From Bifidobacterium breve (GTDB lineage: Bacteria; Actinomycetota; Acidimicrobiia; Acidimicrobiales; Acidimicrobilacustridaceae), in NCBI GenBank assembly GCA_945862505.1, contig CAMAYJ010000019.1:1-38624 (forward strand): a stretch of DNA of 38,624 nt, in the 5' to 3' direction. The position numbers and the translations under genes are program-made. The notes under the pieces were generated by a model. It saw nothing but the letters and a program-made list of their open reading frames with translations, was not told the DNA's origin and did no database searches. This document shows, piece after piece, positions 1-38,624 of the stretch (position 1 is its first letter; every line of letters starts with the position of its first letter).

Positions 1-1591
1 TGAACGTTGCTGATGCCACGTCACCAAGAATGTCCTTTCGTTGATTGTTCGATGATGCGAATTCGATGTACTGGTCGCGCAGGAGATAGGTCTCGACGTT
101 CGTTGCATCAAGACGTTGATCGAGCCCGGGCACCGTGATTGCGCCGGTAAGCGACAACAAACCGGCCAGAGCTGCCGGGTCGACATAGATCGCCCCGTCG
201 ATCGGTGCGCCTCCAGAAGTTTGCGGGTACAACTGAGCCATCACTGACGCATCGACTGGCCACGATGGGCTTACTGAAATGTTTCCGAGGTTCACCGGCA
301 CGTTGTAGGTGGAATACCGCTCTTCCCAATCCGGTGGTGGAGTGAAGTCATAAAGCGGGGGCCTCAATCGGTAGAGCTCACCAATTGGGCCGGTTTTCTC
401 TAGCGAGAGACGACCGCCATCGGCAACGAGTATCGCGTAGGCCCCGATAAAACCGCCGGCGTTGCGGCTCTCACCGGAACTGCCGAACGAGAGGAACCAT
501 CGCTTCGGTTCGTCGCCGCCGAACAGTTCGGGGGCGACCCTGATGCCGTCGAGGGCGATGTCGGCCTGGTCTCGGGCCTCGACGAGACGGCTCCGGAGTC
601 GGCCGAACTGCTTGTCGATGGGGGCGAGGAGCCAAGGCGAGGAGGCGGCGTCGATGGCGTCGAGTGCGGTCGAGATGGTGTCCAAAGAGGATGCGACTGG
701 TTGTTCGAACGCTGCGATCCGGGCGAGGTCGATCCGGCCGGACTGCACGGTGAGCAGGCGGTAGTCGGCCTGCGCTGAGGTGTTGGCTGCACTGACGGCC
801 AGGTCTGAGCCCGAGGATGCCGCGGCACGCAGGGCATCGAGGTTCTGCGCGGCCACCGGGAGGAACCGCGCCGGCCATGCGAGCATCGAATCAAGGGAGT
901 TCGAGGACTCGGTGAAGAGTGAGGCGCTGCCATCGAATTCGGCGGTCGCCTGTTCCGACTTGCCCTTGCCGAGCAATGTGAGGCCGCTGGTGGCCTTCGC
1001 CGTCGCGCTCTCGATGTTCGACCGCACCCGAAGGACGGTGATGCCCAACCCGACCACCACGAGCACGATGAGGCCGGTGGCTCCGGCGATCGTCCACACG
1101 ACCACCCGACGTTCGCTCCGGCGAGCGGTTCGCCAGGCCGAAACGACGATCGGGGCGAGCGCCACAATCGTCACCAGAGTCGGGAGGAGGACGGGACCAT
1201 AGGAGGGTCCGCGGAGAAACACCTGGACGGCGACGGCACCGATGGAGGCGCCCAGCGAGGCGCCGCCATGCTTCGAGGTGGCGGCGATGGCGACAAGGAT
1301 CAACAGCGCGATCCCGGCCCCGATCGTGACCGCATCTCCACCCATGGCGACCACGGCGGCGATTCCGCCGGCCCACAACAATGCAACGCGGCGGGACCGG
1401 GAGGCGACGAGGGGCACCAGGGCTCCGGCGAGGGCGCACCAGAACCGGTCGGCGATGCTCTCACCGACAGGGCTTGCGGAAGCCAGGGCGGCGACCACGG
1501 CGGAGGCCGAGGCGATGGCGAGGACGTTCACCCGGGCGGACGCCGAGAGCCGCAGGGGACGTGTTCGTTGATGTCGTCCCGGTGATCCCAC
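1..1591 (-). CDS. DUF4012 membrane protein of polysaccharide locus (3' end off window)
   Basis: I read this frame by translating the reverse complement. It stays open from a GTG at 1591 to the window edge, 530 codons, so the C-terminus is missing. An AAAGGA lies three bases before the GTG, so the start is plausible but spacing is tight. The first ~190 residues hold about six hydrophobic segments, ending in one of about 25 residues. A helical linker follows, and then the DUF4012 core, shown by SSGESRNAGGFIGAYAIL and by a VNLGNISVSPSWPVDA segment followed by GAIYVDPAALAGLL. DUF4012 (LytR-CpsA-Psr-associated in some genomes) is often found in actinobacterial exopolysaccharide loci but has no proven reaction. 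The divergent CapD/Wzz genes fit a role in envelope polysaccharide export or attachment. Plus-strand open frames inside it are shadows. Confidence 0.85.
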   Translation of the reverse strand, partial: MGSPGRHQRTRPLRLSASARVNVLAIASASAVVAALASASPVGESIADRFWCALAGALVPLVASRSRRVALLWAGGIAAVVAMGGDAVTIGAGIALLILVAIAATSKHGGASLGASIGAVAVQVFLRGPSYGPVLLPTLVTIVALAPIVVSAWRTARRSERRVVVWTIAGATGLIVLVVVGLGITVLRVRSNIESATAKATSGLTLLGKGKSEQATAEFDGSASLFTESSNSLDSMLAWPARFLPVAAQNLDALRAAASSGSDLAVSAANTSAQADYRLLTVQSGRIDLARIAAFEQPVASSLDTISTALDAIDAASSPWLLAPIDKQFGRLRSRLVEARDQADIALDGIRVAPELFGGDEPKRWFLSFGSSGESRNAGGFIGAYAILVADGGRLSLEKTGPIGELYRLRPPLYDFTPPPDWEERYSTYNVPVNLGNISVSPSWPVDASVMAQLYPQTSGGAPIDGAIYVDPAALAGLLSLTGAITVPGLDQRLDATNVETYLLRDQYIEFASSNNQRKDILGDVASATF

Positions 1592-1794
1592 AAGTCCTTT
1601 CGTAGCAGCCGCGGGCGGGGCACGTGTGTTCACGGTCCGCCTCGGAAGTACGCCGCACCCATCTAAACCAACTTCAGAAGTTTTAGTGTGTGCCGTTATT
1701 GTGTACCATTATGTAGAAAAACAACCCAAGAATCTAGAAGATTCTGCGAATGCCACTATCTTGAAAGTTCATAGATTTATGGGTGGATTTGACC
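1592..1794. promoter_or_regulatory. Divergent intergenic region of the polysaccharide locus with a short dyad
   Basis: About 200 bases separate the divergent DUF4012 and CapD-like genes. The stretch 1660-1780 is clearly richer in A+T than either neighbour, as expected for promoters. A perfect 6-base dyad AGAATC-TAGAA-GATTCT lies at 1729-1745 and could be an operator or the foot of a hairpin. I could not settle on a convincing -35/-10 pair. No supported gene lies here. Confidence 0.4.
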
Positions 1795-3624
1795 ATGTCA
1801 AAGCGATTTAACCGAGGCCGACGGAGGGCGGCCGAGCTTTTGGTCGACTTGGGCGCGTGGGCCTTTTTCATTCCCGCGTCCATCGCGCTCCGCTTCGAGG
1901 GGTGGGCTGGGTTCGAACCGGCAGGCGCCAAGATGCGAGTGGTCATCGCCATAATTCTCGTCAGCGCAGTCTCGAGCGGTGTCGGTGTCGTCGTCCTGAT
2001 TCGCAATGGTCGGCCTAAGGTCGGTTCTTTCGAGGACATCTGGTTCCTTTCCGTTCGCAACCTCGCCGCCGGAAGCACGCTGGTGGTTGTCGCTCTTCTC
2101 ACCTCGCCGAGGTTGATCCCCCTCTCGACCTGCTTCACTGCGACGGCGGCGGCCACCTTGCTGTCGATGATTTGGCGGGGCGCGCTGCGGGATCGAGATC
2201 AGCGGCTCCGGGGCCGATCGGCCTTGGCCAAGCCCACGATCATCTTCGGTGGCGGCGTCGGCGGCACCCAGATCATCGAGGCCATCATGCGGGATTCGTC
2301 GAGCGATTACCGCCTCGCTGCCATCCTCGACGACGATCCCGCCAAGCGTGATCTCAGCATCCGCGGCGTGCGGGTGGTCGGAGGTCGCGAATCGATCAGA
2401 TCAACGGCGGATCGGTTGGGCGCGACGGTGCTTATCATCGCCATGCCCGGAGCGAATTCCGCGCTTATCCGCGAGCTCGCGAAACTCGGCGTCGAGGCCG
2501 GGCTCGAGGTCCTGGTGCTGCCGGCCATCGCGGATCTGCTGTCCGGTCAGGTCGGCGTGGGCGATGTGCGCTTGGTGACCGAGTTTGACCTGCTAGGCCG
2601 AACCGTAACCACGATCGACCTCGATTCCTTCATCGATTTCATCGCCGGGAAACGCGTCCTGATCACCGGGGCCGGTGGTTCGATCGGCTCGGAGATCGCC
2701 CGGCAGGTGTCCGGGTTGGGCCTTGCGTCACTGACCCTGCTTGACCGCGACGAATCCGCGCTCCATTCGCTCCAACTGCAACTCGAGGGTCGAGCCCTGC
2801 TCGATTCCCGCCATCTGGTAGTTGCCGATATCCGCGATCGGGATCGCCTTCTGTGGGTGTTCGAGGAGCACAGACCTGAGGTGGTGTTCCACGCCGCGGC
2901 TCTCAAGCACCTACCGTTGCTCGAGATGTATCCCACCGAGGCGATCAAATCGAATGTGTTCGGCACACAGAACGTTCTGGAGTGCGCCGGCGCAGTCGGC
3001 GTCACCCACTTCGTGAACATCTCGACCGACAAGGCCGCCAACCCCGTCAGTGTCCTCGGAGCATCGAAGCGTCTGGCCGAGGGTCTCACGGCTTCGGCCT
3101 CCGAAGCCTTCGACGGGAAGTACCTGTCGGTGCGGTTCGGTAACGTGCTGGGGAGCCGGGGGACCGCCATCGAAACGTTTCAGGCCCAGATCGCCGCCGG
3201 CGGGCCAGTCACGGTGACCGATCCCGAGGTCAGCCGCTTCTTCATGACCGTATCCGAGGCCGTGCAACTGGTATTCCAGGCCGCAGTGGTTGGCAACGAC
3301 GGGGAAGTCATGGTGCTCGATATGGGCGAACCGGTGCCGATCATCGATATCGCTATGCAATTGATAGCGCAGGCGACGGTGCCCATCGAGATCGTCTACA
3401 CCGGCCTTCGGCCCGGCGAGAAGTTGCACGAGGACCTCTTCAATGACGGTGAGGTCGGCGTCCGAGCCGTCCATCCTCTGATCTTTCATGTCCCTGTCCC
3501 GGTGATCGATTGCGCCGATCTTTGCGTCCTGGGCGGGATCGACGACGACTCGGCCAGGTTGGTAATGCAGGAGATGGTGGCAGGGCGGATGAACGTCAGT
3601 CCGCGCCAGAACCCCGCTTGCTGA
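1795..3624 (+). CDS. Membrane-bound nucleotide-sugar 4,6-dehydratase/epimerase (CapD/WbpM family)
   Basis: This is a 609-residue protein from ATG 1795, where GGGTGGA lies about 7 bases upstream; an in-frame GTG at 1783 is the alternative. Four hydrophobic segments fall at about residues 15-33, 48-69, 88-103 and 110-126. A first Rossmann domain starts at FGGGVGG (151-157) and a second, catalytic SDR domain at TGAGGSIG (291-298). The length and layout match the large WbpM/PglF/CapD enzymes, which make 4-keto-6-deoxy UDP-sugars for surface glycans. The STDKA...GASKR block is present (410-426). The position that is Met in the SMK-type triad of the large dehydratases appears to be Leu421 here, before Lys425. 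It probably acts at the inner membrane and heads the locus that continues with the Wzz-kinase. Confidence 0.92.
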   Translation: MSKRFNRGRRRAAELLVDLGAWAFFIPASIALRFEGWAGFEPAGAKMRVVIAIILVSAVSSGVGVVVLIRNGRPKVGSFEDIWFLSVRNLAAGSTLVVVALLTSPRLIPLSTCFTATAAATLLSMIWRGALRDRDQRLRGRSALAKPTIIFGGGVGGTQIIEAIMRDSSSDYRLAAILDDDPAKRDLSIRGVRVVGGRESIRSTADRLGATVLIIAMPGANSALIRELAKLGVEAGLEVLVLPAIADLLSGQVGVGDVRLVTEFDLLGRTVTTIDLDSFIDFIAGKRVLITGAGGSIGSEIARQVSGLGLASLTLLDRDESALHSLQLQLEGRALLDSRHLVVADIRDRDRLLWVFEEHRPEVVFHAAALKHLPLLEMYPTEAIKSNVFGTQNVLECAGAVGVTHFVNISTDKAANPVSVLGASKRLAEGLTASASEAFDGKYLSVRFGNVLGSRGTAIETFQAQIAAGGPVTVTDPEVSRFFMTVSEAVQLVFQAAVVGNDGEVMVLDMGEPVPIIDIAMQLIAQATVPIEIVYTGLRPGEKLHEDLFNDGEVGVRAVHPLIFHVPVPVIDCADLCVLGGIDDDSARLVMQEMVAGRMNVSPRQNPAC

Positions 3625-3705
3625 TCCGATGGGATGATCTGGCCGAGAGGATCCAACTGGTAACTTCTCAATTCATCAAACCGCGCGGCGCTCAAGCGCG
3701 CCACC

Positions 3706-5445
3706 ATGCTGATCGACATGAAAGTGCTGGACGTTCCGTTGGCAAATGAACCCGAAGCAACCGAACTCGATCTCCGGCGAGTGTGGGCCATCGTGTGGCT
3801 GCGCGCCCCACTCATCATCGCGCTGGTGGTGATCGCCGTCGCCGGCACCTACGCGTATTCCTCCTTCCAAACCGATCTCTACCAAGCGACGGCCAAGATC
3901 AGCGTGGTCGATCCCAACGCCCAAGCGGTGTTCAATGGTGTGCAGATTCGAGTGGATCCCAAGCGCGAGGTTGATACGCAGATACAGCTGCTGCGATCGC
4001 CTGACCTTCGTCGCGCCGTAGACGAAAATCTCGGCGGCGACGCATTGGAAATCTCGTCCATCACGGTGTCCTCGGTCGGTTCCACCGATCTCATCAGCAT
4101 CACCGTGTCGAGCCCGTCCCCCCAAGTGGCTCAGGCGGGCGCCAATGCCATGGCCGAACTCTTTGTAAAGCAGAGGCGAGCGCAGGTCACGGGCAGTTTC
4201 ACCGATCGCGCTGACGAGTTGCGTAGCAAGGCTCGCGAGATCGACGCTGAGATTGCCAAACTCGATGGTCAACTGGCGGACAGGGGCACGCCTGCAACGC
4301 TGGTCGACGTCCTGCGTTCGCAGCGGTCCGCGTTGGTGGTCCAGCAGGCCGATCTCCGCACGCGGGCCACTCAGTTCGATGTGGAAGCGGCCACGCGCTC
4401 CGGTGCGTCGGAAGTGTCGCAAACGGCAACGCTGCCGACGTCGCCGTATTCGCCCACTCCTCGGCGTGATGCCAGTCTCGCTGGGGTCCTCGCCCTCCTT
4501 TTGGGCATCGGACTCGCCTTCCTGCTCGATCGTCTCGACAACGGTGTCCGCACCCTGGAGGACGTCGAAAACATAAGTAAGGGCGTGCCGGTCATCGGTG
4601 GCATCCCTATTGCCGTGCGCGGCGAGAAGGGGTCACGGCGCATCGACCGTCATTCCCAGAGAATGTTGGTGCCACTCGACTCGCTTGCCGCGGAGGCCTA
4701 CCGCGCCTTGGCCTCCAATCTCCGGTTCTCCGCCCTCGGCGCCAAGCGGACCCGCATCCTCGTGACCTCGTCCGAGGGTTCAGAGGGCAAATCCACCGTG
4801 ACCGCCAACCTCGCGATCGTGTTGGCCGAGAGCGGCCAGCGCGTCGTCATCGTCTCCGGCGATCTACGCAAGCCCACGGTCGAATCGTTCTTCGGTTTGG
4901 ATTCCAAGGAGTCTGGCCTCACCAGCGTTCTCCTCGGCGACCACACCCTCGACGACGCCGTGAAGCCAGTCGTATTGGCCTCAGGCCGCCGTCTGGCCGT
5001 GCTGCCAGCGGGACCACTGCCCCAGAATCCCGCTGAGATCGTGGGTTCGGCGGCCATGGGCTCGTTGCTCGATCGCCTCGAGGCGGCCGGCGCCGACTTC
5101 ATCCTCATCGACTCGCCGCCGCTTTTGCCTGTGGCCGACTCGTTGGCTCTTTCCCAGTTTGCTGATGGAGCTGTGGTGCTGTGCCTCGTCGGCGAGACAC
5201 CTCGCAACCATCTCCGCGAGACGCTCGAGCGTCTTCAACAGGTGAACACGCACATCATCGGTGTCGTGCTCAACGGCGTTCCGACCAAGGGCCGCTACTC
5301 GCGCTATTACGGCGCGTACAGCTATGGCGCCTCCAGTTACCAGTACAAGTACTCCCAGCCCTCGGACCCGGCGAGCTCTTCGGGCGACTCGGGTTCGGGC
5401 AGTAAGCGGGCCAGCAAGCGCGGAAGTCTCACCGGTCCGGTGTGA
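3706..5445 (+). CDS. Wzz-type polysaccharide co-polymerase fused to BY-kinase
   Basis: This 579-residue protein joins a Wzz chain-length domain to a cytoplasmic bacterial tyrosine kinase. The Wzz part runs from TM1 (about 36-52) through an external helical region to TM2 (about 257-274). The kinase has Walker A SSEGSEGKST (355-364), Walker A' IVSGDLRKP (382-390) and Walker B ILIDSPP (466-472). The tail 531-549 carries eight tyrosines, the usual autophosphorylation cluster. Such proteins set chain length and export of capsule or exopolysaccharide by cycles of phosphorylation. The phosphatase just downstream is the expected partner. The start is uncertain: ATG 3706 and ATG 3718 are both weakly supported, with no clear Shine-Dalgarno sequence. 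The 81-base gap after the CapD-like gene is compatible with one operon. Confidence 0.94.
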   Translation: MLIDMKVLDVPLANEPEATELDLRRVWAIVWLRAPLIIALVVIAVAGTYAYSSFQTDLYQATAKISVVDPNAQAVFNGVQIRVDPKREVDTQIQLLRSPDLRRAVDENLGGDALEISSITVSSVGSTDLISITVSSPSPQVAQAGANAMAELFVKQRRAQVTGSFTDRADELRSKAREIDAEIAKLDGQLADRGTPATLVDVLRSQRSALVVQQADLRTRATQFDVEAATRSGASEVSQTATLPTSPYSPTPRRDASLAGVLALLLGIGLAFLLDRLDNGVRTLEDVENISKGVPVIGGIPIAVRGEKGSRRIDRHSQRMLVPLDSLAAEAYRALASNLRFSALGAKRTRILVTSSEGSEGKSTVTANLAIVLAESGQRVVIVSGDLRKPTVESFFGLDSKESGLTSVLLGDHTLDDAVKPVVLASGRRLAVLPAGPLPQNPAEIVGSAAMGSLLDRLEAAGADFILIDSPPLLPVADSLALSQFADGAVVLCLVGETPRNHLRETLERLQQVNTHIIGVVLNGVPTKGRYSRYYGAYSYGASSYQYKYSQPSDPASSSGDSGSGSKRASKRGSLTGPV

Positions 5446-5526
5446 ACCAGCGGTGACACGTTGGGTCTACCGCCGGAACGTCTCGCACCATGTGTATCGC
5501 AGACATCTAGGCGGAGGTAGGTGGAA

Positions 5527-6126
5527 GTGAACAGCGACGCGACACTTTCGATCGTGGTGATCTGCACCGGAAACATCTGCCGGTCGCCGATGGCCGAGGC
5601 GCTACTCATGCATGACCTGCACGTGCGTGGCGTGCGGGCCGACGTTGCCTCAGCCGGAACTCTTGGTCTGGACTCGCAGGCGGACCCGAACGCAGTGGCG
5701 GTGATGGCCGGACGGGGCATTGACATTTGGCCGCATCGGTCGCGTCTGCTCACAAAGGAGATCCTGTCGGGCACCGATCTCGTGATCGGGATGGCCCGCG
5801 AGCACGTCCGTGCCGCGGCCCTGCTCGAATCCTCCTGTTACGCGCGAGCCTTTACGCTGCGCGATCTGGTGCGGCGCGCCCATCGTTTCGGTGGTCCGGC
5901 TGGTGATGAGCCCGTCGGGATCTGGGCGGCTCGGTTGAGTTCGCATCGCGACGTTAGCGAACTGATGGGTGAGTCCCCGTTTGATGACATCGCCGATCCG
6001 ATCGGGATGTCCCGAGCCGACTTCGAACGCACCGCAGCGGTGATCTCGGATCTCAGCTCGGCGCTGGCAGTGTCCATAGCCGCCGGGCGGGTGGTCGATG
6101 TCGACCGGTCCGACCGCGACCTCTGA
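5527..6126 (+). CDS. Low-molecular-weight protein tyrosine phosphatase
   Basis: GGAGG at 5513-5517 sits 9 bases before GTG 5527 and only 3 before GTG 5521, so I prefer 5527 (199 residues). The P-loop CTGNICRS (C13-S20) gives the catalytic Cys13 and Arg19. An Asp-Pro near the C-terminus (D157-P158) is the likely general acid. The protein is longer than the usual ~150 residues, mainly because of an insert in the second half that includes RFGGPAGDEPVG. It probably dephosphorylates the tyrosine tail of the adjacent BY-kinase, as in Wzb/Wzc pairs. It closes the polysaccharide locus; the next 108 bases hold no gene and no convincing terminator. Confidence 0.92.
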   Translation: MNSDATLSIVVICTGNICRSPMAEALLMHDLHVRGVRADVASAGTLGLDSQADPNAVAVMAGRGIDIWPHRSRLLTKEILSGTDLVIGMAREHVRAAALLESSCYARAFTLRDLVRRAHRFGGPAGDEPVGIWAARLSSHRDVSELMGESPFDDIADPIGMSRADFERTAAVISDLSSALAVSIAAGRVVDVDRSDRDL

Positions 6127-6234
6127 GGGGCTTGAGGTGCCTTTCGGAAAATAACCTCCGCCTAGCGAACAACAAGGCTGAAGACCTTTCGATCAAGAAA
6201 CTCACGCGCCCACGGAACCTGTGATGATCTGCCA

Positions 6235-7095
6235 ATGGCGCTTGAACTAAAGCCGTTCCCAGGATCGTTCGGGACTGAGGCTATTGGTAGCGATCTCAGC
6301 AGTGAACGCGGGCTTTCAAGTCAGTGGACGCTCGCTGAGATGGAAGCGTTACGCGCGGAATTCGACTCGCGACATTTATTGGTGTTCCGAGGCGGATGCA
6401 TGACTGGCGAGCAGCAGGTGTCTTTTGTTGCAAGGTTCGGGCCGCTTTTGGCCGAGCGAAACCTCTGGTCGTACGTTTCGAATTCGCGACCGGACGGAAT
6501 CATCCGCGAAGGAGGATTGCTGTTTCATTCCGACTTCGCCTTCACGCCGCATCCAGTATTTGGAATTTCCTTGCATTGCCTTGAGGCGTCTGCGAGTGGA
6601 GCACCCACGAGCTTTATTGATGTTGAACACGCGATCAGAGCGCTTCCCGCTGATCTGAGGACAGCACTTGAAGGGCGTTCGGTGCTCAACGTCTACGACT
6701 TTCACCTGCCCGATGACGCGCCGATGAGAGTTGAGAACATAAGGCCGAATTCACCCCGCTGTGAACGGCCCATCTTTGGAACCCATCCGAGAACGGGAAC
6801 CGAAGTGGTCACTGCGAATGAATTGCATTCGGATTCCATCGTTGGGATGTCCACGAGCGAAGGACGCGCGCTTCTTCGAGATCTCTTTGAGGTCATGTAC
6901 GACAGTTCGAACGTTATTGAACATCACTGGGCAGTTGGCGATTTGTTGCTCTGGGACAACATTTCTCTTCAACACGGACGGCCGGCGTTCGATCTTTCGG
7001 AATCTCGAACGCTGCAACGGGTCACCCTCGGCGAGTACACACCGGCTGAACTCGTCAAAGGGCTCGAAGAGTTACTGAAGGGAAGCGCGGACTAG
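6235..7095 (+). CDS. TauD/TfdA-family Fe(II)/2-oxoglutarate dioxygenase
   Basis: This 286-residue protein has the typical length and order of the TauD family. The facial triad can be read as H98-x-D100 (FHSDFAF) and distal His247 (LQHGRPAFD). Arg258 and Arg262 in the SRTLQR segment are candidates for 2-oxoglutarate carboxylate binding. Such enzymes hydroxylate or cleave small substrates such as sulfonates, aryloxyacids and carnitine precursors; the substrate here cannot be assigned. The ATG at 6235 has no good Shine-Dalgarno sequence. The stop TAG overlaps the stop of the convergent TetR gene in a shared CTAG (7092-7095). G+C is visibly lower than in the preceding polysaccharide genes. Confidence 0.88.
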   Translation: MALELKPFPGSFGTEAIGSDLSSERGLSSQWTLAEMEALRAEFDSRHLLVFRGGCMTGEQQVSFVARFGPLLAERNLWSYVSNSRPDGIIREGGLLFHSDFAFTPHPVFGISLHCLEASASGAPTSFIDVEHAIRALPADLRTALEGRSVLNVYDFHLPDDAPMRVENIRPNSPRCERPIFGTHPRTGTEVVTANELHSDSIVGMSTSEGRALLRDLFEVMYDSSNVIEHHWAVGDLLLWDNISLQHGRPAFDLSESRTLQRVTLGEYTPAELVKGLEELLKGSAD

Positions 7096-7745
7096 TCGAG
7101 CGGTGGGAGCGTGAGTGACCGACCGAATCTTGCCGCCATGTCGGCCCAACTCTTCTTTGACCGTGGCTCGATTCCGAGGGCTTCGAGAACGCCGAGCCCT
7201 ACCTCTGCTGCCCAGGTGAACAGCACCGCGTCGCGAATATCGACAGATGGGTCAATACCGAGTTGTTCTTGGTTCGTCTCGTAGCGATCAACCCAGTCCT
7301 GGAGATGTTCCAGTTGTTCGTCGCGCAAACGATCCTGAGTCTCGCTGTCAGTGATCGCGGCCGCCGCGCCTTGGAGGATGAGCGAGCGCAGTTGTCGCCG
7401 CTCAGCGAACTGAAATGCGGCACGTTTTAAGACATCAACATGTTGCGGCTGTCGATCACTGGTTGCCGGAATGCTTTCAAGGTCGGTTTCTGTGCGTGAA
7501 CTGATTGCTTCGGCAAGCAACTCTGCCTTATTGCGGAAATGCCCGTAAATCGCACCAGTGGTGAGTGATGCCTCGCGTGCGATATCTCGAATCGAAGTTT
7601 GGAGATAGCCGTTCGTCGCAAACATTTCGGCGGCTAACTCGATGAGCGCGGCACGAGTCGCCACTGCTTTGGCTGAAGGACGAACGGGAAGTTGGTTTCG
7701 TTTGGTCGCAGGACGTTTTCGAAGAGTGGCGTGTTTTGTGGTCAT
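7092..7745 (-). CDS. TetR-family transcriptional regulator 1
   Basis: The chosen start is ATG 7745 (217 residues). A TTG-started extension to 7793 would overlap the upstream gene, whereas ATG 7745 leaves a 23-base gap and has a weak GGAAA before it. The N-terminal helix-turn-helix is clear at about residues 51-72 (SIRDIAREASLTTGAIYGHF), followed by the conserved NKAELL. The rest is helical, as in ligand-binding TetR domains. It lies directly behind the putative oxygenase on the same strand, so it is probably co-transcribed. It may control that gene and the divergent NTF2-SDR pair, with its site in 8825-8991. No ligand can be predicted. Confidence 0.9.
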   Translation of the reverse strand: MTTKHATLRKRPATKRNQLPVRPSAKAVATRAALIELAAEMFATNGYLQTSIRDIAREASLTTGAIYGHFRNKAELLAEAISSRTETDLESIPATSDRQPQHVDVLKRAAFQFAERRQLRSLILQGAAAAITDSETQDRLRDEQLEHLQDWVDRYETNQEQLGIDPSVDIRDAVLFTWAAEVGLGVLEALGIEPRSKKSWADMAARFGRSLTLPPLD

Positions 7746-7768
7746 TGGCAGTATTTCCGTGCGCAACC

Positions 7769-8824
7769 TCAGGCCGCGGGTTTCGGAATCCAATCAGTTG
7801 TTGGCGCAATTGTGTAGGTCGCGATGAGCGATCGGATGAAGTCCGAATCGTGCATAGGGTCTGAAGGTTGTTCGACTTTGACGCCACGGTTTTTCATGTC
7901 GGCAATAAGGCGATCAAAAATCACATCGGTGGTGAGGTCGTCGGAATGATCGAGTGACTTCTCGAGTTCTTCCATGTCGGAGTACAACTCAGCGCTCCAA
8001 TGAACTAGCAGGCGCGTCTCTTCTGGTTGGTAGCGACGGATGGCCTCGCCGTCGGTTGTGATTGCCCAGTCATCGCGATCGGCGTCGTATCCGATCATCG
8101 AACGGTGCTTGAGCCCAGCGATGTCACGATCTTCGGGTCGACCGACAGGATCGCCGCGATGAAACATCACTTCGTTCTGCACGACTACGCCTTTACCCCA
8201 CAGTGGGTGTTCAAGAACCTTGGGTTGACCGAATGGACCATCGGGCCAGTAGGTAAATGTTCCGTTCTCACCCCGATACCACCAGACGATGACTTGGGCC
8301 ATCTTCACAATGTGATCTTGGAACAGCCCTGACTTTCCCATGATGTTGGCCAGCCACACCGGAGAGTTCTCCAGACGGATTCCGCGGAACTGAACTGCGT
8401 CGAGGTGTGGGTTGAGTCCACTGTGATGCGCGCCGCAGAAATTGAAGAGCATGTGTGTGGGCTTCGCATAGGCGGCGCCCCAGTAGTCGCGAGCGAGGTC
8501 AAGAAACTTCTCGTTATAGAAGCAATCTTCAAGCTCGGGATAGAAACACGTCGACCCTTTGGCCAAGTAGCCGCGGAAGTGGCCAGTTGCGATGTCGTCG
8601 AGGGTCAACTTGGGGCCTTCGCCTTCGCGCATCGGCCCTGAAGTCGTCGCGACGAGTTCCTCGACGGTGTCGAAGTGGTGGGCGGTAATCGTGGGCCATG
8701 GACCTTGACGTTTGAGCACGTCCATGATGCGCTCGTGCTGGTCGTCGGTATAGACGTCTTCGATGACGCGGGGCGGGGCGACAGGTTGAAGGGCTTTCGC
8801 GAGATCTTCGTTGGTGATCGTCAT
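7769..8824 (-). CDS. Putative Fe(II)-dependent oxygenase, cupin/PhyH-like
   Basis: The start is ATG 8824, with AAAGGGGAAG upstream (351 residues); an in-frame TTG at 8908 would add 28 residues and is less likely. I do not recognise a named family. H140-x-D142 in NPHLDAVQFRG and His222 in VMFHRGDPVG have the spacing of a 2-His-1-carboxylate iron site, and VWLANIMGKSG and the HRGDP turn resemble phytanoyl-CoA dioxygenase-like folds. It is followed by TetR 1 and is divergent from an NTF2-like protein and an SDR, which suggests a small oxidative pathway. The iron-site reading is inference; a plain cupin-like protein of other function is possible. Confidence 0.6.
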   Translation of the reverse strand: MTITNEDLAKALQPVAPPRVIEDVYTDDQHERIMDVLKRQGPWPTITAHHFDTVEELVATTSGPMREGEGPKLTLDDIATGHFRGYLAKGSTCFYPELEDCFYNEKFLDLARDYWGAAYAKPTHMLFNFCGAHHSGLNPHLDAVQFRGIRLENSPVWLANIMGKSGLFQDHIVKMAQVIVWWYRGENGTFTYWPDGPFGQPKVLEHPLWGKGVVVQNEVMFHRGDPVGRPEDRDIAGLKHRSMIGYDADRDDWAITTDGEAIRRYQPEETRLLVHWSAELYSDMEELEKSLDHSDDLTTDVIFDRLIADMKNRGVKVEQPSDPMHDSDFIRSLIATYTIAPTTDWIPKPAA

Positions 8825-8991
8825 TGCGGAGGCTTCCCCTTTTCGAGAGCAGAGCTCTCCTTGAAGACATTCAGAATATAACAATGGTATCTTATGGATT
8901 CGCATCAATCGCTGGCGGGGGAATGCTCCGGTGATTGATCCGCAGCATCTCCATAGCTCCGAAGTTGCACCCTCGAAGAGAGAAGAAGACG
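8825..8991. promoter_or_regulatory. Divergent promoter region between oxygenase and NTF2-SDR pair
   Basis: About 170 bases separate the two divergent starts. A perfect 6-base inverted repeat GAGAGC-AGA-GCTCTC lies at 8845-8859, just upstream of the oxygenase ribosome-binding site. An A+T-rich stretch at about 8870-8895 (AATATAACAATGGTATCTTA) is the likely core promoter area for one or both directions. I could not define -35/-10 boxes with confidence. TetR 1 is the obvious candidate regulator. Confidence 0.35.
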
Positions 8992-9447
8992 ATGATCCAG
9001 CCTGCTGATGTCCACGAACTGGTTTCCCACTGGTGGTTTGCCTACGACAACGCGATCTATGACGAATGGGCAGACATGTTTACCGATGATGTGCACTTCA
9101 CGTGTCGAACCGATACCGGCAAGACGAACTATGAGGAGTTCGTCAACGCCGATGTGTGTGGAAAAGCAGTGGTACTCGCGTGGCAGATCGAACACCGCAA
9201 GGGAAGCCCTCATCCGCTCCGTCACGGAGGAGAGAACGTTCACATCAGCGCGAACCGCGGTGATGATGCTGACTTCCGTTCGTACATTCGCGTCTCGCAA
9301 ATCATTAGTGGTTCTCCTTCGGATCTTTCGACCGCGCTTGTCACGGGAACGGTCCGCCTTGAAGGTGGGGTACTTCGTTTTTCTGCGTTGCATACGGTGC
9401 TCGATACCGAAGAGTCCGGTGTCATCGGCGAGCGGAAGGTGTTTTGA
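8992..9447 (+). CDS. SnoaL/NTF2-like fold protein
   Basis: This 151-residue protein starts at ATG 8992, with an AGAGAGAAG purine tract upstream; a TTG at 8935 would add 19 unlikely residues. The opening (HWWFAYDNAIYDEWADMFTDDVHF) is the hallmark of SnoaL-like polyketide-cyclase, dehydratase and isomerase folds. These form alpha+beta cone barrels and often act as small dehydratases, isomerases or hydroxylating-dioxygenase beta subunits. No catalytic role can be fixed. It overlaps the following SDR region and is almost certainly co-transcribed with it, so a role on the same metabolite is likely. Confidence 0.78.
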   Translation: MIQPADVHELVSHWWFAYDNAIYDEWADMFTDDVHFTCRTDTGKTNYEEFVNADVCGKAVVLAWQIEHRKGSPHPLRHGGENVHISANRGDDADFRSYIRVSQIISGSPSDLSTALVTGTVRLEGGVLRFSALHTVLDTEESGVIGERKVF

Positions 9448-9449
9448 TT

Positions 9450-10223
9450 ATGGGAGCAAAAGATCTGTTCGATCTGACCGGCAAAGTTACGATCGTTACT
9501 GGTTCCACGAAGGGAATCGGTCGCGCGATGGTGCAAGGGCTCGCTGAATCTGGAGCCAAGGTGGTCGTTAGCTCTCGCAAACAAGACCTTTGTGACGAAG
9601 TTGCTGCTGAGGTAGCAGCATCGACTGGGCAAGAGACGCTCGGACTCGCCTGTCATGTCGGCGACTGGGAAGGAATCCCTTCGTTTGTCGAAGCGGTAAT
9701 TGCCCGTTTCGGAAAGATTGATGTTCTCGTGAACAACGCCGGCATCAATCCGGCTCCTACGACAGTTTCAGATATGTCGATTGAGTACTGGCGCAAGATG
9801 TTCAACGTCAATCTCGAAGGACCACTGCGCATGGCACAGCAAGTGGCGCCGTTTATGCGCGACAACGGGGGTGGCTCCATTGTGAATATCGTGACGATGG
9901 CGGCCTATTCAGGGGGTTCGAATGTTTGCGCGTATGGCTCATCGAAAGCGGGGCTGATCAATCTCACGAAATCGATGGCTCAGGAATGGGCGCCATGGAA
10001 CATTCGCGTCAATGCACTGTGTCCAGGTCCGTTTATGACCGAGATGGTTGCCGGAGCTGAACGAGTTCGCGAAGGCTTCATCGACATGATTGCCAACGGC
10101 ACGCTCATGAAGCGTGTTGCTGACGCCGATGAAATCGTTGGTCCTGTGCTGTATCTCGCCAGTGATGCCTCTTCGTATGTCACCGGCGATGAGATTTCAG
10201 TTTCAGGGGGCATGCAGAAGTAA
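9450..10223 (+). CDS. Short-chain dehydrogenase/reductase (SDR) 1
   Basis: The start ATG 9450 lies 3 bases after the upstream stop, with GGAAGG further upstream; the protein has 257 residues. The TGSTKGIG nucleotide motif (18-25), NNAG (95-98) and YGSSK (Y162, K166) place it in the classical SDR family, close to FabG-like 3-oxoacyl or alcohol dehydrogenases. The usual catalytic Ser position in the INISS-type strand reads IVTM, so Thr149 seems to replace Ser. The C-terminal GDEISVSGGMQK is typical. It probably oxidises or reduces a hydroxyl group in the small pathway with the NTF2-like and oxygenase genes. Confidence 0.9.
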   Translation: MGAKDLFDLTGKVTIVTGSTKGIGRAMVQGLAESGAKVVVSSRKQDLCDEVAAEVAASTGQETLGLACHVGDWEGIPSFVEAVIARFGKIDVLVNNAGINPAPTTVSDMSIEYWRKMFNVNLEGPLRMAQQVAPFMRDNGGGSIVNIVTMAAYSGGSNVCAYGSSKAGLINLTKSMAQEWAPWNIRVNALCPGPFMTEMVAGAERVREGFIDMIANGTLMKRVADADEIVGPVLYLASDASSYVTGDEISVSGGMQK

Positions 10224-10391
10224 GGACTTGTTTGCCCTCGGTCTTTTGGTAGTCAGAGACGATCATCTCGAGGACGAGCCATTCCTCCGCCTTCTCCTTG
10301 CGGCACGCTTTTCACAGCACGTGCAGGGGGACCGCGACTACCGTTTCTTCTGGGGATGCCTACCAAAGGCACTGAATTACAGGAGGCCTCT

Positions 10392-11120
10392 ATGGCCCAG
10401 TACGTGCCTAATGCGATGGAATGGTCCGAGCGGGCATTGCAGGTGCGAGCCTTCGTGTTCGACTTCTGGGCGGAACAGCGACGCGGCCCCAATTTGCGAG
10501 ACGTCTATGAAGGGACGGGCCTGTCAAGACGCGACATCGTGCAGGCGTATAAGGAATTGCAAACAGGCATTGTCGTAGTGGTCGATCAAGACTCACCGAA
10601 TTGCGACATCATCAAGATTCCCCCTTATTCGGCATTCCCGAGCCAAGTCGCACTTTATGTCGACGACTCATTTCATTCCTTCATCGGTTGCGCCCACGAA
10701 GCTGTGGCTGTTTCAAAGATGCCTCACTTCGCCGGTAAAGAGGTGAGGCTCGAATCGTATTGCGCGTGTTGCCTTGAGCCGATCACGTTCTGGTCGCGGG
10801 AATTCGAAGTCACCCGATACGAACCAATTGAACCGCTCGTACACGTAGCAGCTCAAGTGTGGGACTGGGTGCATGACGACATGAAATCGATGTGTGACCA
10901 CACCAACTTTGTGCTCGATCGTGAACATGGAGAACGCTATGAACGGCAGATCGGTCGACGCGGCATCTATTTCACGATGGATCAGGTGCACGCCTACGTG
11001 GAACCCGCAGTGGGTACACGAGGTTGGGACTATCACTGGCCGAGTCAGTCGATGAGCCCGGAAAAGTTGATTGGTCGCCTTCAGGAACTCGGCATCGATC
11101 TGACCCCTTGGGATATTTGA
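10392..11120 (+). CDS. Alkylmercury-lyase-like (MerB-fold) protein
   Basis: AGGAGG at 10381-10386 lies 5 bases before ATG 10392, so the start is secure (242 residues). Residues ~10-75 look like the winged-helix N-terminal domain of MerB. The core has C100 in GCAHEA, a CACC cluster (C124, C126, C127) and C168 in SMCDHTNF, which aligns by eye with the second catalytic cysteine region of MerB. The MerB acid (Asp99, three residues after Cys96) appears to be Glu103 here. No merA, merR or merT is nearby, so mercury resistance is doubtful. Homologues of this kind in non-resistance contexts have no known reaction. The 168 bases before it hold no gene I can support. Confidence 0.7.
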   Translation: MAQYVPNAMEWSERALQVRAFVFDFWAEQRRGPNLRDVYEGTGLSRRDIVQAYKELQTGIVVVVDQDSPNCDIIKIPPYSAFPSQVALYVDDSFHSFIGCAHEAVAVSKMPHFAGKEVRLESYCACCLEPITFWSREFEVTRYEPIEPLVHVAAQVWDWVHDDMKSMCDHTNFVLDREHGERYERQIGRRGIYFTMDQVHAYVEPAVGTRGWDYHWPSQSMSPEKLIGRLQELGIDLTPWDI

Positions 11121-11262
11121 CGGGTCTTTCTTGCAGCAGCTGACCTCGTCGCTGCGGCCAATCGTGCTGATACGTCGATCTTGCTTAGGTTCCTGTGGGC
11201 CACGCAAGGGAGAATCCGTCGCGCCATCGAGGGGGAACTTGAGTCGGCAGTATATGAAACGC
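11121..11262. other. Non-coding stretch upstream of the catabolic operon promoter
   Basis: There is no supported open frame between the MerB-like stop and the promoter. I see no clear hairpin with a T-tract. At 11255-11261 a TGAAACG half-site is repeated inverted as CGTTTCA at 11277-11283, so the regulatory region may begin here. Confidence 0.4.
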
Positions 11263-11291
11263 TTGACACAAACGATCGTTTCATTTACCGT
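11263..11291 (+). promoter_or_regulatory. Predicted sigma-70-type promoter of the 14-gene operon
   Basis: A perfect -35 TTGACA (11263-11268) is followed, after 17 bases, by TACCGT (11286-11291), which fits the TAnnnT -10 pattern of actinobacteria. Transcription would begin near 11298, about 38 bases before the ATG at 11336. The spacer contains the palindrome annotated separately. Confidence 0.6.
11270..11281. promoter_or_regulatory. 12-base palindromic operator AAACGATCGTTT
   Basis: This perfect palindrome lies between the predicted -35 and -10 elements, the standard place for a TetR-family repressor site. A third AAACG half-site occurs upstream at 11257-11261. The TetR gene encoded inside the downstream operon (19461) is the most likely ligand-responsive repressor. 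This link is inference. Confidence 0.55.
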
Positions 11292-11335
11292 AAATTAGCT
11301 CGCAAAATGTGACGCTTATTCTACCGGGGGGCACG

Positions 11336-12526
11336 ATGAAACGTGGATTCAAGATCTTCGATGCTGACGCACATGTCATCTATCCGGCGGATCTCTGGCC
11401 GCGGTATCTGGACCAGAAATACCGTGACCGAATCGGCCGCAAGGCGCCTCCTGGATTCGATCACTACAACCCGGTGACGGTCGATGGTCGATGGTCGCAG
11501 CATTCGACGAGTGTCTACGGAAACTTCCAGAAGGCGATCAACTGGACCACTGAGGACATGGTCGCCCAATACGGCGACATGGTGATCGAGGGATTCACCG
11601 GAGATCGTGTGGCGAAGGCACTCGAGGTGGAGGGTGTCGATGTCATGGTCATTTACGGGCCCGAATATGACATGTGGCTCGATGGGATTGATCCGGAGCT
11701 GCAGGCTGCGATGGCCCGTGCCTACAACCGTTGGGGCGCGGAGATGCGCGAAATCTCGGGCGGAAAGGTCCTGACATCGGGTCCCGTCCCGTTAAACGAC
11801 GTCGGACGAGCGGTTGAGGAGATCCAGTACGCGTATGACGAATTGGGTGTTCGTTGCTTCTGGGCACGACCGAATCAGTTCAACCATCGCAATCTTGGCG
11901 ACCGTTATTACGACCCGGTATATGAACTTCTCGAGGAACTGGACTGTGCCTTCGCAACCCATGAGTACATGGGTCTCAATGCAACGACAGCCGGCTCGGA
12001 CAGGTTCACCACCTTCACCGAATGGCACACCGTGGTGCACGCACACGAGGCCCAGTACGCGTCGTTGTCCATGATCGTCAACGGCGTGTTCGAGCGCTAT
12101 CCAAAACTGCGGTGCGCGTACATGGAAGCGGGTTGCGGCTGGCTTCCGTCTTGGCTGCACCGCATCGATGAACATTTGGAACTAGCAGGAGCTCAAGAGT
12201 TCCCCGACCTGTCCATGAGCGCCACTGACTATTTTCGGCGTAATTGTTGGATCTCAACAGAATGTGATGATCCATTTGTTGCTGACGTGATCCGCTGGTT
12301 GGGCGATGACCACATTGTCTTTGAAACCGATTTTCCCCATCCTGATTCTAAGTACCCTCACGCCACCGATCATTTCTTTGATCTCTTGCCAAGCGAGATT
12401 TCCGAAGAATCGAAACGCAAGATTCTTTGGGACAACGCAGTTGATCTCTATCGGTTCCCACCCTCGTATCTGCCAGAGACGTTCGTTGAAGCACCGGCGA
12501 CATTGGCGACTGGAGCACAAGCATGA
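11336..12526 (+). CDS. Amidohydrolase-2 family protein A
   Basis: ATG 11336 follows a GGGGGG run with good spacing, and the frame encodes 396 residues; a TTG at 11309 is less likely. The N-terminus FDADAHV (D11-x-H13) replaces the DxHxH motif of amidohydrolase-2 (PF04909). His209 in ATHEY and Asp332 in ETDFPHPDS are further likely metal or catalytic ligands. A GCGWLPSWLHRIDEH segment is typical of this subgroup. The family includes ACMSD and resorcylate-type decarboxylases and lactone or ring-cleavage hydrolases; members with this N-terminus are mostly uncharacterised. It is the first gene of the operon and overlaps amidohydrolase B by 4 bases (ATGA), so they may form a pair. Confidence 0.88.
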   Translation: MKRGFKIFDADAHVIYPADLWPRYLDQKYRDRIGRKAPPGFDHYNPVTVDGRWSQHSTSVYGNFQKAINWTTEDMVAQYGDMVIEGFTGDRVAKALEVEGVDVMVIYGPEYDMWLDGIDPELQAAMARAYNRWGAEMREISGGKVLTSGPVPLNDVGRAVEEIQYAYDELGVRCFWARPNQFNHRNLGDRYYDPVYELLEELDCAFATHEYMGLNATTAGSDRFTTFTEWHTVVHAHEAQYASLSMIVNGVFERYPKLRCAYMEAGCGWLPSWLHRIDEHLELAGAQEFPDLSMSATDYFRRNCWISTECDDPFVADVIRWLGDDHIVFETDFPHPDSKYPHATDHFFDLLPSEISEESKRKILWDNAVDLYRFPPSYLPETFVEAPATLATGAQA

Positions 12527-13641
12527 TTGAAAGAGTGATATCGGCAGACTGCCATGTGACTGAGCCTCCTTCAGTCTTTGATCGAGTCCCAAAATCATTG
12601 CGAGACCGGGTTCCGAAAGTGATGACCGGTGCCGATGGTGGGGAAGGCTGGAGTTTTGACGGCAAACCGCCCAAGCGGACATTGGGCGTGGAGGCGATGG
12701 CTGGGCAGGCGAACGGGAAAGCTAGTGGTCTTCGCTTTGATGAAATCCTTCCGGGAAACTTCGATGGTGTTGCTCATGCCGCGGACATGGATCGCGACGG
12801 AATCGATGTCAGCGTCGTGTATCCGGCCAATGTGATTCACATGTACGTCGAAACGGATCGAGAGGTGGCGATCGCGTGCATAAAGTCCTATAACGATTGG
12901 CTTCTTGATGATTTCGCTGCGGCGGCTCCTGGGCGAATCGTCGGTCTTCCCCTCCTGCCTGTGGACGATGGGATTGATGTGTATCTCGCTGAACTCGATC
13001 GAGTCCTTGAAAAAGGTGCGAAAGCTGCGTTTATTCCAGGAAATCCTGCTCGCCCGTATCACGACAGTTATTTCGATCCGCTCTACAAGGCGGCTGTCGA
13101 AGCCGGAGTCCCGCTCACCTTCCACCGCACCTTCGGCGGAAAACCTTCTGAATCGGATTGGGACGAGCTTGTCAACCAACAAGTGACGGTCAGTGGAACC
13201 GTGTACCGGTTCTTCAGCGCAGCTCGTCCGTTCACCTACATGACCTATGGCGGGGTCTTTGAGAGGCATCCGGACCTCAAACTCGTAGCCGGAGAAGTGA
13301 ACTGTTCATGGTTGCCGTTCTGGGCCCAGACAATGGATCAGTGTTTCGACAATCCCTACTACCGCGCAACGGGTGGAGTTCGTATCGATCGTCGGCCGAG
13401 TGAGTTACTCGGAGAAAATCTTTTTGTAACGGTTCTCGATGACGATCTCGGCTTCAAAATGATCGCCGACGGGTTCTGGCCGCAACTTGCATCCTGCTCA
13501 ATGTTTTCGACTGACTACCCGCACAGCGTTTGCTTGTGGCCCGAAAGTGCTTCTTATATCGAGCGACTTACTGTGGGCATGAGCAGTGCGGACCGACACA
13601 GCGTTTTGGCAGGTAATGCCGCGCGGGTTTACGGAATCTAA
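12523..13641 (+). CDS. Amidohydrolase-2 family protein B
   Basis: This 372-residue protein begins at the ATG that overlaps the stop of protein A (ATGA). It has ISADCHV (D9-x-H11) at the start, His201 in LTFHRTFGG and Asp331 in FSTDYPHS, so most metal or catalytic positions of the amidohydrolase-2 barrel are kept. NCSWLPFWAQTMDQ matches the equivalent segment of protein A, and the two are likely paralogues with different substrates or a heteromeric pair. Hydrolysis or non-oxidative decarboxylation of a ring or ring-cleavage product is the likely role. The next gene starts 4 bases after its stop. Confidence 0.88.
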   Translation: MIERVISADCHVTEPPSVFDRVPKSLRDRVPKVMTGADGGEGWSFDGKPPKRTLGVEAMAGQANGKASGLRFDEILPGNFDGVAHAADMDRDGIDVSVVYPANVIHMYVETDREVAIACIKSYNDWLLDDFAAAAPGRIVGLPLLPVDDGIDVYLAELDRVLEKGAKAAFIPGNPARPYHDSYFDPLYKAAVEAGVPLTFHRTFGGKPSESDWDELVNQQVTVSGTVYRFFSAARPFTYMTYGGVFERHPDLKLVAGEVNCSWLPFWAQTMDQCFDNPYYRATGGVRIDRRPSELLGENLFVTVLDDDLGFKMIADGFWPQLASCSMFSTDYPHSVCLWPESASYIERLTVGMSSADRHSVLAGNAARVYGI

Positions 13642-13645
13642 GGCC

Positions 13646-14434
13646 ATGCTCCTCGAAGATCGGGTTGTCATCATTGGCGGTGCCGGACCAGGGCTCGGAC
13701 GAACCCTTGCGCTGCGCTGCGCTCGCGAGGGTGCCCACGTCGTACTCGCGGCGCGCACGCTTGCGACTGTTGAAGCAATCGCCGCCGATGTCCGGAAACT
13801 TGGTCGCCGGGCATTGCCGGTGGCGACCGACGTCATCGACAGGGATCAGGTTCGTGTCTTGGCTGAACGTGCTTTCGAGGAGTTCGGAAAGATCGACGCG
13901 CTTGTAAATGCGGCATTTCCGCCCACTCATCGTAAGAACGTCCTTGCAATGGACGATGAATACCTTGACTTGTGGCGGCATTGTATCGATGTCGCTGCAT
14001 ACGGGACGTTGCTGATGTCGCGGTTTGTGGCGCCGCTTATGGTTTCGGCCGGTAGCGGATCGATAGTGAACCTGACGTCGATGTCGAGCCGAATCGCCTA
14101 CGGGGGTCGAAGTGACTACGCCGCAGGCAAGGCCGCTGCACATCGTCTCGGCTGGGCTCTAGCCGATGAACTCGGGCCATCGGGTGTGAGGGTGAATGCA
14201 GTCGCACCGGGATTGATCTGGAGTTCGGTTCTCGAGGATTGGATCGCGACAACGGCTCGCGACGAGGGCATTTCTTACGAGTCGATGCTGGAGCGACATG
14301 TCCAGTCGATGGCGCTACGTCGAATAGCGACAGAGGATGAAGTGGCAAGTGCTGTGCTGTTTTTTGCATCGGACATGTCGTCCGGTATCACCGGCGCCAC
14401 ACTCGACGTCAACGCCGGTCAACTCTTTCAATAG
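13646..14434 (+). CDS. Short-chain dehydrogenase/reductase (SDR) 2
   Basis: This 262-residue SDR starts at ATG 13646, four bases after the previous stop; an upstream GTG in the same frame would overlap it. GGAGPGLG (11-18) binds the nucleotide. Ser145, Tyr158 and Lys162 (DYAAGK) form the catalytic set. NAAF replaces the usual NNAG, and the tetrad Asn region reads DVAAYG, so this is a divergent member. The C-terminus ITGATLDVNAGQLFQ is normal. Between amidohydrolases and an aldehyde dehydrogenase it probably oxidises a secondary alcohol, perhaps a 3-hydroxyacyl-CoA, but substrate class is inference. Confidence 0.9.
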   Translation: MLLEDRVVIIGGAGPGLGRTLALRCAREGAHVVLAARTLATVEAIAADVRKLGRRALPVATDVIDRDQVRVLAERAFEEFGKIDALVNAAFPPTHRKNVLAMDDEYLDLWRHCIDVAAYGTLLMSRFVAPLMVSAGSGSIVNLTSMSSRIAYGGRSDYAAGKAAAHRLGWALADELGPSGVRVNAVAPGLIWSSVLEDWIATTARDEGISYESMLERHVQSMALRRIATEDEVASAVLFFASDMSSGITGATLDVNAGQLFQ

Positions 14435-14443
14435 GTGATGACA

Positions 14444-15925
14444 ATGGCCTCGATCGAGCTCGTCGATTTCCTGCAGTTGATCGATGGGGAGCTTTGTCCT
14501 GCTTCATCCGGGAGATGGATCGAGAGCATCAATCCAGCGACGGGAGTCGCGTGGGCCCGCATCCCGCAAAGTGACGCTGCCGATGTCGCCGCTGCTGTTC
14601 AAGCCGCCGCCAATTCGTTTCCCGCGTGGTGGGCGCTTCCGTCCTTGCAGCGGGCGGCTCATCTGCGAGCGGTGGCTGACGTTATTCGTGTCAATGGTCG
14701 TGAGCTCGCCGAGATCGAGACACGTGACAACGGGCGTGTTCTGAACGAAACGCTGATGGGCGATATCCCGGCATGCGAGCAGATGTTTCATTTCTTCGCT
14801 GGCGCCGCCGACAAAGTGCATGGCGATACCGTCCAAGTCGGTCCACACAGTTTCAATTTCACGCGACGCGAACCCCATGGCGTGGTTGCAGTGATCATCC
14901 CTTGGAATGCACCACTTTCACTTATGTCGTCGAAGGTTGGAGCGGCACTGGCGGCCGGGAACACCGTGGTCATAAAGGCTGCAGAACAGGCGGCATGCTC
15001 GGTTCTCCGGTGGGCATCACTGCTTGAATCTGCAGGCCTCCCGCGCGGTGTTGTCAACGTGGTTGCCGGACTCGGGGAAGTTGCTGGCGATGCCCTGGTG
15101 TGCGATTCCAGTATCGGTAGGTTGACGTTCACTGGTTCAACCGAAACAGCCCGCATCATCCAAGATCGCGGGTCGTCCTTGATCCGACCTCTCCACTTCG
15201 AACTCGGAGGGAAGTCGGCGAACATCGTGTTCGCAGACGCCGACCTCGATGCGGCTGCCGTTGGTGTGAGCACGGCAGCGATCTTTACTGGAGGCGCCGG
15301 TCAGACATGTGTCGCTGGTTCCCGGATCCTGATACACGAGTCGATCCTTGACGAGATGATTGGGCGAATAACAGAGATCGCGTCAAGCGTCGTTCTAGGG
15401 GATCCCGCCGATCTGGCCACAACGATGGGCCCTATCGTTTCGGCCGATCAGTTGGATCGGGTGCGCGGTTTTATCGAGAACGCTCCCGCCGACGGAGCTG
15501 AACTCCTCCTCGGCGGCCGATCCCGTGCGGTCGAGATCTTCCCGTCAGATTCGCCGATGGCTTCCGGATACTGGGTCGAACCCACGCTGTTCCGCGTTCC
15601 GGGGAACGACCTGTCGATTTGCCAGCAAGAGATCTTTGGCCCCGTTGCAGTCATCATGCCGTTTGCCGATGATGAAGAAGCCGTGGCGCTCGCAAATGAC
15701 ACAAAGTACGGACTCGCAGCCGGCGTCTGGACAAGTGACCTGAAGCGAGGCCACCGGATGATTCGCGATCTCCAAGTCGGCTCAGTCTGGGTCAACGCCT
15801 ACCGGCGGATCCACTGGGCGCTTCCATTCGGGGGATTCGGGAATTCGGGATTTGGGAAGGACTCAGGTCTCGAGAGCGTGCTCGAGAACACTCGCATCAA
15901 GACCGGTTGGGTCGATCTTTCATGA
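14444..15925 (+). CDS. NAD(P)-dependent aldehyde dehydrogenase
   Basis: AGGTGA at 14433-14438 is 5 bases from ATG 14444, so this start is preferred (493 residues); GTG 14435 and ATG 14438 are in frame just upstream. All landmarks are present: PWN (Asn155), FELGGKS with Glu253, and GGAGQTCVAGSR with nucleophile Cys289. The length is standard. It should oxidise an aldehyde to an acid, or to acyl-CoA. Next to an Ltp2-like gene, it could remove the aldehyde left after an aldol-type cleavage. The stop overlaps the next start (ATGA). Confidence 0.93.
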   Translation: MASIELVDFLQLIDGELCPASSGRWIESINPATGVAWARIPQSDAADVAAAVQAAANSFPAWWALPSLQRAAHLRAVADVIRVNGRELAEIETRDNGRVLNETLMGDIPACEQMFHFFAGAADKVHGDTVQVGPHSFNFTRREPHGVVAVIIPWNAPLSLMSSKVGAALAAGNTVVIKAAEQAACSVLRWASLLESAGLPRGVVNVVAGLGEVAGDALVCDSSIGRLTFTGSTETARIIQDRGSSLIRPLHFELGGKSANIVFADADLDAAAVGVSTAAIFTGGAGQTCVAGSRILIHESILDEMIGRITEIASSVVLGDPADLATTMGPIVSADQLDRVRGFIENAPADGAELLLGGRSRAVEIFPSDSPMASGYWVEPTLFRVPGNDLSICQQEIFGPVAVIMPFADDEEAVALANDTKYGLAAGVWTSDLKRGHRMIRDLQVGSVWVNAYRRIHWALPFGGFGNSGFGKDSGLESVLENTRIKTGWVDLS

Positions 15926-17091
15926 GCGGCACTCATCCATTTCGTGATCGGACCGCGATTGCTGGTATCGGCCGAACGGATTACTCCAAGAATTCTGGGG
16001 TGAGCACCCTCACGCTCGCGTTGCGAGCCATTCGTGCGGCTCTTGATGACGCGGGACTTGCGACATCTGATGTTGACGGAGTTGCGTGTCATCGTGTCGG
16101 TGATTCAGTGCAAGCCACGATCGTCGCCCAAAGTCTGGGAATCAAGGACGTTCGGTTTCATCTGGATCTCTTTGGAGGTGGCAGCCAGTCGGCGTGGACG
16201 GTCGGACTCGCCGCCCAGGCAGTTGCCGCCGGGGTTGCCGACTGCATCGTGTGTTGGCGGTCGATCAACGCCCGTTCGGGTTTCCGCATGGGGGGAACAG
16301 GTCGCGCTGCGCCGGATTCGATCGAGTTCCAGTATCAGAGCCCGTATTGGTTCGCAACGCCACCGCAGCAGTTTGCGATGTACGGGCGTGCATACATGGA
16401 CAAGTACGGCGTGACTTCGGAAGATCTGGGACGTGTTGCGATTAGCCAAAGAGAATTCGCAACGCTGAATCCGCGGGCGATGATGCAGGCCCCGCTTTCC
16501 ATGGATGACTATCTGGAATCACGCATGATTGTTGAACCTTTCCGGCTTTTCGATTGCTGTCTCGAAACGGATGCAGCTGTGGCCGTCGTGATCACGTCAA
16601 CGGAACGGGCACGAACTTTGCGCCAACGCCCGGTCCTCGTGTCCAGTGCCGCCTGTGGCGGTGGCCACACGCTCTACTCGAATGGCCGCGACGATCTATC
16701 GACGAGCGGTGCGGCTCAACTTGCACCGAGACTTTTTGATGCCGCTGAGATGTCCCCGAGCGACATTGATGTCGCTGAGTTATACGACGCCTTCACGCCA
16801 CTGGTTCTCTTGCAACTCGAGGACTACGGATTTGTGGCGAAGGGCGAAGGAGCTGCGCTGGTTGCTGCGGGGTCGACGTCGCTAGGTGGTTCACTCCCTG
16901 TGAACACTCACGGAGGTCACCTTTCCGAAGGTTACGTTCACGGGTTGAATCATCTAGCAGAAGCTGTCGACCAACTTCGTGGCGATGCGGGTCCGCGTCA
17001 GACAGATGGGGCCGAAGTCGCCCTCGTCACCGGTCAACCCGGATATGTGGCCGGTACTTCGTCAGCATTGATCCTTCGGGCGGACAAGTGA
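15922..17091 (+). CDS. Ltp2-like thiolase-fold protein (probable acyl-CoA retro-aldolase), Cys nucleophile missing
   Basis: This 389-residue protein starts at ATG 15922, overlapping the ALDH stop. It belongs to the SCP-x/lipid-transfer-protein branch of thiolases: AELYDAFTPL (284-293), LEDYGF and NTHGGHLSEGYVHGLNH (328-344) are characteristic. Where thiolases have the GGSCAS nucleophile, it reads GGGSQSA, so Gln89 replaces Cys and thiolysis is unlikely. Tyr288 and Tyr338 sit in the two regions where Ltp2, the steroid side-chain retro-aldolase, has catalytic tyrosines (family knowledge, aligned by eye). Ltp2 works with a DUF35 domain, and a DUF35 gene follows directly with a 4-base overlap. 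I infer C-C cleavage of a beta-hydroxyacyl-CoA. Confidence 0.8.
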   Translation: MSGTHPFRDRTAIAGIGRTDYSKNSGVSTLTLALRAIRAALDDAGLATSDVDGVACHRVGDSVQATIVAQSLGIKDVRFHLDLFGGGSQSAWTVGLAAQAVAAGVADCIVCWRSINARSGFRMGGTGRAAPDSIEFQYQSPYWFATPPQQFAMYGRAYMDKYGVTSEDLGRVAISQREFATLNPRAMMQAPLSMDDYLESRMIVEPFRLFDCCLETDAAVAVVITSTERARTLRQRPVLVSSAACGGGHTLYSNGRDDLSTSGAAQLAPRLFDAAEMSPSDIDVAELYDAFTPLVLLQLEDYGFVAKGEGAALVAAGSTSLGGSLPVNTHGGHLSEGYVHGLNHLAEAVDQLRGDAGPRQTDGAEVALVTGQPGYVAGTSSALILRADK

Positions 17092-17516
17092 GCATCAATC
17101 GTCCGCTCCCTATTGCTGATCTTGATTCTGTCGCTTGGTGGTCTGCAGTTTCGCGGCATGAATTTGTCTGCGCGCGTTGTACCGATTGCAATGTGTGGCG
17201 CTGGCCCGCCCGAGCAATTTGTGGGGCGTGCGGTTCAATGACTTGGGAATGGCAGGAACTCACTGGCAACGGAACGATAGCGAGCTGGATCGTCAACCGG
17301 CATGGGTTCGGGGGGGCATTTCCTTTGCCATCGACAGTGGTTCTGGTCCGCCTTGCAGAGCAGGATGACTTGCTTCTACCCGGCGGGTGGGCTGGTTCGG
17401 CCGATGGCGCTGGCCTCTCGGTCGGTCTCTCGGTGGTGGTCGGATTCGAAGACATCGAATCCGAAACTGGTGACTCGGACCATGCCGTGCTTTCGTGGGG
17501 TCCTCGCGATGGCTGA
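17088..17516 (+). CDS. DUF35/OB-fold zinc protein, partner of the thiolase-like protein
   Basis: A 142-residue protein starts at GTG 17088, overlapping the previous stop (GTGA). CTDC (31-34) and CGAC (45-48) form a rubredoxin-like zinc ribbon. After it comes an OB-fold typical of the DUF35 (ChsH2-C-like) family, beginning TGNGTIASWIVNRHGF. DUF35 proteins bind acyl-CoA and are obligate partners of Ltp2-type aldolases and of some thiolases and HMG-CoA synthases. Here the domain stands alone instead of being fused to a MaoC hydratase, as it is in the cholesterol system. It overlaps the next gene by 8 bases. Confidence 0.87.
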   Translation: MSINRPLPIADLDSVAWWSAVSRHEFVCARCTDCNVWRWPARAICGACGSMTWEWQELTGNGTIASWIVNRHGFGGAFPLPSTVVLVRLAEQDDLLLPGGWAGSADGAGLSVGLSVVVGFEDIESETGDSDHAVLSWGPRDG

Positions 17517-18891
17517 GAACCTTGTCCGGCCATGGGACGCGGTCGACTATCAGGATTTAATGCGCAAGTACGCGCCGGCCCCCGACTACTTCAATTCGTC
17601 CTACCTTGACTCTCCGGCTGAAATCGAGTCGGTGCAGTTGGAGCGCCTCAAAGCGAAGGTCCACCGGGCATCGAAAATCCCGTTCTTCCGCGATCGATGG
17701 GCGAAAGCAGGAGTGGGTCCTGACGATCTGCGGTCGGTCAAAGACCTGTCCAGATTCCCGACCTATACCGTCGATGACATTCGGAAGAGCATCGATGATC
17801 ACCCTCCATTCGGCGATTACCAGGGTGTAGTTCCATCAGACGCCACGCGCGAACCTATGCGTGTCTTCATGTCGGGTGGAACAACCGGCAAGTCGCGACC
17901 GACGTTCTATACGCAGTGGGATCGGGATGTCGGTGCACTCCTGACCGCGCGTGCGCTCTACATGCAGGGGATCCGGCCTGGCGACGTGGTCTTAAACTCG
18001 TGGGCCTACGGCCTCCACAATGGCGCCTTCTCGTTTGATGAGGCACTCGCTCGTTGGCTCAATTGCGTCGTGATCACAACGAGTACGGGCAATGTGACAA
18101 GCACCGAACGGCAAGTCGAGCTGGCGATCGAATACGGAGCGTCGGCCATCTGCACAACGGGTGACTACCTCCTGCGCATCGCGGAGGCAGCACGCGCTTT
18201 GGGATATGACCCGAAGGTTGACCTCAAGCTCCGGGCGCTGCCGAACATCGGTGATCCCGAGGTGCTCTCGGAAACGTTCGGAGTCGAGTATTTCAGGTCA
18301 TATGGATTCCACGAAGTCCAGTGGGTATCCGTGGAATGTCCAGCGCATGACGGCCTTCACATTTTCGAAGATGCCTACATCGTTCAGGTGGTCGATGCTG
18401 AAACCGGTGAAGAACTCCCTGACGGTGAACTGGGAGCGGTTGTCGTAACCGAGCTCTACAAAACCGGGAGTTCACAGTTTCGGTACAACATTATGGACCT
18501 CTCCTTTCTCCATCCCCGCGGACAATGTGAGTGTGGATCCTGGTTGCGACGAATGGGGCCGTTCGCAGGTCGCGGTGACAACATGGTGAAACTGAGGGGA
18601 ATAAATCTGTGGCCGGAGGGAGTCGGCGAGGTTGCATGTGCTGTGGATGGCATCGATCCGGATTATTTCGTTCGGGTCTGGCGCGATGGAAATCGAGATG
18701 AGATGGAAATCGCGGTTGTCAGTCGCAGAGATCCCGCGTTGTTCGGCTCCCAGCAGTCGGAACTCGAAGCGGTGCTCAACCATCGTTTCGGAGTGAGAAT
18801 TCACGCCAAGGTGGTTGCTCCGGGAGCTCTTGACTCAGACACTGAATTGCATACATCACCAAAATCAAAACGCTTCCGCGACGAACGATAG
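17509..18891 (+). CDS. PaaK-like acyl/aryl-CoA ligase (AMP-forming)
   Basis: This is a 460-residue adenylate-forming enzyme from ATG 17509, which overlaps the DUF35 stop by 8 bases; longer in-frame extensions would lie entirely within that gene. MSGGTTGKSR (121-130) is the P-loop, SYGFHE is the YGxTE-like motif, and GRGDNMVKLRGINLWP is the hinge region of phenylacetate-CoA ligases. The family loads CoA onto arylacetates and related acids. The RYxTGD motif appears as RYNIMDLS, with Asp kept and Thr-Gly changed. It probably activates the pathway's carboxylic acid. A second activation enzyme, the ADP-forming synthetase, is encoded downstream. Confidence 0.9.
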   Translation: MAENLVRPWDAVDYQDLMRKYAPAPDYFNSSYLDSPAEIESVQLERLKAKVHRASKIPFFRDRWAKAGVGPDDLRSVKDLSRFPTYTVDDIRKSIDDHPPFGDYQGVVPSDATREPMRVFMSGGTTGKSRPTFYTQWDRDVGALLTARALYMQGIRPGDVVLNSWAYGLHNGAFSFDEALARWLNCVVITTSTGNVTSTERQVELAIEYGASAICTTGDYLLRIAEAARALGYDPKVDLKLRALPNIGDPEVLSETFGVEYFRSYGFHEVQWVSVECPAHDGLHIFEDAYIVQVVDAETGEELPDGELGAVVVTELYKTGSSQFRYNIMDLSFLHPRGQCECGSWLRRMGPFAGRGDNMVKLRGINLWPEGVGEVACAVDGIDPDYFVRVWRDGNRDEMEIAVVSRRDPALFGSQQSELEAVLNHRFGVRIHAKVVAPGALDSDTELHTSPKSKRFRDER

Positions 18892-18903
18892 GAGGAACTG
18901 CAA

Positions 18904-19464
18904 ATGACCGAACAGCGTCCGATCGGCAAGGTGTACAACATCGCGCCTCAACCACACGATGAATCGAACACGCAGTGGATCGATGCAGGAGTGGTACGCA
19001 TCGGTGTCGAGTACCGGGATGTATCCCCGGAGGATCTTGAGGCGCTCTATTCGCGCGATGCGGCGGAGCTTGCCGAATTGCGCGAGAAGTCTCCGGTGGG
19101 TGGATTCTCCGATGAAGGAGTGTCACTGCACATTGCAGGAACTGTTGATGGGCACGAATATCTTCGGTTCGATGTCTTCGATGGCGAACCGCACTATCAC
19201 TACGTTCATAAGGTCGTACCCGGCGGAGAAGTGACGAATCAGGTGATTGACTTCGACGCTGCGGCGGAAGGCGACATGCTTGAGTGGGCCTTGGCACGAA
19301 TTGCGACCCGGCTCCCCCAGATGTTGACGGCCGCTGGTGGCGCGGAACTGGCTGGCATGATCAATCAACCTGAATTAAGCGCAGCTCTTGATCAAGTGGC
19401 GCGATTAGCAACGGCCGCCCAGTCCGCTTATCGGGCAGGACGGGATGGAGAGGGTTGTCGATGA
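18904..19464 (+). CDS. Uncharacterised protein with PHYHYVH motif
   Basis: AGGAGG upstream of ATG 18904 makes the start secure (186 residues). I do not recognise the family with certainty. The middle, GVSLHIAG...YLRFDVFDGEPHYHYVH, is predicted beta-rich and ends in H97-Y-H99-Y-V-H102, which could bind a metal or just mark a conserved turn. Residues 120-180 look helical (EWALARIATRLPQML; alanine-rich end). There is no signal peptide or membrane segment. Its place between the CoA ligase and TetR in a coupled operon suggests a pathway accessory, small enzyme or ligand-binding protein. Its stop overlaps the TetR start by 4 bases. Confidence 0.75.
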   Translation: MTEQRPIGKVYNIAPQPHDESNTQWIDAGVVRIGVEYRDVSPEDLEALYSRDAAELAELREKSPVGGFSDEGVSLHIAGTVDGHEYLRFDVFDGEPHYHYVHKVVPGGEVTNQVIDFDAAAEGDMLEWALARIATRLPQMLTAAGGAELAGMINQPELSAALDQVARLATAAQSAYRAGRDGEGCR

Positions 19465-20108
19465 CTGCTACCACAACCGAAATTGGCAAGACCACTCGAA
19501 TTCGTTTGATGCAGGTTGCTGAAAAACTCTTCGCGGAGCGCGGTATCGATGGAGTATCAATTCGCGATATCACCAATGAAGCCGATGTAAGTTCCGCTTC
19601 AATTCACTATCACTTTGGCTCAAAGGCGGAACTTGTTGCAGCGATCCTTGACTGGAGAGCTGCGGAAGTCGGAGCCAGACGGGCAACATGGCTTGACCAA
19701 ATCGAGAGCAATCTGGACGCTTCTTTGCGCCAGGTTCTCGAGGCGTTTGTCATTCCGACTGCGGAGATGGCTGCCGATATAGAAGGAGGTGGGCAGTTCC
19801 ACATTGGCTTCTTGGCGGCGGTGTTAGCGAACCCTGCGCACATGCCTTTGATGATCGCCGCATTTGAGCCGTATACCCACCGATTTGAGATCGCGTTAGC
19901 TCGGGTCACTCCACACCTCGATCCAAATGTGCGGGAGTTGCGACTCGCGCTAGCAAAAGACATGGTCAATCGTGTGATCGGCCAACCTGATGGGCCAGTT
20001 CACGCATGGTTAGAGATTCGGGCTCCTGGTGCAGACGATGAATTACCGGAAAGACTCATTGATTTTTTGACTGGAGCGTTTTCCGCTCCATCGGACAATA
20101 AGTCATGA
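19461..20108 (+). CDS. TetR-family transcriptional regulator 2 (embedded in operon)
   Basis: This 215-residue regulator starts at ATG 19461 (GAGAGGG upstream), overlapping the previous stop. The helix-turn-helix lies at about 33-52 (SIRDITNEADVSSASIHYHF), followed by GSKAELV. The C-terminal domain is helical and ligand-binding in type. It overlaps the next gene by ATGA. Being translated from the middle of the operon fits autoregulation: the operon's own intermediate would release it from the palindrome at 11270-11281. The regulator-site match is inference. Confidence 0.91.
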   Translation: MTATTTEIGKTTRIRLMQVAEKLFAERGIDGVSIRDITNEADVSSASIHYHFGSKAELVAAILDWRAAEVGARRATWLDQIESNLDASLRQVLEAFVIPTAEMAADIEGGGQFHIGFLAAVLANPAHMPLMIAAFEPYTHRFEIALARVTPHLDPNVRELRLALAKDMVNRVIGQPDGPVHAWLEIRAPGADDELPERLIDFLTGAFSAPSDNKS

Positions 20109-20962
20109 CTCTCATTATCGATTATTTATGTAATGGGTTCTCGCCGTCTGCTTCTGAAGCATGGCAACGATCGATCGAAGCCCAAGGTCTCTCTCTCAAG
20201 ATTCGTCAAAATCCCGATGACGGTTTTTGTGATCCGTCAACTCTCGTTGAGCGAATGGACGCACTAGGAATCTCTGCATTGCAGATTGTTATGAGCGATG
20301 AACAGCATCACCATGGCGCGTTCAACTTTTCCGATGTCACTGCCCGATATGACGAGGTTTCCGATCTCGTGCGCTCGTACCCAAGCCGGTTCTATGGGCT
20401 TTGGTGTTTTGACGCAAACGGCGGAATCGCAGGCGTTGAACGGGCTCGGGAAGTTCTCCGTAACGACTGGGTGGTTGGTTTGTATAACCATGTCCACTCT
20501 TGGGATCGGCCATTTGATCATGCCGACTTCTATCCCTATTACATGCTTGCATCGGAACTTGATGTTCCCGTCGTGATGCAAGCGGGAACGTCAGGAGGGC
20601 TCGTCCCAAGCGAATGCGGTCATCCCATCGGGATTGATCGCCCAGCTATTTATTTCCCGACAGTGCGCTTCGTGCTCTCCCATACGGGTTGGCCATGGGT
20701 TGATGAGGCAATTGCGATGGCTCTGAAATTTCCAAATGTATTTCTCGGAACGGCGGCCTATCCGGCTCGACACTGGTCTTCGTCGCTAGTGGAATTTCTG
20801 CGCGGACCGGGACGTACGAAAACGCTTTTTGGAACAAATTTTCCCACAGTTGGCCACCGCAACGCTTTGGAGCAGGTGTCTGAGCTCGATCTAACAGATC
20901 AGACGCGTGAGGATTATCTGGGCGGTACCGCTCGCAGAGTGTTCTCCCGGTTGCCATGTTGA
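20105..20962 (+). CDS. Amidohydrolase-2-like protein C with degenerate metal site
   Basis: A 285-residue protein starts at ATG 20105, overlapping the TetR stop. The barrel resembles amidohydrolase-2: VLSHTGWPW (His193) and LFGTNFP. But the first-strand DxHxH reads DYLCN (Leu8 and Asn10 instead of His), the second-site His is Gln159 (VMQAGTSGG), and the catalytic Asp is Asn245. With three of the four ligand groups lost it is unlikely to hold a catalytic metal. It may be a regulatory or partner subunit of the other amidohydrolases in the operon, a metal-free enzyme, or a binding protein. It overlaps the next gene by 7 bases, so it is probably expressed. Confidence 0.8.
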   Translation: MTLIIDYLCNGFSPSASEAWQRSIEAQGLSLKIRQNPDDGFCDPSTLVERMDALGISALQIVMSDEQHHHGAFNFSDVTARYDEVSDLVRSYPSRFYGLWCFDANGGIAGVERAREVLRNDWVVGLYNHVHSWDRPFDHADFYPYYMLASELDVPVVMQAGTSGGLVPSECGHPIGIDRPAIYFPTVRFVLSHTGWPWVDEAIAMALKFPNVFLGTAAYPARHWSSSLVEFLRGPGRTKTLFGTNFPTVGHRNALEQVSELDLTDQTREDYLGGTARRVFSRLPC

Positions 20963-23121
20963 GAGCAAATGAGCTACTTGCGCAGGGGTTTCGTTTGGCG
21001 GAGACACCAGACCGATCTTTGGTGCCTGAACCATTGGTGAAACAAGAACTTTCGATCCTTGGAGTCTCTGTCCCACGGAGCGTTGCCATCGAATCAGACT
21101 GCACCGATCCTCAGTTGCGAGTGTCACATTTGTCTTCCCCGCTCGTTGTAAAAGCTTTCGGCCCGGGGATCGTCCATAAATCTGAACTTGGAGCAGTTGT
21201 TTTAGGGGTTACCCACGAAGAGGTTGCCGCAACTGTTCGAGTAATGGCGGGCAACTTATCCAGTCTCGGTCTATCCCCAACAGGTTTTCTAATCGAAGAA
21301 ACGGTGCCGCCTGGAATTGAATTAGTGATTGGGGCAACACGGACACCCTTTGGAATCACAATCGCTTTTGGCCTTGGTGGTGTTATGGCCGAGATCCATG
21401 ATGACGTATCGGTGCAACTTGCTCCGCTAACCGTTGAGAGTGTGGAGACGCTCTTAGACGGGTTTCGCTCGTCAGCGCTTTTACGCGGAGCGCGGAATTC
21501 ACCTCCGGTGGACCGAAATGCACTTGTCGAATTGCTTTTAGCAATTGCTGGTACAGATGGATTCATCATGAGTCTGGGCGAACAATTCACAGATCTTGAT
21601 TGCAATCCAGTAATCGCGCGCCCTGATGGGGCGACGGTCGCTGACGCCCGGCTCATTTTGAAAGACCCTGATCCAATCGTCGACGACCGCGCACTGCCGG
21701 TTGATTTCGAAGCGCTCTTTTCACCGGCGTCCATAGCGGTCGCTGGGGTATCAACCAAGGGGACAGGGTTCGGGAATCGCGCAATCGCCGCCTATCGGGC
21801 CTTCGGCTGGACCGAGGGTCTTTCTGTTATTCATCCTTCCGCAGCGAGCGTTGACGACACTCCGGCTTACTCGTCTGTAAAGGAGATCCCCGGAGGAGTG
21901 GATTACCTCCTAGCTGCGGTTCCTGCTGCGGCGTGCGCCGATCTCATTCGATCAGCGGCTGGGTTTGCCCGTGTGGTTCATGTCGTAAGCGGTGGTTTCA
22001 GTGAAGCAGGGCCTCAAGGAACTTCTTACGAATCTGACCTTCTGAAGGCGGCTAGAGATTCGGGAGTCCGCGTTATTGGCCCCAATTGTATTGGCGTTTA
22101 TGCGGCTGCTGGTCGGCAGACATTTTTGTTAGGTGCTCCATCACAAAGCGGAGGTGTGAGTGTTGTCAGCCAGAGCGGAGGTCTTGCTGGTGACATCTTA
22201 AAGATTGGAGCGGCCCGAGGGCTGCGCTTTGCAAAAGTTATTTCAGTTGGTAATGGAGTTGACGTTGCTCCAGCAGAATTTGTCGAGCACTTTCTTAACG
22301 ATGGCGAGACACAGGTGATTGGTTGCTATCTCGAAGGTTGTTCAGGCGGTGAACGGTTGGTGGCTGCATTTCGCGAGGCGCAAGGACGCGTGCCTGTAGT
22401 CGTTATGACCGGTGGGTTGAGCGACCAAGGATCCCGCGCTGCTGCCTCACACACGGGTGCGCTCACAGGAGATCGACGCATCTGGAGTGCGATTCGCAGT
22501 GCAACGAATGTGGCTGTTGTTGAACGGCTTGAAGACTTCATTGGGGCGCTGGTTTACATACAACGATATTCAGGGTCTGTGATTGAAGGTGGCTCTGAAG
22601 TTCTGGTGGTGGGCGTCGGTGGTGGAGCCTCAGTACTTGCTGCAGATGCGTGTGATCGCGCCGGATTAAATCTTGAACCAGTCCAACCCGAAATCGTTGA
22701 GTCATTACGGGTGCTTGGTTACGGTGCCGGAACCAGTGTTTCAAACCCCATTGAGATTGGGGTGGGTCCGGCGGCACCACCAAATGTCTTTGATGAGGTT
22801 CTTGAGAATGTTCTGTCAACCCAAAAATTCTCTGATGTTCTGTTGCATGTGAATGTGCAGTCGTATTACGGGTTCGGTACAGCAGGTGTTGCGCCGCTTT
22901 GTGAATTGATCAGATCGGTAGCTTCGTCCTGGAGTGCACCGCGCTACGAGAAATCTCGATTCGCACTTGTTCTGCGGAACTTGAATGCGGCACCCGGGGT
23001 TGAGCGAGACAACGTTCTACAGACTGCAGCTGCAGTTGGTCTTCCAGTTTTTGAAAATTTTGATGAGGCTGCCGCAGCAATAGCGGCCACAAAAGAAGTT
23101 GCGCACGGAGAAAACCGATAG
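20956..23121 (+). CDS. ADP-forming acyl-CoA synthetase, beta-alpha domain order
   Basis: This 721-residue protein starts at ATG 20956 inside the end of the preceding gene. Residues ~22-235 form the ATP-grasp (beta) domain (VVKAFGPGIVHKSELGAV, IAFGLGGVMAE). About 252-375 is the CoA-binding Rossmann domain (FSPASIAVAGVS, VIGPNCIG). About 398-560 is the succinyl-CoA-ligase-like domain with the phospho-histidine in AAASHTGALTG (His499). The enzyme should interconvert acyl-CoA + ADP + Pi with acid + CoA + ATP, so it could activate the substrate or recover ATP from an acyl-CoA product. The more common single-chain order is alpha then beta; here beta comes first. G+C is lower than in the first half of the operon. 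Confidence 0.9.
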   Translation: MLRANELLAQGFRLAETPDRSLVPEPLVKQELSILGVSVPRSVAIESDCTDPQLRVSHLSSPLVVKAFGPGIVHKSELGAVVLGVTHEEVAATVRVMAGNLSSLGLSPTGFLIEETVPPGIELVIGATRTPFGITIAFGLGGVMAEIHDDVSVQLAPLTVESVETLLDGFRSSALLRGARNSPPVDRNALVELLLAIAGTDGFIMSLGEQFTDLDCNPVIARPDGATVADARLILKDPDPIVDDRALPVDFEALFSPASIAVAGVSTKGTGFGNRAIAAYRAFGWTEGLSVIHPSAASVDDTPAYSSVKEIPGGVDYLLAAVPAAACADLIRSAAGFARVVHVVSGGFSEAGPQGTSYESDLLKAARDSGVRVIGPNCIGVYAAAGRQTFLLGAPSQSGGVSVVSQSGGLAGDILKIGAARGLRFAKVISVGNGVDVAPAEFVEHFLNDGETQVIGCYLEGCSGGERLVAAFREAQGRVPVVVMTGGLSDQGSRAAASHTGALTGDRRIWSAIRSATNVAVVERLEDFIGALVYIQRYSGSVIEGGSEVLVVGVGGGASVLAADACDRAGLNLEPVQPEIVESLRVLGYGAGTSVSNPIEIGVGPAAPPNVFDEVLENVLSTQKFSDVLLHVNVQSYYGFGTAGVAPLCELIRSVASSWSAPRYEKSRFALVLRNLNAAPGVERDNVLQTAAAVGLPVFENFDEAAAAIAATKEVAHGENR

Positions 23122-23181
23122 TGGGGACAGGCAGTTCATCAAAGTCATTTCGAATCAAAATACTCAAAAAAGCGAGGGAAA

Positions 23182-24462
23182 ATGGAAAAGAAAATGAAGT
23201 CACCAGGTGTCGCAGCAAGTTTTGAGGCGGTGAATTGGAATCCATCGGGTCTGCCGGATGATCCTGATGAGATTTTGGACTGGCTCATTGATGGTGAAAA
23301 ACGGGGCGAGTACTACCCGCTTCTGCGCAAGTTGCGCGAAGTTGCACCCGTCTACAAGAACCGTCCGGAGTTTTTCCATGGGGCATGGATGTTTACTCGG
23401 TTTCAGGAAACTGATGAGATATTCCGTGATCAGCGGGTCGTGAATAATCCACAGGTGATTGATGAGGCTTTCAATCATGGAGATGGCTCATTCACGGGGG
23501 TTATGCGTGATGTCATGTTGTGGCAAGAGCCGGAGCCCCATCAACGGGTACGCAATCTTGTGAAATCCGCGTTCACTCCAAGAGCGATAGCTCGGTGGCA
23601 GCCGATTGCGGAGCGGGTTGCAAATGATCTCATCGACAGATTTGAGGGCGATGATCAGGCAGACCTTGTGAAGCAGTACAACTATGAAATCCCGTTCAAC
23701 GTCATCGCCCACATTCTTGGTATTCCTGAAGAGGACTTCCCGAAGATTAGGGAGTTCGCATGGGACTTTGCGCGTGCTGGCGAAAAACTGGTAACTCCGG
23801 AAGTCTCCAAGCGCGGTGATGAAGCGGCTCGCGGCTTGGTCGCATATTTCGAGAATCTTGCGGAAGTCCGATCGGGAAATCCTGGTGATGACTTGATGTC
23901 GTCGTTGCTCGCAGCAGAGACAGATGGTGCGCGGTTGTCGCGGCGAGAACTCGTTGCGAACTGCATTCTTTTACTCCAAGCGGGTCACGAAACCACTCAG
24001 GACCTATTAGGCAATGCTCAGGTAGCTCTTTTCCGTAACCCTGATCAATTGTCAATGCTTCGCGATAATCAAGAGCTCATGAAGAATGCAGTCGAAGAGT
24101 TTCTTCGGTACGACGCTTCGGTGCAGATCAATCATCGGGTTGTGCTAGATGGAATGACTATCGGCGATATTGAGATCCCAGTCGGCGGGATGATTTATAT
24201 ATTTCTTGGAGCAATTAACCGCGATCCAACTCGCTATCCGGATCCTGATCGACTTGAGATCACCCGTGATGTCACAAGTCATCTAGCATTCTCGTTTGGT
24301 GCGTACTACTGCATCGGGGCTTCACTCGCCCGTATCGAAACTGCGGTTGGCATCAGGACTTTGCTTGATCGGCTGCCGGAACTACGACCTGCCACAGGTG
24401 AGTTTCGATGGCGCGACACGCTTCAACTACGTGGACCGCAGGAACTCTCAGTGGCTTGGTGA
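23182..24462 (+). CDS. Cytochrome P450
   Basis: This 426-residue soluble bacterial P450 begins at ATG 23182, with GCGAGGG just upstream. The I-helix AGHETT (267-272), ExxR (E306-R309) and heme loop FSFGAYYCIG with Cys377 are all present. At two residues before the cysteine most bacterial P450s have His or Arg contacting a heme propionate; here it is Tyr375. Electron-transfer partners (ferredoxin, reductase) are not in the window. It probably hydroxylates the pathway substrate or an intermediate. The 60-base gap before it is the widest in the operon and may hold an internal promoter, but I see no clear boxes. Local G+C is low (26 of 60 in 23401-23460). Confidence 0.95.
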   Translation: MEKKMKSPGVAASFEAVNWNPSGLPDDPDEILDWLIDGEKRGEYYPLLRKLREVAPVYKNRPEFFHGAWMFTRFQETDEIFRDQRVVNNPQVIDEAFNHGDGSFTGVMRDVMLWQEPEPHQRVRNLVKSAFTPRAIARWQPIAERVANDLIDRFEGDDQADLVKQYNYEIPFNVIAHILGIPEEDFPKIREFAWDFARAGEKLVTPEVSKRGDEAARGLVAYFENLAEVRSGNPGDDLMSSLLAAETDGARLSRRELVANCILLLQAGHETTQDLLGNAQVALFRNPDQLSMLRDNQELMKNAVEEFLRYDASVQINHRVVLDGMTIGDIEIPVGGMIYIFLGAINRDPTRYPDPDRLEITRDVTSHLAFSFGAYYCIGASLARIETAVGIRTLLDRLPELRPATGEFRWRDTLQLRGPQELSVAW

Positions 24463-24505
24463 CCAATGCCAATGGCTAAATCGATTTGGGGAGACAGGAG
24501 GGGCA

Positions 24506-25531
24506 GTGGCGGCCAAAGTTCAATTCGGGACCGGTACAACTGCTCGTGACTTTGGCGAGTATCGGCGATGGTTGGAAGCAGCCGAGTTTGCTGGATTTGA
24601 TTTGCTCACTGCGGGCGACTCGCAAACATTGTGGGCAGATTGCTTTTCGATGCTCACAGTTGCCGCCACCGTCACCAGCCGTCCTCGGCTCGCGCTAACT
24701 GTCACTAATCCGCAAACACGCCACCCTTCTGTTTCCGCGGCGGCGGCAGCGTCAGTCCAACAAATCTCGGGCGGTCGATTCTCCTACGGCATATCTTCGG
24801 GTGACTCCGCGCTCCGAAACATTGGGGTTAACCCCAGTACTGTCAAGGAACTGGGGGAGTACGTGACGGCCATGAAAGGTCTCACGGCAGGTGAAACTGT
24901 CACTTGGGAGGGGAACGATCTTTCGCTTCGGTGGCTGACTGATCCGGTTCGGGTGCCGGTGTGGATCGCCGCAGAGGGACCCAAAACCCAACGACTTGCT
25001 GGCCAGATTGCCGATGGAGTCATTCTTTCGAATTCTTTAACTTCTGAGCGGCTTTCACTAGCAAAAGCCAATATTGCTGCGGGCGCAATCGAAGTTGGTC
25101 GAGATCCCGAGTCCATAGAGATTTGGCACATGTGCAATCTGATTTTCGCTCCAACGGAAGAAGCTGGAATTGATTCGATCCGCTCAGTTCTGGCAGGAAC
25201 AGCGAATCATGTCTTTCGTTTCACTTTGAAAGGGAAAGGGTTACCTGAACATCTTGAGGGCCCGATGGCAGCGATGATGGGTGACTACCAGTCTCGTTTC
25301 CATGCGCATCCTGGATTGGCGAACCCGAATGAAAAACTTGTGGATCAATATGGGCTTCGTGACTACCTCGCCCCACTGGGCACGATTGCGGGCCCGCCGG
25401 AGCACTGTGTTGAAAGAATTCAGGAAGTGGCAAAGATTGGAGCGACGAACTTGATCGTGAGTCAATTTGTGGCTGACCAGTTCACGTGGATGGAAACTTT
25501 TGCTCGTGAGATTGCGCCCAACTTCAGATAA
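24506..25531 (+). CDS. Luciferase-like F420/flavin-dependent oxidoreductase
   Basis: AGGAGGGG at 24497-24504 directly precedes GTG 24506, the preferred start (341 residues). Any longer frame from 24296 would overlap the P450 gene and is spurious. TVTNPQTRHPS, ISGGRFSYGISSGDSAL and PVWIAAEGPKTQRLAGQIADGVI are typical of the luciferase-like family close to F420-dependent methylene-H4MPT-reductase-like proteins of actinobacteria. Cofactor F420 is likely but not proven; an FMN monooxygenase is the alternative. It probably reduces, dehydrogenates or oxygenates a pathway intermediate. It is 43 bases after the P450 gene and 11 bases before the next start. Confidence 0.9.
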   Translation: MAAKVQFGTGTTARDFGEYRRWLEAAEFAGFDLLTAGDSQTLWADCFSMLTVAATVTSRPRLALTVTNPQTRHPSVSAAAAASVQQISGGRFSYGISSGDSALRNIGVNPSTVKELGEYVTAMKGLTAGETVTWEGNDLSLRWLTDPVRVPVWIAAEGPKTQRLAGQIADGVILSNSLTSERLSLAKANIAAGAIEVGRDPESIEIWHMCNLIFAPTEEAGIDSIRSVLAGTANHVFRFTLKGKGLPEHLEGPMAAMMGDYQSRFHAHPGLANPNEKLVDQYGLRDYLAPLGTIAGPPEHCVERIQEVAKIGATNLIVSQFVADQFTWMETFAREIAPNFR

Positions 25532-25542
25532 AGGAGGCGGCA

Positions 25543-26370
25543 GTGCCCGTTAACGAAGTAGCAGTGATCGACTGTCATCATCATGTTGGAACGCTCGAAG
25601 CGCATGGAATGATCTTTTCTCTGGATGACAACCAGAAAGATTTGCAAGGGGCAGACAGAGACCTCCGTATCGCGGTGATGAGTAGACAGGGCGTTGACCA
25701 GGCGGTCGTGATCCCTGGTCATGGCTATCTTCGTCCCAATGGAGTTGCCGATACCCGTAGTGTGAATGATGCCGTCGCCGCTTTTCGCGACAGTGCCCCA
25801 GAGCGATTTCCGGCGGCAGTGGGTATCGCCGAACCACTTCACGGGAGTGCTGGTCTCGCGGAACTACATCGAATGCGGGATGTTTTGGGTTTTGTGGGTG
25901 TGAGCATCCACGTTCGTTTCCAAGGGGTTCAGACCGATAGTCCGCTTGTTAAAGCTCTGGTCCGTGAAGCAGCAGATCTTGGACTTGTCCCATTCGTCCA
26001 CGCCATGGATGGGGTCCCCGATGAATCGATTTGGCGCGTTCAGCAGTTAGCTCAGGAGATTCCAGAGACAACGATTCTTGTGCTTGACGCGTTAAATGGC
26101 GTCGAACAGGCACGCCACGCAACAATCATTGCTCGTGAAACGCCGAATCTCGTGTTTGATACCAGTTTCGCTTATCACTACATGTTTGTTCAGGCCATGA
26201 TCGATGCGGTTGGATTTGAGCGGGTCTGTTTTGGCACCGATTACTACTCAATGTTGCCTGATCCTCAACCGAGTGTGGTTCTAGACCATTTCGAAAAACA
26301 TGAGGTAGACCTAGAAATCCGTCGAGCGGTACTCGGAGGAAATTTACAAAGAGTGCTCGGACTTCATTAA
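25543..26370 (+). CDS. Amidohydrolase-2 family protein D
   Basis: AAGGAGG at 25531-25537 is 5 bases before GTG 25543 (275 residues). This is the most classical of the amidohydrolases here: IDCHHHV gives D10-x-H12-x-H14, with His153 in PFVHAMDG and Asp233 in FGTDYYS. The third His region reads LDALNG, so Asp182 stands where His is common. The short length fits compact TIM-barrel hydrolases such as lactonases (2-pyrone-4,6-dicarboxylate hydrolase, for example) or decarboxylases. As the last gene of the 14-gene run it may act on a ring-opened or lactone intermediate. The following 56 bases separate it from a convergent gene. Confidence 0.9.
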   Translation: MPVNEVAVIDCHHHVGTLEAHGMIFSLDDNQKDLQGADRDLRIAVMSRQGVDQAVVIPGHGYLRPNGVADTRSVNDAVAAFRDSAPERFPAAVGIAEPLHGSAGLAELHRMRDVLGFVGVSIHVRFQGVQTDSPLVKALVREAADLGLVPFVHAMDGVPDESIWRVQQLAQEIPETTILVLDALNGVEQARHATIIARETPNLVFDTSFAYHYMFVQAMIDAVGFERVCFGTDYYSMLPDPQPSVVLDHFEKHEVDLEIRRAVLGGNLQRVLGLH

Positions 26371-26426
26371 TAACGGGATGTGGCGGACCACCGTTTCGAT
26401 TTGATTTCCCGACCTCAACGTAAAAA
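26371..26426. terminator. Convergent intergenic gap with a weak hairpin
   Basis: Two convergent genes end here. A short AACGG...CCGTT stem of 5 base pairs can be drawn around 26373-26396, but no clean T-tract follows, so bidirectional termination is only a possibility. Confidence 0.2.
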
Positions 26427-28685
26427 TCAGTTTTCGATGTGATTGATTGCAGCCCAGATCTTTTGTGGGGTGCAGGGCATATCTAGGTGCTGAACGCCGA
26501 GGTGCCTCACGGCATCGATGACCGCGTTCTGCACAGCGACCGGAGCAGCGATCATTCCGATTTCGCCAATGCCTTTTGCCCCCAGGGGATTGCGCGGGCT
26601 GGGGGTCTCAATGAAATGTGTTTCGATTGCGGGGATCTCCGCCGCGCTGGGCACCGCGTAGTCAGCGAACGAGTTTGTTAATGGATTCCCATCCTCGTCG
26701 AAGACGAACTCTTCATAAAGCGCCTGCGAGATTCCTTGGGCTGTCGCACCAATGACTTGCGATCGAGCCGAATCCGGATCAAGGACAACGCCACAATCGG
26801 TGACAGCCACATGACGTATCGGGACGACTTTCCCTGTCGCTCTATCGATTTCAACCACCGACAGGTGCGCGGCTGCTGGATAACTTGCTCCGGCTTGTTC
26901 GTAGATGCAGTTCGCCTCGATTGGTTCCTCCGAAAAAGTAACGAGTTGAGCGAATGTCAATGAACGGGAAGGGACGCCGCGTACGCCGATTGAGCCCCCG
27001 GGGTAGAAGACGATGTCTTCGATGTCGGCTTCGAACTGTTTGGCGGCGGCTTCTCGAAGCGAGTCGTGTAATCGTTCGACAGATCGAAGAACTGCGGTAC
27101 CTGCAAGCTGAGCCGTTCGTGATCCCATCGTTCCATCGCTCTGCGACCACTGGTCGGTGTCCCCCTCAACGACATAAATCTGGTCACTTGTGACGGGGAG
27201 TAATCGTTGAACGATTGATCGGTACAGGTTGCCGTGTTGCTGACCAGCAGACGCCGAACCAGTCAAAACAATGATGTTTCCGTCGTCATCGAGGCGGATC
27301 GAGGCACCTTCAGTGCGCGAGAACCAGGCCGTTGAATCAACAACGATTGAAACGCCAATTCCCAAGAGTTGGCCGCTTGTGGCGCGACGTTCGAGCTGTT
27401 CTTGGCGCAGGTTGTGGTATCCACTTTCTGCCACAAGGAGATCGAGCAAGCCGTGGTAGTTCCCCGAGTCGTACTCGAGTCCGGTGGGAGTCATGTAAGG
27501 GAACGCGTCGGCGGTGAGAAGGTTCCGTTTTCTAATCTCAACAGGGTCAATACACAGAGCATGGGCAAGAACATCAAGTGTTCGTTCGAGCATCACTGCG
27601 GATTCGGAACGACCAGGTCCTCGGTAGGCGCCGACAGGTGGAAGGTTCGTGACGACTGATTGGGCCGTGATGTTGGCAGCGGCGATCCCGTAGGGGCCGC
27701 ACACCATCATCCGGGTCTTTCCCGGTTCCACTGCGCCAACGTTTGGGTACGCCCCGGCATCAGCTGTGATATCCGCTTCGATGGCTAGTACTCGTCCATC
27801 AGAAGTGGCGTGCAACTTCACGTGATTACGAACACCACGACCTTGCATCGAACTGAGATTGGCGTTGCGATCCTCAATAAAACTCACGGGTCGACCAAGT
27901 AATCGGGCTACGGCAGCGACGACGACGTGCTCACAAACGCCGCCGGCAGCTTTCCCTCCGAATCCACCACCGACGTTGGGGACCACGACACGAACATCGG
28001 AAAGTTCCATCTGCAGAGACCGCGCTATTTGGCGTTGAGCGGCGACGGGTACTTGTGTCGAAACCAAAATTTCGAGTCGATCGCCAGGCTGCGGGGTAGC
28101 GACGATGGCATGTCCCTCGATCGGGGCGCAGCTCAATCGCGGTATTGAGTGTGAAACAGACGTCACTACTTCGGTGCCAGAAAGGTCCGGTGTTGCATTG
28201 TCGCTGGGCCACTGTAAACAAACGTTGCTCGGGTGGTTTGGGAAGAGAACAGGTGCAGTTTCGAGGCCGACGTCTCGCATATCAGTGAGAGCAGGCAGCG
28301 GCTCGTAATCAATCACGACAAGTTCGGCGGCATCGGCGGCGATGGCTGGGCTTTCGGCAATGACGGCCACCACTTTCTCGCCGACGTAACGCACAAATTT
28401 CTGTGCAAGTGGAGGTTGAGCAAAGTCTTCGGGGAGCAAAGCAATTTCCCAGACTGGGATGATCGGTAAATCCTCGGCGCAGAACACGGCGACAACCCCG
28501 GGAAACGCCTTTGCATCATCGGTGCTTAGAGCAGCAATTCGCGCCGAAGCGCATGTGGATCGAACGAAATGCAGATGCACCAAGCCCGGGGATTGAGCGT
28601 CGGCGGTGAAAAGAGCTTCTCCTCGCAAGATCTCAGGGGTCGTCATATGGTGCCGGTCTGGATTGTTCGCCCCGTCAGTAGCCAA
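26427..28685 (-). CDS. Xanthine-dehydrogenase-family molybdenum hydroxylase large subunit
   Basis: A 752-residue protein starts at TTG 28685, supported by AGGGGCGG about 5 bases upstream; ATG 28646 is possible but has no Shine-Dalgarno. GGGFGGK (239-245), AYRGPGR (353-359) and GAKGIGE near the C-terminus (Glu708, the base at molybdenum) identify the molybdopterin subunit. The AYRGPGR loop differs from the AYxCSFR loop of true CO dehydrogenases, so this is a hydroxylase of aromatic, N-heterocyclic or aldehyde substrates. The FAD and 2Fe-2S subunits that normally accompany it are not present in the window, so it must use partners encoded elsewhere. It is divergent from the FDOR-crotonase pair. 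Confidence 0.93.
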   Translation of the reverse strand: MATDGANNPDRHHMTTPEILRGEALFTADAQSPGLVHLHFVRSTCASARIAALSTDDAKAFPGVVAVFCAEDLPIIPVWEIALLPEDFAQPPLAQKFVRYVGEKVVAVIAESPAIAADAAELVVIDYEPLPALTDMRDVGLETAPVLFPNHPSNVCLQWPSDNATPDLSGTEVVTSVSHSIPRLSCAPIEGHAIVATPQPGDRLEILVSTQVPVAAQRQIARSLQMELSDVRVVVPNVGGGFGGKAAGGVCEHVVVAAVARLLGRPVSFIEDRNANLSSMQGRGVRNHVKLHATSDGRVLAIEADITADAGAYPNVGAVEPGKTRMMVCGPYGIAAANITAQSVVTNLPPVGAYRGPGRSESAVMLERTLDVLAHALCIDPVEIRKRNLLTADAFPYMTPTGLEYDSGNYHGLLDLLVAESGYHNLRQEQLERRATSGQLLGIGVSIVVDSTAWFSRTEGASIRLDDDGNIIVLTGSASAGQQHGNLYRSIVQRLLPVTSDQIYVVEGDTDQWSQSDGTMGSRTAQLAGTAVLRSVERLHDSLREAAAKQFEADIEDIVFYPGGSIGVRGVPSRSLTFAQLVTFSEEPIEANCIYEQAGASYPAAAHLSVVEIDRATGKVVPIRHVAVTDCGVVLDPDSARSQVIGATAQGISQALYEEFVFDEDGNPLTNSFADYAVPSAAEIPAIETHFIETPSPRNPLGAKGIGEIGMIAAPVAVQNAVIDAVRHLGVQHLDMPCTPQKIWAAINHIEN

Positions 28686-28703
28686 TGCGTCCGCCCCTAA
28701 ATT

Positions 28704-28717
28704 TGGAATACGTTCTA
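28704..28717. promoter_or_regulatory. KstR-like dyad TGGAATACGTTCTA in a divergent promoter
   Basis: This 14-base site matches the known KstR-type TetR pattern TnnAACnnGTTnnA with one change (T for C in the left arm). Its core is the dyad GAA-N4-TTC. It lies between the divergent starts of the molybdenum hydroxylase (28685) and the FDOR-like gene (28745), where one repressor could control both. The match is by eye and a chance hit is possible. Confidence 0.45.
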
Positions 28718-28744
28718 AATGCTAGCGAGAAAGAAAGCGACGTA

Positions 28745-29203
28745 ATGAGCCTGCGATTGTCGACCGAAGAAGCATGGACCGTCATTGAGAATGCCCATAC
28801 GGGGATTTTCACCACGTTACGGGCCGATGGTTGGCCGGTCGCTTTGCCGGTCTGGTTTGTCGCGCTCGATCGTACGATCTGTCTCGGGGCTCCGGCTCGG
28901 ACAAAGAAAATCTCTCGAGTTACGAATGATCCACGGGCATCGTTTCTCGTCGAATCAGGAGAACGTTGGTCTGAACTGTTGGCGGTCCACTTAACGGGGC
29001 GTGTGGAACGTATCGAAGATGACATCTCTCGTGATTCTGTAAGAAACCTGATCGATGCCAAGTACGCAAATTTCAGAACGGCAACAACACAGATGCCTGA
29101 TGCCACAAGTGATCATTACGCGTCAACGGTGTATCTCCGGTTGGTCCCCGATGACCGAATTCTTTCTTGGGACAATGAGCGCATCGCGTTGCGGGAGAAC
29201 TAA
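28745..29203 (+). CDS. Pyridoxamine-5'-phosphate-oxidase-like / F420-dependent (FDOR) protein
   Basis: ATG 28745 follows an A/G-rich tract (AGAAAGAAAG), giving 152 residues; an in-frame start at 28685 would run through the operator. The split-barrel family signature is seen in GIFTTLRADGWPVALPVWF, followed by APARTKKISRVTNDPRAS, where the basic TKK pair suits cofactor phosphate binding. In actinobacteria many such proteins use F420 rather than FMN, so an F420-dependent reductase of the FDOR group is likely. The TAATG overlap with the following crotonase gene shows co-transcription. Confidence 0.85.
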   Translation: MSLRLSTEEAWTVIENAHTGIFTTLRADGWPVALPVWFVALDRTICLGAPARTKKISRVTNDPRASFLVESGERWSELLAVHLTGRVERIEDDISRDSVRNLIDAKYANFRTATTQMPDATSDHYASTVYLRLVPDDRILSWDNERIALREN

Positions 29204-29973
29204 TGACGAACTCTATGAAACATCTGCGCTGTGAATCTCATGGGGACGTTCGTCTCGTGACCTTTGATCGCCCTGAAAAGAAAAATGCGTTGTCGAACGA
29301 GATGCGCTCGCAACTTTGCGGACTTCTTGCCGACCTTGACGCGGACGCAGCGGTTAAAGCCGTCGTCCTGACGGGCACCGATCCTGCTTTCACTGCAGGT
29401 GTTGACTTCACCGACACCGATCCTGCTTTTAAGGCCAGCGATGCACAATTTTCAGTAAACCCAGGTCGCGCGCTCCGAGCGATGATGACACCAGTTCTTT
29501 GTGCAGTCAATGGCGCTTGTGTATCTGGTGGCCTCGAAATTGCCCTCAGCGCAACATTTATCGTGGCGTCGACTCAGGCACGATTCGCCGATACTCATGC
29601 GCGACTTGGCGTTGTTCCGACCTGGGGTTTGACCGCTCTACTTCCCCGTGCGATCGGGGTCCGTCGCGCGCGTGAACTTTCGATCACAGGTAATTTTATT
29701 GATGCAGCCACTGCGTTGCAGATTGGACTTGTGAATCACGTTGTGGCGCACGAAGAGTTGATTCCCTTTTCGTTGCAACTGGCCGAGCAAATCGCATCTA
29801 CGTCGGCGGTTGGGGAAATCCTCTCCCTTTACCGCCAAGGCGAAGAACTCTCGTTGCAGGGAGCTTTAAACTTGGAAGCAACGAGTAGCGCTCGTCGACC
29901 ATTCAACGCTGAGACATTTGCGAAGGCGGGTCGCGAGACTGCCGCACGACAACGAACCGAAGAGTCGGAATAG
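29203..29973 (+). CDS. Enoyl-CoA hydratase/isomerase (crotonase) family protein
   Basis: A 256-residue crotonase starts at ATG 29203, sharing one base with the previous stop. The oxyanion and active-site region GACVSGGLEIAL holds Glu112. The second catalytic Glu of hydratases, in the QPEI segment, aligns with ADTHARLGVVP, where His132 stands, so it may be an isomerase, hydrolase or slow hydratase rather than a canonical hydratase. This THAR variant is common among actinobacterial EchA paralogues. It could act on the unsaturated acyl-CoA made by the pathway in region 3. Confidence 0.91.
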   Translation: MTNSMKHLRCESHGDVRLVTFDRPEKKNALSNEMRSQLCGLLADLDADAAVKAVVLTGTDPAFTAGVDFTDTDPAFKASDAQFSVNPGRALRAMMTPVLCAVNGACVSGGLEIALSATFIVASTQARFADTHARLGVVPTWGLTALLPRAIGVRRARELSITGNFIDAATALQIGLVNHVVAHEELIPFSLQLAEQIASTSAVGEILSLYRQGEELSLQGALNLEATSSARRPFNAETFAKAGRETAARQRTEESE

Positions 29974-29987
29974 TTGCGTGCTGTTGA

Positions 29988-30005
29988 TGGCCGAGACCTT
30001 GGCTG
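29988..30005. terminator. Possible hairpin between convergent genes
   Basis: GCCGA-GACC-TTGGC (29990-30003) forms a 5-pair stem with one G-T pair, followed by TGATTTAAAA. It sits between the convergent crotonase and SMP-30 stops. The stem is short, so this is a low-confidence call. Confidence 0.25.
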
Positions 30006-30007
30006 AT

Positions 30008-30901
30008 TTAAAACGCCAGGCGTAGACCCGGTCGCGGCCAGCGCACTTTGCCGAGACGGCCGGACGCCGACATCGTGATGTACGCCGACTGCATGTCATC
30101 GCCCGCGAAACAAACATTGGTGGTCATGACATCAGGAACTTCGACATAGTCGATTTCGCCGCCTGGTCGGAGCACACAAATCCCGTGGGAAATTGCCGCC
30201 ACAACAACCGTGCCGTCGGCTTCGACGGCTAACGAATCAAAGTGATTCGGCGTAGCCATCATGATTTTCGGAGAACCAGAAACCTCGCCGGGGCCAGCGA
30301 TGTTCCATGCCAAGAGGCGACCGGTGTTTGTTTCGGCGACATAGACGATTGAACCATCGGGTGAAAGGCCTACGCCGTTGGGGCCCGTGAGGTTTGAGGC
30401 GACACGGCGTAATCCCGTTCCGTCGGGACGGGCATAGAACAGAGAGCCACGGTCCATCGATCGCGCGTCGGACTTTCCGAGGTCGGTGAACCAGAATCCG
30501 CCGCTTTGGTCGAAGACGATGTCGTTGGGGCCAAGGAACCGTTCGCCGTCGAGACCATCGAAGAGTCGATCAATGTCGCCAGTTTCCGGATCGATTCTGT
30601 CGACCCAACCGCCTTCAAAGTTGGGTGGTCGCGTGCTGCCGTTTTCGTCGACGGGAATCAGCAGTCCGCTGCGTTCGCTCCAGGGAAAGCCGCCGTTGTT
30701 GACCACATACAACGCGCCATCGGGGCCGATTGCGGCTCCGTTCGGTCCACCGCCGGGCGATGCGATCTCTCGGGTTGAACCGTCGGGCTGAGTCCGCATG
30801 ATCCGCCCACCACGCACATCAACAGTGATGATGTCGCCGTTGGGCATCTCGACCGGACCTTCGGCAAAGCCCAGTCCTTCAGCAACTATTTCGATGTCCA
30901 C
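30008..30901 (-). CDS. SMP-30/gluconolactonase/LRE family protein
   Basis: GTG 30901, with GGGGGAAG just upstream, starts a 297-residue six-bladed propeller. The metal ligands of the family can be read as Glu14 in GFAEGPV, the Asn of TGPNGVGLSPDG or LGPNDIVFD, and Asp in HFDSLAVEADG. Repeated PDG/PNG turns are typical of SMP-30 propellers. These proteins hydrolyse lactones such as gluconolactone or related cyclic esters with a divalent metal. It could open a lactone in the catabolic network. It is divergent from the hydroxyacid dehydrogenase operon with a 163-base gap between. Confidence 0.9.
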   Translation of the reverse strand: MDIEIVAEGLGFAEGPVEMPNGDIITVDVRGGRIMRTQPDGSTREIASPGGGPNGAAIGPDGALYVVNNGGFPWSERSGLLIPVDENGSTRPPNFEGGWVDRIDPETGDIDRLFDGLDGERFLGPNDIVFDQSGGFWFTDLGKSDARSMDRGSLFYARPDGTGLRRVASNLTGPNGVGLSPDGSIVYVAETNTGRLLAWNIAGPGEVSGSPKIMMATPNHFDSLAVEADGTVVVAAISHGICVLRPGGEIDYVEVPDVMTTNVCFAGDDMQSAYITMSASGRLGKVRWPRPGLRLAF

Positions 30902-31064
30902 GATCTTCCCCCTAAGTCCTTCGAAACTCTATTCGGCAAGTTGCTTCGGTGGGCCGTGAAATCTCCCGCGGATTGGTTCGGCGAGCGCAATGAAAGTCTG
31001 GAACACTGTGAATGGCGACGAGGCGGTCCTGCTGCCTCCTCAGAATCTCATGGGGGGGGACTGC

Positions 31065-32162
31065 ATGCGCGATGGTGAGAGCGATACGAGTGCGCCAATC
31101 GTGGTGGGCATCATGTACCCAGGAGAATGGGAACTGCGCCCACGCGAGGAATTTGAGCGCGATATCGCTGCGCTGAAAGCCGTAGATCCGCGCATTGAAG
31201 TTCTCGATGTGCGCTACAGCGAGACTGAACAACTCCGCACCCAACGCGGTGCGAAACCCAATGAGGATTATCGCCAATTGTGCCCCGAGTTGACACAACA
31301 ACAGCGAGATGCTTTTGGGCGAGTTGAGATTGCCCTTGCGATGGATCTACCGTTCGACGTTGTCGCTGTTGCTCCAAATCTTCGCTGGGTGCAGGGCATG
31401 GGGGCCGGCGCCAGTCAGTTGTTGTCGGCGGGTCTCGGTCCGGCAGGGATACGCCTTACGAATGCTGCTGGCGTCAACGCTGTCTCTATTTCTGAATTCG
31501 TTCTCGCTCGTTTGCTCCAGCAGTGGAAGCGCCTTCCTGAGATCGATGCAATGCAACGAGCTCATAGTTGGGAGCCGAAGTACGGGAAAGAAATCGCCGG
31601 CTCAACGATCGGAATCGTCGGTTTTGGCGCCATAGGACGCCAGGTGGCGCTGCGGGCCCGAGCGTTTGGAATGGAAGTGCTTGCAACTCGAGCATCTGCT
31701 CGCCCGGGCGACACCGATCCCGATGTCGACGGGCTCTTTCCCGCCGATCAACTTCACGACATGTTGGCCAGATGCGACGCAGTGGTTTCAGCGGTACCTG
31801 AGTTGGCGGCGACCCGAGGATTATTCGGAGATATCGAATTCGCCGCGATGCCGAAAGGTTCGCTGTTCATCAACGTTGGGCGTGGAAGCGCAGTCGATGA
31901 ACGAGCACTGACCGATGCACTTACATCGGGACATCTTGCTGGTGCGGCGATTGATGTGGCCAGCACGGAACCACTTGGCGCAAGTTCGGCACTTTGGGGA
32001 GTTCCGAATCTTTTGATTTCTGCACATTGCTCAACATCCAGTGACAACTTCTGGGCAGCCCTGCACGCTCTCTTCCGTGAAAATCTGCAGCGCTACCTCG
32101 CTGGCGAATCACTCAAGAACCAGGTTGTCTTTGCCAACGAGATCGACCTAGGGGAGATGTGA
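31065..32162 (+). CDS. D-2-hydroxyacid dehydrogenase family protein
   Basis: A GGGGGGG run lies 5 bases before ATG 31065, so this start is preferred (365 residues) over upstream in-frame starts. GFGAIG (186-191) binds NAD(P). The catalytic residues are Arg273 (NVGRGS), Glu302 (DVASTEPL) and His321 (ISAHCS), the full set of the D-isomer-specific 2-hydroxyacid dehydrogenases. It should interconvert a 2-oxoacid and a D-2-hydroxyacid. It overlaps the following kinase-like gene by 4 bases, so the two probably serve one metabolite. Confidence 0.92.
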   Translation: MRDGESDTSAPIVVGIMYPGEWELRPREEFERDIAALKAVDPRIEVLDVRYSETEQLRTQRGAKPNEDYRQLCPELTQQQRDAFGRVEIALAMDLPFDVVAVAPNLRWVQGMGAGASQLLSAGLGPAGIRLTNAAGVNAVSISEFVLARLLQQWKRLPEIDAMQRAHSWEPKYGKEIAGSTIGIVGFGAIGRQVALRARAFGMEVLATRASARPGDTDPDVDGLFPADQLHDMLARCDAVVSAVPELAATRGLFGDIEFAAMPKGSLFINVGRGSAVDERALTDALTSGHLAGAAIDVASTEPLGASSALWGVPNLLISAHCSTSSDNFWAALHALFRENLQRYLAGESLKNQVVFANEIDLGEM

Positions 32163-33235
32163 CAGGCCTGCCTGTATTGCCATCAGATGCAACGGAGATC
32201 CACCCCGAGTGGCTTTCGCAGGCGCTGACTGCGAAATTCCCCGGGGTTGCTGTTTCATCGATAGAAGTGACGCAACAACGACAAGTCACTAATGCGCATG
32301 CGCAATTGCGCGTTTCGTATGACGTTTCTGGCGGCGCACCTGAAACAATGTTTTGCAAACTTCCGCCAAGCGACCCGAACCGCCGTGAAGCGATTCTCCG
32401 CACCGGCATGGGCGAGCGTGAGGTGAAGTTTTACGAGCAGCTTGCTCCGAGGCTCGGCATGCGCTTTCCCGAAGTATTGGTTGCCCAAGAGCGCTCCGAT
32501 GGAACGTTCATCCTTCTTCTCGAAGATCTCAATGCATCCGGTTGTGTGATTTCCGACGGACGCCTTGGGGTCACCCCAGATTCAGCGGCTGGAGCGCTCG
32601 AAGATTTAGCAGCGCTTCATCTGCGTTATCTCAGCCCAAAGACCCGAGCTTCGGAAGCATCTTGGATTCTGGCAACGAGTTCAAGCAGCGACTACGGATC
32701 GGTCATGCTCCGTTACGGACTCGAGAACTACCGAGATCGATTGAGCGATGAGTTTGCTGAGATGGCAGAGCTCTGCATCGCGCATCCAGCCCAATTGCAG
32801 GAGCTGTGGCATCGAGGTCCACAGACTGTGATTCACGGTGATCCCCATATCGGCAATCTTTTCTTCGATGGAGGTCGAACGGGATTTTTAGATTGGGGAA
32901 TCATCAACATCAACACGCCGATGAGGGATGTCAGTTACTTCCTCACGATGGCGCTCTCGGTGGAAGATCGACGTATCCATGATCGTGATCTGCTTTCGCA
33001 CTATCTCGAAATTTGGAACGCCGGCGGGGGAGAACCACTTTCGTGGGATGACGCTTGGCTGGCCCATCGGATCCACGCCGCATACACGGTTTTGGCCTCG
33101 TGTCAGGTTGTTACTTTCCCAGCCGATGTGACACTTCAGCGACAGGTATTTGCCGCTGCATTCCTCGATCGAGCGCAGGCTGCAGTCGCTGACCTTGAAG
33201 CTCGCGCGGCCATCAGATCGTTTGGTGGATTTTGA
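32159..33235 (+). CDS. APH/EcKL-like small-molecule kinase
   Basis: This 358-residue protein starts at GTG 32159 with GGGGAG upstream, overlapping the previous stop. HGDPHIGN (226-233) is the Brenner-type catalytic loop with Asp228, and LDWG (Asp245) is the DFG-like metal motif; Lys67 (MFCKLP) is the likely ATP lysine. LLLEDLNAS resembles the aminoglycoside-phosphotransferase and ecdysteroid-kinase-like groups. Its place between a hydroxyacid dehydrogenase and an amidohydrolase points to phosphorylation of a hydroxylated metabolite, not antibiotic resistance. Confidence 0.88.
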   Translation: MTGLPVLPSDATEIHPEWLSQALTAKFPGVAVSSIEVTQQRQVTNAHAQLRVSYDVSGGAPETMFCKLPPSDPNRREAILRTGMGEREVKFYEQLAPRLGMRFPEVLVAQERSDGTFILLLEDLNASGCVISDGRLGVTPDSAAGALEDLAALHLRYLSPKTRASEASWILATSSSSDYGSVMLRYGLENYRDRLSDEFAEMAELCIAHPAQLQELWHRGPQTVIHGDPHIGNLFFDGGRTGFLDWGIININTPMRDVSYFLTMALSVEDRRIHDRDLLSHYLEIWNAGGGEPLSWDDAWLAHRIHAAYTVLASCQVVTFPADVTLQRQVFAAAFLDRAQAAVADLEARAAIRSFGGF

Positions 33236-33270
33236 TCGCACGCAACGAGGGGTCCGCGGTACCGTTTGCC

Positions 33271-34686
33271 ATGTCATCTTCGATAGCAGGGATCCGTGCA
33301 GCAATCGAGCATCCTGTCGTCGATGCCGACGGGCATGTCGTCGAATCCCTACCGGTTCTTGTTGAGTACATCGCCAAAGTTGCTGGTGCCGATGTGGCGT
33401 CAGGTTTCTCGGCTATTTCCCCGTCGTTCTCGACGCGATCGGGAGACACCGCGGAAATCAAGTCACGCGGACGGATCCCCCGACCGGGGGTATGGATGAC
33501 CCCGTGGTGGGCGTTGCCGGGAAATGCCCTTGATCGGGCCACTGGTTTCATGCCTGGGCTGCTCTATGAGCGACTCGATGAAATCGGTATCGACTTTTCA
33601 ATCTTGTATCCGAGCGCCGCGCTTGCATGTATCGGTCATCCAGACGATGCACTGCGCATTGGGGCCTGCATGGGGCTGAACACCTACCTCGCTGACCTAC
33701 TTGGTGGCTTTGAAGACCGACTGACTGCAGCGGCTGCTATTCCGACCGCTACCCCAGAGGAGGCCATCGCAGCGCTTGATCATGCGGTACTGACGCTGGG
33801 CTTCAAAGTCGTCATGCTCAATAACATGGTGATGCGAGCACCATCGGGGAATGCTCCAGGGCATATTGATTTGCTCGCTCTAGATAGCGATCACGATTAC
33901 GACCCGGTCTGGCAGCGGTGTGTTGACCTTGGAGTTGCGGTCACGGTGCATTCTCCAGCGCAAGGCCACGGCTTACGAACTTCGTCATCGCGTTACATGT
34001 ACAACCACATTGGCAATTTCGGTGCCGCCGGCGACGCGTTTGCGAAGGCACTTTTCTTTGGTGGAGTAAGCCACCGGTTCCCGACTCTCTCTTTTGCCTT
34101 CTTAGAAGGTGGAGTTGCGACAGGTGTCCAGTTGCTTTGTGATCTCGTTGATCGCTGGCAGAAACGAGGCGGCGCGGCGATCGGCCAGTATGACCCTGCG
34201 AATCTTGATCACGAGGTGTGGGATCAATTATTTGATATCTACGGAGGCGAGCGGTTTGCTGATCCGCTCGTGCGTGAAGCAATGCTTTCGCAGAGCGATA
34301 ACCCACCTGTCGAGTTAGATGATTTTCGCGAGTGCGGTGTCTCATCAGCCAGCGACATAGTCAATCAATTCGATCGTTTCTATTTCGGTTGTGAAGCCGA
34401 TGATCGGACGATTGCGTGGGCATTTGCCGATGATGTGAATCCATGCAGAGCACGCCTGAAGCCGATTCTCGGCTCGGACCTCGGACATTGGGATGTTCAC
34501 GACATGGCCGAGGTGCTTTCCGAGGCCTACGAACTCGTAGAACATGAGCTGCTTGATCGTTCAGATTTCCGGGAATTTGTTTGCGATAACACCATTAAAT
34601 TGCACGGTTCTATGAACCCATCCTTTTTCGACGGCACACGCGTCGAGAGTTACGCCAGATCTTTACTGTCGGGAGCATCGAAATAA
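33271..34686 (+). CDS. Amidohydrolase-2 family protein E
   Basis: The start is either ATG 33271 (471 residues, used here) or TTG 33232, which overlaps the kinase stop; neither has a strong Shine-Dalgarno sequence. VVDADGHVVE (D20-x-H22) is the same modified first-strand motif as in protein A, and VTVHSPAQGHG and ILGSDLGHWD supply the later His and Asp. The protein is longer than protein A, with an extra C-terminal region (~390-471). It belongs to the large uncharacterised amidohydrolase-2 groups that include decarboxylases and hydrolases. Its 3' end overlaps the antisense end of the DUF1214 remnant by 37 bases. Confidence 0.87.
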   Translation: MSSSIAGIRAAIEHPVVDADGHVVESLPVLVEYIAKVAGADVASGFSAISPSFSTRSGDTAEIKSRGRIPRPGVWMTPWWALPGNALDRATGFMPGLLYERLDEIGIDFSILYPSAALACIGHPDDALRIGACMGLNTYLADLLGGFEDRLTAAAAIPTATPEEAIAALDHAVLTLGFKVVMLNNMVMRAPSGNAPGHIDLLALDSDHDYDPVWQRCVDLGVAVTVHSPAQGHGLRTSSSRYMYNHIGNFGAAGDAFAKALFFGGVSHRFPTLSFAFLEGGVATGVQLLCDLVDRWQKRGGAAIGQYDPANLDHEVWDQLFDIYGGERFADPLVREAMLSQSDNPPVELDDFRECGVSSASDIVNQFDRFYFGCEADDRTIAWAFADDVNPCRARLKPILGSDLGHWDVHDMAEVLSEAYELVEHELLDRSDFREFVCDNTIKLHGSMNPSFFDGTRVESYARSLLSGASK

Positions 34687-35327
34687 TTCGCAGTTACGGC
34701 CGACTTCTCGGCAGCGAAGTCAACGTCGAAAGCGACTGGCAATGTGATGTTGATGTACGACGATTTCGGCTCGTCGTTGCTCGGGCGAGAAGGGTTGGTG
34801 TCGGGGTAGAGATCTTCGGCAAGGTCTGTCAGTTTCACGACGCGACCCGATGGGACTGGCGATGTCGTGGTTCGAATAAATCGATAGGTAACCAATGTGT
34901 CGCGAAGCCCTGTGGTATCGAGCCAGTTGGCGACGCCCGGATCGGTATGAGAAACAACGATCCGAAATCGACCATCGGGATCGATTGTGAGCTGGGTGCC
35001 GTTTCGGCTGCATGTCCGAGTGGCGATATCAAGTGACTCGAACCATCCACCGTTGTAGAGCAGGAAGTTCCAGGTCCAAGCATCTGGCGCTTCGCCCTCA
35101 ATAACGAATGCTTCGTCGTCACCGATCGAGCAAAAACCTGATCCGTAGGCGATATCGGTGGCACCGCCAAGTGCAGATGAGGCAGCAGCGATTGTGTTGA
35201 CTTCGGCAGAACTTCGGGCGTTGGCGACATGACCATTCCAGAAGCGCAGCGAGGATTCGATCCAAACCTGGGCAGTTTTGATGTTCTGTGCGATCTCCGA
35301 GTCAGTCAGTGTTTGCGCACAATCTTC
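34650..35327 (-). pseudogene. DUF1214-like protein remnant without N-terminus or start codon
   Basis: Reading the minus strand from just after an in-frame TAG (35328-35330), 225 codons stay open to a stop at 34650. No ATG or GTG starts the frame before its conserved middle; an internal TTG occurs only near 34895. The product shows VIEGEAPDAWTWNFLLYN, LTIDPDGRFRIVVSH and DPGVANWLDTTGLRDTL, which match the C-terminal half of the DUF1214-type proteins found beside actinobacterial catabolic genes. Full-length relatives have a further N-terminal domain (family knowledge), and it is absent because the next gene begins at once. Deletion decay is the best explanation; a rare start codon is possible. 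Confidence 0.65.
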
Positions 35328-35398
35328 CTATGCATGCGAAGCAAAACCATTATTGTTCATGGGTTCAATCACTCCAATCAGTTGGAGATTTTCTCTGA

Positions 35399-36214
35399 TT
35401 ACGGTTCATCGGGGAGTCCGTAAATGGTGCGGGCGCCTGCGCTCATAAATCCGACCGCGTCCTTTTTCGGTAGCGCTCGCAACATGTCATAGGTCGCCCG
35501 ATTTTGATCGCCGGCCACCCAAGTTGGTCCGTTGGCGAGATTGGCGAGTCCTTCGCGCGCGACATCGTTGGGGTCCATGCCAGGGAATTCGGCACTTCCA
35601 ATTAGCGCACCGCTGCGTTCCATCGCCGGCGTGTGAGTGGCTCCAGCGACGAGAGCGAGGACATCGACTCCCAGTGGTTTGAGTTCGGCCCAGAGGCCTT
35701 CGGCAAGGTTCACGTCGAATGCCTTTGTGGCCGAATAGGTAGCGGTTCGCGCCGAACCGGAAACGGAGGAGACCGACGAGAGGAGGATGATGCCGCCTCG
35801 TCCGCGCGCACGCATCAGGCCGCCGAAATGATGAGTGAGTTGCACGGGGCCCGTGCAATTGAGTCGGACAAGGCCGAGAGATTTCTCGACTGGTTCATCA
35901 TGGAAACGCACTGCGCCGTGTGTTGCGCCGGCGTTATAGACAACAAGTCCGACTTCAATGTCGGAGGTCGCGTCGGCGAGTCGATCGCACATGTCGTCGT
36001 CGGTGAGATTAAGGGCTATTGGACGCGTCTGGATCTGGAATTCAGACTCCAACGAGGTGGCAAGCGCTGTCAGAGGGTCGGGTCGCCGTGCGACGAGTAC
36101 GAGATTGATTCCAGCAGCAGCGATCTGTCGCGAAAATGATTCTCCGATTCCCTCTGAAGCCCCAGCGACAACAGCCCACGGCCCATAGTTAGAAGTGAAT
36201 TCCGTCGTGCTCAC
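35399..36214 (-). CDS. Short-chain dehydrogenase/reductase (SDR) 3
   Basis: GTG 36214 overlaps the stop of the upstream gene by 4 bases and gives 271 residues. AGASEGIG (17-24), YNAG, Ser147 (LLSSVSS), Tyr160 and Lys164 (YSATK) form the classical SDR set. The sequence after residue 175 (LGVDVLALVAGATHTPAM) resembles the estradiol-17-beta-dehydrogenase-like or DltE-like SDRs. It probably handles a lipid-like or steroid-like alcohol, but this is inference from the family. It is in an operon with the EthD-like gene. About 70 bases of non-coding sequence follow before the DUF1214 remnant. Confidence 0.9.
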   Translation of the reverse strand: MSTTEFTSNYGPWAVVAGASEGIGESFSRQIAAAGINLVLVARRPDPLTALATSLESEFQIQTRPIALNLTDDDMCDRLADATSDIEVGLVVYNAGATHGAVRFHDEPVEKSLGLVRLNCTGPVQLTHHFGGLMRARGRGGIILLSSVSSVSGSARTATYSATKAFDVNLAEGLWAELKPLGVDVLALVAGATHTPAMERSGALIGSAEFPGMDPNDVAREGLANLANGPTWVAGDQNRATYDMLRALPKKDAVGFMSAGARTIYGLPDEP

Positions 36215-36930
36215 GGAACGATCGTCTCAGTAGTGCAGAGAAACGAAACAGAATTATCGCGGTCGACGAAACGCGCTTCGTCTGCAGCTGCTTCGATGCC
36301 GAGTCGACCATCGCCAATCCCTTCGAAAAACGAATCGAGAGACTCAATCGAAAGTTCACTCACACTGTCAACGACGGTCGTTCCTACGCCCAGGCGTTTG
36401 GCCGCTTCCGAGGATGCTGCTGCATCGACATGAAACTGGGTATAGCCAGAAATATTTGGGGTGATAAAGCCAAAGTTTGAATGATTGTGGAAGTAGTAAT
36501 CGATATACGCGGCATGTGTTGTGTGAGCTTTGCGGCGCATCAGGTAGAGGTAGCGCAACGGCGGGGGAGTGCTTTCAATGAGTTTCTGCGGGGCGCCAAC
36601 TAATGCTGCCGAAAGATCAAGGTGGGAAAGATCAGCCACGCGGTCGCCGAAATCTTGCATCGCATCAAGAAATGAGTCGAGGTCCGAGATCGAGTCAGTT
36701 TCGACCTCAAGGACGACATCAAAGGGGCGACACAACGGATTTGCTGCGGGGAAGGGGTCGTCCTCGACCTCGGTCAACAAGGTGATCGAGACGTTGTCGT
36801 CGAGGGTGGCGGCGAGGGCAAGATCATGCACTCGGGCAGACAACCCTTCTCGGCAACCGCCTCTGGCGGCGAGATGAATCTGGAGTCGGAGGAGACTTGT
36901 GTCTGGTTGGGATTCAGGATCGACCGGCAT
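36211..36930 (-). CDS. EthD-like dimeric alpha/beta-barrel protein
   Basis: ATG 36930 has AAGGAAA upstream, giving 239 residues. The segment YLMRRKAHTTHAAYIDYYFHNH followed by PNISGYTQFHVD is the EthD pattern (basic turn, aromatic helix, NH, then a YxxFHV strand). A weaker repeat of the same fold may lie in the first 110 residues, so the protein may be a tandem of two ferredoxin-like domains. EthD proteins are small accessory proteins for degradation oxygenases, some of them cyclases or dehalogenase-like. It is co-transcribed with SDR 3 and divergent from the substrate-binding protein. Confidence 0.75.
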   Translation of the reverse strand: MPVDPESQPDTSLLRLQIHLAARGGCREGLSARVHDLALAATLDDNVSITLLTEVEDDPFPAANPLCRPFDVVLEVETDSISDLDSFLDAMQDFGDRVADLSHLDLSAALVGAPQKLIESTPPPLRYLYLMRRKAHTTHAAYIDYYFHNHSNFGFITPNISGYTQFHVDAAASSEAAKRLGVGTTVVDSVSELSIESLDSFFEGIGDGRLGIEAAADEARFVDRDNSVSFLCTTETIVP

Positions 36931-37127
36931 TTGGGTTTCCTTCGCGATTTATAGGCGGTGACAGAGTTCGAGAGATTTCTAGAACGTCGTTGCAAATTGA
37001 CATCTCTCAGAGTACTGTGACTTATGACACCCCTGTGGCTGACGACCAGTCGTTCCTTTCGTGGTGCATGGGCGACCAGGGGCCGACCTCAACCGGGGTA
37101 AATCGGGATTCAAGACAAGGGGCGTTA
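36931..37127. promoter_or_regulatory. Divergent regulatory region upstream of the substrate-binding protein
   Basis: A perfect TTGACA lies at 36997-37002 on the plus strand, with possible -10 elements near 37020-37028 (ACTTATGAC), none ideal. Just upstream is the dyad AACG-T-CGTT (36983-36991), overlapping the end of an 8-base palindrome TTCTAGAA (36977-36984). The AACG...CGTT arms resemble those of the operator at 11270-11281, with a one-base rather than two-base centre. No supported gene lies here. Confidence 0.4.
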
Positions 37128-38546
37128 ATGAGACGGTCATCGATAGTGCGAACGTTGGGTGCCATCACGTGTGCCATGTTGCTCACAGTAGGAGCCGCTG
37201 CATGCGGCTCGAGCAGTGACGGCGAATCTTCGGGCGGCGGCAACACCATCGGTGTCACTGACACCACGATCAAGATCGGCGTCGCGGTTTCCGATCTCGA
37301 TGGACTTCGTGCCGCCGGTATCGCTCTTGCCCCGGCGTTGACAACCCAAAACCTTTCAAAGCGCCTCACCTCATACTTCGATGCGTGGAATGCCGCTGGC
37401 GGCATTAACGGTCGCAAGGTCGAAGGCGTTGTGTTGACATGGGATCCGGTCAAGCCCGCAACCGGCCAGAAAGTATGCGACGACGCCACCATCAACAACG
37501 AGTTGTTTGCGTTCATCAACGCGAATGGTCTTGGCGCGAAATACATCGAATGCATTGTCGCCGCGGGGGTTCCGTCCTTCTTCGGCGACGTGGCGCCGCA
37601 ATTGGCTCATGACACCGGATGGTTGACTTCGACAAAGGCTCCAGTGGAAACCAACGCTGCAGCCGGCATCAAGGCAGCAATCGATTCAGGTCGAATTACC
37701 AAGACTGCGGTTGTTGGAATCTTGGCGGGTAACGGACCAGAGCACGTTGCTGCGACCGCAACCGCAAAGGCCGCGCTTGAAGCAAACGGCAACAAGGTCA
37801 CTGTTGCTCAGATCAATACCCTTCAGGGTGATCCGGGTATTCAGAACACCGAATCGGCAGCAGCGGTGAACACATTCAAGGCAGCGAATGTGACCGATGT
37901 GGTTGTTGCTCTTCAGTTCACTGCTTCTGGTGGGTTCTGGGACAACGTCGCTGGCAACAAATGGAACTTTTCAATTCTCGACGTTGCTTCTTCGATGTGT
38001 TCGGCCTATGGCGGTAAGAGCCTTAAGGCATCAGCTGTCGGCAGCGTCTGCTTCACCTCTGATGGCGACTCAACCACGTCTGACGGAAAGTTGCGTCCTG
38101 AAACCGACTTCGAAAAGCAGTGTCGTGCAACCTACGACGCACTCGTGGTCAACGATTTTGCAGGAGCAAAGTCCTACGCCGGTATTCCTTCGGGCGAAAC
38201 CCGAACACTTCCTGACGGCATGAAGGTCAGCTCTGACTATCCGCCGAATGAGTGCATGTTCGCAGACGTCATCAAGAAGGGCCTCGAAAAGGCCGGGAAG
38301 AACCTGACCCGTGAGAGCTTCATGAAGGCCGTTCGCGGCCTGGGTGACCTGCCCTACGCGCTGGGTTCCGATGGCAAGGGTTCACAGGCCCCAGGTAAGA
38401 CATATCTGGCCCTTTACGTCCATGGTGACAAGTTGACTGCTGCGCCCACCGGTACGGCAAAGAATGCCAACGGCACCTACAACAACTGCCCCGTTGATAT
38501 TCAGTGCTGGGTGCCTGTCGATGCCAAGTGGTATCCGATTAAGTAA
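37128..38546 (+). CDS. ABC transporter substrate-binding lipoprotein (branched-chain amino acid type)
   Basis: ATG 37128 follows AAGGGGCG and starts a signal peptide (RRSSIVRTLGAITCAMLLTVG) ending at the lipobox AAC, with Cys26 as lipidation site, so the 472-residue protein is a membrane-anchored lipoprotein. A Ser/Gly-rich linker leads to a periplasmic-binding fold of the LivJ/amide-binding type (IKIGVAVSDLDGLRAAG, AWNAAGGINGRKVEG). Paired cysteines near the C-terminus (NNCPVDIQCW) may form a disulfide. In actinobacterial catabolic loci such proteins capture aromatic or small organic acids. The permease and ATPase genes are not in the window. A longer upstream frame is rejected. Confidence 0.92.
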   Translation: MRRSSIVRTLGAITCAMLLTVGAAACGSSSDGESSGGGNTIGVTDTTIKIGVAVSDLDGLRAAGIALAPALTTQNLSKRLTSYFDAWNAAGGINGRKVEGVVLTWDPVKPATGQKVCDDATINNELFAFINANGLGAKYIECIVAAGVPSFFGDVAPQLAHDTGWLTSTKAPVETNAAAGIKAAIDSGRITKTAVVGILAGNGPEHVAATATAKAALEANGNKVTVAQINTLQGDPGIQNTESAAAVNTFKAANVTDVVVALQFTASGGFWDNVAGNKWNFSILDVASSMCSAYGGKSLKASAVGSVCFTSDGDSTTSDGKLRPETDFEKQCRATYDALVVNDFAGAKSYAGIPSGETRTLPDGMKVSSDYPPNECMFADVIKKGLEKAGKNLTRESFMKAVRGLGDLPYALGSDGKGSQAPGKTYLALYVHGDKLTAAPTGTAKNANGTYNNCPVDIQCWVPVDAKWYPIK

Positions 38547-38572
38547 CGGCTGCCAAGACAAACGAGTTTCTG

Positions 38573-38605
38573 GAGGGCGTCGGCTTCGGTCGGCGCTCTC
38601 TTTTT
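38573..38605 (+). terminator. Rho-independent terminator with UUCG tetraloop
   Basis: A 12-base-pair stem (38573-38584 with 38589-38600, including three G-T pairs) is closed by the loop TTCG (38585-38588) and followed by TTTTT (38601-38605). It starts 27 bases after the substrate-binding-protein stop. This is the clearest terminator in the window and suggests the binding-protein gene can be transcribed alone. Confidence 0.9.
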
Positions 38606-38624
38606 GTTGCCTACATGGCACGGG

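Follow-up and report, generated by a model that had tools for sequence, protein, structure and literature searches.

A TetR-containing operon with possible roles in the ligation, amidohydrolase-fold oxygenation and Ltp2-type cleavage of a carboxylic acid

What is broken down by an operon that joins four amidohydrolase-fold proteins to two kinds of acyl-CoA ligase, an aldehyde dehydrogenase and an Ltp2-like aldolase? The question is raised by positions 11,336 to 26,370 of the 38,624-nucleotide stretch of DNA from a freshwater actinobacterium analysed here (the window), where the original prediction placed fourteen same-strand genes and where fourteen open reading frames were indeed found on the forward strand (Table 1). 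The operon probably breaks down some carboxylic acid. It is quite possible, at somewhat below even confidence, that it does so under TetR control by CoA ligation, oxygenation on an amidohydrolase-fold enzyme and Ltp2-type cleavage.

Organization and conservation of the operon

The start of gene 1 was placed at the ATG at 11336, with an alternative GTG at 11309. Junction gaps from gene 1 to gene 14, computed from the likeliest starts (those of genes 3, 4 and 13 being our own judgement), are -4, +4, +3, -4, -4, -8, +12, -4, -4, -7, +60, +43 and +11 bases; as expected for genes joined mostly by overlaps of 4 to 8 bases, 7 of the 13 junctions overlap, and the longest gap is 60 bases. A 6-base Shine-Dalgarno match lies before position 24506, and AAAGGAGG precedes the GTG start of gene 14. 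Every enzyme class that had been named from the sequence was recovered by Pfam, Amidohydro_2 four times (genes 1, 2, 10 and 14), and the one gene left unnamed, gene 8, matched DUF7700.

Table 1. Features of the operon and its upstream region
Feature	Position	Strand	Basis
Promoter and operator-like site	11255..11291	+	Inverted repeat found; -10 by our reading
Gene 1, Amidohydro_2 protein with seven marks of dinuclear oxygenases	11336..12526	+	Pfam 117.4 bits
Gene 2, PtmU3/DitZ-like Amidohydro_2 protein, six ligands	12523..13641	+	Profile and fold match
Gene 3, short-chain dehydrogenase (SDR)	13646..14434	+	Pfam 165.6 bits; GxxxGxG and YxxxK present
Gene 4, aldehyde dehydrogenase (ALDH)	14438..15925	+	Pfam 503.2 bits; FELGGKS and GQTC motifs
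Gene 5, Ltp2-like aldolase	15922..17091	+	Pfam Thiolase_C_1; TcLtp2 6ok1 3e-88
Gene 6, stand-alone DUF35, Cys4 zinc motif	17088..17516	+	Pfam zf-ChsH2, OB_ChsH2_C
Gene 7, PaaK-like AMP-forming acyl-CoA ligase	17509..18891	+	AMP-binding_C_2 35.1 bits
Gene 8, DUF7700	18904..19464	+	Pfam 119 bits
Gene 9, TetR regulator, PsrA-like	19461..20108	+	Pfam TetR_N, TetR_C_30
Gene 10, short amidohydrolase-fold protein without metal-ligand set	20105..20962	+	Pfam 86 bits
Gene 11, ADP-forming acyl-CoA ligase	20956..23121	+	Pfam ATP-grasp_5, CoA_binding_2, Succ_CoA_lig
Gene 12, cytochrome P450	23182..24462	+	Pfam 84.1 bits; FSFGAYYCIG cysteine region
Gene 13, luciferase-like F420-type oxidoreductase	24506..25531	+	Pfam 161.5 bits
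Gene 14, short Amidohydro_2 protein	25543..26370	+	Pfam 79.4 bits; GTG start

All fourteen genes are under purifying selection relative to a close relative, locus L009 (dN/dS 0.019 to 0.158). The search for the same gene order in other genomes found it kept: genes 1 to 11 are collinear in L011, from a diverged Acidimicrobiia genome, with protein identities of 58 to 89%. Genes 12 to 14 occur in the same order only in the near-identical loci L008 to L010 among 80 loci. The conserved core is eleven genes, followed by three lineage-specific ones. Gene 10 proved to be the barrel protein predicted to have a degenerate site, its D-x-H, strand-5 His and last Asp being replaced in 8 of 8 aligned rows. 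Selection, collinearity in L011 and this degenerate site show that the operon is more than a chance assembly. The model of the DUF7700 protein (pLDDT 87.9) has no clear solved fold match listed (best Foldseek PDB E-value 0.03, best VIA Z 4.6), a result that does not show a new fold. A role for DUF7700 as a dedicated oxygenase accessory was unsupported, since of its 18 matches in the class 10 are not in the cassette, and an amidohydrolase match of any kind was present in only 6 of these 10 stretches. A search for a defence-system role of genes 8, 10 and 14 gave no match.

Upstream of gene 1, TTGACA (11263-11268) is followed by TACCGT (11286-11291), which is our reading of the -10 element; a sigma-70 scan gave no call at this promoter. 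The palindrome AAACGATCGTTT lies at 11270-11281, within a longer inverted repeat (arms 11250-11261 and 11277-11288), and AAACGNNCGTTT stands at the equal place upstream of gene 1 both in the near-identical L009 and in L011, where the surroundings have diverged. A search of L012 and L040, whose TetR relatives are 53% and 50% identical, did not find it. By count the palindrome is not unusual, with one match at up to one mismatch against 1.61 expected, and two in its own genome against one for the reversed control. We infer that it is bound by the gene 9 product, which scores 74.4 bits against the NCBIfam PsrA model, under the cut-off of 300. The kept gene order and promoter-proximal palindrome support the original prediction of a coordinated catabolic operon. 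Its statement that no named pathway fits also held in the searches made, and the literature search found no paper combining these enzyme types.

Oxygenase marks in genes 1 and 2

Very few amidohydrolase-fold oxygenases have been described so far, the class itself having been recognised only recently (PMC10811679). Genes 1 and 2 had been taken for hydrolases, an assignment that we found unsupported, as their nearest solved relatives include proven oxygenases and both hold the oxygenase metal ligands. To judge from these residues, some supposed hydrolases of the operon look like O2-using metal enzymes, and oxygenation is therefore not necessarily the task of the P450.

Gene 1 belongs to the PF04909 fold family (117.4 bits, cut-off 26.4) and has six metal ligands in the pattern D-x-H, H, E, D-x-x-H, namely D11, H13 (taken from the list of invariant residues), H209, E264, D332 and H335. 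The seventh mark, an acidic residue at D-x-x-H-x-[DE], is D337 in TDFPHPD, and all seven are invariant in 5 of 5 aligned rows. As this seventh residue is conserved only in binuclear members (PMC7782822), its presence beside the six AibH2 ligands was counted in favour of an oxygenase. The full set occurs in 17 of the 28 Amidohydro_2 proteins of this 2.3 Mb genome, so it predicts the class and not the reaction proposed here. The solved chains nearest to gene 1 are 4dzi, 8sm9, PtmU3, AibH2, 8sm7 and DitZ, the top match, 4dzi, having no known function.

Gene 2 has six ligands (D9, H11, H201, E258, D331 and H334), all present in 11 of 11 aligned rows. Its seventh position is Val336, and Val is found there in 10 of 10 ortholog rows and in the further orthologs in L119, L121, L122 and L123; for this reason gene 2 was not filed as a dinuclear oxygenase. 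The profile search matched PtmU3 at 2e-57 and DitZ at 2e-51, the next solved chain following at 3e-25, and the model fold is likewise closest to PtmU3 and DitZ (Z 35.4 and 38.5) with decarboxylases at Z 29. PtmU3 is described as a beta-hydroxylase that takes CoA-ligated substrates. For DitZ no printed account of function was found in the literature, only the PDB title.

It is a credible but somewhat unlikely alternative that genes 1 and 2 encode ordinary non-redox PF04909 enzymes (decarboxylase, hydrolase or hydratase) and that the P450 oxygenates; gene 2, as a hydratase, could then supply a beta-hydroxyacyl-CoA for Ltp2. The family does include carboxylases, hydratases and hydrolases, and gene 2 lacks the seventh acidic mark, as the mononuclear AibH1 does. 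The motif of a small Rieske ferredoxin (C-x-H...C-x2-H) is missing from the window, with five Rieske matches elsewhere in the genome; such ferredoxins co-occur with 90% of AibH2-like proteins (PMC10401708), a neighbouring one being a usual and not a universal mark of dinuclear oxygenases. For gene 1 the proven oxygenase SfbO (6e-11) also ranks behind one decarboxylase (3s4t, 2e-13). Against these points, AibH2 matches gene 1 at 8e-20 and gamma-resorcylate decarboxylase at 2e-13, the PtmU3 match of gene 2 far exceeds that of 5-carboxyvanillate decarboxylase (3e-20), gene 1 has all checkable published dinuclear marks, and the P450 lies outside the conserved part. In that P450 a Tyr replaces the His or Arg of the usual motif, and the strict motif gave no match.

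Conserved modules and the proposed route

Two modules can be recognised, module A comprising gene 1, the PaaK-like ligase, the metal-less gene 10 and DUF7700, and module B comprising gene 2, Ltp2 and DUF35. Gene 1 (at least 64%) and the ligase (at least 59%) occur in the identical 10 of 296 class genomes (hypergeometric 8e-19, relatedness ignored), and in 9 of these 10 gene 10 and DUF7700 are clustered with them. Ltp2 (at least 64%) was found in five sampled genomes, all among the eight that have gene 2 (at least 53%). In three other genomes (G154, G188 and G107) Ltp2-DUF35 is immediately preceded by a protein that has ASDYPHPE, a motif of the PtmU3 type, the distance to the Ltp2 match being 9, 21 and 53 bases, respectively. 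Of the 10 genomes with gene 1, 5 lack gene 2, and of the 8 with gene 2, 3 lack gene 1; the two thus do not form an obligate pair, and the idea of an obligate AibH1H2-like partnership is weakened. No Ltp2 was found in any of eight further stretches of the class that carry the cassette (L147-L152, L119 and L121; 11-20 kb), so gene 1 often feeds no linked Ltp2.

That the modules are found apart in other genomes, together with the 60-base gap before gene 12, would suit two or three independent units with separate substrates (genes 1/7/10/8, genes 2/5/6/11 and genes 12-14). We consider this improbable, as the modules are interleaved and not stacked, with overlapping genes, in both the window and L011, a single promoter element is common to these two, and the Yinghuangia loci L014 and L016 hold both modules together.

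Gene 5 retains both catalytic tyrosines, Y293 forming the base/acid pair with Y343 (counted from the codon at 15907), and both are kept in 48 of 48 loci with matches of at least 57%. Where TcLtp2 has YDHF, gene 5 has YDAF; loss of this His cost TcLtp2 14-fold, so it is not essential. The zinc motif of gene 6 is C-x2-C-x10-C-x2-C. A scan of 30 window proteins found neither an acyl-CoA dehydrogenase nor a MaoC hydratase, so the operon does not contain the enzymes that normally produce the Ltp2 substrate. A motif count of acyl-CoA dehydrogenase and MaoC around 81 Ltp2 loci, the window included, gave MaoC at none of them; the motif is therefore insensitive, and the count was given no weight. Against the oxygenase reading, the crotonase encoded at 29203-29973 could take the place of an oxygenase by hydrating an enoyl-CoA. 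Breakdown of steroid or bile-acid side chains in the manner of the known Ltp2-ChsH1/ChsH2 systems was rejected as the lead and is very unlikely, since these hydratase and dehydrogenase partners are missing from the 30 scanned proteins, the YDHF motif is altered and gene 7 is PaaK-like, whereas the CoA ligases of sterol catabolism are of another kind, even though TcLtp2 is the closest solved chain to gene 5 and DUF35 has the Cys4 motif. Riboflavin/lumichrome catabolism, with its P450, amidases and aldolase, was also rejected; the text of the paper describing it does not contain the term CoA.

In the preferred reading, which builds on the observed gene content, ligand and catalytic residues, modules and palindrome and for which we infer the chemistry, the step order and the substrate type, the PaaK-like ligase would form the CoA thioester of the acid. 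Gene 7 has the adenylation motifs SGGTTG, YGFHE and RYNIMD and solved relatives in 4r1l (1e-55) and 2-hydroxyisobutyryl-CoA synthetase (6hdw, 1e-28), and it falls far below the cut-off of the NCBIfam PaaK model TIGR02155 (205.8 against a curated 646.3 bits). Gene 1, perhaps with gene 2, would act as a dinuclear metal oxygenase that uses O2 to introduce a hydroxyl group into the acyl chain; the likeliest site is the beta carbon, which is where PtmU3 hydroxylates CoA-bound diterpenoids. Ltp2 and DUF35 could then cleave the beta-hydroxyacyl-CoA by a retro-aldol reaction, the ALDH may oxidise the released aldehyde, and gene 11, with an SHTGAL sequence that we take to be catalytic, may reactivate the product to its CoA form. 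The SDR might handle a side alcohol, and genes 12-14 might adapt the pathway in their own lineage. The original route of oxygenation, CoA ligation, retro-aldol cleavage and aldehyde oxidation stands in its logic; its casting of genes 1 and 2 as hydrolases is unsupported. More speculatively, the operon might encode an O2-dependent bypass of beta-oxidation, in which an oxygenase sets the beta-hydroxyl on an acyl-CoA that Ltp2/DUF35 then cuts.

Such a bypass, if true, would let bacteria degrade acids that cannot be desaturated, such as acids whose alpha carbon is quaternary. It would then be a general module that recurs, with diverged parts, in several Acidimicrobiia, and it would explain what a large class of PF04909 oxygenases, so far uncharacterised, do in the cell. 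The findings suggest that in actinobacteria of this kind many supposed hydrolase genes in fact encode oxygenases, which would correct the usual annotation-based picture of such operons, and the conserved link of oxygenase, CoA ligase and C-C-cleaving aldolase offers a concrete reaction to test.

Comparison with known systems

The amidohydrolase-related dinuclear oxygenases (AROs) AibH1H2, PtmU3 and SfbO, and also LynB7, have PF04909 and the six metal ligands in common with genes 1 and 2, the seventh acidic residue being present in gene 1 and replaced by Val in gene 2. The genes aibH1 and aibH2 adjoin, as do genes 1 and 2 (with a 4-base overlap). Unlike these oxygenases, genes 1 and 2 lack a nearby Rieske motif and share their operon with an acyl-CoA ligase and an aldolase. 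The aib operon of Rhodococcus wratislaviensis, for alpha-aminoisobutyrate catabolism, likewise holds two amidohydrolase-fold proteins, a dehydrogenase and an ALDH; it differs in its genes for a Rieske ferredoxin and an FMN reductase, and the available part of its gene table gives no CoA enzyme, unlike the operon described here. Gene 7 shares AMP-binding_C_2 and the adenylation motifs with the PaaK family and 2-hydroxyisobutyryl-CoA synthetase.

In TcLtp2-ChsH2 and CtSal-CtShy a thiolase-like aldolase is likewise followed by DUF35 with both tyrosines kept, and TcChsH2 has the Cys4 zinc motif in common with gene 6. The operon departs from these steroid systems in the YDAF of gene 5, in a DUF35 that stands alone without a hydratase domain and, within the window proteins that were scanned, in the lack of MaoC and acyl-CoA dehydrogenase. 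The HBC operon of Mycolicibacterium neoaurum (atf1, chsH4, chsE6 and kstR3) also combines an Ltp-type aldolase (atf1), a stand-alone DUF35 (chsH4) and a regulator, in that case a negative one, according to the available passages of the report (PMC10398937). There chsE6 is called a reductase, the gene annotation having given acyl-CoA dehydrogenase for Mn_4964. The HBC operon acts on sterols, and those same passages name no amidohydrolase (PMC10398937), the protein family that occurs four times in the operon of the window.

Operon structure, putative regulation and surroundings

The fourteen-gene, same-strand run of the original prediction was recovered as 14 ORFs, and the families named for it were all confirmed: Amidohydro_2 (genes 1, 2, 10 and 14), SDR (3), ALDH (4), Ltp2-like aldolase (5), DUF35 (6), PaaK-like ligase (7), TetR (9), ADP-forming ligase (11), P450 (12) and F420-type oxidoreductase (13). 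Gene 8, left unnamed there, belongs to DUF7700. With the likeliest start codon taken for each gene, seven of the 13 junctions are overlaps of 4-8 bases, and gaps reach 60 bases at most, as had been claimed. The source genome of the contig (2.32 Mb, 99.55% complete) has as its nearest named relatives, by Ltp2 protein, the Acidimicrobiia/Actinomycetota metagenome genomes of loci L008-L010. All 14 genes are under purifying selection relative to L009, with dN/dS from 0.019 (gene 1) to 0.158 (DUF7700). The predicted gene order stood for genes 1-11, which are collinear in the diverged Acidimicrobiia locus L011 (58-89% protein identity), but not for genes 12-14, whose order was found in none of 80 loci outside the near-identical L008-L010.

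The region upstream of gene 1 holds TTGACA and, after it, the palindrome AAACGATCGTTT; at the equivalent position L009 and, amid diverged surroundings, L011 have AAACGNNCGTTT. The palindrome motif is unremarkable by count (one match in the window against 1.61 expected; for CAAACGNNCGTTT in the whole genome, two matches against one for the reversed control), and gains support because its position is kept across relatives rather than from its count. It was absent from L012 and L040, loci whose TetR relatives stand at 53% and 50%. Since the operon-internal TetR is PsrA-like, with a score below the model cut-off, it is reasonable to infer that gene 9 regulates its own operon through this candidate site.

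The G+C content drops near 6 kb, possibly marking an island edge or an assembly join; five other stretches of the genome range from 0.567 to 0.585. The MerB family gene lies just upstream of the operon promoter. Convergent with the operon is a molybdenum large subunit gene, for which no medium or small subunit was seen among 30 scanned window proteins; the neighbourhood of the L119 cassette includes a relative (49%).

Features of the window and of two further loci
Feature	Location	Strand	Description
G+C-rich part	1-6000		G+C 0.633
Remainder	6001-38624		G+C 0.554
ORF	7769-8908	-	379 aa; no Pfam match at 0.001
ORF	8905-9393	-	162 aa; no Pfam match at 0.001
MerB	10356-11120	+	alkylmercury lyase family
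Operon	11336-26370		genes 1-14
Molybdenum large subunit	26427-28685	-	xanthine/CO dehydrogenase-like
Further Amidohydro_2	33232-34686	+	7/7 dinuclear marks (SDLGHWD); adjoins kinase-like and 2-hydroxyacid dehydrogenase genes
ORF	36897-38546	+	549 aa; no Pfam match at 0.001
L134	G083:C2:815478-816656		gene 1 ortholog, 69%; one in-frame TGA
L239	G000:C11, 7880-13003		second amidohydrolase-Ltp2-DUF35 set of the window's genome

Genes 1 and 2 as candidate oxygenases

According to excerpts of published work, PF04909 includes oxygenases, and the metal ligands of AibH2 are Asp25, His27, His211, Glu265, Asp337 and His340 (PMC10811679, PMC10401708, PMC7782822, PMC10127204). Two residues after the last His is an acidic residue (Asp342 in AibH2, Glu313 in PtmU3, Asp325 in LynB7), which such excerpts describe as restricted to binuclear members in its conservation and as lacking from mononuclear AibH1; the AibH2 D342A variant still takes up metals with diminished activity, and PtmU3 is described as a beta-hydroxylase accepting CoA-ligated substrates. 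Gene 1 carries all seven of these marks, and its closest solved chains are 4dzi (no assigned function), 8sm9, PtmU3, AibH2, 8sm7 and DitZ; in its profile search one decarboxylase outranks SfbO. Gene 2 has the six ligands and Val at the seventh mark, as does every ortholog examined. Because AibH2 D342A retains its metals, gene 2 could, by analogy, still bind two. Its profile search returned PtmU3 (2e-57) and DitZ (2e-51), with the next chain at 3e-25, and its predicted fold (pLDDT 81.7) best matched DitZ (Z 38.5, rmsd 3.0, 348 aligned) and then PtmU3 (Z 35.4, rmsd 3.0, 333 aligned), decarboxylases following at Z 29. The degenerate site foreseen in one barrel protein proved to be that of gene 10, where the metal-ligand set is missing in all eight aligned rows. 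The genome holds 28 Amidohydro_2 proteins in 2.3 Mb (L181-L208), 21 with six ligands and 17 with seven marks.

Two recurring modules

Among the 296 genomes sampled from the class, gene 1 (≥64% identity) and the PaaK-like ligase (≥59%) occur in an identical set of ten genomes; chance probabilities for module co-occurrence ignore the relatedness of genomes. An eleventh gene 1 match (G032, 47%) has no ligase match, and neither gene was matched at these thresholds in the same-genus genomes G023, G217 and G291. Gene 10 and DUF7700 share the cluster in nine of the ten (the window, L011, L119 and L147-L152, with the DUF7700 gene of L152 truncated by the contig end); in G250, gene 1, ligase and gene 10 lie within ~7 kb and DUF7700 is on a separate contig. 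Of the 20 distinct loci with the ligase ortholog, the window among them, 19 also have gene 10; at the exception, L022, the contig ends inside the ligase. DUF7700 resembled no recognised solved fold in structure comparisons. The in-frame TGA of L134 reflects either a sequencing error or a broken gene. HyuA/HyuB-like (hydantoinase/oxoprolinase) genes lie near the cassette or aldolase module in L147, L148, L152 and L040, called by Pfam for L148 (both) and L147 (HyuA) and otherwise by similarity.

The second module comprises gene 2, Ltp2 and DUF35. All five sampled genomes with Ltp2 at ≥64% (G000, the window's own, G119, G131, G218 and G250) fall within the eight having gene 2 at ≥53%; gene 2 and Ltp2 cluster in four of them and lie on different contigs in G250. 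Both modules stand side by side in the Yinghuangia loci L014 and L016. A fixed link between them is disfavoured by the lack of any Ltp2 match in all eight further stretches of the class that carry the cassette (L147-L152, L119, L121). Gene 5 retains the acting tyrosines of TcLtp2, given in an excerpt as Tyr294 and Tyr344 (PMC12329534), and all 48 loci at ≥57% identity conserve both; gene 6 has a Cys4 zinc motif. Among the class matches listed, at least 14 of the 133 places resembling gene 2 are no more than 5 kb from an Ltp2-like place, and at least five are adjacent to it on the same strand (at most six candidates scored per genome, Ltp2 places drawn from a list of 150). In three of the five adjacent pairs (G154, G188, G107) the protein encoded immediately upstream of Ltp2 and DUF35 bears the PtmU3-type motif ASDYPHPE, whereas in the remaining two it is a gene 2 ortholog whose seventh mark is Val. 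The second set in the window's genome also has Val there, and two CoA-transferase family III-like genes adjoin it.

Proposed pathway

We propose that the substrate would be ligated to CoA, beta-hydroxylated by an amidohydrolase-fold oxygenase and cleaved by retro-aldol reaction, after which the aldehyde would be oxidised and the product re-ligated. Hydroxylation feeding retro-aldol cleavage draws its main support from the recurrence of the amidohydrolase-Ltp2 pairing. A Rieske ferredoxin motif was not found in the window; elsewhere the genome has five Rieske matches, two of them in small ORFs on stretches also holding P450-like genes. Among the titles, abstract starts and passages searched, with subscription literature mostly outside their scope, no paper joined these enzyme types. 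The constituent parts are known families, and within that literature their combination appears new.
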